This document shows, in pieces, positions 1-48,576 of a stretch of DNA of 48,576 nt. The stretch covers positions 1-48,576 of the IMG/VR virus record IMGVR_UViG_3300027746_000027. One strand, given 5' to 3'. Positions within the stretch are counted from its first letter, which is position 1, and the number at the start of each line of letters is the position of its first letter. Under the pieces are notes generated by a model. The model was given only the letters and a program-made list of their open reading frames with translations, was not told the origin of the DNA and did no database searches. The position numbers and the translations under genes were made by a program. This DNA comes from a virus.

Positions 1-186
1 CCCCGCAAGAATGTTGCGAAACCTGAACAAAAATGCAAAAATTGCATAATGCAGCAGGGTGGGCCGGGTCGGCTGCTGCCGCCTAGGGTAACCGTTGCGA
101 TTCCCAAATGGCTTAGGGATGGTCTAAAATCAAAAAGCCAGGGCGCGGGAGCCCCTTCCACCTTGGTCACCACCACACCAACCGCC

Positions 187-957
187 ATGACAGAGCTTTC
201 TGGGCCCCTGGCCCCACCAAACCTGGGCGCTGTGATCACCAGCGCTGACATCGATAAGAAGGGCACGGGCAGCTACGCCGCCGACTACGTGAACTGGGCT
301 CGCACAGCCCAGCTTCTTCGTGAACACGCTCCGGGTTGGCAGTTCCACCTCCGCCCTACAGCCGATGGTCAGCACGTCTGGAGGGCCCCTAACGGCACCG
401 GTTACGTTGTCGGTTATTTCGAGGGCCCCGGTGGTGCCAGCACGCCGGACTTTCCCCAGGCGGTGATGGACAACCGCAATGCCGCGATCACCCTGGAGAA
501 GATCGACGCCAGGGATCTCACCGACACTCATCGCCGCTGCCTTTGCACCGCTGCCGCCGCCTCCTTCGGCCTGGCCTGGCAGCTCTGGGCCAAGGAGCCC
601 GTAGAAAATCCACACCGCGACGACGCTCCCGCCAGGTTAACCGCCAAGCAGCAACAGGTTGAACGAAGCAACGAAAATGCCCGCACCACCCAGGCGACTG
701 CGCTCAAGCGCTGCCAGGAAGCTGGCCTCACCCCCGCCGGACTGGTCGCCATGGCCCTGGAGCTGAGCAAGGGCGCCACGGCTGCCATCGGCGGCCTCTC
801 CCTTGAGATTCAGCGCAAGCTGGCCACCGCTGGCGTCTCCGATGCCTCGGTGAAGAAGTGGAACGCTGCCGGTGCTGCAGCGGCAGCCAACGATGCCGCT
901 GGCGCCGACGACAGCTCCGACTTGCCCGCCACCTGGGGCCTCGCCACCGCCGCCTGA
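187..957 (+). CDS. Single-strand annealing recombinase (Sak3/Erf-like)
   Basis: A 256-aa protein, probably the phage DNA annealing protein that pairs complementary single strands during recombination and concatemer formation. The N-terminal half has the GTGSYAADYVNWARTAQLL stretch followed by a W/Y-rich beta region. The motif DTHRRCLCTAAAASFGLAWQ near residue 125 resembles the R..C.KA.A..FGLG segment common to Sak/Erf-type annealing proteins. The C-terminus is Ala/Asp-rich and probably disordered. I chose the ATG at 187 because it follows a CACC-rich leader shared by many genes here; an in-frame ATG at 49 would add a poor, Pro/Arg-rich extension. It is followed directly by SSB and RusA, which supports a recombination role. 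The family assignment is by pattern only; it could be another annealing family (DUF1071 or ERF). Confidence 0.65.
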   Translation: MTELSGPLAPPNLGAVITSADIDKKGTGSYAADYVNWARTAQLLREHAPGWQFHLRPTADGQHVWRAPNGTGYVVGYFEGPGGASTPDFPQAVMDNRNAAITLEKIDARDLTDTHRRCLCTAAAASFGLAWQLWAKEPVENPHRDDAPARLTAKQQQVERSNENARTTQATALKRCQEAGLTPAGLVAMALELSKGATAAIGGLSLEIQRKLATAGVSDASVKKWNAAGAAAAANDAAGADDSSDLPATWGLATAA

Positions 958-1009
958 CTCCAAGGCCCGCCGGGAGCCCATCCCGGCATCACCATCACAT
1001 TCATTCCCC

Positions 1010-1387
1010 GTGGCCTCCCTCAACGTTTGCTCATTCACCGGTCGCGCTGGTCGTGACCCTGAAGTGCGCTACCTCGAATCTGGCTCTGTCGTGGCCAATC
1101 TCACCATTGCGGTGGATAACTGGAAACGCGATGCCGACCCCCTTTGGCTCAATCTGCAAATCTGGGGCAAGACCGCCCAGGTTGCTGCCGACTACGTGCG
1201 CAAGGGCGGCATGATTGCTGTCAGCGGTCAACTTGAAAGCGAAAGCTGGACTGACAAGTCCACGGGTGAAAAGCGCAGCAAAATGTTTCTGAACGTCAGG
1301 GAGCTCACTCTGCTCAGCAGCAAGCGAGACGACCAGGGCAGTGGTGGATACGGCGGCCCCGCCTCTGACGAAGAAGTGCCGTTCTGA
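1010..1387 (+). CDS. ssb: Single-stranded DNA-binding protein
   Basis: A 125-aa OB-fold SSB. Visible hallmarks are the N-terminal FTGRAGRDPEVRYLESG segment, then VANLTIAV, the W-L-N-L-Q-I-WGK strand and the YVRKGG..AVSGQLE strand with the WTDKSTGEK hairpin. It ends in DEEVPF, the acidic Phe-terminated tail that recruits SSB partners. The start is most likely the GTG at 1010, preceded by a CACCATCACATTC leader; the in-frame upstream ATG at 872 lies inside the preceding gene. The next ORF starts within the stop codon (TGATG), so the two are probably translationally coupled. It works with the annealing protein and RusA in phage recombination and replication. Confidence 0.93.
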   Translation: MASLNVCSFTGRAGRDPEVRYLESGSVVANLTIAVDNWKRDADPLWLNLQIWGKTAQVAADYVRKGGMIAVSGQLESESWTDKSTGEKRSKMFLNVRELTLLSSKRDDQGSGGYGGPASDEEVPF

Positions 1388-1647
1388 TGAAACCAAGCCA
1401 GCAAGACCCACCTGGTTACCGTGAAACCGTAAACGAAATTATGGCTACCGATTACGGATGGGCAGTGATCAACCCAAGGGGTGACATTGCTGTAGTACGT
1501 GTGTACGACTGGGATCTAGCCATCGAAGCAATGCCATATCGCTGGCTTAACACTCATCCATTGCAACCGACAAATCCAGGGGAGACCTTCGATCTTGCGG
1601 TTGAAACACGGAAAAAAGCAGGCAGGTTAATCAAGGAAATTGAATGA
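1387..1647 (+). CDS. Hypothetical protein in recombination operon
   Basis: An 86-aa protein of unknown function whose ATG overlaps the SSB stop codon and whose own stop overlaps the RusA start (ATGA). The sequence is well mixed, with Trp/Tyr residues (YGWAVINPRGDIAVVRVYDWD) and a likely alpha/beta fold. It has no membrane segment and no recognisable motif. Its tight coupling between ssb and rusA suggests a role in DNA metabolism, but this is context only. Base composition here is a little lower in GC than in the flanking genes. Confidence 0.75.
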   Translation: MKPSQQDPPGYRETVNEIMATDYGWAVINPRGDIAVVRVYDWDLAIEAMPYRWLNTHPLQPTNPGETFDLAVETRKKAGRLIKEIE

Positions 1648-2078
1648 CCGCCATCACCTTCCGAGTCGAGGGCATGGCGCCAGCACCGCAGGGCAGCAAG
1701 CGCCATCTTGGCCGGGGGGTGATGATCGAGTCCTGCCAGAACGTCAAGCCATGGCGGGCCCTGGTCACCAGCGCCGCCATCGCTACCGGGCTCCCGATCA
1801 TCCGGGGGCCCGTTTCTATGTCAGTGGTGTTCCTGTTCTTGCGCCCAAAGGGGCACTTCACCCCGAAGGGAATCCTGCGGGCTTCAGCCCCCGAGCATCA
1901 TGCGGTCAAGCCTGACGGGTCCAAGTTGCTGCGATCGACCGAGGATGCCCTGACTGGCTCCCTGTTGCAGGATGACGCCAGGATCGTCTCCTGCACCTGG
2001 CAGAAGCGGTACTGCGTGGGGGCGGAGAAACCGGGGGCATTGATCACCCTGATCCCCCTCCAAAAGCAAGGCCTCTGA
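1644..2078 (+). CDS. rusA: RusA-family Holliday junction resolvase
   Basis: A 144-aa protein matching the RusA fold: an N-terminal strand TFRVEGMAPAPQGSKR, a central hydrophobic strand (VSMSVVFLFLRP) followed by PKGHF, and the signature KPDGSKLLRSTEDALTGSLLQDDARIV. In the family this segment (KPDxDNLxKxxxDALxG...DD) carries the catalytic aspartates; the first Asp (KPD) and the DD pair are present, while the usual Asn is Lys here. It cleaves four-way junctions made during phage recombination. It overlaps the previous gene by 4 bp. A strong 12-bp hairpin begins at its stop codon. Confidence 0.88.
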   Translation: MTAITFRVEGMAPAPQGSKRHLGRGVMIESCQNVKPWRALVTSAAIATGLPIIRGPVSMSVVFLFLRPKGHFTPKGILRASAPEHHAVKPDGSKLLRSTEDALTGSLLQDDARIVSCTWQKRYCVGAEKPGALITLIPLQKQGL

Positions 2079-2099
2079 CGATCACGCCAGAGGCCTTGC
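2066..2099. terminator. Long hairpin at the rusA stop codon
   Basis: GCAAGGCCTCTG (2066-2077) pairs perfectly with CAGAGGCCTTGC (2088-2099) around a 10-nt loop. The stem includes the last codons and part of the stop of rusA. There is no T-run on the plus strand, but in the minus direction the stem is followed by TTTT. It may stabilise the mRNA 3' end or act as a weak terminator of the recombination operon. Confidence 0.6.
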
Positions 2100-2310
2100 C
2101 CACCACCACAGGCGACCGCCTGTAGTGCAATGGGAACCACCCCACTGCTTCCCCCATCTTACCAGTGAGCAAGGCTACGGAATGTGTCGATTCCGGTGGC
2201 GGTTGGGTGATCCAGGCGTTATGTTGTGGAGGTCGGAGCAATCCGATGCACCATTTCGACTTGCTGGAGAGGCCCTGAGAGGCCCCGGTCGGTCCCGCCA
2301 TCACCACACC

Positions 2311-2499
2311 ATGACCACCATTACCTGCGCCCTGTTCTGGGTGCTGACCCCGCTGATCGTCATCCTGGCCGTCCTGGCCTGGGCCACCGAGACCCAACCC
2401 GAGAGGATCCGCCGGTGGCACCGCGAGGGGCAAAGCCAACGGGCGATTGCTCAGCGGCTGGGGATCTCCCGGCACCGCGTCCGGGAGGTGCTGGTGTGA
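2311..2499 (+). CDS. Small membrane-anchored helix-turn-helix protein
   Basis: A 62-aa protein with two parts. Residues about 3-26 (ITCALFWVLTPLIVILAVLAW) form one hydrophobic membrane helix. Residues about 30-62 (ERIRRWHREGQSQRAIAQRL then GISRHRVREVLV) form a resolvase/transposase-type helix-turn-helix. The combination of a single transmembrane helix and a minimal DNA-binding HTH in so few residues is unusual. The start ATG at 2311 directly follows a CACCACACC leader. Function is unknown; it could be a membrane-tethered regulator or a membrane anchor for phage DNA. I see no paralogue in the window. Confidence 0.75.
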   Translation: MTTITCALFWVLTPLIVILAVLAWATETQPERIRRWHREGQSQRAIAQRLGISRHRVREVLV

Positions 2500-2502
2500 C
2501 GG

Positions 2503-2555
2503 ATTGTGAACAGGCGCACACCGGGAGGGGTAGGCCGTCACGGATGCGTTAAGGT
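2503..2555 (+). promoter_or_regulatory. Repeated early promoter/operator, copy 1
   Basis: ATTGTGAAC at 2503 lies exactly 47 nt upstream of a -10-like TAAGGT (2550-2555) in the context GTCACGGATGCGTTAAGGT. Two further copies (3149 and 18976) share both elements and the same 47-nt spacing. It drives the gene starting at 2601, and similarity to the copy at 3149 continues through the leader (GGAGAC..CCACCACCCACGA..CAGACATG). Confidence 0.6.
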
Positions 2556-2600
2556 ATTGGCATCGGGGGCGGAGACGTCCCCACCACCCACGAGTCAGAC

Positions 2601-2840
2601 ATGGCCACCGCAACCCTCCCCTCCATCGCTCACAAGATTGAAGCCCAAATCCTCAAGGGATGCGGCGCAACCGTTGAATGGACTTTCCGCTCTGGAGAGC
2701 AATTCACCATCAGCGGCGAATGCGTTTCCGTCAACCGCGCAGTGCTTTTCTGCATTGAGCACGGTCTTTGCCGGATTGAAGACGACACGGTTTACGACGA
2801 AGAGCTGGACATGAGCTTTGCCTACATGAAGGCCGCCTGA
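2601..2840 (+). CDS. Hypothetical small early protein
   Basis: A 79-aa protein of unknown function. It has an N-terminal helix (LPSIAHKIEAQILKGCGATVE), a beta-rich middle (WTFRSGEQFTISGECVSVNRA) and an acidic C-terminus. It contains three cysteines but no paired CxxC motif. Its ATG follows a leader almost identical to that of the gene at 3245, and both have the same promoter element, so the two are probably co-regulated early genes. Confidence 0.75.
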   Translation: MATATLPSIAHKIEAQILKGCGATVEWTFRSGEQFTISGECVSVNRAVLFCIEHGLCRIEDDTVYDEELDMSFAYMKAA

Positions 2841-2897
2841 CCCCCACGGCCCGCCGGGGCCTACCCGGCAACTCATCCATCCCACCACCGCCGACCG

Positions 2898-3155
2898 ATG
2901 CCCGCTGCAACCACCGCCGGGCCCGCACCCATGCCTGACCCCACCGCCGCCGAGCGCAGCCGTCGCTACCGAGAGCGCCTCGCGGGGCGTCTCCCCCCGG
3001 CGGAGCGGCCCAGCTGCCAGAGCTGCGGCCGGCTCCACACCGGCATTCATGGCGCGCTCTGCTCCCGCTGCTGGCAGTCAGGCACCCCAGAGGGCAGGGC
3101 CGACCTAGCAGCACGGGTGCGGAAATCCCAGAGACGCAAGCGTAACGGATTGTGA
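2898..3155 (+). CDS. Small zinc-ribbon protein (paralogue of the 19740 gene)
   Basis: An 85-aa basic protein with a four-cysteine zinc-ribbon: CQSCGRLHTGIHGALCSRCW (C-x2-C, then C-x2-C). An Arg-rich N-terminal helix (AAERSRRYRERLAGRLPP) and a basic tail flank it. The protein encoded at 19740-19982 has the same layout (PxxERxRRxRxRxAGxLPP, then C..C..LHTGxHGxxCSRCW), so these are diverged paralogues in distant parts of the genome. The start may be ATG 2898 (after a CCACCACC leader) or ATG 2931, which matches the paralogue's start better. Function unknown; nucleic-acid binding is plausible from the charge and Zn motif. Confidence 0.72.
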   Translation: MPAATTAGPAPMPDPTAAERSRRYRERLAGRLPPAERPSCQSCGRLHTGIHGALCSRCWQSGTPEGRADLAARVRKSQRRKRNGL

Positions 3156-3201
3156 ACTGGTCAGCGCTGGGGGTGCCATGCCGTCACGGGTGCGTTAAGA
3201 T
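3149..3201 (+). promoter_or_regulatory. Repeated early promoter/operator, copy 2
   Basis: ATTGTGAAC at 3149 and a -10-like TAAGAT at 3196, again 47 nt apart, within GTCACGGGTGCGTTAAGATG. It overlaps the end of the preceding gene and drives the gene at 3245. See copies at 2503 and 18976. Confidence 0.6.
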
Positions 3202-3244
3202 GAGTGCATCGGAGGGGAGACCTTCCACCACCCACGAACCAGAC

Positions 3245-3475
3245 ATGACCAGCTTCACTCTTGAGCGCGGCGAAACCCAGCTCCTCCCCGCCGCCCGTTG
3301 CACCTTCAATCCGTACACCTCGGAGTCCGGCAAGAAGTGGGTTGAGGTGACCATGCTTCATCTGACAAACATGGGATGGGGCGGCACGATGGGCAAGGGT
3401 GACGGCATTATGACCGTCAAGCACGCCAGAGAGTTCTACGGCCGCCTGCTAGGCAGGGGATTCACCGCCGCCTGA
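3245..3475 (+). CDS. Hypothetical small early protein
   Basis: A 76-aa protein of unknown function: beta-rich N-terminus (FTLERGETQLLPAARCTF), a central KKWVEVTMLHLTN strand, a Gly-rich turn, and a C-terminal helix VKHAREFYGRLLGRGF. No membrane segment. The ATG follows the leader CCACCACCCACGAACCAGAC, nearly the same as before the gene at 2601. A canonical terminator follows 9 nt after the stop, so this is the last gene of the first plus-strand block. Confidence 0.75.
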   Translation: MTSFTLERGETQLLPAARCTFNPYTSESGKKWVEVTMLHLTNMGWGGTMGKGDGIMTVKHAREFYGRLLGRGFTAA

Positions 3476-3483
3476 CCCTCACC

Positions 3484-3508
3484 GCCCCCGCTCAGTCGGG
3501 GGCTTTTT
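3484..3508 (+). terminator. Rho-independent terminator
   Basis: GCCCCCG (3484-3490) pairs with CGGGGGC (3497-3503) around a 6-nt loop, followed by TTTTT. It closes the early plus-strand block. Confidence 0.88.
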
Positions 3509-3530
3509 CATGCCCTAGGCTGCCCCCCGC

Positions 3531-3609
3531 CCGGTCGGCCCATCATCCGTAAGGGGGGCGCCGTGGGTGCTTCTCGTGGGGGCACCCTGCAACGGTATCG
3601 AAGGCCGGG
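3531..3609. ncRNA. Repeated structured intergenic element, copy B
   Basis: A 79-bp element starting CCGGTCGG, with ATCCGTAAGG, a hairpin GGGTGC(3565-3570)/GCACCC(3582-3587), then ACGGTATCGAAGGCCGGG. A second copy lies at 6731-6811. The hairpin position is shared but the stem sequence differs in a way that keeps pairing, which suggests a conserved RNA structure. Function unknown; no open reading frame explains it. Confidence 0.45.
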
Positions 3610-3669
3610 CCACCATTCTTTAGATTAAGTCCAGGAATTGTGCCCCAGTGTCGGCACCAACCCCGGTGC

Positions 3670-3690
3670 AAAAGGGGGCCCGCCGCCCCC
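3670..3690 (-). terminator. Rho-independent terminator (minus strand)
   Basis: Reading the minus strand, GGGGGC (3690-3685) pairs with GCCCCC (3679-3674) around a 5-nt loop and is followed by TTTT (3673-3670). It lies just past the stop of the minus-strand gene 3711-4256. Confidence 0.75.
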
Positions 3691-3710
3691 TCCCGTTCTC
3701 TGTAACAGTT

Positions 3711-4256
3711 TCACCTGACTCGCTGCGGTTCCTTCTCCCATGTGCTAGTGAGCTGACCGTTCGTCAGCGCCTCGTGGGCTTCATCCAGCTCCCCCAGGGC
3801 CACCCCCAGGGCGATCATTGACCTGCGGTCCATCATCCGCTGGGCACGCAACTTCAACCCCTCGATCTTCCGGCGGGCCTCCACCACCAGGCCCACAGCC
3901 TCCTGCACCTCCCGCGCCATCGGGTCGAAGCGCTCCACCACCGGGGCAACCGGCGCCTCGCTCACAGGGCGCACCGCCGCCACCCGGGGTTCAGCTGGGG
4001 CAGTGGGCACTACCCGCACCACCCGGATCAACGTGCTGGCCTGGTGCTCGCGCCACTGCTCAGCGGCCACCGGATCGCGCCACTCAAACGCAGGATGTAG
4101 CGGGGCCCCCTCGGGGCGAGCTTCGTCCACCACCACATCGGGGCGGAGCGTGCCATCACGCCGCCGGATGCGGTCTAGTTCGCTGCCTGCAGTCTGGGCA
4201 TCAACGCCTAGCTCCTGCTCGGCATCGTCGGTTCTGAAAACGTACTCAGTCGTCAT
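3711..4256 (-). CDS. Conserved phage protein, unknown function (PLHPxFEW type)
   Basis: A 181-aa protein. The segment DGTLRPDVVVDEARPEGAPL, then HPAFEWRDPVAAEQWREHQA and STLIRVVRV, matches a phage family I recognise by pattern (PLHP.FEW...AA..WR..QA..LIR). The middle is Pro/Val/Ala-rich and probably flexible. The C-terminal half is a helical, heptad-like region (EVQEAVGLVVEARRKIEGLK). The start is taken at ATG 4256; a longer reading to 4424 runs into the 5-bp repeat tract and is unlikely. It is on the minus strand with its own terminator and the repeat tract upstream. Function not known. Confidence 0.72.
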   Translation of the reverse strand: MTTEYVFRTDDAEQELGVDAQTAGSELDRIRRRDGTLRPDVVVDEARPEGAPLHPAFEWRDPVAAEQWREHQASTLIRVVRVVPTAPAEPRVAAVRPVSEAPVAPVVERFDPMAREVQEAVGLVVEARRKIEGLKLRAQRMMDRRSMIALGVALGELDEAHEALTNGQLTSTWEKEPQRVR

Positions 4257-4364
4257 GTGTCTGGGTTGTTGGGATAGGAAATTGGGAGGCCCAATCAGGC
4301 CTCCATTCTGCTGTGGATTGGAAACGGCAACAATGCCGGCCGCATCAAGCCTTCGAGGCCCGGT

Positions 4365-4860
4365 CACGCCTTGCCTGCCGCGCCAGTTCATACTTTCGTA
4401 TCCAGTCCGCTCCTCGCCTGCCATGCCGTTTAATCCCGCGCAATCTCGTGCAATCCCGTGCTCTCAACGTTCCTTACCTCGCCACGCCGTGCCAGCCGTG
4501 CCATTCCGTGCCTTTCACTAGCCCGACCACGCCTAGCCAGCCGTGCCTTACCTCGCTCCGCTTCGCCCACCTCGCCTAACCAGCAACGCCAAACCAGTGC
4601 TTCCACTGGAGGCCACGCCTTGCCTGCCGCGAACAACGATTCCAGAGCTGACCTGGCCGTGCCTTCCGAAGCCATGCCTGCCTATCCCTGCGTTGACTTG
4701 CCCTGCCAAGGGTAGCCATGCCTGCCACGCCCTCCCGGCTTGGCCGTTCCGACCTGTCCGGGCCATGCCTGCCAATCCGATCCTCGCCAATGCTCCGGGC
4801 CATGCCTGCGAACCCTTACCACTCCGCTCGTTGCCTAGCCCAGTCCATGGCAGCAGTTGC
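4365..4860 (-). repeat. Degenerate 5-bp periodic repeat tract
   Basis: The 628 bases between the two minus-strand genes (4257-4884) hold no convincing gene. Most of it is a degenerate pentamer array: on the minus strand GGMNN units (GGCAT, GGCAG, GATTG, GATCG, GGCGA), on the plus strand runs such as CCATGCCTGCCAATCCGATC. The phase is interrupted by single-base slips but returns for nearly 500 bp. Translation in any minus frame gives artificial ARQGxAW-like strings. Function unknown; RNA-level roles or recombination-linked spacing are possible. Confidence 0.75.
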
Positions 4861-4884
4861 CACCATGGCCCCATGATCTGATCG

Positions 4885-5532
4885 TTAGACGATCTCAAAC
4901 AAACCAAACCCGAGCCCTGCGCTGGCTTTGCTATCGGGCCGCCCCTCGCCAATGCCGACCTGGAGCCCCACGCGGCTGATCAGGTTCACCACATCGCTGG
5001 AGCTGAGCATCCCCGCGTCGTAGCGAATCCTCAGGATGGCAGCCCACTCCCGGTACATCGGACGGCAGCGCAGATCAACCACGCCTGTAGCGTTCCGGGT
5101 TGGGGCTACCCACTGCTCAGCTTCCCCCTCGGACAGGCGCACCAGGGGGGCACCGTCTACCCGATCGAAGCCGTCAGCCAACACGCAGAAGGCGAGCTTG
5201 GCATGGGTCATCTTGTAGCCCACAGCCCGGCAGGCACTGATGGCGCCATTGCGGAAGGCGGCAGCGTGAATGCCCTCCCAGCCCTCGTTGCTGACGTGTT
5301 TGGCGTTCTCAAACAGGGCATCGAAATCTTTCGGCTCCCGCGTCTTTTTGCTCTTGGCGGCGGAACCTGCCTCCTGCGTGGCCCGCATCATCTCGATCGC
5401 TTTCGCTGAGAAGCGGTTGACGACCAAGGGGCTGGTGCCTCGGATGTTGATCTCCAGGAACCGGAAATCCGGCGCCTTGATGCTGATGGCCTCTTCCGGG
5501 GCCTGGGCCTTGGCCTTGCTGGCGGTCGCCAT
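4885..5532 (-). CDS. Conserved phage protein, unknown function (GEGRPxxxxGxGFG tail)
   Basis: A 215-aa protein. It has an N-terminal FRFLEINIRGTSPLVVNRFS strand region, a Lys-rich helical insert, a middle with WEGIHAAAFRNGAISACRAV, and a Gly-rich C-terminus QVGIGEGRPDSKASAGLGFG followed by LFEIV. The layout (short beta strands, glycine-rich end) loosely recalls RNA-recognition/RAMP-like folds, but I would not assign that. It sits among DNA recombination genes, and families of this look occur near phage annealing proteins. The start ATG at 5532 follows CACCACC; an in-frame ATG at 5583 is less likely. It is divergent from the coiled-coil gene at 5653. Confidence 0.72.
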   Translation of the reverse strand: MATASKAKAQAPEEAISIKAPDFRFLEINIRGTSPLVVNRFSAKAIEMMRATQEAGSAAKSKKTREPKDFDALFENAKHVSNEGWEGIHAAAFRNGAISACRAVGYKMTHAKLAFCVLADGFDRVDGAPLVRLSEGEAEQWVAPTRNATGVVDLRCRPMYREWAAILRIRYDAGMLSSSDVVNLISRVGLQVGIGEGRPDSKASAGLGFGLFEIV

Positions 5533-5652
5533 GGTGGTGCTCTCGATTGTTGGAACAGGAGAGCCGTGCCGTGCCTGCCGCATCGTGCTGTAAGCCGTTG
5601 CGGTTTCAAAATGGTATCGTACCTAGTGTCGATGCGAAACCACACCACCACC

Positions 5653-6720
5653 ATGACCGCCACCACTAAGGCGCCTGCTGCCACGGAGGTCACCACCCCT
5701 CCGCAAGTTGCCATCGTCCCGGCCGATAACGAGGCCGTCGCCATCTCCCGCTGGGAGGCCATTGCCAACGACATCGCGATCGCTGGGCAAACGGCACCCA
5801 CCAAGACATTCGACTACCACGACAAATGGGACAACAAGCGGGCCCGCTCCTGGGTCCATGAACTCCGTCAGCTCAAGGGCAGAATCGAGCGAGCCCGGAA
5901 GGACGCCAAGGCTGTTCACCTGCAGCGCGGCAAGGCCGTTGACGAAACCGCCAAGACCCTGGAGGCAGCCGTTCAAGGCCTGATTGAGCCCCACGAAACG
6001 GCCATCAAGGCGATCGAAGCCGAGGAGCAGGCCCGCGTGGATGCCCACCGCGCTGTGCTCGATCGCATTGCCGCCCTGGCAGAGGAGATCACCACTGCGG
6101 CTGAGGCTGAGGCCAGCTTGGCTGAGCTGCTGGCGATCGACACCTCCGGCCTTGAGGAGTTTGCCCAGGCCGGTGTCAACCGTCAGGCCGAGGCCATTGA
6201 GCGGCTTGAGTTCCTGCGAGACACCCTTGCTGCTCAGGAAGCGGAGCGCATTGAGCTGGAGGCCCTGCGCGCCGAGAAGGCCGCCCGGGAAGAGGCCGAG
6301 CGCATTGAGCGGATCCGACAGGAAGCGGTAGAGGCTGATCGACTGGCCCGTGAAGCCGAAACCAAGCGCCAGCGCCTTGCTGCTGAGGATCAGGCACGCA
6401 AGGAACAGGAAACAATCGCCGCCCGAGAAGCCCAGGCCTTGGCCCAGGTGGAGGCGGCCCGCCTTGCGCAACAGGAGGCCGAGCGCCTGCTTGAGGAGGC
6501 AGCCGCTCGGGAGGAGGCACGCATCAGGCAGCAGGCCGAGATGGAGGCAGAGCGGCGGAAGGCGGCTGCCAGGGCCGAGGAGGCAAGGCAGCAGCGCCGC
6601 GCCGCCTTTGTGGCTGCTCTCACCAAGACACTGGCCGCCATGGACCCAGGTGCCGCTGCTGTCGCCATTGCTGATGGCCAGCTGCACCCGGCGGTTCAGG
6701 TTGATTGGTCCGAGATTTAG
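5653..6720 (+). CDS. Long coiled-coil phage protein next to recombination genes
   Basis: A 355-aa protein. After a Thr/Pro/Ala-rich N-terminus comes a conserved-looking block (YHDKWDNKRARSWVHELRQL, then KGRIERARKDAKAVHLQRGK) and a segment LIEPHETAIKAIEAEEQARV. Residues about 190-330 are almost pure Glu/Ala/Arg coiled coil (EEAERIERIRQEAVEADRLA and similar). The N-terminal block resembles a family commonly located beside phage RecT/annealing proteins and exonucleases. I infer an accessory recombination or nucleoid role; no catalytic motif is visible. ATG 5653 follows CACACCACCACC, the leader seen at other early genes. The opposite strand carries a long spurious Leu/Gly-rich ORF that is a shadow of the repeats. 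Confidence 0.8.
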   Translation: MTATTKAPAATEVTTPPQVAIVPADNEAVAISRWEAIANDIAIAGQTAPTKTFDYHDKWDNKRARSWVHELRQLKGRIERARKDAKAVHLQRGKAVDETAKTLEAAVQGLIEPHETAIKAIEAEEQARVDAHRAVLDRIAALAEEITTAAEAEASLAELLAIDTSGLEEFAQAGVNRQAEAIERLEFLRDTLAAQEAERIELEALRAEKAAREEAERIERIRQEAVEADRLAREAETKRQRLAAEDQARKEQETIAAREAQALAQVEAARLAQQEAERLLEEAAAREEARIRQQAEMEAERRKAAARAEEARQQRRAAFVAALTKTLAAMDPGAAAVAIADGQLHPAVQVDWSEI

Positions 6721-6730
6721 CCTGGCGCTG

Positions 6731-6811
6731 CCGGGTCGGTCTCATCCGTAAGGACGGACGCGGTGAGCGGGTTTCTAGGTGGCCTGCTCTGAAACCGTAT
6801 CGGAGGCCCGG
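6731..6811. ncRNA. Repeated structured intergenic element, copy A
   Basis: An 81-bp relative of the element at 3531-3609: CCGGGTCGG, ATCCGTAAGGACGGA (a small hairpin), a second hairpin GGTTTC(6770-6775)/GAAACC(6791-6796), and CCGTATCGGAGGCCCGG. It lies directly after the coiled-coil gene and before the gene at 6911. Possible small RNA, processing site or terminator-like element; function unknown. Confidence 0.45.
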
Positions 6812-6910
6812 TTTCAACCGGTTAGGGCTGGCCCATGGCTGGCCCTTTCCCATGGAGGTATGATTTTGATGCTCGGCAGCGATGTCGGGTAACCACCAGT
6901 TGAATTCACC

Positions 6911-7102
6911 ATGAAAACCCTGGCCATGATGCCCGCCTCCCCAGGCGGGTCTCCTTTCGCGTCCGATGTTGAGCGTGCCCTGTGGGAGCTTGGCTACCCC
7001 AACGATTTCGACACTGAAGCCGAGGCCCGCGCCGCCATCGCGGAGCTGTGCGCCACTTCTCCGGCCTTCCTGGCTGCCACCTTCACCTTTGTGGAGGCCT
7101 GA
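6911..7102 (+). CDS. Hypothetical small protein upstream of KilA-N gene
   Basis: A 63-aa, Ala-rich, mildly acidic helical protein (SDVERALWELGYPNDFDTEA, then EARAAIAELCATSP) with no recognised motif. The ATG follows AATTCACC and lies 3 nt upstream of the KilA-N start region, so the two are co-transcribed. A TATGAT at 6856 upstream could serve as a -10 element. Function unknown. Confidence 0.65.
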   Translation: MKTLAMMPASPGGSPFASDVERALWELGYPNDFDTEAEARAAIAELCATSPAFLAATFTFVEA

Positions 7103-7105
7103 GCC

Positions 7106-7714
7106 ATGCAACGCGCAACCTGCGAATGCTGCGGAGAGCCCCTCGCTCTCCTGCCAGCGCAACCGGCTCAGATCGAGGCCCGCGAGTGGAACGGCCACCC
7201 GATCCACCGCCGCCAGATCGATGGCTACGTGAACGCCACGGCCATGTGTCGGGCCGGTGGCCGCCGCTGGAATCACTACGTCACCAACGACCGCACAGCC
7301 GAGTATCTGCAGGCCCTTTCGGGGTCAGCCGGAATTCCGGCCGACCTGTTGGTGGCCTCCATCGGCAACGGCCCCAACCACTTGCGGGGCACCTGGATCC
7401 ACCCCCGCCTTGCCGTGGACCTCGCCCGCTGGATCAGCCCCGCCTTCGCCGTCTGGATGGACGGCTGGTTCCTTGAGCAGTTCCAGCCCTTCGCTTCGCC
7501 CACCACCACCAACCACCGTCAACCCACCGCCAGCCGCCAAGGATTCCGCGACACCTCGCCCCGCATCGTGATCCACGCCGCCTCCTATCAGGAAGCGGCC
7601 GATCTCTGGCATCAGGCGGTCTCCGCTGCCGTGCTCGCTGGCCTCAGCCGCAACCGCCGCCGTGCCCTCCACGCCGGAGGCGACCCCCGCTACGAGGTCG
7701 CACTCACCGCTTGA
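7106..7714 (+). CDS. KilA-N domain DNA-binding protein
   Basis: A 202-aa protein. It begins with a short CxxC element (CECCGEPLALL), then a KilA-N domain at about residues 25-130. Markers are REWNGHPIHRRQIDGYVNAT (the D-G-YVNAT signature), WNHYVTNDRTAEYLQAL, and GTWIHPRLAVDLARWISPAF followed by VWMDGWFLEQF. KilA-N domains bind DNA and are widespread in phage antirepressors and regulators. The C-terminal 60 residues (VIHAASYQEAADLWHQAVSA) are helical and could be the second functional module. The stop lies in the first unit of a 42-bp triple repeat. It is probably an antirepressor or regulator; the target is unknown. Confidence 0.9.
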   Translation: MQRATCECCGEPLALLPAQPAQIEAREWNGHPIHRRQIDGYVNATAMCRAGGRRWNHYVTNDRTAEYLQALSGSAGIPADLLVASIGNGPNHLRGTWIHPRLAVDLARWISPAFAVWMDGWFLEQFQPFASPTTTNHRQPTASRQGFRDTSPRIVIHAASYQEAADLWHQAVSAAVLAGLSRNRRRALHAGGDPRYEVALTA

Positions 7715-7844
7715 TCCGGGCCCAGCTCACCTCGATCCGGCAGTAGCTCCCCTTGATCCGGGCCCAGCTCACCTCGATCCGGCAGTAGCTCCCCTTGATC
7801 CGGGCCCAGCTCACCTCGATCCGGCAGTAGCTCCCCTTGATCCG
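7711..7844 (+). repeat. Three tandem 42-bp repeats after the KilA-N gene
   Basis: A perfect 42-bp unit beginning TTGATCCGGGCCCAGCTCAC occurs at 7711-7752, 7753-7794 and 7795-7836, plus an 8-bp partial fourth copy. A second small repeat (CTGGCAACCGCC twice) follows at about 7851. Each 42-bp unit contains two GATCCGG words 22 bp apart, so it may itself derive from a duplication. It is not CRISPR-like, as there are no spacers. It could be operator sites or simple slippage. Confidence 0.85.
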
Positions 7845-7932
7845 ATCCGCCCTGGCAACCGCCCTGGCAACCGCCGGGGCTTTCCTTTTGGCGCAGTTGT
7901 TACGGTTTCTGAAATGCAACGCCAGACCAACT

Positions 7933-7961
7933 TTTCAAAAGCGGCACCTGTGGCTTATATT
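7933..7961 (+). promoter_or_regulatory. Sigma70-type promoter with extended -10
   Basis: TTTCAA (7933-7938), 17-bp spacer, TATATT (7956-7961), within TTTCAAAAGCG...TGGCTTATATT. The same arrangement occurs at 13309. TGGCTTA also precedes the genes at 187 (at 109) and at 47540 (at 47523). It drives the gene at 8006. Confidence 0.55.
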
Positions 7962-8005
7962 CAATTCACCGGGGCACCACCCCGCACCACCACCACCAAC
8001 CGCCC

Positions 8006-8299
8006 GTGTCTGATTCCCTTGCCGACGCCCTGCTCACCATCAGCGGCCACCCCCTCTGCGCCACCGTTGACGTTGAGCAGGGTGATGACGACAACCTCTC
8101 CTTCTACATCGAAGACGGCGACACCGCTGATGGCGTCCGTGATTACGATCTGGAGGCCACCTTGGCCCTCTACGACCAGGCCGGCACCACCTACCGTTTG
8201 ACCGTGCTGCTCCCCCGCCCCACCGATGCCGGGGACAGCGAGCCCGATGGCTGGCAGGCCCCCACCGTCAGCGAGCGCAACTCCTTCGCGTGCCGTTGA
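8006..8299 (+). CDS. Hypothetical acidic early protein
   Basis: A 97-aa acidic protein (DVEQGDDDNLSFYIEDGDTA) of mixed alpha/beta character and no recognised domain. The GTG start at 8006 lies right after a long CACCACCACCACCAACCGCC leader and a good promoter. The following gene starts 41 nt downstream. Function unknown. Strong acidity in an early phage protein is sometimes linked to inhibition of host DNA-binding proteins, but nothing specific supports that here. Confidence 0.7.
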   Translation: MSDSLADALLTISGHPLCATVDVEQGDDDNLSFYIEDGDTADGVRDYDLEATLALYDQAGTTYRLTVLLPRPTDAGDSEPDGWQAPTVSERNSFACR

Positions 8300-8339
8300 C
8301 TGCTGCCCTTTCCAAACCACACCACTGCGTTCTATTTCA

Positions 8340-8609
8340 ATGTCAACGATTGCCCCCGCCCCCGTCCACACCCCCCGCCAACGTCCCGTAGCCATCGCCC
8401 TCGATCAACTGCTTGCCGCCGCTGAGGCCACCGCCAGCGCCGTCATGGACAACGCCTTCGAGGATGGTCGCCCCGTAGATCCCGCCGCCATTCGCCAGTG
8501 GCGGGAGCGGTTGGACCGGATCTCGCGGTCTCTGGACAACAGCAGCGGTGACTCCGGGTTCTACTACCTACCCGCTCACCCCTCCTTCTCCGGCAAGGAG
8601 CTGCTCTAA
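8340..8609 (+). CDS. Hypothetical early protein
   Basis: An 89-aa protein. A Pro-rich N-terminus (MSTIAPAPVHTPRQRP) precedes a long helix (LDQLLAAAEATASAVMDNAF) and a C-terminal segment ending GFYYLPAHPSFSGKELL. No motif recognised. The ATG at 8340 is preferred over an upstream in-frame ATG at 8226, which would lie inside the preceding gene. About 235 bp of apparently gene-free sequence follows (8610-8844). Confidence 0.65.
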   Translation: MSTIAPAPVHTPRQRPVAIALDQLLAAAEATASAVMDNAFEDGRPVDPAAIRQWRERLDRISRSLDNSSGDSGFYYLPAHPSFSGKELL

Positions 8610-8844
8610 CTCTCGGGGCATGGGGCCGGGCTGCACCGGCCACTGCGCTCCCTGGTGATGCCATCCACTGCTCGGGTCAAGCGGTGGGAACAAGCAGCCG
8701 CGTTGTATCGGCTGCCGATGGCCTCTCATCTGCATCGGGACCCGTCGAGGTCTGCCGTTGATTCCAGGGTCACGTGGACCTCATTGGGCGGCAGCAAGCG
8801 CACAACCAGTAAGACCCCAAACATTTCAATTTCACCGCTTCCCA

Positions 8845-9054
8845 ATGTTCTCCATCACCTATCACCGCCCTAATCCTCATGCCAGCGCCATTCTCCCAGG
8901 CATCTTCCAAACCAGCGACCCGCACACCACCGAATGGGTTACGCCGGGCAACTGGTCGTCGGACGACGCCAGAAAATCCTTCGAGGCCCGTCACCCGGGC
9001 TGCGTTGTCCTTCGATGTGACCAAATCAGCGGGCACTACAGAAGCCTCACCTGA
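8845..9054 (+). CDS. Hypothetical small protein
   Basis: A 69-aa protein (MFSITYHRPNPHASAILPGI, then FQTSDPHTTEWVTPGNWSSD) with mixed composition and one CVVLRCD segment. The ATG at 8845 follows AATTTCACCGCTTCCCA, and the upstream AT-rich stretch may hold a promoter. An overlapping frame (8879-9226) is mostly Arg/Pro/Ser-rich; only its last third, a membrane helix, looks real. Confidence 0.55.
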   Translation: MFSITYHRPNPHASAILPGIFQTSDPHTTEWVTPGNWSSDDARKSFEARHPGCVVLRCDQISGHYRSLT

Positions 9055-9106
9055 GCTACTGCTACCCCAGATTTCACACCGCCGATCCCCAGATCGCTCG
9101 AAGCGA

Positions 9107-9226
9107 TTGATCTGGCCCACCCTCCTGACCATGGTGGCCCTGTTGTTTGCTCAGGCCCTGGTCCTGCGGGACACCCGGCAGATTCGTCTCCATCAGCGTG
9201 ACGTCGCGCCGGAGCTGCAGCGATGA
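9107..9226 (+). CDS. Putative small membrane protein
   Basis: About 39 aa from a TTG start, or 31 aa from ATG 9131. The sequence IWPTLLTMVALLFAQALVL is a single membrane helix followed by a charged tail (RDTRQIRLHQRDVAPELQR). A basic segment (SHRRSPDRSKR) in the same frame just upstream would fit positive-inside topology if the true start is earlier and non-canonical. The stop overlaps the start of the next gene (ATGA), which supports translation. Function unknown. Confidence 0.4.
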   Translation: MIWPTLLTMVALLFAQALVLRDTRQIRLHQRDVAPELQR

Positions 9227-9567
9227 GTTATCCCAACGACTTGGCGCCCTGCTGCGCCAACTGCAACTTCAACGTCAGCGTCACAAGTCCAACCGCAAAA
9301 AGCACCTGTCATCGTCGCGCTCCCAGCCCTGAGATCGGCGTTAACCCTTGTCGCTGGGCCGTGTGGCCTGTAGTCAAACCCTCGGACTGGTGCGGTGAAT
9401 GGGCTCCTGTCATCAGCTACCACGAGCTTTTTGCTGACTACCTGGCCAGCAACACCAACACCGTGCCCCCATTCAGTGGGATCCCAGCGCCGCCCATGCA
9501 CTCCCCGGAGCAAGACCCGGAGCCAGTTGCACCGCCATTCACCATCTACGACGATCCCCTTCAATGA
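9223..9567 (+). CDS. Cysteine-rich small protein (DWCGEW type)
   Basis: A 114-aa protein. The first 65 residues carry a CCANCNF pair, two further cysteines, and the segment CRWAVWPVVKPSDWCGEWAP. The pattern CxxC...C...W.V...DWCGEW is one I recognise from small zinc-binding proteins of phages and bacteria. The rest is Pro-rich and probably unstructured. It overlaps neighbours by 4 bp (ATGA) on both sides, so it is in a tightly coupled run of small genes from 9223 to 11696. Function unknown. Confidence 0.75.
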   Translation: MSYPNDLAPCCANCNFNVSVTSPTAKSTCHRRAPSPEIGVNPCRWAVWPVVKPSDWCGEWAPVISYHELFADYLASNTNTVPPFSGIPAPPMHSPEQDPEPVAPPFTIYDDPLQ

Positions 9568-9731
9568 GTTATCAAATTTCGTGGTACGTCAAACGTACCC
9601 CAGGCCCTGGTCGCCGTGCCCTAGTCGGAACCGAGCGGTTTGACCTGTTTGCTGATGCCGCCAAACGCACGGAAGCGCTATTGGAAGAAGGGCTAGAAGT
9701 GCGGGTGCTGCCGCTGCAGGTGAAGCCATGA
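9564..9731 (+). CDS. Small protein in coupled early cluster
   Basis: A 55-aa protein starting in the stop codon of the previous gene (ATGA) and ending in the start of the next. SYQISWYVKRTPGPGRRALV is followed by a helix (FADAAKRTEALLEEGLEVRV). Basic N-terminus, acidic C-terminus, no motif recognised. The coupling on both sides and the coding-like composition support it being real. Confidence 0.65.
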   Translation: MSYQISWYVKRTPGPGRRALVGTERFDLFADAAKRTEALLEEGLEVRVLPLQVKP

Positions 9732-10222
9732 GCATCACCTCCGAAACCCTGGCGTGGCTCCACCATTCCGCCGCTGTTGATGGCGCCGCCTATTCCCAGG
9801 TGCTCCTGCACCTGCTGGAGCGGGTGGAGGCGCTGGAGCAGAAATACGAAACCCAGAAACTGGCCACTCTGGAATGGGGGAAAGACGTGGACAAATTGAT
9901 GCGCTGGATTGACGATCATTTGAAGCGGATCATGGCGCTGGAAGCTGCCCAGCAGCCGCACCAGGACAAGCTGGATCGACTGATTGTGCTTGACGCCGAC
10001 GCTCCCACCCCCGAGGCCGCCCCGCCAGACGCGCCTGCCGGGGGGTTAATGGAGCGGGTGGTGAAGGTGATTGCCGACCCTGACGGCCCTGCTGAGTTGT
10101 GGCACGACGATGCCCGCGCCGCAATCCGCGAGGTGGCGGCCGCAATCGATCAGATGGCCCCTGACCGCAATCTGACCTGGGAGCGTGTCGCGCTGTGGCT
10201 GGAACGGGAGGCCAAGCGATGA
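9728..10222 (+). CDS. Modular early protein with coiled-coil N-terminus
   Basis: A 164-aa protein. Residues 1-75 form a probable coiled coil (LLHLLERVEALEQKYETQKL). The C-terminal half contains LMERVVKVIADPDGPAELWH, then DDARAAIREVAAAIDQM. This module type (ERV.k.I....W...ARAAI.EVA) I associate with small modular proteins of cyanobacterial phages. Overlaps on both sides are 4 bp. No catalytic motif; function unknown. Confidence 0.72.
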   Translation: MSITSETLAWLHHSAAVDGAAYSQVLLHLLERVEALEQKYETQKLATLEWGKDVDKLMRWIDDHLKRIMALEAAQQPHQDKLDRLIVLDADAPTPEAAPPDAPAGGLMERVVKVIADPDGPAELWHDDARAAIREVAAAIDQMAPDRNLTWERVALWLEREAKR

Positions 10223-10545
10223 CCATTTTTGACCTCCGCGCCCTGTGCGCCGATCTGATGAAGCTGGCAGAGGAATCCGATGATTACCTGCTGCGCGTCC
10301 CCGAGGTTGTGCGCCTGGTGGACCGCGCCCGCGCCGCCCTGGCCCAGCCGGTGGGGGAGGGACCGAGTGATGAGGAGTTGCTGGAGTCTGCCGCCAAAGC
10401 GCTGGGCTACAAGAGCATTCCGAGCGATGAAACCTGCCTGACGGCTGAGGCCAGCGAACTGCTGGCCTTCGCCCGCGCCGTCCTCGCCCACTGGCTCCCC
10501 GCCCACGACATCCCGCTGCCCCAGGTCGGGGAGGGGGCGGAATGA
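10219..10545 (+). CDS. Modular early protein (PSDEELLE / LLAFARAVL modules)
   Basis: A 108-aa helical protein. After an N-terminal domain (FDLRALCADLMKLAEESDDY) it carries GPSDEELLESAAKALGY and ASELLAFARAVLAHW. I recognise these short modules as recurring in cyanophage-type hypothetical proteins. The start ATG at 10219 overlaps the previous stop by 4 bp. Function unknown. Confidence 0.72.
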   Translation: MTIFDLRALCADLMKLAEESDDYLLRVPEVVRLVDRARAALAQPVGEGPSDEELLESAAKALGYKSIPSDETCLTAEASELLAFARAVLAHWLPAHDIPLPQVGEGAE

Positions 10546-10667
10546 GCCGCTACTGCGATTCCGACGACTACGACCTTGAGCCGTGGATGGAGGGCCAGGC
10601 CGCCGGGGCGATGCGAAGCGCCATCCGTGGCCGTCTAGAAGAATCAATCACCCCTGATCTCGACTGA
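10542..10667 (+). CDS. Very small acidic protein
   Basis: A 41-aa protein (MSRYCDSDDYDLEPWMEGQA, then AGAMRSAIRGRLEESITPDL). Its ATG overlaps the previous stop (ATGA), and its TGA overlaps the next ATG (TGATG). The continuous coupling supports it as a real gene despite its size. Function unknown. Confidence 0.6.
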   Translation: MSRYCDSDDYDLEPWMEGQAAGAMRSAIRGRLEESITPDLD

Positions 10668-10864
10668 TGAACACCAACCCCACCTACATCGACCGCCTAG
10701 CCCTGGCGGCGTGCTCTGACCGCACGTCGGGCGCAGGATGCGCTACCCCGTGCGATGGCTGCCGCCGCGATTCTGCTGCCGTTGCAACTGAACTGGCCAC
10801 CATCCTCCGTGAACGCCACGGCTCTAGCTCCGTGGCTGACTGGCTGGATGGCGTCCCCAGCTGA
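10667..10864 (+). CDS. Small cysteine-containing protein
   Basis: A 65-aa protein with a cysteine cluster (CSDRTSGAGCATPCDGCRRD) followed by a helix (AAVATELATILRERHG). Four clustered cysteines suggest metal binding. It is coupled at both ends by TGATG. Function unknown. Confidence 0.65.
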   Translation: MNTNPTYIDRLALAACSDRTSGAGCATPCDGCRRDSAAVATELATILRERHGSSSVADWLDGVPS

Positions 10865-11034
10865 TGACCACCACCAAGCGCCCCGGCTGGGGACTCCGCA
10901 TCCTCCAGGTCCGCAACACCAACGGCATCCCCGAGGCCTTGATTCTCCCCGGCAACCACGAAGCACCCTTCTGGACTGATCTGCGCCAGATCGCTCAGCA
11001 CCAAGCCCGCACGATCTACGAACCCCTCCCATGA
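10864..11034 (+). CDS. Very small protein before dCTP deaminase
   Basis: A 56-aa protein (MTTTKRPGWGLRILQVRNTN ... EAPFWTDLRQIAQHQARTIY). It is coupled to the upstream gene by TGATG and overlaps the dCTP deaminase start by 4 bp (ATGA). Composition looks coding. Function unknown. Confidence 0.6.
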   Translation: MTTTKRPGWGLRILQVRNTNGIPEALILPGNHEAPFWTDLRQIAQHQARTIYEPLP

Positions 11035-11696
11035 ACTCAACACCAGACTCCATTCCCTTCGATACGCCCATCGAGACCCCTCATGCAGCCGGCCCTATTC
11101 CCGACTGGCGCATTCGGCAGCTCGCCGCCAAGGGCATGATCAGCCCGTTTGAATCCAAGAAGGTGCGGCGCCGGTTAACACCGGCTGACGAACCTGGCTC
11201 CAGGGGGATCGGAGCCATCTCCTACGGCTGCTCCAGCTATGGCTATGACCTCACTCTCTCCTCCGAAGATTTCCGCATTTTCCGCCACGTCCCAGGCCTG
11301 ATCGTGGACCCAAAGCGCTTCGATGAAAGCTGCCTTGAGCGGGCTCGACTGGTATGTGGTGGCAGCAGCGGCTTCTACTTCATCCTTCCCGCTCACACTT
11401 ATGCCCTCGGCGTGGTGGTCGAGCGCCTCAAGCTTCCGGCCAACATCACCGCCCAGTTCATCGGCAAGAGCACCTACGCCCGCTGCGGCATCATCGTGAA
11501 CCTCACCCCAGGTGAAGCCGGCTGGGAGGGTCACCTGACCCTGGAGATTTCCAACAGCAGCGGTGCCGATTGCCGCATCTATGCCAACGAGGGGATCTGC
11601 CAGGCCCTCTTCTATGAAGGGGTGCCATGTGACACGCCCTACGGCGACGGCAAGTACCAGGGGCAGGCCGGTGGCGTAACTCTGGCAAGGGTTTGA
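11031..11696 (+). CDS. dcd: dCTP deaminase
   Basis: A 221-aa protein of the dCTP deaminase/dUTPase superfamily. Markers are SYGCSSYGYDLTLSSED near the N-terminus, LGVVVERLKLPANITAQFIG, then the signature GKSTYARCGIIVNLTPGEAG, WEGHLTLEISNSSG and IYANEGICQALFYEG. It deaminates dCTP to dUTP, feeding dTMP synthesis; in phages it adjusts the nucleotide pool for replication. It is the last gene of the coupled small-gene run and is followed 28 nt later by the haloperoxidase gene. An N-terminal extension of about 25 residues (STPDSIPFDTPIETPHAAGP) precedes the usual start of the family. Confidence 0.93.
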   Translation: MNSTPDSIPFDTPIETPHAAGPIPDWRIRQLAAKGMISPFESKKVRRRLTPADEPGSRGIGAISYGCSSYGYDLTLSSEDFRIFRHVPGLIVDPKRFDESCLERARLVCGGSSGFYFILPAHTYALGVVVERLKLPANITAQFIGKSTYARCGIIVNLTPGEAGWEGHLTLEISNSSGADCRIYANEGICQALFYEGVPCDTPYGDGKYQGQAGGVTLARV

Positions 11697-11724
11697 GTTC
11701 AGTATCACCATTTCGCTATTCACC

Positions 11725-12996
11725 ATGCCCATTCCATTTGCTAAAGGCCACGACTGGCAGCAGCTCGTGTCAGCGTTGTCCGTGAAAACTCAGGCCGCAT
11801 TCGATGCAATCACTCGAACCGGCGCCATGAAGCTGGTCTCTCCTCAGGCCGCCATTGCACCGGGCCTGACACCGATCCCTGCCACGTGGCCAGCGATGCC
11901 CACTGATGAGTCCAGGGCCACCGCTGCGGAGCTGCTGGAGGTGGCTGGTGGCCTGCTGCTGGCTGATGTGCCGTTCCATGAGATCGCCGCCAACCCGATC
12001 GCTCAGACCGTGGCCAGCGTGCTCGCCGGGTTTGGCACCGACTTTCCAGGGCCCGTCACTCCAGCAGCGCTGTTTCGGCGCACCGCCAGCGATGGCGGGC
12101 CATTTGTGAGCCAGCTGCTGCTCCAGCCTGCCCCGCCAGATTTCGGCCCCCGCGCCACTCGGCTGCGCACCGGGGCCTATGGGGTGGATCAGATCGAGCT
12201 GAACCAGCTCCACGCGGGGAACACCCCGAGAGCGCAGACGTTTGGCCCTGCCCGCCTGGCGTACTCGCCTCGGGCCCTGGCATCGATGCTGCATCAGGAT
12301 CGCCCCTATGCGCTGGGCCTGCAGGCCGCGTGGATCCTGGCCCAGCGGGTGCCGCTGTCACCACGGTTCCCGGTGCTGCGCAACGAGGCAGGATTCGTCA
12401 CCCACGGAGGAGCGGTGGACCTGGACTGCGCCGTGGCCGAGGTGGTCCGCGAGGCGATGAGGCAGTGCTGGTATCTGAAGTGCATGGTGGGCCGTCGCCG
12501 CAGGCCTGAGGGGATGCAGCGCTGGCCTGGCATCACGCTCCATGCGGACTACGAGGCGCTGGGCGGGCCAATCCTGGACCTGCTGCCTAATCGCCTGCTG
12601 CCGATGGTTTTCGCCGAGGGAGCCCCGGGCCACAGCTCGTGGCCCTCGGGTCATGCGGTGATCGGTGGCGCTGTAGCAACCCTGCTCAAAGCGTGGTTCT
12701 CGGATGGCGACTGGAGCACCCTTACCGGTTCGCCGATGCAGGAATCCAGGGATGGGGTGATCCTCTCGCCCGTCAGCGGCACCTCGACCATCCACGCCGA
12801 ACTCAATAAGCTGGCCTGGAACTACGGTCAGGGCCGGGTGTTTGCCGGGATCCATTTCCGCAGTGACTGCACCGCCGGGATGGCCCTCGGCGAGGCGGTG
12901 GCGTTGAAGTGGTTGTCGCAGCAGCAAGCCCGCCAGCGGGAACGGTTGGGGGTTGCGTCCTTCTGGAAGTTTGACGGGACTGGCGTCACCGTCTGA
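11725..12996 (+). CDS. Vanadium-dependent haloperoxidase (bromoperoxidase type)
   Basis: A 423-aa protein with the complete active-site signature of vanadium haloperoxidases (PAP2 superfamily). K252 and R259/R260 lie in WYLKCMVGRRRRPE. P307-S-G-H310 lies in GAPGHSSWPSGHA. R371, H377 and D381 lie in GRVFAGIHFRSDCT. The flanks also fit the bromoperoxidase subfamily: VSQLLLQPAP, the ITLHADYEALGGP region, and ELNKLAWNYGQGRVF...LGEAVALKWL. In this family H377 would bind vanadate covalently and H310 act as acid-base. These enzymes oxidise halides with hydrogen peroxide, giving hypohalous acid. No signal peptide is visible, so a cytoplasmic product released at lysis is plausible. The gene lies between dcd and packaging genes, an auxiliary metabolic position. 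Its 3' end overlaps a convergent minus-strand gene by 11 bp. Confidence 0.92.
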   Translation: MPIPFAKGHDWQQLVSALSVKTQAAFDAITRTGAMKLVSPQAAIAPGLTPIPATWPAMPTDESRATAAELLEVAGGLLLADVPFHEIAANPIAQTVASVLAGFGTDFPGPVTPAALFRRTASDGGPFVSQLLLQPAPPDFGPRATRLRTGAYGVDQIELNQLHAGNTPRAQTFGPARLAYSPRALASMLHQDRPYALGLQAAWILAQRVPLSPRFPVLRNEAGFVTHGGAVDLDCAVAEVVREAMRQCWYLKCMVGRRRRPEGMQRWPGITLHADYEALGGPILDLLPNRLLPMVFAEGAPGHSSWPSGHAVIGGAVATLLKAWFSDGDWSTLTGSPMQESRDGVILSPVSGTSTIHAELNKLAWNYGQGRVFAGIHFRSDCTAGMALGEAVALKWLSQQQARQRERLGVASFWKFDGTGVTV

Positions 12997-13207
12997 ACCT
13001 CTCCACATTGACGCGCAGGTCTGTGATTTGCGCGTCCTGCCGCGAATCCGTCGCGGTCTTTTCTTTCATCTGGTCGCAAATCATCAGCAGAGTTTTATTC
13101 ATCTCCGCAAGCTGTGTCGATTGCTGCCAGATCAAAGAAAATACCCCACCCACAAATACAACCAGGATGCCAGGGGCGGCTTTGCTTACGCTGTCAGTCC
13201 AGGACAT
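12986..13207 (-). CDS. Small membrane protein with coiled coil (holin/spanin-like)
   Basis: A 73-aa protein. One membrane helix (APGILVVFVGGVFSLIW) follows a short N-terminus, and a helical charged tail (STQLAEMNKTLLMICDQMKE) ends in basic residues. The topology is like that of the protein at 41704 and of small phage lysis proteins, but the position, antisense and convergent with the haloperoxidase, is unusual for a lysis gene. A GAGGTGGG sequence upstream on the minus strand may support initiation. It could equally be a superinfection or membrane-stress protein. Confidence 0.65.
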   Translation of the reverse strand: MSWTDSVSKAAPGILVVFVGGVFSLIWQQSTQLAEMNKTLLMICDQMKEKTATDSRQDAQITDLRVNVERFRR

Positions 13208-13308
13208 TGTGCAGCTAGGGAAACGGTGCCCACCTCATGGATGATGGGCTGAAACGGGGTGCAAGCGCTCCCTCCTGAGGTTGCCTGAACCACGCCGAGC
13301 CGTTGCCC

Positions 13309-13336
13309 TTTCAAAAGCGCAAGTATGGCTTAGACT
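13309..13336 (+). promoter_or_regulatory. Promoter before terminase operon
   Basis: TTTCAA (13309-13314), 16-bp spacer, TAGACT (13331-13336), within TTTCAAAAGCG and TATGGCTTAGACT. It is closely similar to the promoter at 7933. It starts the packaging and sigma-factor operon. Confidence 0.55.
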
Positions 13337-13363
13337 TTCGCCGACCGCAACATCACCACCCCT

Positions 13364-13843
13364 GTGCCTGCTGGCGGCCGTCCTACCAAGCTCACCAGCG
13401 AATTGGTGCAAGCGGCCAAGCAGCACGCAGCTGATGGCCTGCCCGTTGGCATGATCGCCCCCTTGCTGGGGGTTCATCGGTCCACCTGCAGCAGATGGAT
13501 AAAAGACGCAGACGAAGCAGAGGAGGGAAGCCTCCATCACCAGTTTCGAGAAGCCATCTTTCTTGCTGATGCGGAATACTGCCGCAGCTTGATGAAAGGC
13601 CTGAAGGTGCAGGCCGATGGTGGAAACCCATGGGCTGCTACCTGGCTCCTGACCCATCACCCCAGGCTGCGGGACTTCTTCTCTGACGCTGCCGCCGAAC
13701 GCCGCACCGAGAAGCGCACCGTGGCCCAGGTGGTGGATGCCATCGCCGCCGCTGGCCTTGCCCCAGACGATGAGCGCCGGGTGCTGCTGCAGATCCAGGC
13801 CCGTGGCCTTGGGGCTCAGCCGGTGGAGGAGGGCGACGGATGA
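13364..13843 (+). CDS. terS: Small terminase subunit (HTH)
   Basis: A 159-aa protein. Its N-terminus AGGRPTKLTSELVQAAKQHA plus VGMIAPLLGVHRSTCSRWIK is a helix-turn-helix of the kind found in phage small terminases and Nu1-like proteins (GRPTKLT...A..LGVsrsT...W). The middle is helical (FREAIFLADAEYCRSLMKGL). It recognises phage DNA for packaging and recruits the large subunit. The GTG start follows ATCACCACCCCT. The stop overlaps the next gene by 4 bp. Confidence 0.78.
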   Translation: MPAGGRPTKLTSELVQAAKQHAADGLPVGMIAPLLGVHRSTCSRWIKDADEAEEGSLHHQFREAIFLADAEYCRSLMKGLKVQADGGNPWAATWLLTHHPRLRDFFSDAAAERRTEKRTVAQVVDAIAAAGLAPDDERRVLLQIQARGLGAQPVEEGDG

Positions 13844-14115
13844 TCGACATTCCCGCCCTGCTAGCTCGTCGCCCATGGGTGCCGGAGCGCACCTTGCTTG
13901 ATTGCCTTGAACTGGCGCAATGGCTTTGCCCTTTGATCGGTGGCCCCGAACCGCCTCGCATCACTTCGGCACAGCTGGAAGCTCGCTGGCAGTGCAGTCA
14001 ACCCACCTCTAACCGGAGGATTCACGCCCTCAGGATTCATCGGCTCATTGACGCAAGCCTGTATCCAGGCCGCCACGCCTTTTGGGTGGTGCGAAGGGTG
14101 GGGGTGGAGAGCTGA
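13840..14115 (+). CDS. Small winged-helix-like protein
   Basis: A 91-aa protein with a winged-helix pattern: ITSAQLEARWQCSQPTSNRR is a recognition-helix-like segment, followed by IHALRIHRLIDASLYPGRHA and a strand FWVVRRVGV. It lies between the terminase subunits with 4-bp and 1-bp overlaps. It may assist DNA recognition in packaging or regulate the operon. No specific family recognised. Confidence 0.7.
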   Translation: MIDIPALLARRPWVPERTLLDCLELAQWLCPLIGGPEPPRITSAQLEARWQCSQPTSNRRIHALRIHRLIDASLYPGRHAFWVVRRVGVES

Positions 14116-15485
14116 TGCCCGTCCGCGCTCCTGACCCCTCCGCACGCCTGGCCCTGCTGGAACTGGAGCGCGATGCAGCGCTGCCGCCCCGCAGTGACCT
14201 CAGCCAGATCGGCCTCAGCCTCTACGCAACCCTCAGCGACCCGCAGCGCAGCGTCTACGACCACGAGGCTCGCTTCAAGTACGTCATGGCTGGCCGCCGC
14301 TTCGGGAAGACCTACGTGGGCATCACCCGCTTGCTCACCTGGGCGATGGATCAACCCGGTGGGCTCTTTTACTACGTCACCGCCACCTATCGGATGGCCA
14401 AGCAGATCGCGTGGGTGGACTTGAAGCGGATGACGCCGCCCAATGCGCTCGCAGCCAAGAACGAAGGGGAGCTATCCATCGAGCTGATCAACGGCTCACG
14501 CATCTTCCTGAAGGGCGCCGAGGATCCCGACCGCCTGCGTGGTGTCAGCCTCTCGGGCTGCGTGGTGGATGAAGCCGCCTACGTCCGGCAGGAGGCGTGG
14601 ACAATGGTGCTTCGCCCTGCGCTGTCCGATCAGCGGGGACCGGCCTGGTTCATCACCACCCCTGCCGGTGAGAACTGGTTCACTGATGCCCTCAAGGCAG
14701 CCGAAAGCGGCGAGGATCCCGAAGGCAGCGGCTTCCGCTTCACCACCGCCGATGGTGGCAGGGTTGCGGAATCCGAGATCGAGGCAGCCCGCCGCACTCT
14801 CGGGCCGGATCTGTTCGCGCAGGAGTACGGCGCCGAGATCATCGATCTGCGCGGCCGCGCCATCTTCCGCCGTGAGTGGTTCAGCTATTACGGGCCCGAG
14901 GATCTACCGATCAGGGGCTTCCAGAGGATCCTGGCCAGCGTTGATGCCAACTTCAAGGAAGGCAAGAAGAACGACTACGTGGCGATCACGGTCTGGGGTT
15001 GCCACAACGGACGGATGTTCCTGTTGGCAGCCGCAAACCAGAAGATCGGCTTTGTGGACACCCTTGCCCTGATCCATGCCCTGTGGACCCGCTGGCAGTT
15101 TGGCGAGCTGGTTGTGGAGGACCGGGCCAATGGCAGCGCCATCATCGACAAGCTCAAGCGCGAAGCCCGAGGCTTCAGCATCAAGGAATGCAACCCGATC
15201 GGTGGCAAGACCGCTCGGGGAAATGCAGCTGCTCCGAGCTACGAACAGGGCCTGATCCTGCATCCAAGGGAAGCGCCCTGGCTGCGGATGTTGGAAGAAC
15301 AGCTCCTGTCCCTTGGGGTGCGAGATGACGGGCACGACGACCTAGCTGACTCGGTGTCCCAAGCGGTCAACTACGTGGCCGGCACCGGCCCGATGCGAGT
15401 CACCACCGCCACCTATGGCCACACCGGCCCACCGCAACCCACGGAAGCCACCCCTCGGCGTTCCGCCATCCCCGGCTTCCGATGA
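14115..15485 (+). CDS. terL: Large terminase subunit
   Basis: A 456-aa packaging motor. The ATPase has Walker A AGRRFGKT at residues 59-66, Walker B CVVDEAA around 149-155, and a coupling TTPAGENW segment around 181-188. The C-terminal RNase H-like nuclease shows SVDANF (D277), VVEDRANG (E335/D336) and GHDDLADS (D408/D409). It cuts concatemers and translocates DNA through the portal. I took ATG 14115, which overlaps the previous stop (TGATG); an ATG at 14082 would add 11 Gly-rich residues. The next frame starts inside its stop (ATGA). Confidence 0.95.
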   Translation: MPVRAPDPSARLALLELERDAALPPRSDLSQIGLSLYATLSDPQRSVYDHEARFKYVMAGRRFGKTYVGITRLLTWAMDQPGGLFYYVTATYRMAKQIAWVDLKRMTPPNALAAKNEGELSIELINGSRIFLKGAEDPDRLRGVSLSGCVVDEAAYVRQEAWTMVLRPALSDQRGPAWFITTPAGENWFTDALKAAESGEDPEGSGFRFTTADGGRVAESEIEAARRTLGPDLFAQEYGAEIIDLRGRAIFRREWFSYYGPEDLPIRGFQRILASVDANFKEGKKNDYVAITVWGCHNGRMFLLAAANQKIGFVDTLALIHALWTRWQFGELVVEDRANGSAIIDKLKREARGFSIKECNPIGGKTARGNAAAPSYEQGLILHPREAPWLRMLEEQLLSLGVRDDGHDDLADSVSQAVNYVAGTGPMRVTTATYGHTGPPQPTEATPRRSAIPGFR

Positions 15486-16546
15486 CCCAACCAATCCCCA
15501 CTCATGACCTCCCTGACGCTCCCGAAGGCATCACAGCAGCAACTGCGCGGCAAGCCCGTGGCCGGCACCTGGAGGCTACGGGAGACCTATCAGGGGCAGA
15601 CGCTCGAGCTGTTTCGCTTCGGGGGGAGTTGGAGCCCAGCCTCACCAGCAGTGAGGATCCATCTAGCCGGAGCACAACGCCTGCTGCTCGACAACGGCGA
15701 AGTGTTCGTGCCGGAGAGCCGCTAGAGCAACCCACCAAGGGGCCCGCTCGAACTGAGCTGTCAGAGCGGTTGATCGAGCAGAACCAGGGCCTCGCCCATG
15801 CCGCCGCGAACAAGTGGAGCCGCCGCTGCAATCGACCGTTTGAGGACTTCATCGGCCCCGCCCTTGAAGGCCTGATCACAGGCTGCCGCCGCTATGACCC
15901 CACCAGGATCAACCCCTCCACTGGGCGCCCCTATGCGGTGTCGAGTTGTGTCTGTCAGTTCATCGACGGCACCATCAAGCACTTCATCCGCGACCACGGC
16001 TATGAGGTGAAGCTGCCCAGTAAGTGGCGGGAGCACTTCCCCCGGGTGCGGCGCCTGTTGGCTGAAGGCAAAAGCCTGGCTCAGGTGGTGGAGCTCCTGC
16101 CGGTGTTCACCGAGGAGGAGATCACCGAGATGCTGGGCAACATGGTGGGGACAGTTGAACTCGCTGAGGAGATCACCCTGTTCAGCAGTCATCAGCCGGA
16201 GGTGGAAGCGCAGAGCATCGCCCCGGCGTTATACGCGTTGGTGGAGCAGTCGTTTGCCAATCTGCGCCCCGCCGATCGCGGGATCCTGGAGCGCTGGGTG
16301 GCTGAGCCCTATAAGCGTCAGTACCCATCGGGCCCAATGCTGCAGTTCCACAACCGGCTGAAGGCGCAGCTTCGTGGCCGCACGCTGGAGCAGTTCCGCC
16401 AGGGCCTACTTGGCATCGAGGTTGCTATCAAGCCTCCAGAGCCCCGTGAGCGGCGCCCCCGTCAGCCAAAGCCCGAGGTGGTGCCAGTGGTGCAGCCTTC
16501 GTTATTCCCTCGCCGCAAGCCAAACCCGAAGGCTGTGAAGCTCTGA
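15482..16546 (+). CDS. Phage-encoded sigma-70-like factor (SigF/SigB-like)
   Basis: A 354-aa frame. Residues about 95-180 match sigma-70 region 2: LIEQNQGLAHAAANKWSRRC, PFEDFIGPALEGLITGCRRY, DPTRINPS, then IDGTIKHFIRDHGYEVKLPS. The IKHFIRDHG..VKLP stretch is like the SigF/SigB group (yIRg.I.HylRD.g..v.iP). Residues about 255-310 (FANLRPADRGILERWV) could be a region-4 remnant, but no clear HTH is seen. The C-terminus is Pro/Arg-rich. It probably redirects host RNA polymerase to late promoters; the repeated GGAAAGCT motif starts right after this gene. The first 85 residues are low-complexity and overlap a 73-aa ORF in another frame, so the real start may lie near 15758-15770. Confidence 0.72.
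   Translation: MTQPIPTHDLPDAPEGITAATARQARGRHLEATGDLSGADARAVSLRGELEPSLTSSEDPSSRSTTPAARQRRSVRAGEPLEQPTKGPARTELSERLIEQNQGLAHAAANKWSRRCNRPFEDFIGPALEGLITGCRRYDPTRINPSTGRPYAVSSCVCQFIDGTIKHFIRDHGYEVKLPSKWREHFPRVRRLLAEGKSLAQVVELLPVFTEEEITEMLGNMVGTVELAEEITLFSSHQPEVEAQSIAPALYALVEQSFANLRPADRGILERWVAEPYKRQYPSGPMLQFHNRLKAQLRGRTLEQFRQGLLGIEVAIKPPEPRERRPRQPKPEVVPVVQPSLFPRRKPNPKAVKL
15504..15725 (+). CDS. Small ORF fully overlapping the sigma-gene 5' end
   Basis: A 73-aa protein in a different frame from the sigma gene. MTSLTLPKASQQQLRGKPVA is followed by GTWRLRETYQGQTLELFRFG and a beta-rich end (RLLLDNGEVFVPESR). Its balanced composition looks more protein-like than the Ser/Arg/Pro-rich sigma frame over the same bases. 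It starts 19 nt after the terL stop. Either this is the real gene here and sigma starts later, or both frames are used. No family recognised. Confidence 0.55.
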   Translation: MTSLTLPKASQQQLRGKPVAGTWRLRETYQGQTLELFRFGGSWSPASPAVRIHLAGAQRLLLDNGEVFVPESR

Positions 16547-16551
16547 CGGGC

Positions 16552-16559
16552 GGAAAGCT
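16552..16559 (+). promoter_or_regulatory. Late-gene boundary motif GGAAAGCT (first of at least 12)
   Basis: GGAAAGCT just after the sigma-gene stop and 37 nt before the portal start. Further exact copies begin at 18088, 18381, 24460, 27097, 35354, 36633, 39479 and 42491. Near copies are GGAAACCT at 23012 and 25892 and GGAAAACT at 41676. In every case the motif lies 26-42 nt before a start codon, usually within 10 nt after the previous stop. I saw none in the early region. It may be a late promoter element, an RNA processing site or a conserved recombination boundary. Confidence 0.7.
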
Positions 16560-16588
16560 CAGCTAAGCGACTGAGAGTACGGGTAGAG

Positions 16589-18085
16589 GTGCGATCCGAT
16601 CATCCTGGAACCGACCCGAGCCTTCCGAGTTTTCGGCATCCGATCCTCAGGGAACACGCCCAGGACCTGGAGCGTGCGTTTGATGCGTGGTATTGCCTGA
16701 GAGGCGAGGAAACGAAGAAGAAATACCTACCGAAGGAGGCGGCGGAACCGGCGAGCGCCTATACCGGCCGCCTTGGTCGTGCGGTGTTCTCTGATTTCTT
16801 CAGGTCTGGGATCGAAGCATTCGCCGGGGTGCTGTCACGGAGTGAGCTGAACAACCCACCGCCGACATTCGAGAAGGCCCAGGATAACGTGGACCTGGAA
16901 GGCAACAGCTTGCAGGCGTTCTGGCTCACCGTTGATGCCCTCTGCCTGCGCGATGGTGGGGTGCCGATCCTGGTGGAGATGCCTGATGGGCAGCCGACCG
17001 ATGGGGCCACCGAGGCGGCACAGAAGCGCCGCCCGTATCTGGTCAACCGCACCCGGGCGACCTGTCTGAACTGGCGCACGTCTGTCGTGGATTCAGTGGA
17101 GGTGGTGACCCGCTGCACCTTCCTGGAATGGGCGGAGGTGGATGACGGCGATGGTGAGTTCGGGGTGAAATATGAGGAGCGCTACCGGGTGATCGAACCG
17201 GGCAAGTGGAGCCTTTACAAGCTGATCAAACGGGCTGATAGCAGCCTGGCCCTGGAGTTGGTGGATCAGGGGCAGTACCTCGACGCCAAGCAGCAACCGC
17301 TCACGATCTGTCCGGTCGTCTGGTATCCGGCTGAGAAGGCGGGCTTCGGGAGGGGTGGCCCACCATTGCAGCAGGTGGTGGAGCACAACATCGAGCATTT
17401 TCAGATGAGGTCGGACCTGCGGGAGAAGACCCACAAGTGCGCCATGCCGGTTCCGGTGCGCAAGGGAGCGCCACCGCCGATGCCGGGGCAGGCGCCTGAG
17501 GCCCTGGTGATCGGCCCAAACACCGCGATCGACGTGGACAAGGATGGGGACTTCTTCTTCGCTGAGCCCTCGGCATCGTCCCTGGCGGAGCAGCGCAGCC
17601 AGATCGAGGCGGTGGAGACGCTGATTCAACAGCAGTTGCTCGGCTTCCTCAGTGGCGACAGCAAGCAGACCAAGACCGCCACCCAGGCCCAACTGGAGGG
17701 TGGTCGCACCCAGGTGAGCATCCGGGCGATGGGCGAGCGGAAGCGGTCGGTGATGCAGAGCATCCTGGCGATCTGGGTGCTTTACACCGGGGAAGAGCTG
17801 GCGGTGGGCGCTGGCCTGACGATGGATGAAAACGCCTACGACAAGCCGCTTGATGCACAGAGCGCATCGCAACTACAGGCCCTAGCTGGTGGCGTGGAGC
17901 TGATCAGTCAGGAGAGTGCAGTGGAGGAACTGCAGCGGGGAGGGTTCAACCGGGCGACAAGCAGCGTGCAGGATGAGATGGAGCGGATCCGCAGGGAGCG
18001 GCCGATGCTGGGGGCCCCGACACCCGGGCGGAATGACACGACCACACCGCTGGATCAGGTGGCGCCGACAACGCCGGGAGCGTGA
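16589..18085 (+). CDS. Portal protein (DUF4055-like)
   Basis: A 498-aa protein. Its start (HPILREHAQDLERAFDAWYC ... KKKYLPKEAAEP) and the segment YTGRLGRAVFSDFFRSGIEA with FAGVLSRSE match the DUF4055-type portal pattern (KYLP.....Y..RL.RA.F.......v....G...). A long helical C-terminus is present. The portal is the dodecameric vertex ring through which DNA is packaged. The GTG start at 16589 follows the GGAAAGCT motif and GGGTAGAG. Length is typical for a portal. Confidence 0.82.
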   Translation: MRSDHPGTDPSLPSFRHPILREHAQDLERAFDAWYCLRGEETKKKYLPKEAAEPASAYTGRLGRAVFSDFFRSGIEAFAGVLSRSELNNPPPTFEKAQDNVDLEGNSLQAFWLTVDALCLRDGGVPILVEMPDGQPTDGATEAAQKRRPYLVNRTRATCLNWRTSVVDSVEVVTRCTFLEWAEVDDGDGEFGVKYEERYRVIEPGKWSLYKLIKRADSSLALELVDQGQYLDAKQQPLTICPVVWYPAEKAGFGRGGPPLQQVVEHNIEHFQMRSDLREKTHKCAMPVPVRKGAPPPMPGQAPEALVIGPNTAIDVDKDGDFFFAEPSASSLAEQRSQIEAVETLIQQQLLGFLSGDSKQTKTATQAQLEGGRTQVSIRAMGERKRSVMQSILAIWVLYTGEELAVGAGLTMDENAYDKPLDAQSASQLQALAGGVELISQESAVEELQRGGFNRATSSVQDEMERIRRERPMLGAPTPGRNDTTTPLDQVAPTTPGA

Positions 18086-18117
18086 GCGGAAAGCTAAGCC
18101 GTAACCACGAGGCCCCC

Positions 18118-18270
18118 ATGGCTGAGCAACTTCACGAAGCGATTGCCGAGCTGATCTCCGAATCTGAATGCGGGCTCTACGAGGCCGTTGGTGTGCTGGA
18201 AGCGGTGAAGCATGAGGTGCTGCTGGCCTCCCTGGCTGGCGAAGAGGAAGGCGAAGAGGAAGGCGAGTGA
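18118..18270 (+). CDS. Very small acidic protein after the portal
   Basis: A 50-aa protein: an N-terminal helix AEQLHEAIAELISESECGLY, then EAVGVLEAVKHEVLLASL and an EEEGEEEGE tail encoded by a short GAAGAGGAAGGC repeat. It lies 30 nt after a GGAAAGCT motif. Function unknown; position suggests a head-associated or assembly-linked role. Confidence 0.65.
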   Translation: MAEQLHEAIAELISESECGLYEAVGVLEAVKHEVLLASLAGEEEGEEEGE

Positions 18271-18374
18271 GCGCCCCTGTCGTCACCGCCATCGGCCGCC
18301 GCTTGAGGCCCGCTGATGGCGTGCGGCAGGTGATCAAGGGCCCCAGGCCCGCGAACACCATCAAGAAGCCGTAG
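18267..18374 (+). CDS. Very small basic protein
   Basis: A 35-aa basic protein from GTG (VSAPVVTAIGRRLRPADGVR, then QVIKGPRPANTIKKP), overlapping the previous stop (GTGA). It is followed after 6 nt by another GGAAAGCT motif. Too short for any family call; the coupling is the main support. Confidence 0.5.
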   Translation: MSAPVVTAIGRRLRPADGVRQVIKGPRPANTIKKP

Positions 18375-18417
18375 TGCAGCGGAAAGCTCAGTCAGAGACC
18401 CCTGGCTGAGCTTCACC

Positions 18418-18933
18418 TTGGCAAAGAAATACTCAAGGGATAACCGTGGCCGGTTTGCCAGCGCAGGTAAAGGGGCGACCGCTCGGGGCGGCAGGCTGAA
18501 GACGGCCAGCGGTGGGAAGCGGGCTACGCAAACAGCACGGCTAACCAAGGCCAAGCCTTCTGGTGTTATGAAGGGGAAGGGCTCTCCAAGGTCAATGTCA
18601 AAACCATCAACAACAAAACAAAGCAAGAAAGTATCTCTAACAGAAGAAAGCATACGAAACCGAATTAGCCGTCGCTCGGTTAACCAAAGAAAAGCAAGCG
18701 TAAATTTAGGCACCGCTTTTCCTTCGCCGGCAAGGCGTGAAAACTATCGCCAAACATTAAAACGGAAAAATTCTTTTTATAATTACATCTCCAATAACGC
18801 AAGTATGAACAAAGGCGCAGGGGATAAAGAGTGGAAAGATGCGTTTACGAGTCGACCGCGTTACAGTACCAGGCAAAAAGTAAAGCCCACTTGGTTGCGA
18901 CCGTCCTCAACCTGGGGATCCTGGAGTACCTAA
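18418..18933 (+). CDS. Basic low-complexity protein with YSRDxRGRFAS start
   Basis: A 171-aa, strongly basic protein from TTG. The N-terminus AKKYSRDNRGRFASAGKGAT is shared with the minus-strand protein at 22188-22643 (ARRYSRDKRGRFASGSAGGA). The remainder is Lys/Ser/Arg-rich and probably disordered, then contains NYRQTLKRKNSFYNYISNNA. The 3' half has clearly lower GC than the surroundings, suggesting acquired DNA or a mosaic junction. The last 103 nt overlap another small frame (18831-19010) that looks more coding, so a frameshift or fused remnant is possible. Function unknown; possibly a DNA- or capsid-associated protein. Confidence 0.55.
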   Translation: MAKKYSRDNRGRFASAGKGATARGGRLKTASGGKRATQTARLTKAKPSGVMKGKGSPRSMSKPSTTKQSKKVSLTEESIRNRISRRSVNQRKASVNLGTAFPSPARRENYRQTLKRKNSFYNYISNNASMNKGAGDKEWKDAFTSRPRYSTRQKVKPTWLRPSSTWGSWST

Positions 18934-19010
18934 AACAGGAAGTAAACGACTTGCGCCGGGACGGTTGTGTTACAGGTTGTGAACCGGCCCACCCGCAAGC
19001 ACTTTGCTAG
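18831..19010 (+). CDS. Small helical protein, overlapping frame
   Basis: A 59-aa ORF from GTG 18831: VERCVYESTALQYQAKSKAH followed by LVATVLNLGILEYLKQEVND. It has a good AGGGG sequence 8 nt before the GTG. The amphipathic helical composition is better than that of the overlapping end of the 18418 frame. Its C-terminal Cys-rich end runs into the third copy of the TTGTGAAC promoter element. Function unknown. Confidence 0.42.
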   Translation: MERCVYESTALQYQAKSKAHLVATVLNLGILEYLKQEVNDLRRDGCVTGCEPAHPQALC

Positions 19011-19028
19011 GGACGAATGCGTTACTAT
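18976..19028 (+). promoter_or_regulatory. Repeated early promoter/operator, copy 3
   Basis: GTTGTGAAC at 18976 and TACTAT at 19023, again 47 nt apart, in GACGAATGCGTTACTATG followed by GGGGACGGGAGG. It drives the AT-rich gene at 19089. A CCGGT...ACCGG inverted repeat lies in the leader (about 19064-19080). Confidence 0.55.
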
Positions 19029-19088
19029 GTGGGGACGGGAGGCGAATTGCTCTCCCACTACAGGCCGGTCACGTAACCGGATGAAATC

Positions 19089-19460
19089 ATGGAATTAACT
19101 GTTGAAGATTGGCAAGTTAATGCTTTTGGGTCATTGACTGCGTTTCAGGCATACTGGGATTCGTGTGATTTATATCAAAGAGCCGATTTAGAAAGACAAT
19201 GGGAGCGTGCTATCTGCGAAAATGCCGGCATTCCGTGCCATACCTGGATTGGAAACGCATTGGACTGCGCACGCAAAAGATTGAAAGCTGACGAAGCCGA
19301 GAGATCGACTGTTTCCGTGTTTAATTGTTACATCAATGACAACATTTCAAACTATAATACCGCCTATCGTTACTGGCAGATTAAATCACTTGACGCAAGA
19401 CATGCAGTAAGTGGACCCTACGGTACTGACCCGTCTCCAAATTGGTATCAGAAAAAATGA
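19089..19460 (+). CDS. Hypothetical protein in AT-rich island
   Basis: A 123-aa protein (MELTVEDWQVNAFGSLTAFQ, ... IPCHTWIGNALDCARKRLKA) with no recognised domain. It contains four cysteines and is rich in aromatic residues. Its GC content is visibly below that of the structural genes on either side and it has its own early-type promoter, so it behaves like a moron inserted in the head region. Its start follows GATGAAATC. Function unknown. Confidence 0.65.
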   Translation: MELTVEDWQVNAFGSLTAFQAYWDSCDLYQRADLERQWERAICENAGIPCHTWIGNALDCARKRLKADEAERSTVSVFNCYINDNISNYNTAYRYWQIKSLDARHAVSGPYGTDPSPNWYQKK

Positions 19461-19524
19461 CAATAAGCTTAATACGTGCCGCCGATCCTCAGTCGACACA
19501 ACCATTTTCACTGCATCATTAGTC

Positions 19525-19740
19525 ATGACCAATCGCACCAGTTACAGGACTCTCCTAGAGGCTCAGGCTGATGGATGGAGGAGGGTAAACCGGAGGATGG
19601 ATTGCGACACCAGCGGAGGTAACTGGGTTGGCTATGAATTCCAATCACCTGATGGGAAAAGTTCAACCACCATCACGCTGGCCCAGGAGCGCAACAAAAT
19701 CGGGGGGCTTGGTTGCTGCCTCGAAATGTTTCGCGCTTGA
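19525..19740 (+). CDS. Small hypothetical protein
   Basis: A 71-aa protein (MTNRTSYRTLLEAQADGWRR, then DCDTSGGNWVGYEFQSPDGK). It has a beta-hairpin-like middle and a C-terminal GLGCCLEMFRA. The stop overlaps the ATG of the zinc-ribbon gene (TGATG), supporting co-translation. Function unknown. Confidence 0.6.
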   Translation: MTNRTSYRTLLEAQADGWRRVNRRMDCDTSGGNWVGYEFQSPDGKSSTTITLAQERNKIGGLGCCLEMFRA

Positions 19741-19982
19741 TGGCTGACCCTACGGGCCCAGAGCGCAAGCGTCGCTTGCGAGCCAGAAGGGCTGGTCTAT
19801 TACCACCTGCGGTAAAAATTCCCTGCACAGCCCCTGGTTGCACCACTCTCCACACTGGCGTTCATGGTGATAAGTGTTCTCGCTGCTGGGAACAACTCAC
19901 GGCTGAAGGGCGAGCTAATCGAGCAGCGCGGCAAGCACGATTCAGGGTGAAGCGGGACCAAGTGCGTGAGCGGAAACCCTAG
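19740..19982 (+). CDS. Small zinc-ribbon protein (paralogue of the 2898 gene)
   Basis: An 80-aa protein with the same layout as the one at 2898-3155: PTGPERKRRLRARRAGLLPP, then CTAPGCTTLHTGVHGDKCSR followed by CW, and a basic tail. The C-x4-C pair replaces C-x2-C. Two copies in one phage, in early and late regions, suggest duplication with divergence. Possible nucleic-acid binding; function unknown. The start overlaps the previous stop. Confidence 0.72.
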   Translation: MADPTGPERKRRLRARRAGLLPPAVKIPCTAPGCTTLHTGVHGDKCSRCWEQLTAEGRANRAARQARFRVKRDQVRERKP

Positions 19983-20003
19983 ACAGTCCGCTAAGGGGAG
20001 CCA

Positions 20004-21137
20004 ATGAGCGACCGCATCGTCGGCAGCGTTGACAGCTACGCCGCCATCCTTGATGAGCTGGAGGGGCGGATGGTGGCCAACACCACCGCCATGTTGCGCA
20101 CCGCCCTGGATCGCGTGCTGGCCGACCTCAAGCGCCACTATGCGGCCTACCTCGATGCGGTGGGCCCTTCCGCCCTTGACCCCAAGGGCAATCCCATCAG
20201 GGCCCCGGGGGCCTACGGCTCAGCTGAAGCCACCGCCAAGTACCGGGCCATTCTCCGCGATGCACAGACTTTCCTGCCACCTGAGGAGGTGCAGGCCTGG
20301 CAGCAGCGGTTCAGCACCGACCTGGTGGAGGCCCTGGCGATCGGCGGGGAGTCTGCGGCGGCCCTGCAGGCCATCGTGACCGGTGCCAGCGCCCAGTTTG
20401 CTGGGGCCAACCCACTGGCCATCCGTGCCGCCACCCAGGCCGCAACTGCCTTCATGGAGGGGGAGGCGGCCCGGTTCCGGGATCAGATCGTCCAGATCGT
20501 GAGCGAAGGAGTGGCCCGTGGCTGGGGGCCCAAGAAGTTGGAGCAACAGGTGGTCGCCGCACTGGAGGGCACGACCGATGCAGCAGGCAAGACGGCCCGG
20601 ATGGGGCTACGGCAGCGGGCGGAGGTGATTTCGCGCAGTGAGCTGGCCAATGCCTACGTCAAGGGGGCGATTGATCACAACCTGGCCGAGGGGTTCGCTT
20701 ATATCCGCTGGGTGGCTGCGACGGATGAACGAGCCTGCCGGTGGTGCCTCAGCCGCCATGGGAGGATCTTCCCAGCGGATCAAGTGGCGATCCCTGCCCA
20801 CCCGCAGTGCCGCTGCACCCCGGTGCCACTACCGGCGGATGAGGTGCAGGAACAGGATCCCGTAATCCGTGACACCCTGCTCGATGGGGAGTTCTGGCGG
20901 GAGGAGCACGCGGCAGGCGTGAAGGCCCTGGCCAAGGCTGAGGGGATCAGTGAGGACAAGGCGCGGAGCCTGCTGCAGAAGGCATTGAACGCACCAACGG
21001 CCAGCGAGCGCTACCTGTTCCCCGATCGCAAGCGCAGCATTCAGCCTTCAACGCCGCTGGACGCCCCTACAGATGGACGGACTTTCAGCCAGGCGATTGA
21101 AGAACTGGCGGCGAAGCGGAGAGCGGGTAGGGGGTGA
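20004..21137 (+). CDS. Head morphogenesis protein (SPP1 gp7 / Mu gpF-like)
   Basis: A 377-aa minor head protein. The core domain lies at about residues 190-280: RQRAEVISRSELANAYVKGA, then FAYIRWVAATDERACRWCLS, RHGRIFPADQ and HPQCRCTPVPL. These match the SPP1 gp7/Mu F family (R.E......G....W....D...C..C...G.......P.HP.CRC). It takes part in procapsid assembly and sits near the portal. The N-terminal 180 residues are helical. The gene is separated from the portal by the AT-rich insert region. Its 3' end overlaps a convergent minus-strand gene. Confidence 0.85.
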   Translation: MSDRIVGSVDSYAAILDELEGRMVANTTAMLRTALDRVLADLKRHYAAYLDAVGPSALDPKGNPIRAPGAYGSAEATAKYRAILRDAQTFLPPEEVQAWQQRFSTDLVEALAIGGESAAALQAIVTGASAQFAGANPLAIRAATQAATAFMEGEAARFRDQIVQIVSEGVARGWGPKKLEQQVVAALEGTTDAAGKTARMGLRQRAEVISRSELANAYVKGAIDHNLAEGFAYIRWVAATDERACRWCLSRHGRIFPADQVAIPAHPQCRCTPVPLPADEVQEQDPVIRDTLLDGEFWREEHAAGVKALAKAEGISEDKARSLLQKALNAPTASERYLFPDRKRSIQPSTPLDAPTDGRTFSQAIEELAAKRRAGRG

Positions 21138-21366
21138 TATTGCCCCAGGAATCAAATTCTTTAAGATGCTCAATCATATTGGGCTGCATCAAATCCCAGC
21201 CTTCGTTAATTTCTTGCCAGAATCGTCCCGAAAGATTTTCTTGCTTGTATCTTTGATCAGCAAATATCCACTGATTACAATCATGAAAGTCCTGTGAGTA
21301 AATACCAAAAACAGCAGCAGCCCATAATTCAAAAGCGAATTTTAACTGCGTGAATGAATTGATCAT
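21085..21366 (-). CDS. Hypothetical protein, AT-rich, minus strand
   Basis: A 93-aa protein rich in aromatic residues (MINSFTQLKFAFELWAAAVF, then GIYSQDFHDCNQWIFADQRY). The last 17 codons overlap the convergent head morphogenesis gene and read as low-complexity. Low GC relative to neighbours points to recent acquisition. No family recognised. Confidence 0.58.
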   Translation of the reverse strand: MINSFTQLKFAFELWAAAVFGIYSQDFHDCNQWIFADQRYKQENLSGRFWQEINEGWDLMQPNMIEHLKEFDSWGNITPYPLSASPPVLQSPG

Positions 21367-21457
21367 CGGTCAATGGCTGCGGGAGCCGTGGGCGGAGGGT
21401 CAAGGAGGGCGGCGGCTCGGGCGTGACAGGTGGTGCGTAACGCGCAAAGTGGCGGTG

Positions 21458-21865
21458 TCACTGCTGGCATTCAATAGCAACATACTCAGCGGCTTCTGAG
21501 TCGCTTTTGGTTGCCGGAAGGCCGTGGAAATACATAAGGTCTTCTACTCCGGGAAGAGGCTTATCTTTGTGTATCAGCGGAAATGCTTTGCACATTTCCT
21601 TGTACAGTAGCTCTTTAGCTCTATTCCCGACAATAATCTCAACTGGAACAAGGCCCCTTTGCTCAACCTCAGCCAAAAGCTCGTAAATACGCTCGCTGAC
21701 AAGCTTCCCGGATGACAGCCGCTCGCACTCCTCGGCGGCCTTTAACAGCTTGCGGGCGTTTTCCATGGCGATGGCCAGAGGGTCACCATCAGCGGGCTCC
21801 AGTTCCCACCCATCAACAGCATCGGCTAGTTGCTGCAGGGCGGCGCGGAAATCGGGTTCAGGCAT
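21458..21865 (-). CDS. Hypothetical helical protein, minus strand
   Basis: A 135-aa acidic helical protein (PDFRAALQQLADAVDGWELE, IAMENARKLLKAAEECERLS, YELLAEVEQRGLVPVEIIVG). No catalytic motif. The N-terminal part resembles small cyanobacterial phage modules. It is one of four minus-strand genes set in the late region (21.1-23.0 kb), which suggests a moron cluster expressed separately from the late operon. Confidence 0.65.
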   Translation of the reverse strand: MPEPDFRAALQQLADAVDGWELEPADGDPLAIAMENARKLLKAAEECERLSSGKLVSERIYELLAEVEQRGLVPVEIIVGNRAKELLYKEMCKAFPLIHKDKPLPGVEDLMYFHGLPATKSDSEAAEYVAIECQQ

Positions 21866-21998
21866 GGTCGGTGGTGGTGAATGGTTTGCCGAAGGTGCGA
21901 CATCCCCTCCGTGGAAGGAAACCCTCCGGCCCTTGCATCCTAAGCCACTGCGCTTTCGTAAGCCACTACGGCAAGCTAGGGAAACGCAACAACAACAG

Positions 21999-22187
21999 AT
22001 GCCCCTCGATCTCCGGGCGTTCCTTGCGCTTCATGCCACCGTTGGCGCCAGGGATGAAGATGCTACCCGTCAGGTGCTTCGTGATGTGGCCCTGAATCTG
22101 GAGCGTCGCACGGCTCACAAGGTGGTGGCGATGTTGGAGCGCTCCATCGGCGTGGGGGCCAGAGTGTGGCTGCAGGGGCTGGCCTGA
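21999..22187 (+). CDS. Small helical protein
   Basis: A 62-aa protein (MPLDLRAFLALHATVGARDE, then DATRQVLRDVALNLERRTAH). It is preceded by GGGAAAC and a CAACAACAACAG leader. It ends exactly where the convergent basic protein gene ends. Function unknown; possibly a small head or neck factor. Confidence 0.6.
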   Translation: MPLDLRAFLALHATVGARDEDATRQVLRDVALNLERRTAHKVVAMLERSIGVGARVWLQGLA

Positions 22188-22643
22188 TCAGGCCTTGCTG
22201 CGGCGGGTGCGGGTGGTGCCCCGTGATTTTTCGAGCCGCTTGACCTTGGCCTGGGCGCTCTTGACGGCCTGATCGGTCTTGCCGCCCCGATACATCTTCA
22301 GTTCGCGAACCTGGCCCTTGGCGGCCTTGTAGGCCTGCTTGGCTGCGTTGGGAGCTGCCTTGCTCATCTTGGCGGGCTTCGCTGCAGGGGTGGCGGCCTT
22401 GGCGGCTGCTGCCTTGGGAGAAGCGGCACTCTTCACCGTGGTTCCCCGACCCATCCCTCGCACGGCGGCAACACTGCGGTTGACGGTGCCCTTTGCGATG
22501 GTGCCCTTCGGGGCTGAGACACCAGCGGTGCGCACGGCAGGGCCACCGCCCTTGCCGCCGATCCTGCGTCCTCTCGCGGTGGCACCGCCAGCAGATCCAG
22601 AGGCAAAACGACCTCTTTTGTCGCGTGAGTATCTCCGTGCCAT
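22188..22643 (-). CDS. Histone-H1-like basic protein with YSRDxRGRFAS start
   Basis: A 151-aa protein extremely rich in Lys, Ala and Arg. The N-terminus ARRYSRDKRGRFASGSAGGA is shared with the protein at 18418. The middle (SPKAAAAKAATPAAKPAKMS) is like the tail of histone H1. The C-terminal half forms a basic helix (AKQAYKAAKGQVRELKMYRG ... VKSAQAKVKRLEKSRG). DNA condensation or a virion-internal role is possible. It is on the minus strand within the late region. The shared N-terminal motif may be a targeting or processing tag. Confidence 0.7.
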   Translation of the reverse strand: MARRYSRDKRGRFASGSAGGATARGRRIGGKGGGPAVRTAGVSAPKGTIAKGTVNRSVAAVRGMGRGTTVKSAASPKAAAAKAATPAAKPAKMSKAAPNAAKQAYKAAKGQVRELKMYRGGKTDQAVKSAQAKVKRLEKSRGTTRTRRSKA

Positions 22644-22769
22644 GGGGGGTGCCCGGGGGTGGCGTGTGCTACCTCAGATTTCCTGAATCAGCTCAGCACT
22701 TCTTTTTCGGCTGCCTACCTTGACCACTGCCGCGCCTGGTTGGTGCCGCCCATCCGAGCAACCTGGGCG

Positions 22770-22967
22770 TCAAGGGTTGCCCTCGCTTGGTCGCCTCAGC
22801 TGCTCATTTATTTGTCTCAGCTGCTCGCTTTGTTGCTCCAACCGATTGGCCAGTTCCTGGAGACGTAACGCTGTGGATTGCAGTTGGCTGGTCGTTGAAT
22901 CGATCTTCTGCAACCTTTCTTTTTCGCTTACCTCAGGCTTGTTCATGGATCTACGGGAAGGCGCCAT
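22770..22967 (-). CDS. Small coiled-coil protein
   Basis: A 65-aa protein; after a basic N-terminus comes a continuous heptad pattern (STTSQLQSTALRLQELANRL, then EQQSEQLRQINEQLRR). The true start may be the second Met (MNKPEVSEKERL). No membrane segment. It could be an oligomeric regulator or assembly cofactor. Plus-strand frames over the same bases look non-coding. Confidence 0.52.
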   Translation of the reverse strand: MAPSRRSMNKPEVSEKERLQKIDSTTSQLQSTALRLQELANRLEQQSEQLRQINEQLRRPSEGNP

Positions 22968-23002
22968 GGGGTGACTGGGGGGCAGCGCCTGGCCGGTGCC
23001 TG

Positions 23003-23019
23003 AGGTTTCCCGGAAACCT
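23003..23019. promoter_or_regulatory. Palindrome at a GGAAACCT boundary motif
   Basis: AGGTTTCC (23003-23010), C, GGAAACCT (23012-23019): 8-bp arms with a 1-nt centre, 21 nt before the start of the neck gene at 23040. The right arm is the variant boundary motif. It could bind a dimeric regulator. Confidence 0.45.
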
Positions 23020-23039
23020 GAGTCAGATCGTGCGGCGCC

Positions 23040-23534
23040 ATGGCTATCCCGAACCTGAACAGCCTGTGGCGGGCCACCACAACGAATGACCGGGAGCTGA
23101 TTCGTGGTTATGCCGGCTGGCCCCTATCGGTTTCCAACCTGACCGAGCTGACCGCGATCATGAATCGCGTGGCGATCACCTCCACCGCTGCTGTCGTGCA
23201 GGTGCAGAAATGGATCGACGAAATCGAGACCCTCGAATCCGATTGGGCGGACAAGGTGGAGAGCGGCACGGCGCACCTGGGCAATGCAGCGAGCTACGAA
23301 GGCCCCGCCCCTGGCAGCAGCCTCACCCGGGACGACCTGAAGAAACGAGCCGATGTTCTGGAGTGGGACACCAGCCTGCTGCGGGTGAGGATCGACAGCG
23401 GCGGCGCTGGTGGGACGGCAGGCGCCGTGCTCGGCGGTCGTTTGGTCGACTTGAAAGGGCGGATTTTCCAGACGCTGGGGATCGAGCCGGTCGGACGCGG
23501 CGGCAGCGGAATGGCGCAGTTGATTCGGAGCTGA
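23040..23534 (+). CDS. Putative head-tail connector/neck protein
   Basis: A 164-aa protein (LNSLWRATTTNDRELIRGYA, ... VQKWIDEIETLESDWADKVE) with a helical N-terminal half and a Gly-rich loop. No specific motif; the position at the start of the neck and tail block and the size fit a connector or adaptor protein that docks to the portal. Start ATG 23040 lies 28 nt after the GGAAACCT motif. Followed after 4 nt by the next neck gene. Confidence 0.55.
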   Translation: MAIPNLNSLWRATTTNDRELIRGYAGWPLSVSNLTELTAIMNRVAITSTAAVVQVQKWIDEIETLESDWADKVESGTAHLGNAASYEGPAPGSSLTRDDLKKRADVLEWDTSLLRVRIDSGGAGGTAGAVLGGRLVDLKGRIFQTLGIEPVGRGGSGMAQLIRS

Positions 23535-23538
23535 ACTG

Positions 23539-24012
23539 ATGGCCACCGACTTCGCCCTTTACGCCAACCTTCGGATGCTGTGGCAGCCGCCCGGCACCAT
23601 CACCAGCTTCCGCTCTGGCGTGCCAGCTGCGGGCCCTGCGGTGGTGGTGGAGGCATTCGCCAAGGGCAGTGGTCGCAGCGAACAGGACCTGCCAGGCGTC
23701 AAAGCTGGGGCGTTGATCCTGGAGGGCTACATCACCCGCTGGGCGCTGCTGGGTTCCGCAACCTGGCAGGCGACTGGTTCTGCCTTCAGCTGGAATGAGA
23801 CGGGCTACCGGCCTGCCGGGATGCTGCCGGGGGCCACGGGGCAAGCGGTGCTCACCGACCTAACCCTGCTGCCCACACTGGCCGATGGCAGCGAGGTGGG
23901 GCAGCTGCGGATCCTGGAGCTGAGCCAGCCCTTCGGGATCGGCGGGATTGGCACCGAGCTGCGGGAGGCCCTGGGTGACAAGTTCAGGGCAGCCCTGTCC
24001 ACTGCGATCTGA
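23539..24012 (+). CDS. Putative neck/head-completion protein
   Basis: A 157-aa mainly beta protein (FALYANLRMLWQPPGTITSF, ... KAGALILEGYITRWALLGSA). Composition is Gly/Ala/Leu-rich and typical of phage neck or stopper proteins. The ILEGYITRW.. strand and the position support a role in head completion. No family-level motif recognised. Confidence 0.55.
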   Translation: MATDFALYANLRMLWQPPGTITSFRSGVPAAGPAVVVEAFAKGSGRSEQDLPGVKAGALILEGYITRWALLGSATWQATGSAFSWNETGYRPAGMLPGATGQAVLTDLTLLPTLADGSEVGQLRILELSQPFGIGGIGTELREALGDKFRAALSTAI

Positions 24013-24015
24013 GCC

Positions 24016-24456
24016 ATGAGCATCCGCGTCAATACGACTGTCAACGGCCCCAGCACTGGGGAGCTCAACAGGATGCTGCAGGAGATCGCCCGCAACACGC
24101 TCACCGAGCTGTTCGGCCGTTATCAGGCATCGTTCAACCCATCAGCCTGGCCATGGCCACGGGAGACGCATCGCCGCGTGGGCACCGTTGGCAGCCCGCG
24201 CAACATCGTCGATCTCGGGAGCCTGCGGCAGAGCGGCCATTATTCGTTCAGTGATCCCTTCACCCTGGAGGCCGTCTGGAGCGCGAGCTACGCCACCGCC
24301 GTACATGAAGGGGCCCGCCTCCGCAATGGAACCATCCTGCCGGCCAGGCCCTGGACTGATGCGGTGAGGGGCACGGTGCAGGCCTCGGGGATTACGCCGT
24401 ATCCGCTTGGCCAGAAGCTCCAGCAGCGCGTCCTGAGGGTGGTTGCACAATCCTGA
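24016..24456 (+). CDS. HK97 gp10-like tail completion protein
   Basis: A 146-aa protein. VWSASYATAVHEGARLRNGT and ILPARPWTDAVRGTV match the HK97 gp10-like pattern (YA..vE.G.......PARPf...A). It begins with a helix (STGELNRMLQEIARNTLTEL). Such proteins sit at the head-tail joint and are needed for tail attachment. The next gene is preceded by GGAAAGCT three nt after this stop. Confidence 0.68.
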   Translation: MSIRVNTTVNGPSTGELNRMLQEIARNTLTELFGRYQASFNPSAWPWPRETHRRVGTVGSPRNIVDLGSLRQSGHYSFSDPFTLEAVWSASYATAVHEGARLRNGTILPARPWTDAVRGTVQASGITPYPLGQKLQQRVLRVVAQS

Positions 24457-24490
24457 GGCGGAAAGCTAAGCCGTTCGGTCAGGCTGACCC

Positions 24491-25198
24491 GTGCCGCTTC
24501 CCTTTGTCACCGCTCCAGAGATCAAGGTCGAGCAGGTGGGGGACGAAACGACGGGCATTCTGCAGTTCCCGGTGTTCAATTCCCTGCTGGCTGGGGAGCG
24601 GATGCTGCTTGATGAAATCGACTACCAGAGCACGGTGAACGAGCAGACCCACCGGCTGGCGAGCATCATCCGCGAGATGGACGACCTGCCCGAGGCCGAC
24701 GCCAACCTGGTGGCTGCTCGCCTGATGGCTAAGCACATCGGCATCCCCGTGGTGCTGGAGCCCCTGGAGGACACCATCCGGCAGCGTGAGCACCGGCTGA
24801 TTCGTGAGATCGACAACCGCCTGTCGGCCCAGAACGAGGCCCAGGTAACCCGCCTCGTCACCGCTGCGATCCGCTATCGGCTTGGCAAGGTGGACTCCTC
24901 CTGCGCCAACTGGGGCGACGAGGACACCCGCAATCTCACTGAGGGTCTGCGCAGCGCCATCTATGCCTTCATGCTTAAAGAGCAGCGCGGCGGCAGCGGA
25001 CCGGCTGATCCTGAGGCCACCCTGCAACTGATGGCCGACAGCCTGGGAAAGCCCAACCTGCCCCTACCGATTGGGGCTCCATCTTCTGGCGCCTGCACGA
25101 TCTCTGGCCCCACAGCCGAGAGTTCACCCGCGAGCGATTTGCCTGGTGCCCTGAAACCTTCATCTGGTCGGCGCTCCAAGAAGGAACCCGCCTCCTGA
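24491..25198 (+). CDS. Tail assembly chaperone, G-type (zero-frame product)
   Basis: A 235-aa protein from GTG, helical in the first 170 residues (MLLDEIDYQSTVNEQTHRLA, ... QREHRLIREIDNRLSAQNEA). It ends in a Pro/Ser-rich tail (SSGACTISGPTAESSPASDL). It lies directly before the tail tube and tape measure genes, the location of lambda gpG and its relatives. At codon 186-187 it carries a GGGAAAG slippery heptamer in the correct phase for a -1 shift. Chaperones of this type coat the tape measure during tail assembly. Confidence 0.78.
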   Translation: MPLPFVTAPEIKVEQVGDETTGILQFPVFNSLLAGERMLLDEIDYQSTVNEQTHRLASIIREMDDLPEADANLVAARLMAKHIGIPVVLEPLEDTIRQREHRLIREIDNRLSAQNEAQVTRLVTAAIRYRLGKVDSSCANWGDEDTRNLTEGLRSAIYAFMLKEQRGGSGPADPEATLQLMADSLGKPNLPLPIGAPSSGACTISGPTAESSPASDLPGALKPSSGRRSKKEPAS

Positions 25199-25743
25199 GG
25201 GAGCGGCTCCACGCTGCAGAGCGGCCGATCGCCAATCTCCACGCCTGGTACGCCACCAACCACCGGGACACCGAGAAGCGCCGCGAGGCCTTCACGCTGG
25301 AGGAGTTCTGCTGGTTCCTGCCGCCCAAGGATGAGGACGGGGACCAGGGGCCACCTGCTGCGGCTGGTGCTGCGATGCTGGCCCTCTGCGAGCTACGCCA
25401 GGTGCCGGGCTTCGCCATGGCCTTCTACGACGCCCTGGCCACCGCCGGGGAGGGGACTCCCCAGCCTCCGCTGCTGGCCCTGCTGGCCGATGATGCCCTG
25501 CTGCTCGCCCCGGTGGAACATCAGGACGGTTGGAGGGGCCTCCTGCTGGCGGAGGACACCGCAGCGGGGAAAGAGCGCACCTTCAGGCTGGCGGATGATC
25601 CGCAGCGGCTGGTAACCCTGCTGGTGCCGATCGCTCCCGATGCTGCAGCGCCAGCATGGGCGGCGGCAGATTCATGGCTGCCCATCGCTCGATCTCCCGG
25701 TAGCACTGCTCCACCGCCTGCGCTGCTGCCTGAATTGTCGTGA
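24491..25743 (+). CDS. Tail assembly chaperone fusion, GT-type (-1 frameshift)
   Basis: Ribosomes slipping back one base at 25045-25051 would continue in the frame that runs open to 25743, adding about 230 residues for a fusion of about 417 aa. The downstream frame reads GKAQPAPTDWGSIFWRLHDL, WPHSREFTRERFAWCPETF and FTLEEFCWFLPPKDED. It is clearly coding and rich in Trp and Phe. It has no convincing start of its own near 25050. This mirrors the G/GT pair of lambda-like tails. Confidence 0.78.
25045..25051 (+). other. Programmed -1 frameshift heptamer GGGAAAG
   Basis: In the zero frame the sequence is read G GGA AAG, the canonical X XXY YYZ arrangement and the same heptamer used by phage lambda G/T. 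Shifting by -1 gives GGG AAA G and joins the open downstream frame. Confidence 0.8.
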
Positions 25744-25846
25744 AATAGCCCAGACTCCACCGCCTGCCAGCCCACCACACGCGAGCCTGGTAGGGGCGCC
25801 GTGAGTTATGGGGGCAGTGGGAAACGCCGCGAGGGTAAGAAGCCAT
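25583..25846 (-). CDS. AP2-like DNA-binding protein, antisense to chaperone gene end
   Basis: An 87-aa protein. Residues about 4-55 match an AP2 domain: YPRGVSHCPHNSRRPYQARV, then WWAGRRWSLGYFTTIQAAAQ and AVEQCYREI. The family pattern is RGV.......W.A.i...G....LG.F.t..eAa.Ay. AP2 domains in phages occur alone or in homing endonucleases. Here there is no nuclease part. The gene lies antisense to the last 160 nt of the GT frame and in the 189-bp gap before the tail tube gene. It may be a remnant of a mobile homing gene or an active regulator. Confidence 0.55.
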   Translation of the reverse strand: MASYPRGVSHCPHNSRRPYQARVWWAGRRWSLGYFTTIQAAAQAVEQCYREIERWAAMNLPPPMLALQHRERSAPAGLPAAADHPPA

Positions 25847-25932
25847 GCCAGAGCTTTCCCGGCTAAGCCGCTTGCAGGGCTTAAGCCGTGGGGAAACCTG
25901 CGAGGTAACGCACCGGCAGCGCCGGAACAATC

Positions 25933-26766
25933 ATGGCCCAAACATGGGAACAGGCCTACGGGTTCAGGTTCTACTTCTCGCCGATGAAGTCGGCCTCAGT
26001 GGATCTGACTCAGGTGGCCCTCGGTGGCTTGGGCACTGGGAAGTTCATCGACAGCAGCACCACCCAGTCAGCTACTGCCACGGTGATCACCGCCGGCACG
26101 GGTGACACCTTCGCCCTGGGGGTTGGCACCAAGGCGATCACCAACGCGGCCCTGGCCTCCAACGTGGTCACGCTGACCTTTGCTGCTGCCCATGGCATCA
26201 CGGTGGGCAAGAGGATCGCGGTGAAGGACTTGCCCGCTCCTTTCACCAGCCTCAACGGGTCCTTTGTGGTGGCCTCGGTGACCACCTCTAGCCCGTTCAC
26301 GCTGACCTATGCCCTCACCGGCACCAATGTCACCTCAGGCGCCGTGAGCGCTGGCGTGGTGGCCCCCGGCCTGCTGCTCGATGGCACCGATGCTCCGTTC
26401 CGCCTTCTGGGCCTGAGCAACATTCAGCCGAGCAACAGCACCACGAAGGAATCGGTCGTCATCTATGACGATGAGGCTGGGTCGTATGACACCCCGATCC
26501 CGACCAGGCGGTCGAAGGATTGGAGCTTGGAAGGTGCGATGAACTACTCAGATCCCGCCTGGCGTGCCATGCGGTTCTGCGAGGAGTACAACGTGACCGA
26601 GAAGCTGATGTGCAAATACGCCGTCATCGGCCCGAACAACGGCAAGCAGGTGGAGTACGGCTTTGGGTTTTTCGAGAACTACCAGCCGGACCAGGTCGCC
26701 GGTGGGGTCATTAAGTACAAGGTGAGCCTGGCGGGCTACGGCAAGGTGGGTATCGATCTGCTCTGA
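25933..26766 (+). CDS. Major tail (tube) protein with inserted beta domain
   Basis: A 277-aa protein in the tail-tube position. The N-terminus (TWEQAYGFRFYFSPMKSASV) and the C-terminal two fifths (RRSKDWSLEGAMNYSDPAWR ... VAGGVIKYKVSLAGYGKVGI) look like the tube domain. Residues about 68-138 are an inserted beta domain (ITNAALASNVVTLTFAAAHG, ITVGKR.., SPFTLTYALTGTNVTSGAV) that recurs in the proteins at 27123 and 38554. Many copies of this protein would form the tail shaft. The start lies 41 nt after a GGAAACCT motif. Confidence 0.78.
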   Translation: MAQTWEQAYGFRFYFSPMKSASVDLTQVALGGLGTGKFIDSSTTQSATATVITAGTGDTFALGVGTKAITNAALASNVVTLTFAAAHGITVGKRIAVKDLPAPFTSLNGSFVVASVTTSSPFTLTYALTGTNVTSGAVSAGVVAPGLLLDGTDAPFRLLGLSNIQPSNSTTKESVVIYDDEAGSYDTPIPTRRSKDWSLEGAMNYSDPAWRAMRFCEEYNVTEKLMCKYAVIGPNNGKQVEYGFGFFENYQPDQVAGGVIKYKVSLAGYGKVGIDLL

Positions 26767-26768
26767 TC

Positions 26769-27041
26769 ATGCCGATCACAGTTCGGGGGCAGACGTTTGA
26801 TGGCTACAACAAGCCCAAGCGGACGCCCCAGCATCCAACCAAGAGCCATGCCGTGCTGGCGAAGGAGGGTGATCGCATCCGACTGATCAGGTTCGGGCAG
26901 CAGGGGGTTAAAGGTGCCGGCGATCGCCCTCGCACCGAGGCTCAGAAGGCCCGCCGCGCCAGCTTCAAGGCCCGCCATGCTAAGAACATCGCGAAGGGCC
27001 CGATGAGTGCGGCCTACTGGGCGGACAAGGTGAAGTGGTAG
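26769..27041 (+). CDS. Conserved small basic phage protein (RFGQQGVKGAG family)
   Basis: A 90-aa basic protein: KPKRTPQHPTKSHAVLAKEG, IRLIRFGQQGVKGAGD, then KARRASFKARHAKNIAKGPM and SAAYWADKVKW. I recognise this as a conserved phage protein family of unknown biochemical function, seen in diverse marine and freshwater phages. It lies 2 nt after the tail tube gene and is closed by a strong terminator. Family function is unknown; a virion or assembly role is likely from context. Confidence 0.8.
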   Translation: MPITVRGQTFDGYNKPKRTPQHPTKSHAVLAKEGDRIRLIRFGQQGVKGAGDRPRTEAQKARRASFKARHAKNIAKGPMSAAYWADKVKW

Positions 27042-27059
27042 CCAACCCCTGATCACGTG

Positions 27060-27084
27060 GCCCCGGTTCTGCCGGGGCTTTTTT
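27060..27084 (+). terminator. Rho-independent terminator after tail-tube operon
   Basis: GCCCCGG (27060-27066), loop TTCTG, CCGGGGC (27072-27078), then TTTTTT. A GGAAAGCT motif follows at 27097, so transcription must restart for the tail genes downstream. This supports the motif having a promoter-linked role. Confidence 0.9.
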
Positions 27085-27122
27085 GTGTGCCTGCCGGGAA
27101 AGCTGAAGGGACCGAGGGACCC

Positions 27123-27827
27123 ATGACGCTGCCGACGACCGCATTGGAGCTCTACGACCTGCTGGTGGGTGATGCGGTGGTGACTGCGGCGCTGGGCACC
27201 TACCTGCCAAGCGGTGGCACGGCGATCCCGGCCATCGCCGTGGTCCGCCGCAATGAGCAGCTACCCGAGGGGGTGGCCGTGGCTGGCTTGGAGGTGGTGA
27301 TCTTCAGCAACCCCGACTACAGCCCCGAGGCGATGCTCACCGGGGAGACAGGGCTGAACCCACAGTTCCGGCTGTACGTGTCCGAATGGTCCGCCCTGCA
27401 GGTGGCCCGAAAGGCGATCACCAATGCCGCCCTGGCATCGGGCACGGCCACGCTTACCTTCGCAGCGGCCCATGGCTTCGGCGTGGGCAAACAGGTGTCG
27501 GTGAGCGTTCTGCCTGCCCCCTTCGCCGCCCTTAATGGCACCTTCACGGTGACTGCTACTACCACAGCCTCACCGTTCACCCTCAGCTATGCCCTGGCTG
27601 GCAGCACCATCGCCTCGGCTGCCGTGGCTGCTGGTGTGGTGGTTCCATCGCCCGCAGTTGATCTGAGGGCCCTGCAGGCGCTGACCCAGCGGATCATCAG
27701 CCTGCTCCCCGGCTGCCGTGCGGTGCCGATCGGTGGTGACCCCCCCGGGCAGGGGATTGGGGTGCTCGATCAGTACGCCCTGTCGTGGACCAATCCAACC
27801 CAGTGCGTCGTGACGCCGGAGAACTGA
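27123..27827 (+). CDS. Tail-terminator-like protein with inserted beta domain
   Basis: A 234-aa protein. The outer parts (LPTTALELYDLLVGDAVVTA ... PQFRLYVSEWSALQVA and VDLRALQALTQRIISLLPGC) read as one globular alpha/beta tail-terminator-type domain. It is split by an insert (ITNAALASGTATLTFAAAHG ... SPFTLSYALAGSTIASAAV) nearly identical in layout to that of the tail tube protein. The DNA of the two inserts is also clearly related. ATG 27123 is preferred, 26 nt after GGAAAGCT; an earlier in-frame ATG (27057) overlaps the terminator. Confidence 0.7.
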   Translation: MTLPTTALELYDLLVGDAVVTAALGTYLPSGGTAIPAIAVVRRNEQLPEGVAVAGLEVVIFSNPDYSPEAMLTGETGLNPQFRLYVSEWSALQVARKAITNAALASGTATLTFAAAHGFGVGKQVSVSVLPAPFAALNGTFTVTATTTASPFTLSYALAGSTIASAAVAAGVVVPSPAVDLRALQALTQRIISLLPGCRAVPIGGDPPGQGIGVLDQYALSWTNPTQCVVTPEN

Positions 27828-27828
27828 G

Positions 27829-30800
27829 ATGGCAGGGAATGAGTGGGTTGTAAAGATCACAGCTGACGTCAAGGACGTTCTTGATGCCTCGCGCAAGATC
27901 GGGCAGGCAGGGCAGCAAGCAGGCGGAGCTTTCCAGCAGGGCTTTTCTGGCTTTGACAAGATTATGGAGCGGATGCGTGGCCAGCTCCAAGAATTAAAAG
28001 AAGGTCTCGGGGGTAATACCACAACCCTGGCTGGGTTAAAGGCCAAACTTGGCGAGTTGGGCCAAACACTGGAAAAGGCGGCTATTGGCTCGAAGGAGTT
28101 TGTGGCAGCACAAAAAGAAATTGCCAAAACACAGCAAGAAATCAATAATGCACTGAAGGGATTTGGAGCAGGCGAAGGAACTATAAACGGGTTGCGCAAC
28201 AAAATGGCAGCGTTAAACGAAACGCTTGGCCAGACTGTAATCGGCTCTAAAGAGTTCATAGGTACTCAGAATCAGATAGCACAAACCCAGGAAAAGCTAA
28301 ACACGGCTTTGAGTGGATTTAGTGGCAACGAAAAGACTATCGAAGGGTTAAATAACAAGCTAGCAGGGTATAACGCAACTCTGCAAAAAGCAGAAATTGG
28401 CTCGAAGGAGTTCGTAGCAGCCCAAAAGGGGATTGCCAAAACACAGCAAGAAATCAATACGGCGCTGAATGGATTCAGCGGTAGGGATCAGACGCTCACT
28501 GGTCTACGGGGTCGGCTGTCGGAGCTGAACCAGACCCTGGAGAAGACGGCGATCGGGTCACGGGAGTTCAAGCAGACGCAGCGGGAGATTGCTGCGGCCC
28601 AACGGGACGTGGACAAGGCGCTGGGGCAGACCGGCATGGCGGCTAAGGCGCTGGGGGGAGCTCTGTCGGGGCTGGGGGCCCTGGGGGTTGGCTTCTCGGT
28701 GGTCGGGTTCCTGAAGGGATCGGTCGAGAAGGCCATGGAGCTGGAGACGATCACCCGGAAGCTGTCGAACACCCTTGGCCCGCAGGGTGCAGCCGGTGCG
28801 CTGGGGTTTACGCGAGAGCTGGCAGACAGGCTGGGGCTTTCCTATGCTGATCTGTCAAACAATTTTAGTACGTTTACCGCAGCCGCTACAGCAGCAGGCG
28901 TTCCGCTGGAACAGCAGAAGGGGCTGTTTGCTGCCGTGTCAAAAGCGGGGCAAGCGCTTGGCTTGTCCAATGATGAAATCAGCGGATCTTTCTTAGCACT
29001 TCAACAGACAGCCTCTAAGGGGCGGGTCAGTATGGAGGAGCTGGGGAGCCAACTTGGAGAAAGACTCCCGATTGCCCTTGCCGCAGCAGCAAAAGGGCTA
29101 GGAATGAGCACTTCTGCCCTTATCAAACTTGTTGAATCAGGGCAGTTAACGGTAACACAGTTTTTCCCTGCTTTGACTAAGGGCTTGGAAGACTTGACCG
29201 CAGACACCGGTGGTGTGCCAACTGCAGCGCAGAATTTTGCCAGGTTGCAAAACGCTTGGGATGACCTGCAGGCCAGCTTTGGAACAAGCCTGCTCCCAAC
29301 GGTTACGGCAGGCGTAAAGCGATTATCCGAATCATTCAAAGAATTTAAGACACTCTCGGAGGGATTCGAGCTATACAAGGCATTTGGCCTGGCGGGGGAC
29401 GAGGCAATTCAACTGAGCGGGCACTTAAAGCAAGTACAGCTCACATATGAGCTAACCAGTGATCAAGCAAGGAAGCTGCTAAGCAACGCTATTGCGAGTT
29501 CCGGTGCAGTTCGTAACTCGTTTGGCGTGCTCAATACCGAAGGTGATAAATTTGCAAAAATTCAAACGGGCTTAGTTGATGAGGCCAAGAAATTCGTTGA
29601 AACACATAGGAACGAAAAGGGAGAAATAATTGCGATTTCAATTGCCGAAAAAGATAGACTTGAGCTGGCTAAGCAGCAGAACGCCGAAAATACAAAAGAG
29701 CTGACAACGAAGGGCCAGATTGCCGAAGCAAGCCAGAAAGTCCTCAAGGCCGAGATGGAAGGCCTTGTTGCTGTTCAGCAGGCCAAGGTCAACCTTGGCC
29801 AGGCCCTGGTCAGCCTTGAGGAGTCTCGATTCGGGATCATCCGCAGCCGCAACAGCTTTGAGTTGAAGGATGCCCAGGACCGCAGGGCAAGCGAGGCAGA
29901 GCTTGACGTTATCAAGCGGCGTGGTGAGGCGATTGAGTTGGCGGCGCTCAATTCCAAGTACGCAGCCTTGCTTCAACAGCAGGCACTGCAGCGGGATCTG
30001 GTGTCACTGCAGCAACAGCAGGCAACACTTGAGGCTGATGTTGCGTCGAAAACCGCAAAATTAGAGCTAGATAAAGCACAAATAAAGCTAGACGAAGCAA
30101 GGCTGTCGAACAACAAAGAGGCAGTCAAGAAAGCAGAGGTTGAGCTTGAGATTAAACAGAAAGATGTGGACATTGCCAATTCCAAGCTCCAGATCCTTGG
30201 CCAGACCCAGCTGATCGAGGAACGGATCGCCAAGGCAAACAATGAAACTGCCCGCAACAGCGTCATTGACGAAGCTGCCTCCAAGGGCCTAGCCCTGTCC
30301 GCCGATGGCATGTTCAAGGCCAGTAAGGCCACCGCTGACCAGTTCAGGAGCCTTGGTGATTCCCTGAAGGTTCCCCTCAGCCAGCAGGGGGCCTTTGCTC
30401 AGTTGGCTGCCGATGTTGGCCTCAAGGTGCGCGACACCGGGAGGGGCTACTACGAGATCGGGCAGGCACTGGGCAAGACCGCATCGCCCGCCGCCAACAA
30501 CATCCGGGATTACATGAGCGTGGCGGCCAAGGCCACGGGGGTGGCGAAGACCCAGGCGTCTGGGCTTGCCGGCAACATGAGCAACGCCGCCAATTCGGCG
30601 AATGCGTTCTACCGCTCCCTGGCCGCAGCCTCCGGTCTGCCCCCTGCCCGCTTCACGGGTGGCCCGGTGGATGCTGGCCAGACCTACCGGGTGAACGACG
30701 GCCCGAGCGGGTTGAGCCTCGGCCAGGAGGCGTTCCTGTCAGCTTCCGGGGCCCTGTCCCTGATCAACCGGCCGCTGAACAGCCTGTGGACCGCTCCCTC

Positions 30801-31041
30801 CCGAGGCACCGTGATCCCGGCGAGCATCACCAGCCGCCTCAAGGATTCAGGTGTCCTGGGGGGTGGTGCCGGGGTACTGCGTGGTGGCTCCGATCCAGCG
30901 GTGGCCCATCTGAGCCTGGCGATCGGAAACCTGAGCCAGGAAGTGGCCGAGCTGAGGCGCAAAGCGTGGAATGTGTCGGTCGGAGTGCGTGGCGATGGAT
31001 CCGGCCTGAGGCTGGCGCAGACGATGGCGCGGATGCGCTGA
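27829..31041 (+). CDS. Tape measure protein
   Basis: A 1070-aa protein, the longest in the window, that sets tail length. Residues 65-269 are four repeats of about 52 aa containing GSKEFVAAQKEIAKTQQEIN. A Gly-rich hydrophobic segment (ALSGLGALGVGFSVVGFLKG) follows. Then comes the tape-measure N-terminal-type domain (SKGRVSMEELGSQLGERLPI ... LVESGQLTVTQFFPALTKGL). Long coiled coil occupies about 620-800, and the C-terminus is Gly/Ser-rich. GC content drops in the repeats and around 28.9-29.7 kb, suggesting mosaic origin. It starts 1 nt after the preceding stop. Confidence 0.92.
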   Translation: MAGNEWVVKITADVKDVLDASRKIGQAGQQAGGAFQQGFSGFDKIMERMRGQLQELKEGLGGNTTTLAGLKAKLGELGQTLEKAAIGSKEFVAAQKEIAKTQQEINNALKGFGAGEGTINGLRNKMAALNETLGQTVIGSKEFIGTQNQIAQTQEKLNTALSGFSGNEKTIEGLNNKLAGYNATLQKAEIGSKEFVAAQKGIAKTQQEINTALNGFSGRDQTLTGLRGRLSELNQTLEKTAIGSREFKQTQREIAAAQRDVDKALGQTGMAAKALGGALSGLGALGVGFSVVGFLKGSVEKAMELETITRKLSNTLGPQGAAGALGFTRELADRLGLSYADLSNNFSTFTAAATAAGVPLEQQKGLFAAVSKAGQALGLSNDEISGSFLALQQTASKGRVSMEELGSQLGERLPIALAAAAKGLGMSTSALIKLVESGQLTVTQFFPALTKGLEDLTADTGGVPTAAQNFARLQNAWDDLQASFGTSLLPTVTAGVKRLSESFKEFKTLSEGFELYKAFGLAGDEAIQLSGHLKQVQLTYELTSDQARKLLSNAIASSGAVRNSFGVLNTEGDKFAKIQTGLVDEAKKFVETHRNEKGEIIAISIAEKDRLELAKQQNAENTKELTTKGQIAEASQKVLKAEMEGLVAVQQAKVNLGQALVSLEESRFGIIRSRNSFELKDAQDRRASEAELDVIKRRGEAIELAALNSKYAALLQQQALQRDLVSLQQQQATLEADVASKTAKLELDKAQIKLDEARLSNNKEAVKKAEVELEIKQKDVDIANSKLQILGQTQLIEERIAKANNETARNSVIDEAASKGLALSADGMFKASKATADQFRSLGDSLKVPLSQQGAFAQLAADVGLKVRDTGRGYYEIGQALGKTASPAANNIRDYMSVAAKATGVAKTQASGLAGNMSNAANSANAFYRSLAAASGLPPARFTGGPVDAGQTYRVNDGPSGLSLGQEAFLSASGALSLINRPLNSLWTAPSRGTVIPASITSRLKDSGVLGGGAGVLRGGSDPAVAHLSLAIGNLSQEVAELRRKAWNVSVGVRGDGSGLRLAQTMARMR
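28021..28635 (+). repeat. Four 156-bp coding repeats in the tape measure gene
   Basis: Four copies of a 52-codon unit, beginning near residues 65, 117, 169 and 221. Each carries a GL+.KL..LN.TL....IGSKEF...Q..IA.TQ core. Copies 1-3 are AT-richer than copy 4. Change in copy number would change tail length in steps. Confidence 0.8.
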
Positions 31042-31051
31042 GGGTGGCCTG

Positions 31052-31816
31052 ATGGCCCTGCAGCTCAGCTACGGCGGCTCGACCCTGACACTGCGCTACC
31101 TGCAGGCGCAGCCGATCGCCTATGCCGAGGCTGAAACTGAGCAGGGGCTGGTGGCCCGGCGGTTCACCGTGACGGGGCTGTGCTCCCCGGCGCAGTGGGT
31201 GACCTGCTGCAGCCTGTTTGATGCCTGGCAGGCGGTGAAGATCACCGAGGCGCCGACCCTGGCCAGTCGTGCTGTCGGGGCCACTGTGGCGCTCACCTGT
31301 GCCGCCCATGGCCGCAGCGTGAGCAACCTGGCGTGCTGGTTCACCGGTGCGCCAACGGGCGAAACGGTCGGGGCGTGGGTGAAGGTTGGCTTCGATCTGA
31401 TCGATGCGGCTCAGCAGCTGACGGTGCTGTTGCGGCAGAACGAGAAGGCCCGTCTGGGGGGTGACGCGTTCCTGCCCAGCTACGGCACCATCGCACTAGG
31501 GAGCACCACGCTGGCGCTGCTGGATCAACCCGAGGGGTTTGAGGATGGCCCGACGCTGGAGCCCACCTCCACGGGGGGCTTCGTGGCGCGGGGGCCCCTG
31601 GTGGCGTCGGAGGTGCGCACCGTCAGGGGGGTCACTGATGCCAGCGGCTGGGCGGCAGTGAAGAGCTGGTTCACCTCCACCATCGCGGCCCGCCCGGGGG
31701 CTTCGGACTTCTGGCCGGTGGGTGAGCTGGGCCTGGAGCGGGACAAGATCGTGAGCGGCGGGGCGGTGGTGGAGCGCTACATCGTGTCCGTGAAGCTCAA
31801 GCGGAGGGCGACCTGA
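31052..31816 (+). CDS. Distal tail protein (Dit-like)
   Basis: A 254-aa beta-rich protein following the tape measure gene, in the Dit position. LQLSYGGSTLTLRYLQAQPI at the start and a C-terminal RYIVSVKLKRRAT strand fit a baseplate or distal-tail protein. No strict family motif is seen. The stop overlaps the next start by 1 nt (TGATG). Confidence 0.58.
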   Translation: MALQLSYGGSTLTLRYLQAQPIAYAEAETEQGLVARRFTVTGLCSPAQWVTCCSLFDAWQAVKITEAPTLASRAVGATVALTCAAHGRSVSNLACWFTGAPTGETVGAWVKVGFDLIDAAQQLTVLLRQNEKARLGGDAFLPSYGTIALGSTTLALLDQPEGFEDGPTLEPTSTGGFVARGPLVASEVRTVRGVTDASGWAAVKSWFTSTIAARPGASDFWPVGELGLERDKIVSGGAVVERYIVSVKLKRRAT

Positions 31817-32604
31817 TGCCTGCCGCGCCGGTTGATGTTCGCGCTCAGGTGTTCAGCAACCTGGGGCCTGTGATCAGCGGTCAGCTCTCGGATGATCCGC
31901 TGCAGCCTGGGGTGGGCCTACTGCGCACCACGGGGGAAGTGGTGGTGAGTGGCCTGATCCAGCCCGTCAAGGGTGCTGAGCTGTTGCTGGGGGTGCGGTT
32001 GCCCGGTGGGAGGCTGACGCGGTTCCCGAGGCGCCTACGGGTGCTGAAGGCCGAAAGCGATCCGTGCAACAACGAAACCACCATCCAGGTGGGGTGCCTG
32101 CTGGCCCTGAAGTGGGACCTGGTGCAGCCGGAGATTTACTACGCCACCGACTACCCCCAGTGGACACCGGTTGACACGGCGGCAGGATCCACGCCAAACA
32201 TCTGCTTCCTGAGCAGTGTCCTGGCCGTCTGCCTCGATCGCTGTGCGATCACCCAGGCCACAGGTAACCCGGTGGTGGCCGCTGCCAAGGCGGTGGCAAG
32301 CATCGATCTGAGTGATGGCTACCTGGAGATCGCCAGCCGGATCCTGGCGGAGTCGGCCCTCTATGGCTTCATCGATGCCGGCGAAAAGCTCCGGCTGCGG
32401 CAGGTGCTGACCCCCAGGACCAAGGGGCCGTTCCTGACGATCAATGACGTCATCACGCTGGAGGCGATCGGCAACCCGGCGCCGCCGGAGCAGATCACGA
32501 TTAACTACGGGCAATCGGTGTGGCCCACCGTGGAAACTTCCCCCAACTACAAGCCGAAAGCGGTGGGTGAAGAGGCATACACCTGGAACACGGGGGCTTC
32601 GTAA
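31816..32604 (+). CDS. Tail tip/hub protein
   Basis: A 262-aa protein (VDVRAQVFSNLGPVISGQLS, ... LLGVRLPGGRLTRFPRRLRV) with a beta-rich first half. Position between Dit-like and the large tip protein suggests a hub or tip component. The stop overlaps the following ATG (TAATG). No catalytic residues recognised. Confidence 0.55.
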   Translation: MPAAPVDVRAQVFSNLGPVISGQLSDDPLQPGVGLLRTTGEVVVSGLIQPVKGAELLLGVRLPGGRLTRFPRRLRVLKAESDPCNNETTIQVGCLLALKWDLVQPEIYYATDYPQWTPVDTAAGSTPNICFLSSVLAVCLDRCAITQATGNPVVAAAKAVASIDLSDGYLEIASRILAESALYGFIDAGEKLRLRQVLTPRTKGPFLTINDVITLEAIGNPAPPEQITINYGQSVWPTVETSPNYKPKAVGEEAYTWNTGAS

Positions 32605-34904
32605 TGCAGGATTGGACCTATCAAGAAACAATCAGCCCCGCTGAAACTTTCACGGTTGAATACAGGCTGAAGGTTGGTGACAGCTATGTGACGATGACGG
32701 ATCAGTTAGATTTTGTCTCGGAGTCAAAGGTTTACACATTATATACGACAATTCCCTATATCGACAAGGACGGTAAAAACCAAAGCCAGGACGTGGTGAC
32801 TAGCACCATTTCAACGACGACCACCTGCGTTGGCGCCGCCAACCCGACGCGGTGGAAGTCCAAGCTGGAGGCTGGTAGCCCGGCGCGTCCTGGGGAAACG
32901 CTGATCAAGAGCACCGAATCGTTCAACAAGTACATCATCACTCAAGATGGACCTGTTGAAACGGAAGTTACCACATATGAATACGAGCCGACGATTGCCT
33001 TTGCTGGTGGCCTTGCGATTGACAATTACAAGAACATTGATCTAGGGCTTGGAAATGTACTGGTCCGCAAGACCATTGTGCAAAAGGAGGAAAATAAAGT
33101 AGCTGACCTGTCAAAGCAATCCACGATTGTCTATCAGGCCTGGGGGACCACCTCGGCGGGGAAGACAGTTGCCTCCACCATCATGGCGGCACTGAAGAGG
33201 GGTTCCGAGGAGGATCGAATCAGCGGCACCTACACGCTTGTAGACCGGATGACCTCCCTGGTCTGCAACGGTGTTGAGAAGACAATCAACATCGGGCGAG
33301 GAAGTGCTCCGGCTCTCCCAACCAAGCTGGACCAGCAGAATGAGAAGCTGATCAGGGTTCAAGATACCGTCAAAACTAACAGCGGTTGGGATGTATCCAG
33401 CCCCGTGGGTTACTCCTACAAGAACCAATCAACCAACCTGTCTTACGGTCGTGCCGGGGTTAGTGCTACGGGTAGTTACTACATGCAGTTTGCCCCGGAT
33501 AGCTACCTGCGCCCCGCCGCAGATGCTGGAGACAACGGCACCGGGTTGAATTATGTGTGGGTGTCCAGTAGTGCCGCCGCCTACGTCTACGGCAGGGCGG
33601 TCTACTCCATCCTCTCAGGGATGGCCAACGGCAAGAGCCTCACCACCGAGCTGCGCAACATCCCCAGCGAACCGATGGGTACCCTCTACCTGGAGGCCGC
33701 TGGAACGGTGGGCAGGTTCCGCGCCAACGGCACCACGTTCGCCTTTGACTCGGAGGGGCTGATCGTGGGCTGTGATGCCATGCTCGATGGTGGTGCGGGC
33801 CTGGTGGCCAATGCAACCGGGGCTGACTGGTTCCCGATGATGGTGCCAGCGGCCAACCTGCCGACCGTGACGCCAGCGGGCAACAACGACCCGGCCCTGG
33901 CCAACACGATCAACGCCCCGAACGGGTTCGATCCGATGGCACCGGGGAGTATTTGGGCCAGCTTTGGGGCCACTGGCGTGGAGGGGGATGTCTATGCGAT
34001 GGAGCTGACCAGGGCCAATGTGGTGGCAGCGGCGGCGGAGAACGTGCTGCGGGAGAGCGTGAGCCGTTCGCTGGGTTGGTTACTGGATGCCCCCTACGAC
34101 GTCACTCCTACAACGGTTTCACTGACAAGCGTGGCTGTTTCAAGGGGGTTTGCCGTATCAGGACCTGGTGTAATGACAAACCTCGCTGACGTGGCGTTTG
34201 TTTTTGCTGGATCGGGATCTGGTGTAATTACGAGCCTTTCCATGGCGACCGAGAACAGGCTGTTTATTGGCTCAGGCTCTGGCGTGATTGCAGCGGTTAG
34301 CGTTGGACCAAACCGGACATCAGGGGTTGCGGCGCCATTACTTGGATCTGGTCCGGCCAGTAGCTACACCGGTTGGGACAGGATTGTAAATGCCAACCAG
34401 GACAACGCATCGATTTCGTTTGGTAGCTGGCCATTTTCTATTGTTCTTGCATCATCTAACTGGGACAGTTGCTTTATAGGGTCTAATGGTTACGCTACAT
34501 TTGGTTCGCCATACAATATCAATACCGGACTTGGCCCCAGTGTCCCAGCGGCTCCCAAAATAATGTTTGGGGCTGGGGATGTTTCCTGGCAACGTGTATA
34601 CACTCAGAAGTCCATTCACTTTGCTAGATTCCGATGGGAAGGTCATTCCACCGCCTCTGGTGTTTCACCTGGAAGCTCCACCAGGATTATTGAGGTCACT
34701 TTCTGGAATAGCCGTCCATTTGTAGAGGTGCGAACCGGCGACTGGGGAAGCGCAAGCACACTCATGCTGGCATCATCGACGACGTCTTACGCGTCATCGT
34801 CCTCACTTGGCGCCAATCAAAGCTGGGTCTTTGAGAGAACCAACCCTGCAGGCACAAGCTGGACGCTTTACGGTAGCAATTATGTGAATTTCTCGGAAAT
34901 CTGA
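32604..34904 (+). CDS. Large tail tip / receptor-binding protein
   Basis: A 766-aa protein, beta-rich throughout. The first 480 residues look like a central tail-tip protein. Residues about 505-570 contain three Gly-rich repeats (SGPGVMTNLADVAFVF, GSGSGVITSLSMATENRLFI, GSGSGVIAAVSV) that form a flexible or beta-helical linker. The last 190 residues (SFGSWPFSIVLASSNWDSCF, ... RIIEVTFWNSRPFVEVRTGD) form a separate beta-sandwich-like domain suited to receptor binding. GC content falls after 34.1 kb, as expected for an exchangeable host-range module. Confidence 0.68.
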   Translation: MQDWTYQETISPAETFTVEYRLKVGDSYVTMTDQLDFVSESKVYTLYTTIPYIDKDGKNQSQDVVTSTISTTTTCVGAANPTRWKSKLEAGSPARPGETLIKSTESFNKYIITQDGPVETEVTTYEYEPTIAFAGGLAIDNYKNIDLGLGNVLVRKTIVQKEENKVADLSKQSTIVYQAWGTTSAGKTVASTIMAALKRGSEEDRISGTYTLVDRMTSLVCNGVEKTINIGRGSAPALPTKLDQQNEKLIRVQDTVKTNSGWDVSSPVGYSYKNQSTNLSYGRAGVSATGSYYMQFAPDSYLRPAADAGDNGTGLNYVWVSSSAAAYVYGRAVYSILSGMANGKSLTTELRNIPSEPMGTLYLEAAGTVGRFRANGTTFAFDSEGLIVGCDAMLDGGAGLVANATGADWFPMMVPAANLPTVTPAGNNDPALANTINAPNGFDPMAPGSIWASFGATGVEGDVYAMELTRANVVAAAAENVLRESVSRSLGWLLDAPYDVTPTTVSLTSVAVSRGFAVSGPGVMTNLADVAFVFAGSGSGVITSLSMATENRLFIGSGSGVIAAVSVGPNRTSGVAAPLLGSGPASSYTGWDRIVNANQDNASISFGSWPFSIVLASSNWDSCFIGSNGYATFGSPYNINTGLGPSVPAAPKIMFGAGDVSWQRVYTQKSIHFARFRWEGHSTASGVSPGSSTRIIEVTFWNSRPFVEVRTGDWGSASTLMLASSTTSYASSSSLGANQSWVFERTNPAGTSWTLYGSNYVNFSEI

Positions 34905-34924
34905 GGCAACAGATGTGAGCGCAC

Positions 34925-35350
34925 ATGCCTGCCGCCATGATCCAGACCCCGTACGAAGCGGGTCGCTTGTTTGCCAATGCTTACCAAGGCAAGGCCGCTC
35001 GCCTGTGCCTGGCTAACACAACGACTGGCTCACCTGGAGTCAATTCAACAATCACGGAATGGGACGCGGTTGAACTGAGCGGAAATGGGTACGCAAGGTT
35101 TGAATGGACAATTCCAACCGGCAGTTACAAGACCACGACCGAAAGATGGGAGGCATCATCTATACTAGCCACTTTTACCGCTTCAGCTGGAGGCGCTGGT
35201 CTTAGTTGGAATGCTGCTTACCTAGCAGTTGACTTCATGGACGGCGTTTCATTTGTTCTCAATGAAAGCTCAACTGTGACTTTGGCGCCTGGCCAGACAC
35301 GCGGCTATGCGGTGCTGCTGTTCAGTGATGGCTTCCTGGTCACCGCTTGA
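34925..35350 (+). CDS. Tail-associated protein, paralogue 1
   Basis: A 141-aa beta protein. The segment WDAVELSGNGYARFEWTIPT and the end TLAPGQTRGYAVLLFS correspond to AWNAVKLSAANGYTEKTGT and LQAGESRTYVMLLAQG in the next gene, so the two are tandem paralogues. Probably small fibre or tip-decorating proteins. The start is ATG 34925 or 34937; neither has a clear ribosome-binding site. Confidence 0.65.
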   Translation: MPAAMIQTPYEAGRLFANAYQGKAARLCLANTTTGSPGVNSTITEWDAVELSGNGYARFEWTIPTGSYKTTTERWEASSILATFTASAGGAGLSWNAAYLAVDFMDGVSFVLNESSTVTLAPGQTRGYAVLLFSDGFLVTA

Positions 35351-35380
35351 TCGGGAAAGCTCTGATAAGCGGTTGCAGTC

Positions 35381-35779
35381 ATGGACGTTCTCATTTCGCC
35401 CGACGCACTGGGCAGGCAGGCGCAGCTCACCTACGAAGGCAAGAGCTACAGAATGCTTTTGGCCTACCGCAATGGAGCAACACTGACGCAGGCCAGCCTG
35501 ATGAGCGCCTGGAATGCGGTGAAGTTGTCGGCAGCAAATGGATACACCGAGAAAACGGGCACCATCGGAAACGGTAGCTGGAACAGTGGTAACGCAAGGT
35601 ACGAGCTGCCTCAGTTCCTGATGACGCTGACAGCAACAGGAAGCGGATTCACGTATGACGCGATCGTCCTACAGGTGGATAGCAGAACCTATCCGGATCG
35701 AGTGGTTCTGCTGCCATCTCCAGAAACACTGCAGGCAGGGGAGAGTAGGACCTATGTCATGCTGCTGGCACAAGGATGA
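35381..35779 (+). CDS. Tail-associated protein, paralogue 2
   Basis: A 132-aa protein diverged from the previous one (see entry there). DVLISPDALGRQAQLTYEGK begins the protein, and it ends in the same QAGESRTYVMLL strand. It starts 27 nt after a GGAAAGCT motif and overlaps the next gene by 4 bp (ATGA). Likely a virion surface protein. Confidence 0.65.
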   Translation: MDVLISPDALGRQAQLTYEGKSYRMLLAYRNGATLTQASLMSAWNAVKLSAANGYTEKTGTIGNGSWNSGNARYELPQFLMTLTATGSGFTYDAIVLQVDSRTYPDRVVLLPSPETLQAGESRTYVMLLAQG

Positions 35780-36495
35780 GCCTGATTGTCAATATCAATC
35801 CGGTGCCGTGGAAAATCCTGGCGCTAGTTAGGGCGCGGATTCTTAAGAACCGAGCGAAGCAAGCAAAAGAGAGAAGTGATTGGACAAAAGAGACGATCAA
35901 GCGGGCATCAAGCCTGCAGGTTGGCCCATTGTCGAAAAAACGAAAGGAGGAGCCAAGTTTTATTTTGGCCTCCAAAATGCACTACTCAATTTCAATTATC
36001 GACGAAGACGATAACACGAATCAAGAGTGGCAAAATTCCGACTGGATAGAATGGAGTAATAAGACATTATTCCAATTCCAGAGCGAGTTGAACGGACAGC
36101 AGCAAATAACAGATTTAACGAGTCGAGAAGATAAGATGTTTATTCTGTTAATCCCGAATAACAGCATTAACGCACTAGTGTTTTACCCTGCGCAGTGGCC
36201 AAAATTAGCGGGGTCAACAAGGCAGGATCCATTTGGCGTGGCAATTTTAGTGCCCAGGGGATTTAACGTGCAATCGTCTGACTATTTTGCGCTGATTCAA
36301 GCGGCAACAGGATTGGAGTGGTCGGGCGTGGAAAGTGTTTATATATCGCTAGATACCAGTGGATCAATGGAAAGAGCCACAGTTGCCGCTGACTTGGATT
36401 ATTTTCGCGGAAAACTAACGAATTCACAAATCCCATTCGCTGAATTTCCCAATGGTGCCGAACGGTGGATTTTTCCACACCTTGGACCCGCTTGA
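35776..36495 (+). CDS. Virion-associated protein with MIDAS-like DTSGSM motif
   Basis: A 239-aa protein, AT-rich for this genome. A basic N-terminus (WKILALVRARILKNRAKQAK) precedes a mixed middle. Near residue 198 is VYISLDTSGSMERATVAADL, which contains the D-x-S-G-S metal-binding motif of von Willebrand factor A domains. Only about 45 residues follow, too few for a complete standard VWA fold, so it may be a circularly permuted or minimal form. Location among tail tip proteins suggests a role in attachment. Confidence 0.6.
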   Translation: MSLIVNINPVPWKILALVRARILKNRAKQAKERSDWTKETIKRASSLQVGPLSKKRKEEPSFILASKMHYSISIIDEDDNTNQEWQNSDWIEWSNKTLFQFQSELNGQQQITDLTSREDKMFILLIPNNSINALVFYPAQWPKLAGSTRQDPFGVAILVPRGFNVQSSDYFALIQAATGLEWSGVESVYISLDTSGSMERATVAADLDYFRGKLTNSQIPFAEFPNGAERWIFPHLGPA

Positions 36496-36629
36496 TGCAG
36501 ACCCACCAACCCACCTCCCTCGAAACCCTCCTGGAAGTGGTCCAAACCCGGCAGCTTGCCAACCGCATCGCCGCCAGTGAACGGGAGCAGCAGCGGCAAC
36601 AACGACCTAAGCCACAGGCCAACCGCTAA
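36495..36629 (+). CDS. Very small helical protein
   Basis: A 44-aa protein (MQTHQPTSLETLLEVVQTRQ, then LANRIAASEREQQRQQ) starting in the previous stop codon (TGATG). A GGAAAGCT motif follows 3 nt after its stop. Function unknown; coupling and composition support it. Confidence 0.55.
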   Translation: MQTHQPTSLETLLEVVQTRQLANRIAASEREQQRQQRPKPQANR

Positions 36630-36655
36630 ACCGGAAAGCTCCGGGGTAGTTCGCG

Positions 36656-36666
36656 GGCGTGATGCC
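36656..36666 (+). repeat. GGCGTGATGCC motif, isolated copy
   Basis: One copy of the motif that occurs three times at 37501-37575. It lies between GGAAAGCT and the scaffold start. Confidence 0.55.
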
Positions 36667-36674
36667 CCGACAGG

Positions 36675-37463
36675 ATGACCAATCGATGGTTTCAAGTGCT
36701 CCAAAGCCCCGAAGGGGATGGTGTTGGAGCAGGGGTTGCAGGATCTACCGGGGACACGGGTGACCAAGGGGCTGGCGCTGGCACCGGCGACGGCGAGGGC
36801 GACGACCTTTCCCGTCTGCGCCATACCCTCCAGCGTGAGCGGGACGCTAACCGCGAGAAGGACCGCAGGCTGGGGGCACTGGAAGCCCAACTGAAGGAAC
36901 TCACCACCACCAACCCCGACGCGGTGCGGGCAGCGGAGGCCAAGGCCCAGCAAGCACTTCAGGAACGCCAGTTGATCGAGGAGCGGGCCAGGCTGGAGCG
37001 GGAGCAGATTGAGTCCAAATACAGCACCCAGCTGCAGCAGGCCACCGCTGAGCTCCAGAACGAGCGTGAGGCCCGCCAGCGGGAGCTGGTGCGGGTGCAG
37101 GCCGAGAAGGCCTTCATCGGCGCCAAGGGTTCGATGGTGGCCTCCACCATCGATGGTTCCACCCCCTTTGATTCGGTCTGGGCACGATTCGGCCCTCAGT
37201 TCCGCTTCGAGGATGGCGCCCTGGTGGTGGTGGATGCCAACGGCAGCCCCGAGATCGATCCCGAAACCGGCAAGCGATTCGAGCCAACCAAGTGGCTGAG
37301 TCGTCTGCAGGCCGATCCCGTCTGGGGACGACATTTCGAGCCCTCCATGGGTAGCGGCAGCGGGGCCCGATCCAGCCGTGATGGTCGCGTCTCCACCGGG
37401 AAAGACCTGATGGCGCAACCGCTCAGCTCGCTGTTCTCCGATGCCTTTGGCGGAGCGGCTTAG
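36675..37463 (+). CDS. Capsid scaffolding protein
   Basis: A 262-aa acidic, helical protein just upstream of the capsid gene. After a Gly-rich N-terminus, residues about 50-150 form a long coiled coil (LRHTLQRERDANREKDRRLG, LQERQLIEERARLEREQIES). The C-terminus is more globular with VVDANGSPEIDPETGKRFEP and a final LMAQPLSSLFSDAFGG. This layout is typical of tailed-phage scaffolds that fill the procapsid. No protease motif seen. Confidence 0.82.
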   Translation: MTNRWFQVLQSPEGDGVGAGVAGSTGDTGDQGAGAGTGDGEGDDLSRLRHTLQRERDANREKDRRLGALEAQLKELTTTNPDAVRAAEAKAQQALQERQLIEERARLEREQIESKYSTQLQQATAELQNEREARQRELVRVQAEKAFIGAKGSMVASTIDGSTPFDSVWARFGPQFRFEDGALVVVDANGSPEIDPETGKRFEPTKWLSRLQADPVWGRHFEPSMGSGSGARSSRDGRVSTGKDLMAQPLSSLFSDAFGGAA

Positions 37464-37500
37464 AAGGTCGGGAAATATCGGGCAACAGGGATCGACTGAT

Positions 37501-37575
37501 GGCGTGATGCCCAGGTCGATCCCAAATCAATCAGCACGGCGTGATGCCCTGCCGTGAATCAACCGGCGTGATGCC
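37501..37575 (+). repeat. Three GGCGTGATGCC repeats before the capsid gene
   Basis: Copies at 37501-37511, 37538-37548 and 37565-37575, with spacings of 37 and 27 bp, in the 140-bp gap between scaffold and capsid genes. The motif has GGC/GCC ends around GTGAT and occurs again at 36656. Possible operator cluster or translational control of the highly expressed capsid gene. Confidence 0.7.
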
Positions 37576-37603
37576 ACCACCGACCTTCACCTGATTTTCC
37601 CCA

Positions 37604-38515
37604 ATGGGATTAACCATTCTGGAGGCCGCCAAGACGGAGACCAATCCGCAACGGGTGGCTGTTATTCGTGAGCTTGCTGAAAGCGAGCTGATCAGCATCA
37701 TGCCGTTCCGCAATGTGCAGGGCGGTCTGGACTATGCCGTGGAAGCTGAGCTTCCCGCTGTTGGCTTCCGTGGGTACAACGAGACCTACGACGAAACCTA
37801 TGGCGTTATCAATCCCCAGTATGAGCGCCTCAAGTTCTTCGGTGGCGACATCGACGTTGACATTCAACGCATCAAGAACTATGGCCCCCAGGCCAAGGCC
37901 GAGCAGATCCAGATGAAGGTGCGCTCCCTGCGCCTCACCTTCGAGGACTACGTGATCAACGGCGATGAGTCGACTGATCCCCGCGCCTTCGATGGCCTCA
38001 AGGCCCGCGTCAATACGGCTAGCTCCCAGGCTGTCAACGTGAACGGTGCCCTCTCCCTCACAGCTCTCGATGAGCTGATCGATGCGGTGGATGGGGATCA
38101 GAAGATCCTGCTGATGAACAAGAAGATGCGTCGGCGCCTTTCGGCCGCCAGCCGCAACACTTCCATCGGTGGCTTCATGTCCTACGAGCAGGACGCCTTT
38201 GGTCGTCGCGTCTCCTTCTACAACGATGCCCGCATCGTGGTGACGGACACCAACGCCCAGAACACGCAGATCCAAGGTTTCACCGAAACCTCCAGCTCCA
38301 CCAGCATCTACTGCGTGGCGTTCGGCGATCTGCAGACCACCGGCATCCAAGGCCCTGCTGCTGCTGGCTATGGCATCGACATCAAGGAGTTCGGCGAAGT
38401 TCCTGATGCTCCCGTCGATCGCACCCGGATCGACTGGTCGGTTGGCATGGCGATCATGAACGGTCGTTCTGCCGCCCGTGCCTACGGAATCACCGATGCT
38501 GCGGTGACCGCTTGA
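37604..38515 (+). CDS. Major capsid protein (HK97-like)
   Basis: A 303-aa protein. The pattern EAAKTETNPQRVAVIRELAE, then ISIMPFRNVQGGLDYAVEAE, fits an HK97-fold capsid protein N-arm and E-loop. The middle (RSLRLTFEDYVINGDE, NGALSLTALDELIDAVDGDQ, KILLMNKKMRRRLSAA) and the C-terminal P-domain strand (GIDIKEFGEVPDAPVDRTRI, DWSVGMAIMNGRSAARAYGI) are classical. Length is typical for an unprocessed subunit without a delta domain. High GC and regular codon use fit high expression. Confidence 0.9.
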   Translation: MGLTILEAAKTETNPQRVAVIRELAESELISIMPFRNVQGGLDYAVEAELPAVGFRGYNETYDETYGVINPQYERLKFFGGDIDVDIQRIKNYGPQAKAEQIQMKVRSLRLTFEDYVINGDESTDPRAFDGLKARVNTASSQAVNVNGALSLTALDELIDAVDGDQKILLMNKKMRRRLSAASRNTSIGGFMSYEQDAFGRRVSFYNDARIVVTDTNAQNTQIQGFTETSSSTSIYCVAFGDLQTTGIQGPAAAGYGIDIKEFGEVPDAPVDRTRIDWSVGMAIMNGRSAARAYGITDAAVTA

Positions 38516-38553
38516 TCATCGCCCCATCTATCCATTCCCTGAGGTACTGATTC

Positions 38554-39237
38554 ATGGCTCGTTCTACTGGTCTTACCCCCCGGCGGGGATACCAACTGGA
38601 TGCTGAAACCATCCTTCTCGGTGCTGTCAAAGCTGGCCCCCGTGGCCGTGCTGCTGAGACCCGCACCGGTGCCGCCCGTCTGCTGACCACCAACCTGGCC
38701 GCTCAGGATCAGTGGAAGCTGATCGCTGCCGGTGGCTCCAGCAACTCCGCTGGTGGCTATGTGCTGCAGGCCGCCCACGTTGCGGAGGGCGCCGCCCTGA
38801 GTTCAGCTTCCGCCTACACCAACATCGGCGTGGTCACCGCCACTGCTGGGCAAATCAACGAGGTGGCGATCAGCGGCAAGCAGATCCGTGAAGCCGTCCG
38901 GGTTGCCGGATCGATCACTGGTGATGTGCGGGTGGCTGCTCTTCGACTGCGCCCCGGCACCGGCACGCTGAGCATCAGCAACGTGGCGCTCACCTCCAAC
39001 GTGGCCACGATCACCCTGTCGGCCGCCCACACCATGCTGGTGGGGGAGATCGTCACGGTGGGCTGCTCCAACCCGCTGGTGAACGGCACCTTCACGATCA
39101 CGGCGGTGGCATCCACTACGTTCAGCTACGCCTCCACCCAGAGCAACATCACCAGCGCCTCGGCGACTGGCACCGTGACCAATGGCGCTGCCGCTCCGGC
39201 TGGCACCAACACGGTGGCCCTGGTTCCTGGCGAGTGA
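38554..39237 (+). CDS. Head decoration protein with C-terminal beta domain
   Basis: A 227-aa protein directly after the capsid gene. The N-terminal 90 residues (TPRRGYQLDAETILLGAVKA) fit a capsid-decoration or head fibre protein. The C-terminal domain (LSISNVALTSNVATITLSAA, HTMLVGEIVTVG, NGTFTITAVASTTFSYAST) is the same beta module that is inserted in the proteins at 25933 and 27123. It would be displayed on the head surface. Confidence 0.72.
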   Translation: MARSTGLTPRRGYQLDAETILLGAVKAGPRGRAAETRTGAARLLTTNLAAQDQWKLIAAGGSSNSAGGYVLQAAHVAEGAALSSASAYTNIGVVTATAGQINEVAISGKQIREAVRVAGSITGDVRVAALRLRPGTGTLSISNVALTSNVATITLSAAHTMLVGEIVTVGCSNPLVNGTFTITAVASTTFSYASTQSNITSASATGTVTNGAAAPAGTNTVALVPGE

Positions 39238-39262
39238 GCCGCTAGGCGGTTCGTGTTCACTT

Positions 39263-39281
39263 AGGGCCCTTCGGGGCCTTT
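39263..39281 (+). terminator. Weak terminator with TTCG tetraloop
   Basis: AGGGCCC (39263-39269), TTCG, GGGCCTT (39274-39280), closely followed by TTCC. Seven pairs including one G-T. It lies after the decoration gene and may partly terminate capsid transcripts. Confidence 0.6.
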
Positions 39282-39296
39282 CCACTTTGGAGCCCC

Positions 39297-39488
39297 ATGA
39301 ACTTCCCGATTGGCTACGGCATCGACCAGGAGCAACCCCAACAGGTGACAGGTGAGCCCGAGGCCCAGGAGCCACCTGTGGAGCCTGCCTGCCCAATGCC
39401 GACCCGGAAGCGGGCACGGGTGAAGGGTGGGCGGTTTGCTGCTGATGACCCTAAGACCGAGCCTGATGAGGCGTGGGCGGAAAGCTAG
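39297..39488 (+). CDS. Small disordered protein
   Basis: A 63-aa protein rich in Glu, Pro and Gln (IDQEQPQQVTGEPEAQEPPV) with a basic stretch (TRKRARVKGGRFAADD). Its stop codon lies inside a GGAAAGCTAG motif. The KGGRFA segment recalls the GRFAS element of the basic proteins at 18418 and 22188, but the match is short. Function unknown. Confidence 0.55.
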   Translation: MNFPIGYGIDQEQPQQVTGEPEAQEPPVEPACPMPTRKRARVKGGRFAADDPKTEPDEAWAES

Positions 39489-39505
39489 GGCAGCAAGGCT
39501 GAATT

Positions 39506-40222
39506 ATGGCTACCCCACGCGACCCTTCAACATTTAGCTTTGATGCCGCCGCAAAGACGGTCACATTTAGCGCGCCGATACCAAGTCATCAGGCGCAGAT
39601 TGTTTCGATCTTGAATGTTACCCGCCAGGCTTGGCTGTACGTTCCAGCACGGACTGGCGGGACCTGGTCTTCTCCAGTATTGACACTGACCGCTAGTACG
39701 GTTGGTCACGCTAACAGTGATGTTTTACAGATTTATATTGATGATGGATCGGATTCTGCCACAATCACCATTGGGGCATCGGTCGAAGTATCGAATGATG
39801 TAGGAAATCCGCTCTCAGTTTCACCAAATGTCACCCGAGGTGGTGGAGCACTGGATACAAGCACCCAACGGATGACGCTGGCAACTGATGGGCCAACGGT
39901 TTTGTCGTTGACTTCGCTGGATTCCAAGAGCCTGGCGCTGCCAACAGCTGACGCTCAGACCTCAGTGGCAACCTCGACCACGACGGTCCAGCTGCTGGCC
40001 GCCAGGACAGCCAGGAAGCGATTGCTGATTTTCAACCCATCAGGAGGGGCGGCGCTCAGCATTGGCAGCGCCACACCGGTGACGACTGCAAACACGTTCG
40101 TGACAATCCCCGCCGGGAATGGAGTGTTTCTGGATCAAGCAGATTTCACGGGCGTAGCCGGAGCTTGGTACGGCCTGCTGGCGTCTGGCACCAGCGCCGC
40201 CCAGGTGCGGGAGTCGTATTGA
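39506..40222 (+). CDS. Virion structural protein
   Basis: A 238-aa beta-rich protein. The first part (FSFDAAAKTVTFSAPIPSHQ) and the end (TARKRLLIFNPSGGAALSIG, ... NTFVTIPAGNGVFLDQADFT, GVAGAWYGLLASG) follow a pattern common to phage fibre or head-fibre proteins (R..L.I.N.s...l.ig). Start ATG 39506 lies 27 nt after GGAAAGCT; the stop overlaps the next ATG. Confidence 0.65.
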   Translation: MATPRDPSTFSFDAAAKTVTFSAPIPSHQAQIVSILNVTRQAWLYVPARTGGTWSSPVLTLTASTVGHANSDVLQIYIDDGSDSATITIGASVEVSNDVGNPLSVSPNVTRGGGALDTSTQRMTLATDGPTVLSLTSLDSKSLALPTADAQTSVATSTTTVQLLAARTARKRLLIFNPSGGAALSIGSATPVTTANTFVTIPAGNGVFLDQADFTGVAGAWYGLLASGTSAAQVRESY

Positions 40223-41205
40223 TGAAAAGCGCTTTTCTGTTTGGTGGGACGGCTGATCTGCTGGCATTTGTGCAACCGTCTGCACTGGTTGATTATCAAT
40301 TTCGCTTGCAGGGAACGCTGACAAATTACGGCAGTGTTGGTGGATCGCTTTCACATACTCGCTCCGGCAATGGTACGTTTATTGGTAGCAACGGCCTATT
40401 GCAAACAGCCAGCACAAACGTTGCGAGGTTTGATTTCGATCCCGTGTCGCTGGCGCGGCGGGGATTGCTGTTTGAAGGGCAAGCATCCCAAATACTGCTT
40501 CAGTCAGAATCGTTAAACGTCTCGCCATGGGTTACCAGCACGACTACGGTAACAGCAAACAATGCGACAGACCCCAGCGGTGGCACAGGGGCTGAGTCAA
40601 TTGTAAATACCGGAACTACAAATGGCGCCTGGGTCAGACAGCTGATCACAACAGCACAAGCATCTGGAACGTATTACTTTTCGCTTTTTGCTGCTTCCAG
40701 TAATGCTACTTTATATTTAGACGCGGCCCCTTCAGTTGGGGATACAAGTAGCAGGGCGCTGGCAACGGTCAACCTTAGCACTGGCGCGGTAACTTATATT
40801 TCAAATCCAATTGGCGGAGCTACTGTTTCCTGCCTGCTTGGCGCTACTGGGTTTTGGAGAATTGTCAATTCTTTCAATTCAACTAATTTTCAAAGGTGCG
40901 AATTTAGAATTGGAGCCAGCACGTCAACGTCAGGCCCCGTGATTGCATGGGGAGTAAATTTAACAAAAGATTCCCTCAGTTCATACGTCCCGACAACTAC
41001 CGCAGCCGCAACCCGCTTCGCTGATGCCGCCAGCCTGACCGGCCTCCCGACAACGAACGTCACGCTGATCGAGAAACCAGCCGGCTGCGCAACTCTCAGC
41101 GCCGGCACCCTCACCCTCAACCCCGGCTACACAATTGACCGAATTATGGTGCTACCTGGCACCTATTCAGCTGATCAGGTGGCAACCATCCGAGGGCTGA
41201 TGTGA
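40222..41205 (+). CDS. Tail fibre-like protein with carbohydrate-binding-type domain
   Basis: A 327-aa protein. The segment VARFDFDPVSLARRGLLFEG, QASQILLQSESLNVSPW, then a beta sandwich (TYYFSLFAASSNATLYLDAA) and a closing YVPTTTAAATRFADA is a recurrent phage fibre pattern (R.DfdP......GLLiE....NLL..Se.l...W). Such domains are usually receptor- or glycan-binding. AT-rich compared with the capsid genes, typical for a host-range gene. Starts in the previous stop (TGATG). Confidence 0.75.
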   Translation: MKSAFLFGGTADLLAFVQPSALVDYQFRLQGTLTNYGSVGGSLSHTRSGNGTFIGSNGLLQTASTNVARFDFDPVSLARRGLLFEGQASQILLQSESLNVSPWVTSTTTVTANNATDPSGGTGAESIVNTGTTNGAWVRQLITTAQASGTYYFSLFAASSNATLYLDAAPSVGDTSSRALATVNLSTGAVTYISNPIGGATVSCLLGATGFWRIVNSFNSTNFQRCEFRIGASTSTSGPVIAWGVNLTKDSLSSYVPTTTAAATRFADAASLTGLPTTNVTLIEKPAGCATLSAGTLTLNPGYTIDRIMVLPGTYSADQVATIRGLM

Positions 41206-41663
41206 TGCCGTTCGTCATCGAGGTGCTCTGCTGGTGCCCTGATCAAGACTGCTTCCGGCAGGGCATTACGTCTCAGGTGTTCCCCGATGGCACCCCGCTG
41301 GCCACGCTGGAAGGCAACGTGCTGATCCCCGCTCCTGGCGTCCACATCGACGAGATCGGCCCAATCCAGCGCGACGAGGTAGTCACGATTGGTGGCCATC
41401 ACGTCAACATTGCGGCCACTGGTGCGGTTGCCGCAATGCTCACCACTGGCCTACCGCAGACCGGCACGATTTTCGAGCGGACCCATATCCTCGCTTTGAT
41501 CCCTGGCCTGGAATGGTCGGCCATGAGCAACCAGGGTGAGCCGCCAGGTTACCTCGGCCCCCAGGGGGTGAAGTTGTTCGATCGCTCGGCAGTAAATGCC
41601 CGCGCCCGAGTTTGGTACGTGAATGGAGACCAGCTGATCCCTGGCCCAGCACCTGGGGGCTGA
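41205..41663 (+). CDS. Hypothetical virion or host-range protein
   Basis: A 152-aa beta-rich protein (MPFVIEVLCWCPDQDCFRQG, ... HIDEIGPIQRDEVVTIGGHH). Three cysteines are near the N-terminus. The start overlaps the previous stop, so it is probably co-produced with the fibre protein, perhaps as a fibre chaperone or accessory. No domain recognised. Confidence 0.62.
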   Translation: MPFVIEVLCWCPDQDCFRQGITSQVFPDGTPLATLEGNVLIPAPGVHIDEIGPIQRDEVVTIGGHHVNIAATGAVAAMLTTGLPQTGTIFERTHILALIPGLEWSAMSNQGEPPGYLGPQGVKLFDRSAVNARARVWYVNGDQLIPGPAPGG

Positions 41664-41703
41664 GTGGTGCAGCCAGGAAAACTGAAGCAACGAACCGCAA
41701 TCA

Positions 41704-41967
41704 ATGGACCCGGCTGACCAATCCTCGGAGGACAGGTTTTCATTCTGGCCGCAGGTGATGCCGCAGGTTGCGGCGGGAATCATCCTTCTGGCGGTGGCTG
41801 GGATTGGTTATATCGGCATCACGGTTCCACGTCAGCTTGATCTGGTGCTTGAAAACCAGAAGGCAGTCCTGGCAAGGCAGGGTGCAACTGAGGGGAGGAT
41901 AGAAAAGGCTGAGGGCGACATCATCACGATTGACCGGCGGGTGACTCGCCTGGAGGTTCACCGATGA
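41704..41967 (+). CDS. Putative lysis membrane protein with coiled-coil tail
   Basis: An 87-aa protein with one membrane helix (VAAGIILLAVAGIGYIGITV) followed by a helical, charged tail (LENQKAVLARQGATEGRIEK). This N-in, single-span plus periplasmic or cytoplasmic coil layout is usual for holin-like or spanin-like proteins. It begins 28 nt after GGAAAACT and overlaps the next small membrane gene by 4 bp, forming a lysis-type pair before the wall enzyme. Confidence 0.68.
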   Translation: MDPADQSSEDRFSFWPQVMPQVAAGIILLAVAGIGYIGITVPRQLDLVLENQKAVLARQGATEGRIEKAEGDIITIDRRVTRLEVHR

Positions 41968-42167
41968 GTCGATACCTCGGAGCGTGCTTGGCCTTTGCTG
42001 GAGTCTGCTTAGTGGCCAGCGCAGCGGTTGGTGTTCTGGATTGGGCCTTCTGTCTTCAATCTGGCGGCGGCTCGGCCTGTCGAGGGTCGCGGGGTGATGC
42101 CATGGCGGCACTCAGCGGGGCGGCAACCAGCGCGATGGGCGTGGCGCTGCAGGATCGACAACCCTAG
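41964..42167 (+). CDS. Putative small membrane or lipoprotein lysis protein
   Basis: A 67-aa protein with an N-terminal hydrophobic helix (YLGACLAFAGVCLVASAAVG) and a Gly/Ala/Ser-rich remainder. Cysteines in the hydrophobic part (GAC, GVCLV) could fit a lipobox-like signal, so an outer spanin is possible. Overlapping start (ATGA) with the previous gene. The 3' end overlaps a convergent minus-strand gene by 4 bp. Confidence 0.6.
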   Translation: MSRYLGACLAFAGVCLVASAAVGVLDWAFCLQSGGGSACRGSRGDAMAALSGAATSAMGVALQDRQP

Positions 42168-42457
42168 GCAGGTTGTTGTGCGTGGTACGCATTTAGTAAT
42201 TCATCGTGCCATGGCGCTAGGTCATCTGGCTTTGTATCGCCCCTGGCAATGATGATCGGCTCAAAATTAACGACCTCAGCCTTTGTGCTTGTGATCATCT
42301 TTACGGTTATGCCAACAATTCCGCGATGAATACAGGACGCTGAAAACATTGTGCCGCCCGGTAGAAGGTCAAAAGCACGGCCCATAATCCCCAGGCCTGG
42401 CCTTCCTTCAAACGGGAACACCCGTTCAAGGTCCCAGGAAAATGCGGCGGTGGGCAT
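42164..42457 (-). CDS. Hypothetical minus-strand protein in lysis region
   Basis: A 97-aa protein (FSWDLERVFPFEGRPGLGIM, ... GRAFDLLPGGTMFSASCIHR, VVNFEPIIIARGDTKPDDLA) with alpha/beta composition and no known motif. ATG 42457 is preferred because it does not overlap the divergent L,D-transpeptidase leader; the longer reading starts at 42508. Being antisense in a lysis cassette is unusual. Confidence 0.58.
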   Translation of the reverse strand: MPTAAFSWDLERVFPFEGRPGLGIMGRAFDLLPGGTMFSASCIHRGIVGITVKMITSTKAEVVNFEPIIIARGDTKPDDLAPWHDELLNAYHAQQPA

Positions 42458-42519
42458 TGTGCCATCGCGTGATGCCACCACAGGTTGCCTGGAAAGCTGA
42501 TGGGACACAAGAAGAAATC

Positions 42520-43272
42520 ATGGCTGAGACTTTTGCGTCGGTGCGCGATGCAGCCAAGGAGATCGTCAAGCGTGGGGAAATACTCCCGCATCAACTGGCG
42601 GCATTAACGGCCCTGGATCGTGGCTTGACTGCCGAGCAGCGGAAGGCCTTTACCGTCGACTGGAGGGCATCAGGCAGCCCAGCGGCCGCACCACAGCCCA
42701 GCGGTGCCCCCGGCAAAGCCGATGACCCCTTGGCAGGACTCAACCTCGCCGGGCTGGTAGGGCCCAAGCGGCGGCCGGAGTTGAAGCCAGGTGATCACCA
42801 CTTGGTGGTTGACGATCGATCCGAGACGGTTGCGGCATTTGATCACAAGGGGAAGCAGCTGTGGAGGGTTGCGGCGCTTGCTCGGGGGCAGTCAAGCGAA
42901 ACAGACTGGCGCTCACGGGGCAGTGACACGCCTCCTGGGCTGTATCGGATCGGCAAGATCTACCGTGACTTCGAGAGCGATCCAACGGCGACGTTCTCAG
43001 CCGAACGCCGATCCTATGGCTGGTATGCCTTTGACCTGGAGGGTCTTGAGGGGCAGGAGGGCCCTGGGTCAACCGATGGCCGCGATGGGATCATGATCCA
43101 CGGTGGTGGCACCGCCTGCGGTTGGCCTGGCGCCTGGCTGCCACTTCAAGCGCTCTACGCCACGCAGGGGTGCGTCCGAATGCACAACCGGGATCTTCGG
43201 GACCTGTTGCTTCCCTTGACGGGAATGGGCACGGTCTACGTGTCGGTGTGGCAAGAGTCGGTGACCGCCTAG
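42520..43272 (+). CDS. L,D-transpeptidase-family (YkuD) wall enzyme
   Basis: A 250-aa protein. Residues about 1-50 form a helical N-terminal domain, followed by an Ala/Pro linker. The C-terminal domain from about 90 carries the YkuD signature: IMIHGGGTACGW (H194) and ATQGCVRMHNRDLRDL (C218, R220), equal to HxG...S/TxGCxRM. The family makes or exchanges 3-3 peptidoglycan crosslinks with a catalytic cysteine. In a phage it could act as lysin, or remodel the wall. No signal peptide, so export would need a holin. It lies right after two small membrane genes, the expected endolysin slot. Start 29 nt after GGAAAGCT. Confidence 0.85.
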   Translation: MAETFASVRDAAKEIVKRGEILPHQLAALTALDRGLTAEQRKAFTVDWRASGSPAAAPQPSGAPGKADDPLAGLNLAGLVGPKRRPELKPGDHHLVVDDRSETVAAFDHKGKQLWRVAALARGQSSETDWRSRGSDTPPGLYRIGKIYRDFESDPTATFSAERRSYGWYAFDLEGLEGQEGPGSTDGRDGIMIHGGGTACGWPGAWLPLQALYATQGCVRMHNRDLRDLLLPLTGMGTVYVSVWQESVTA

Positions 43273-43490
43273 ACCCCCGGGTCAGGCAACGGTGGCGGGC
43301 CTGGCGTGGGCTCTGTGATGCCCGTGGCGGCCAGTGTGATTCCTGCCGCCAAGCAGAGGTCCTGGAGTCCTAGCCAGGCATCAAGGCCGGACTTGGATTC
43401 AACGCACAGGTCCCCGGCGCAGAGGCGCCAGGTTGGCTCCCCGTCAACCACCACCACCTCTTGAACCGGGACCAGGGGGTCAAGCTGCAC
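43269..43490 (-). CDS. Small hypothetical minus-strand protein
   Basis: A 73-aa protein (MQLDPLVPVQEVVVVDGEPT, WRLCAGDLCVESKSGLDAWL, ... AAGITLAATGITEPTPGPPP). It is convergent with the wall enzyme gene and overlaps it by 4 bp. Three cysteines, and a mildly hydrophobic segment too short for a sure membrane helix, with a Pro-rich end. Function unknown. Confidence 0.52.
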   Translation of the reverse strand: MQLDPLVPVQEVVVVDGEPTWRLCAGDLCVESKSGLDAWLGLQDLCLAAGITLAATGITEPTPGPPPLPDPGV

Positions 43491-43563
43491 TGGAGCACCA
43501 CGGAGGGTGCAGCAGGTTTCCGCATCGGTTGGCGCGACTGGCCCGACACGCTACCCGTGGTGT

Positions 43564-43611
43564 CAGTGCTTCAACGTGATCAGGGCTGGCCCTGCTCTCG
43601 TTGACGCACTG
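43564..43611. other. Probable attP site of the serine integrase
   Basis: A 48-bp near-palindrome. The left half matches the reverse complement of the right half at 20 of 24 positions. Outer arms are CAGTGCTTCAACG (43564-43576) and CGTTGACGCACTG (43599-43611); inner arms are AGGGC/GCCCT (43582-43586/43589-43593). All are concentric on a TG dinucleotide at 43587-43588. Size, symmetry, non-palindromic centre and position 39 bp before the integrase gene fit attP of large serine integrases. Confidence 0.75.
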
Positions 43612-43650
43612 CTGTTGCCGTAGGGTTCGGCCGCAGGATGCCACAGGGCC

Positions 43651-44916
43651 ATGCGAATCGGCTACGCCAGGGTTTCGACCACCAAGGCTGAACAGGAGGT
43701 GTCGATCGAGGGGCAGGTGGCTGATCTGCAGGCGGCTGGCTGCGTCCGGGTGATCGCCGAAACCAAGTCGGCCTACAAGGGCCGGCGCAGCGGCTGGGAG
43801 GAGCTGTGGGGCCTTGTTGCCGGCGGTGGGGTCAGTGAAGTGCTGGTGATTGACCAGAGCCGCCTGAGTCGGTCGGGCGACGACCTGCAGTTCCTGGCCG
43901 CCTGCGCCCAGCAGGGGGTGACCGTGAGAGCGCTGACCGGTGGGGTGATCGAGGCGGAGAGCTACACCGGTTTTGTGGCCGCTGGGGTGCTGAGCGTGAT
44001 GAACCAGGCGCAGAGCAAGCTGATCGGCGCCAAGGTGAAGGATGGCATCCGGCGCCGCCGTGAAGCCGGCTATCTGGCCTCTGGGCGGCTGCCGTTTGGC
44101 TATCGGTCGGTGGATGGCAAGGCCGCACCGGACCCAGAGGACTGGCCGCAGGCTCGGGCTCAGTTCGATGCGCTGTTGGCGTCTGGGATGAACATTTCGG
44201 GGTGGATCCGCAGCACCGGCACCAGGCGCACGCTCTCAGGGGTTAAACGGTGGCTGGATCACCCAATGCTGCGTGGGTTTGCTCATGGCCGCTGGGGGGC
44301 AGTGGAACCACTGATCAGCTGGCAGGAATGGGAACAGGCAAAACGGCTCCAGCAGGCCCGGGCCACGATGCGAGGACGGGCAGCGGGATCCACGCATCTC
44401 TTCACCGGGTTGGTGCGGTGTGAGGCGTGCGGGGTGAACCTGCACAACATCAATGACAAGGGCACCAAACGGTTGAAGTGCAAGTCCAGCTATTGCAACT
44501 GGTATGGCAAATCGATCCGGGTTTCCGTGGTGCGGGACGACGTGATTGTGGCCCTGCGGCGGGCTGCTGATGCCATGGCAGAGCTCCATGCTCAGGCTCC
44601 AGCGGAGCCGGCGGAGGCCATTGCGTTGCGGGCCCAGGTGGCACAGCTAGAGCAGCTGCAGTCGTCTGGAGTGCCGGGGTTGAATGGATCGATTGATGCG
44701 CTTCGTGTCCAGCTGCGAGCACTGGCTGGCGTGGCGTCAGGCCCGCGCCACGACCTTTTGGTGGAGGCGTTGGCGCGGCCTGGCCTGCTTGAGCGGAGCA
44801 GTGACGATCAACTGAGGGCCCTGGTGATCGAGTTTGTTGAGCGGATCAGTTACCGGGGTCAGCCGGATGGGGTCCAGGTAACCGTCCGCAATGGCGTCGG
44901 CGACAAGCTGCCGTAG
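43651..44916 (+). CDS. int: Large serine integrase
   Basis: A 421-aa serine recombinase. The resolvase domain starts RIGYARVSTTKAEQEVSIEG with the nucleophile S9, and LVIDQSRLSRSGDDLQFLAA carries active-site arginines. A recombinase domain follows (about 135-245, with RREAGYLASGRLPFGYRSVD). Then comes a zinc ribbon with C257, C260, C277 and C282 (VRCEACGVNL ... LKCKSSYC). A C-terminal coil (ALRAQVAQLEQLQSSG) completes the protein. It catalyses attP x attB integration without host factors; excision normally needs a small directionality factor, not identified here. The presence of this gene shows a temperate lifestyle. Confidence 0.95.
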   Translation: MRIGYARVSTTKAEQEVSIEGQVADLQAAGCVRVIAETKSAYKGRRSGWEELWGLVAGGGVSEVLVIDQSRLSRSGDDLQFLAACAQQGVTVRALTGGVIEAESYTGFVAAGVLSVMNQAQSKLIGAKVKDGIRRRREAGYLASGRLPFGYRSVDGKAAPDPEDWPQARAQFDALLASGMNISGWIRSTGTRRTLSGVKRWLDHPMLRGFAHGRWGAVEPLISWQEWEQAKRLQQARATMRGRAAGSTHLFTGLVRCEACGVNLHNINDKGTKRLKCKSSYCNWYGKSIRVSVVRDDVIVALRRAADAMAELHAQAPAEPAEAIALRAQVAQLEQLQSSGVPGLNGSIDALRVQLRALAGVASGPRHDLLVEALARPGLLERSSDDQLRALVIEFVERISYRGQPDGVQVTVRNGVGDKLP

Positions 44917-44933
44917 GGCGGTGCGTGCATCCA

Positions 44934-45635
44934 TCAGTGGACCCCCGCAAAAGCCCCGACCACCCGCTCGGCGGGAACTGGTTGGATGTGGCCGTCGATG
45001 GCGGCCTTGATGAGGTCGTCGGCCCAGGTGCCGTTGCGCAGGACCCAGGCGGCGGCCAGGCTGCTGCTGTCATCGGTGTGCATGGGCCAGAAGCCCTGCA
45101 GAGCGTGCTCAAACCACCGTTGACCCTGCAGGAGCTGGGCTGGTGTCCAGGTGCGGGAATCAGGGCCCTGGGCCCTCACGGTGGCGACGGCCTTGGCCAC
45201 CTGCTGGACGTGAGCGTGGCGCTGCTGGGGGGTGAGCTGGGACGGGTGCCAGTGGGTGGAGCCTGCTGGGAGAGAGGGACGTGGTGGCGGGGCTTGTTCT
45301 TGCCGGGCTGGGGCTGGATCGTGGAAACAATCGGGGGATGCCATTCGGCGGTCGAGATCACGCCGGAGCCCTCGATCCACCATGGGGCGATCGTTTTCGC
45401 AGGGGTAGGCGTAGCGCAGCAGGGCCAAGTGTGGTGCCAAGTCCTTGGGGGGCTGTGGATCGATCAGCCGCTGCTGAACGGCGAACAGGAGGATTTCGTC
45501 GGTCAGATCAAGCTTGGCCCGATCGGGGAGCGTGTCCCAAGCCAGAACAAGGGCCGGAGGGGTGAGCGGTTTACCCATCGGCAGGAGTTGCTGAAGGGAA
45601 ACAACGGCTGCCTGGAATTGGTCGATGGTGATCAC
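44934..45635 (-). CDS. Putative replication accessory protein (helicase-loader position)
   Basis: A 233-aa protein of unknown family. The N-terminal half (ITIDQFQAAVVSLQQLLPMG ... AWDTLPDRAKLDLTDEILLF) is helical; the middle is Pro-rich; the C-terminus has a helical ATVRAQG.. segment. It starts by a 4-bp overlap with the upstream initiator-like gene, so the pair resembles lambda O-P order. I infer a helicase-loading or replication accessory role from position only; no Walker motif is visible. Confidence 0.6.
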   Translation of the reverse strand: MITIDQFQAAVVSLQQLLPMGKPLTPPALVLAWDTLPDRAKLDLTDEILLFAVQQRLIDPQPPKDLAPHLALLRYAYPCENDRPMVDRGLRRDLDRRMASPDCFHDPAPARQEQAPPPRPSLPAGSTHWHPSQLTPQQRHAHVQQVAKAVATVRAQGPDSRTWTPAQLLQGQRWFEHALQGFWPMHTDDSSSLAAAWVLRNGTWADDLIKAAIDGHIQPVPAERVVGAFAGVH

Positions 45636-46702
45636 GCCACCACCTCCACCAGTAAGGCCTGCTGGGAGGCGGAAGCGGCGGCCTTGGCGGCCCTCATGGC
45701 ATCACGAGCCTTGACGAACGCGACGGCAGCTGCGGCGTTTTCCTCAGGGGTTGGGCGCCGGTTGCCGAGTCGCATTGCAGGAGCACCAGCCTTGGGGCCG
45801 TAAAGCTCCCAGTTCTTGAATTTCAGTGACTGCCACCGCTTGCCGTCAATACTCGCGGCAACGCCATCCTCAAGCTGCCCGCGCAGGATTTCGGTTCCAC
45901 CTCGCTGGTCCTGCTGGATCTGGCGAGCCTGGCCAAGCATCCGGGTCCAAGCTTCATGGGTCATCTGGCCGGATCGGGTTGGCCAGAAGGCAAGCAGTTC
46001 GTGCTGAACAGGCAACAGGTCTGCCGGGATGTCGTCAGCGGTTGGCTGGAAGCGCGGCTTCCGGGGAGTCTTGGTGGTCACGGTTGGCGGTGGTGGTTCG
46101 GGAACCGTAGCGCCTCCCGGGGCTTTGGGAATCGCAACGACTGGGGGCAATGGTTCAACCGTGATCAGCTCGGCCTGCTCCTCCCGCGTGCTCCCCCCGC
46201 TGGGGGGTAAGGGGGGTTCTTCTCTAGTTAAAAGATTGATCTCTTTAGATTGATCTCTTTTATTGGCCACTGTGGCCATACCCCCTGGCCACTGTGGCCA
46301 TACCCCCTTAGTCACTGTGGCCATAGGCTCTGGACTCTCTGGCCATAGGTCAGCCTTGCGAGTGCTGGCGCCCAACGTCGCCTCAGATCCTTCCCAGATC
46401 AGGAGTTGATACCTGTTTGAGCCCTTACCTCCCGATGCCGTTGTGGTCTCCTCCTTGACCACCCATCCCTTGGCCTCAAGATCGGCCAAGACCCGCTGAA
46501 CGGTTCTCTGAGACAGGCCCGACTCCCTGGCCAAAGTGCCCAGGCTCGGGTGAATGTTTGGCGCGTGGAACTGAAGGGTCAGGAGTACGGCTTTTTCATT
46601 TGCGCTCGTTTTCCCAAACACCCAATTTGGAAGGCAGGTGAAAACCCTGCCGGTGCGCGAGGGCTTCCCGCAGCCAGTTGCCCCGTCGTGGTTGCTGTCC
46701 AT
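45632..46702 (-). CDS. Putative replication initiator (winged helix, lambda O-like layout)
   Basis: A 356-aa protein. Residues about 20-100 form a winged-helix domain: VFTCLPNWVFGKTSANEKAV, HPSLGTLARESGLSQRTVQR, VLADLEAKGWVVKEE. A long flexible linker follows, whose DNA carries four 22-23-bp iterons and an AT-rich double repeat. The C-terminal half (FQPTADDIPADLLPVQHELL, ... WTRMLGQARQIQQDQRGGTE) is helical. This matches the architecture of lambda O-type initiators, which bind iterons within their own gene. ATG 46702 has a GAGGTGG site upstream on the minus strand; the longer TTG start (46741) overlaps the preceding gene and is unlikely. Confidence 0.75.
   Translation of the reverse strand: MDSNHDGATGCGKPSRTGRVFTCLPNWVFGKTSANEKAVLLTLQFHAPNIHPSLGTLARESGLSQRTVQRVLADLEAKGWVVKEETTTASGGKGSNRYQLLIWEGSEATLGASTRKADLWPESPEPMATVTKGVWPQWPGGMATVANKRDQSKEINLLTREEPPLPPSGGSTREEQAELITVEPLPPVVAIPKAPGGATVPEPPPPTVTTKTPRKPRFQPTADDIPADLLPVQHELLAFWPTRSGQMTHEAWTRMLGQARQIQQDQRGGTEILRGQLEDGVAASIDGKRWQSLKFKNWELYGPKAGAPAMRLGNRRPTPEENAAAAVAFVKARDAMRAAKAAASASQQALLVEVVA
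46233..46260. repeat. AT-rich tandem 14-bp repeat (putative unwinding element)
   Basis: AGATTGATCTCTTT occurs twice in perfect tandem (46233-46246, 46247-46260), within a locally AT-rich stretch from about 46225 to 46264. It lies directly beside the iterons, as expected for a duplex unwinding element. Confidence 0.75.
46264..46347. repeat. Iterons: putative replication origin inside the initiator gene
   Basis: Four direct repeats at 46264-46280, 46286-46302, 46309-46325 and 46331-46347, spaced 22, 23 and 22 bp. The first two are perfect (TGGCCACTGTGGCCATA), the third differs at two or three bases, the fourth is more diverged. Each full copy holds the palindrome TGGCCAC-T-GTGGCCA. Spacing of about two helical turns plus the adjoining AT-rich tract fits an initiator-binding origin. 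Confidence 0.8.
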
Positions 46703-46712
46703 ATTTTCCACC

Positions 46713-47294
46713 TCAAGCCGCGTGAGCGCCGATGCGCTCAAAGAAAACCCGGAACAGGCTGGTGCAGCCTGGCCGCTCTATCTGCTGGATCCACCCCTCC
46801 TCCTCCAGCCATCGAAGCGATCGGCGCACATCCTCCGGGGACATGCTGCACATCACTGCCAGGATTGAGATTGATGGCGCTTCAAAGGTCTGCAGGATCA
46901 CGTAGACGAACAACACACCTTTACGCCGGACGCATGTGTTCAGCAGTTCTACCGGCACGGTCCCGACCTTCACCCGAAACGGCGACGGTTGCCGTGGCTC
47001 TAGTCGCTTAATTGGTTCCCAGTTTTTGAGGACATAGCGGTTCGGCCCATTGGCCCCGTCCTGCTCAATCACGTTATGCGTGGTGAGCCAGCCACGCGCC
47101 TCCAGCTTGCGCAGTGTGGTGCTGACGGTTCGGCGGCACACGCCCGCTCGAAGCGCCATGTTGTTAAGGCTGATTTGGTTCTGAGGTGCTTCCTGGATCG
47201 CCAGCAGGATCGCCAGCTCAATAGGGCTGGCCTGGCCCAGAAGCCAAGTCGGGAGCGCCGTGATGCCACGGTGTCCGTCAGGTTGTCCGGTCAT
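46713..47294 (-). CDS. Two-domain winged-helix DNA-binding protein
   Basis: A 193-aa protein. The first winged helix (WLLGQASPIELAILLAIQEA, SLNNMALRAGVCRRTVSTTL, RKLEARGWLTTHNVI) is clearly related in layout to that of the following gene, including TLPxWLxGxAS-type residues before it. A second winged-helix-like segment lies at about 135-185 (SISILAVMCSMSPEDVRRSL, RWLEEEGWIQQIERPG). It probably acts with the initiator in replication or as its regulator. ATG at 47294 has no clear Shine-Dalgarno sequence. Eleven bp separate its stop from the next start. Confidence 0.72.
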   Translation of the reverse strand: MTGQPDGHRGITALPTWLLGQASPIELAILLAIQEAPQNQISLNNMALRAGVCRRTVSTTLRKLEARGWLTTHNVIEQDGANGPNRYVLKNWEPIKRLEPRQPSPFRVKVGTVPVELLNTCVRRKGVLFVYVILQTFEAPSISILAVMCSMSPEDVRRSLRWLEEEGWIQQIERPGCTSLFRVFFERIGAHAA

Positions 47295-47344
47295 GTAAAG
47301 TGTCTCCGTGGAATGTCAATCGTTCCGTAGGTTTTGATCCAAAA

Positions 47345-47378
47345 GCCTCCCGTGCCTGAACCGCCGGGGGGCTTTTTT
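47345..47378 (+). terminator. Terminator-like hairpin in the divergent control region
   Basis: GCCTCCCG (47345-47352) pairs with CGGGGGGC (47365-47372), one G-T pair, 12-nt loop, then TTTTTT. In the minus direction the stem is followed by TTTT, so it could also attenuate the replication operon leader. The 245-bp region 47295-47539 otherwise contains only regulatory-looking sequence. Confidence 0.75.
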
Positions 47379-47522
47379 GTGCCTGGCAGCAGGGTAAGCC
47401 TTGCCAGCGCTGGCCCCATCCTATGGCAACCGCAGCAGGCCGCTGCACTTTGGAAATGATTGGACTCATCCGACGCACCCAGCAGCATTCTTGCCGCATC
47501 GGTGCTTTTCGGCCCTGATGCG

Positions 47523-47534
47523 TGGCTTAGGATT
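47523..47534 (+). promoter_or_regulatory. TGGCTTAGGAT promoter-like element
   Basis: TGGCTTAGGATT 17 nt before the regulator ATG (47540). It matches the extended -10 of the promoters at 7933 and 13309 and a copy at 109. If it is a true -10, the transcript would be almost leaderless. Confidence 0.4.
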
Positions 47535-47539
47535 TGGTA

Positions 47540-48388
47540 ATGAAGTCCATCGTAAACCTCCGGCAGGCCCTTGACTGGCACCTGCCACCACCACCACCAC
47601 CACCTACCGTGCCAGACTTCCTGCCACCTGGCCGTCAACTGGCCTCACGGCGCCACCTGATGGGACGGCAACACCTGTCGGCGGCCCTCAATCACTGGCT
47701 GGCCCGCTCCGGCCTGTCCCATGAGCAGCTGGGTTCCATCGCTGACTGGGCGATGTCCGAGAAGGGGTGGCTCTCAAGTCCCCAGATCAGCCACCTAAGA
47801 AACGGCAGCGTCGGCAAGCCCAGCCACAAGAACCTTGACGCCATCGGTGGCGCCAACGAAGCGATCTGGCTGTGGCAGAAGCGCGGCCCAGAGGTTTGTC
47901 TGAGGCGTTACGGGCCCCACAGCGCCTACCGGATCCAGCCTGACTGGCTGGACAATGCCATCTGGCTCCACCACCCGGAGCACACCGATGAGGCCCTGTG
48001 CTACGCCGATTTCTGTGACCTGCAGGCCGGCTACCTGACCCTGCCGTACTTGGGGGAGGTAAACCTTTCGCCCAGCGAGGCCCGCAGCCTCAGTCAGGCC
48101 CTGGCCGATCTGTTCGATCGTCTGGCCCAGGAACGGCTGACCGAGGGGCAGACCATGCGCCAGGCCCTAGAGACCGTCATCGCCGCCTACCCCGCCTCCG
48201 CGTCACCCGATCGCCGCAAGCACTTGAGGGACGTGATCCTTGGGATCAGCGACTACAGCCGGCCCGAACTGGAGCAGGAGTTGTTCATGCTCGCTGAGAC
48301 CATCAGGACGCTTCGAGGGTTACCGGAAGGCGAGTATGGGCCCGCGGAACTTCACGCAGAGCTGTCATCATCTCGCCGTCGCGTTTGA
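47540..48388 (+). CDS. Putative phage regulator with N-terminal HTH
   Basis: A 282-aa protein. A Pro-rich stretch (about residues 15-30) precedes a likely helix-turn-helix domain at about 45-110: LSAALNHWLARSGLSHEQLG, SIADWAMSEKGWLSSPQISH, LRNGSVGKPSHKNLDAIGGA. The S..Q.S.LRNG pattern recalls XRE-type recognition helices. The C-terminal part is helical (ARSLSQALADLFDRLAQERL, ... RKHLRDVILGISDYSRPELE) and may be for oligomerisation. Divergent orientation from the replication block makes a lysogeny repressor plausible. ATG 47540 is preferred over TTG 47534. Confidence 0.65.
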   Translation: MKSIVNLRQALDWHLPPPPPPPTVPDFLPPGRQLASRRHLMGRQHLSAALNHWLARSGLSHEQLGSIADWAMSEKGWLSSPQISHLRNGSVGKPSHKNLDAIGGANEAIWLWQKRGPEVCLRRYGPHSAYRIQPDWLDNAIWLHHPEHTDEALCYADFCDLQAGYLTLPYLGEVNLSPSEARSLSQALADLFDRLAQERLTEGQTMRQALETVIAAYPASASPDRRKHLRDVILGISDYSRPELEQELFMLAETIRTLRGLPEGEYGPAELHAELSSSRRRV

Positions 48389-48533
48389 CGACTGTCCACA
48401 GGTAGGACCCATCTAGCCAGATTTCAGCCTCAGTGATGGCGGATTGCTCGCAGAGGGCCCGCCAGACCTGATCGGCCTGGTCCTGGGTTGCGGCATGGAT
48501 CCGAATCGGCTGGACAGGCATTGAGATCAGCAC
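48303..48533 (-). CDS. Small hypothetical protein
   Basis: A 76-aa protein (MPVQPIRIHAATQDQADQVW preceded by MLIS, then RALCEQSAITEAEIWLDGSY) with alpha/beta character. It is convergent with the regulator and overlaps its last 86 nt. The start is ATG 48533 or the second Met. No family recognised; the overlap makes the C-terminal part uncertain. Confidence 0.52.
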   Translation of the reverse strand: MLISMPVQPIRIHAATQDQADQVWRALCEQSAITEAEIWLDGSYLWTVVKRDGEMMTALREVPRAHTRLPVTLEAS

Positions 48534-48554
48534 ATTGTTGCCAGCAGACTCGAT

Positions 48555-48576
48555 CCCCCCCCCCCCCCCCCCCCCC
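48555..48576 (+). repeat. Poly-C run at the contig end
   Basis: Twenty-two consecutive C residues end the window, and the window starts with CCCC. It is either a two-colour sequencing artefact (poly-G reads on the other strand) or a true homopolymer at which a circular genome was broken in assembly. Confidence 0.9.

Follow-up and report, generated by a model that had tools for sequence, protein, structure and literature searches.

What is the function of a short word that recurs ahead of the structural and lysis genes of a virus? The window, meaning the whole 48,576-nt stretch analysed (IMG/VR record IMGVR_UViG_3300027746_000027), raises this question with GGAAAGCT, which the first-pass annotation had read as a late-gene boundary code. 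The repetition is real: the word occurs nine times on the + strand and twice on the - strand, where 1.9 copies are expected on both strands together, and none of 100 shuffled sequences reached 11. Its copies are confined to the stretch from the sigma gene to the lysis gene. The looser form GGAAAVCT occurs 14 times on the + strand and four times on the - strand (chance expectation 4.3), including two + strand copies of this class within coding sequence, at 30925 and 36409. A 17-nt weight matrix trained on relatives only, used in fixed form after EM refinement had drifted, yielded 14 matches on the + strand and two on the - strand at a cut-off score of 14, where shuffled sequence gave 0.6 on each strand.

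The exact + strand copies begin directly behind a phage RNA polymerase sigma factor gene (15482-16546, +) that lies between terL and portal and encodes a candidate reader of the motif. The first (16552-16559) stands 37 nt ahead of the portal GTG at 16589, and all 31 relatives have the motif at this sigma/portal junction. The others lie at 18088-18095 (ATG 18118, 30 nt downstream), 18381-18388 (TTG 18418, 37 nt; here the word is also the 5' arm of a hairpin, a predicted intrinsic terminator in relatives), 24460-24467 (GTG 24491, 31 nt), 27097-27104 (ATG 27123, 26 nt, with a terminator at 27059-27084 immediately 5'), 35354-35361 (ATG 35381, 27 nt), 36633-36640 (scaffold ATG 36675, 42 nt), 39479-39486 (ATG 39506, 27 nt) and 42491-42498 (ATG 42520 of a YkuD-domain gene, 29 nt). 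Variants on the same strand are GGAAACCT at 23012-23019 (ATG 23040, 28 nt) and 25892-25899 (tail protein ATG 25933, 41 nt) and GGAAAACT at 41676-41683 (ATG 41704, 28 nt). The twelve sites listed in the first-pass annotation were thus all found in place, at the 26-42 nt from the next start that it gave, but its list was incomplete: it lacked GGAAATCT at 34895-34902 (ATG 34925, 30 nt), GGCAAGCT at 21970-21977 (ATG 21999, 29 nt), GGAAACCC at 19972, the weak variant GGAAATAT(CGGGCAACAG) at 37471-37478, and the minus-strand copies. The weak variant is retained in relatives and lies 133 nt ahead of the major capsid ATG at 37604, implying a long leader; major capsid has no other copy, and two late genes after it lack the motif. 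Minus-strand copies at 43521, 25859 and 22683 each precede a minus-strand ORF: GGAAACCT at 43514-43521 lies 31 nt from the GTG of a conserved 73-aa ORF (43269-43490), and GGAAAGCT at 25852-25859 lies 13 nt from the ATG of an 87-aa gene for an AP2-like protein (25583-25846) that is kept in relatives. TAAGCC words are enriched near the motif sites.

The motif belongs to the gene downstream of it. Its strand follows that gene, such that minus-strand genes have a minus-strand copy, and the minus-strand genes bearing it are conserved ORFs. The motif precedes 22 of 23 late genes divergent from their neighbour, 1 of 64 translationally coupled genes and 6 of 243 early genes across six genomes (random positions, 0.8%), in agreement with the earlier remark that early genes lack it. 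Of the 85 predicted late genes that have a same-strand gap above 20 nt, 52 scored below threshold, some of them doubtful ORFs or preceded by variants. Divergent gaps of about 57 bp are wholly occupied by back-to-back motifs. One such pair, the + copy at 23012 and a - copy at 23003-23010, had looked like a palindromic operator, an idea we dropped since relatives have a conserved short minus-strand ORF here with its GTG at 29 nt; the pair is better described as putative back-to-back promoters. Among 74 + strand sites in six genomes, with relatives' gene starts from a simple in-house caller and freshwater-clade sites not independent of one another, 34 lie 27-31 nt from the start codon, five lie at 13 nt and none at 15-22 nt, a distribution that fits leaders either absent altogether or some 10 nt and longer. 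At the 27097 site, the homologous ATG in relatives is 13 nt from the motif. Upstream of the motif, 40 unique sites showed no conserved column, and no word occupied a fixed place.

Megablast of the window against isolated phages gave no match. The first-pass annotation knew of no described phage with this code; the motif is in fact common to the cyanophages PSS2, S-CBS2 and S-CRES1, although we found no description of this late element in the open literature searched. In these phages GGNANNCT precedes the annotated starts of late genes, for the most part by 26-34 nt and at times by exactly 13 nt. PSS2 has six forward and no reverse copies of GGAAAGCT, five of them at annotated starts (0.3 expected), and 13 forward copies of GGAA[ATG]GCT, 11 at starts (0.5 expected). 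The general pattern GG[ACT]ANNCT, refined after inspection of the annotated phages, occurs at starts 29 times in PSS2 (3.0 under a shift null), 26 in S-CBS2 (4.4), 30 in S-CRES1 (4.3) and 18 in the window (1.7). By contrast, control phages stayed near the null (Cr-LKS4, 1 vs 1.3; S-LBS1, 3 vs 1.4; Mwe-JY26, 1 vs 1.9), and none of the three had a copy at 26-34 nt. Our pattern search in other viruses returned 81 stretches; matches outside this phage family look like chance, and we discarded the idea of a wider occurrence. A host promoter was likewise rejected, as GGAAAGCTVAGSCRG occurs once in 16 Cyanobium genomes, matching chance.

PSS2 (P-SS2) has the terS-terL-sigma order and the same motif as the window phage, its group-3 sigma being ORF003, and the terL-sigma order is common to all three isolates and the window. 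S-LBS1 and Cr-LKS4 have sigma factors and no motif, which links the motif only to the terL-linked group-3 sigma type of the four lineages. The window sigma gene matches PHROG sigma families (E 8e-16), and its family profile matches sigma factor 8x6g_H in the PDB (E 1.5e-5). For residues 88-173 of the sigma model the match is to domain 2 of SigB/FliA/SigA-type sigmas (8b3z, Z 13.3, rmsd 1.5 over 78), and the best PDB matches of the phage sigmas are SigB-type, FliA and other sigma factors. A SigB/SigF/FliA-type sigma thus shares a genome with the motif, the case being stronger for PSS2. Sigma region 4 reads the -35 element. For the C-terminal part, neither Pfam nor a separate model gave a confident region 4 match, which does not in itself prove its absence.

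Judging from sequence comparison, we consider it probable that GGAAAGCT serves as the -10 type element in a compact promoter for late transcription of structural and lysis genes, a reading that most likely covers the sigma-carrying phage family of freshwater and marine cyanobacteria. Across the four lineages the general form is GG-N-A-N-N-C-T, usually followed by A or G. Motif positions 2-7 would be the -10 hexamer, its two positions of most weight in -10 recognition being A and T; GG would act as an extended -10, and a -35 is not conserved. Transcripts would start near position 13 (0-based), where purines predominate, such that a start codon at 13 nt would give a leaderless mRNA and one at 26-34 nt a leader some 13-20 nt long. 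Of the late genes or gene clusters without translational coupling to the upstream neighbour, most would have their own copy. The reader is most likely host RNA polymerase with the phage group-3 (SigB/SigF/FliA-like) sigma encoded between terL and portal. Variants GGTATACT and GGCATACT of S-CBS2 and S-CRES1 resemble -10 boxes, including the SigB -10 GGGTAT (PMC9847131). Counting against a promoter, the motif core is richer in G+C than usual -10 boxes; the late genes without a strong copy and the two copies of the class within coding sequence count against it too.

Terminators help to decide between the readings. At the 18381 homologues and at three S-CBS2 sites, the motif forms the 5' arm of a predicted terminator lying between motif and start codon (-12 to -23.5 kcal/mol for the full RNA, 0 to -3.8 kcal/mol for RNA from position 13). 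An mRNA bearing the motif should therefore stop ahead of the gene, whereas RNA from position 13 escapes, favouring a promoter with the motif as its -10 over leader and RNA-processing models. At 10 of 86 sites, against 1.9 expected, a T-run ends no more than 35 nt upstream, and the terminator ahead of 27097 holds up as a predicted structure, lending support to the earlier hint that transcription restarts behind it. A conserved RNA hairpin, AGC-GGAAA-GCT, was rejected because it is present at some sites only.

The fixed start-codon distance and absence ahead of translationally coupled genes would also suit a 5' leader RNA element, a translation enhancer or ribosome-binding substitute serving the late genes in a phage where Shine-Dalgarno sequences are little used, and the position recalls that of the Start-Associated Sequences (SAS) in cluster K mycobacteriophages, which have been proposed to act in translation (PMC3203893). 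This is unlikely given the nested terminators, where such an mRNA would terminate before its start codon. Moreover, early genes manage without the motif in the same host, starts at both 13 and 27-31 nt misfit a single ribosome geometry, and three Cyanobium 16S rRNA loci, taken from genus neighbours as the 16S search of the Cyanobium bin itself was negative, contain no 8-nt complement. Quite unlikely, too, is a stoperator-like operator for a phage repressor or activator, be it the 87-aa AP2-like protein or a further repressor. The sites are asymmetric, oriented and within short intergenic gaps, some back to back and with the TAAGCC words nearby, and the phage, probably temperate, encodes a serine integrase. 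However, the sites serve late genes and not early ones, at a fixed start-codon distance, S-CBS2 and S-CRES1 have -10-like variants, and transcription has to begin anew past the terminators, nested or upstream, although the late region shows no excess of sigma-70 type promoters (5, with 4.8 expected). The first-pass annotation also offered RNA processing and a recombination boundary. An endoribonuclease site, as for T4 RegB, which cuts GGAG in intergenic regions (PMC3014915), would account for GGA-containing sites between genes; the nested terminators, the divergent genes and the lack of a recognisable nuclease of this kind in the window make this very unlikely. The fixed start-codon distance and the conservation at homologous junctions speak against a recombination boundary. 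Finally, some ECF sigma factors have -35 boxes resembling the GGAA start, but where the start codon follows the first G by 13 or 26-31 nt there is no room for a -10 and a transcript start, which would fall within genes, and region 4 was not detected; as the comparative data and geometry fit a -10 type element, we reject the -35 reading. Of the first-pass interpretation, the link between a transcription signal and the phage sigma is supported, the "-35-like element" is not.

Cyanosiphophage sigma factors without a known target have been on record since the 2009 PSS2 genome; the accessible part of that paper describes a promoter search for sigma-70 only and does not report this motif. Our genome-wide set of predicted target promoters covers four phage lineages, three of them isolates, and names the predicted start nucleotide, which makes the target question directly testable. 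If correct, it would be an independent case, from beyond the T4 group, of late promoters made up of a -10 alone, and a promoter nested in a terminator would be a simple insulation between neighbouring genes.

Among known systems, the repressor-bound stoperators of cluster A mycobacteriophages, which stop transcription genome-wide as far as the accessible text describes them (PMC9283540), are likewise asymmetric oriented sites in intergenic gaps, but spread through early regions; the motif here is limited to late genes (early genes, 6/243) and tied to gene starts. Cluster K SAS/ESAS share a short asymmetric word in a single orientation just 5' of many start codons, yet contain AGGAG and belong to the non-structural half, at 3-7 bp from starts (PMC3203893); here a word other than GGGATAGGAGCCC lies at 13 or 26-34 nt. 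Group-3 promoters such as that of SigB (GTTTAA-N15-GGGTAT; PMC9847131) share the GG-initial -10, as in S-CRES1 GGTATACT, but our element ends in CT, not AT, and has no GTTT- or TAAA-class -35 at 12-17 nt 5' of the -10 and no upstream positional conservation. T4 late promoters are 8-bp extended -10 type elements read by gp55 (PMC2988020); they and the promoters proposed here would both have a short element near -10 without a -35, one per late transcription unit, and a phage-encoded sigma as reader. They differ in sequence (GGNANNCT, mainly GGAAAGCT, versus TATAAATA) and in the sigma, here of SigB/SigF/FliA type and encoded between terL and portal; in T4, gp33 and the sliding clamp take part in recognition beside a gp55-family sigma. 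We tentatively suggest, at somewhat less than even chances, that a separate phage line may have arrived at a gp55-like late system, in which the whole promoter is an 8-bp extended -10, read by a group-3 sigma that has no detectable region 4, mRNAs are leaderless or have very short leaders, and the promoter is in places nested in the preceding gene's terminator, which would block read-through but let new transcripts pass.

The motif GGAAAGCT, repeated upstream of structural and lysis genes, occurs nine times on the plus and twice on the minus strand of the window, and all sites listed by the first-pass annotation are present. Dinucleotide-keeping shuffles of the window gave 1.9 copies on both strands together and never reached 11, bearing out the recurrence that had been noticed by eye; the wider GGAAAVCT class numbers 14 plus- and 4 minus-strand sites (4.3 expected). 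Motif sites extend from the sigma factor gene (15482-16546), next to terL (14115-15485), to a YkuD-domain gene, and the next start codon lies 26-42 nt beyond the listed ones. The portal is encoded at 16589-18085 and the tape measure at 27829-31041, with the scaffold at 36675, the major capsid protein at 37604 and a serine integrase at 43651. This single virus record of 48,576 bases has no DNA-level match to isolated phages; among annotated capsid proteins, the nearest come from PSS2 and a Microcystis phage (44-47% identity), and a Cyanobium metagenome bin contains a relative. About 20 consecutive C close the record (48555-48576), probably an artefact of sequencing or assembly.

Conservation among close relatives is strong. 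Across 71 loci collected by portal and capsid scans, GGAAAGCT is the most strand-biased 8-mer (174 forward vs 14 reverse), and all 31 loci covering the sigma-portal junction have it after the sigma stop and ahead of the portal start. Forty non-redundant sites gave the consensus GGAAAGCT-V-A-G-S-C-R-N-A-A, with no conserved sequence upstream of the motif among them. A weight matrix trained without the window recovered 14 plus- and 2 minus-strand window sites at score 14, where shuffles gave 0.6 per strand.

The annotated cyanophages PSS2, S-CBS2 and S-CRES1 have the terL-sigma gene order in common, and for these we used deposited gene starts. PSS2 carries six forward and no reverse copies of GGAAAGCT, five of them with an annotated start 28-43 nt downstream (0.3 expected), and 11 of its 13 GGAA[ATG]GCT sites are at annotated starts (0.5 expected). 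For GG[AC]ANNCTA, S-CBS2 has 30 forward and 2 reverse sites, 19 at starts (1.4 expected), and S-CRES1 has 23 and 2, with 14 at starts (1.2 expected). A single shared pattern, GG[ACT]ANNCT, compared with a null of shifted sites, was found at starts 26 times vs 4.4 in S-CBS2, 30 vs 4.3 in S-CRES1, 29 vs 3.0 in PSS2 and 18 vs 1.7 in the window; because it was refined on the compared phages, exact p-values are not quotable for these counts, whereas the GGAAAGCT result in PSS2 and the control results are unaffected. In control phages without a terL-linked group-3 sigma, the counts were 1 vs 1.3 (Cr-LKS4), 3 vs 1.4 (S-LBS1) and 1 vs 1.9 (Mwe-JY26), and none of the three has the pattern at 26-34 nt from a start.

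We then scored motifs 11-48 nt before gene starts in six genomes, five of them relatives assembled from pieces, with starts from a simple gene caller. Among plus-strand late genes (a label given for homology to structural and lysis genes, not for measured timing), the motif precedes 22 of 23 with an opposite-running upstream neighbour and 33 of 85 with a same-strand gap above 20 nt. It precedes 1 of 64 genes translationally coupled to their upstream neighbour and 6 of 243 early genes, in line with the first-pass impression that early genes lack it; random positions gave 0.8%. Minus-strand genes of the late region (ORFs of 87, 96, 73 and 72/77 aa, kept among relatives) have the motif on the minus strand, and substitutions in the 96-aa ORF fall mainly at third codon positions. 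Two divergent gene pairs have back-to-back motifs, and the gap between the genes is made up entirely of two 27-29-nt units. Strand-following by minus-strand genes and the divergent-gene counts therefore indicate that the motif goes with the gene that it precedes rather than with the genome strand or the upstream stop codon. Early genes of the window (1-14000) are without the motif; uncoupled ones mostly have no Shine-Dalgarno sequence, and their leaders are often CA-rich, ending CACCACCNACC-ATG.

Nested terminators tell a promoter apart from models of a leader element, of translation or of processing, including the RNA processing boundary offered as an alternative in the first-pass annotation. 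Homologues of the 18381 site (seven loci besides the window) and three sites in S-CBS2 show a hairpin whose 5' arm is the motif region, with a T-run behind it that stops immediately ahead of the start codon. RNA containing the motif is predicted to fold at -12 to -23.5 kcal/mol, and RNA starting at position 13 (0-based from the first G) at 0 to -3.8 kcal/mol; since the terminator fold is thereby lost, mRNA of these genes should start within the hairpin. Window site 18381 itself keeps the hairpin, its T-run being degraded. More broadly, a T-run ends at most 35 nt upstream of 10 of 86 motif sites (1.9 expected).

Distances to the start codon fall into classes: of 74 plus-strand sites in the six genomes, 34 have it at 27-31 nt, five at exactly 13 nt and none at 15-22 nt. 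The 13-nt class is genuine: homologues of window gene 27123 read GGAAAGCTGAGGC-ATG, and conservation of the protein begins at that methionine. The class also occurs in PSS2 (85692, directly after a terminator) and ahead of the S-CBS2 portal gene (66316). The -35-like element proposed initially is excluded for this class, because the transcript would begin inside the gene. Were transcription to start near position 13, the 13-nt class would be leaderless, leaders elsewhere would be at least 13 nt, and the vacant 15-22 nt range would correspond to leaders of 1-9 nt.

A profile search of the PDB matched the window sigma to sigma factor 8x6g_H (E 1.5e-5); the PSS2 protein matches 8x6g_H (2e-9), FliA and other sigma factors. 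Residues 88-173 of the window model, weak overall (mean pLDDT 61), match sigma domain 2 (8b3z, Z 13.3, rmsd 1.5, 78 residues). Pfam finds region 2 alone in all four phage sigmas, below cut-off in three, and the C-terminal part, modelled separately, gave no confident structural match. The sigma may thus be without region 4, which would fit the absence of a -35. Co-occurrence in four lineages and gene order mark this sigma as a putative reader of the motif.

Several further features stand out. GGCGTGATGCC, a short hairpin (GGC-GTGAT-GCC), has three copies in the 140-nt major capsid leader (37502-37576), one before the scaffold ATG (36657-36666, as GGGCGTGATGCCCC) and one before the YkuD gene (42467-42476); it is retained in relatives and, ahead of the scaffold and capsid genes, in the marine phage PSS2 (83381, 84232), and may serve capsid genes as an RNA operator. 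The conserved 87-aa minus-strand protein (25583-25846), with the motif 13 nt upstream of its ATG, is similar to the AP2-like C-terminal portion of HNH endonucleases (PHROG 99, E 2e-5), the HNH part being absent, and could be a DNA-binding regulator. Three structural proteins (25933-26766, 27123-27827, 38554-39237) have a repeated ITNAALASGTATLTFAAAHG-type segment in common, present or absent among homologues (the 27123 homologue in relative G009 is without it). The word TAAGC(C/G)GT occurs near the motif at 25882, 24467, 18095 and 35366 and in the early divergent gap at 5591, mirrored in relatives, and TAAGCC words are in excess ahead of motif sites.

Taken together, the motif is a conserved, real element, best read as a putative compact late promoter common to cyanosiphophages with a terL-linked group-3 sigma. 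In selected sites GG, A at position 3 and CT at 6-7 are invariant by pattern construction; the purine excess at 13-14, and a strong A excess at position 8 in the two Synechococcus phages, do not come from it. GGTATACT, GGCATACT and GGAATACT, present in S-CRES1 and S-CBS2, can be read as GG followed by a -10 box. We found no description of the element in the open-access literature searched. The -10 used by SigB is GGGTAT (PMC9847131). T4 late promoters, which function without a sigma-4 equivalent, are likewise 8 bp and of the extended -10 type (PMC2988020).
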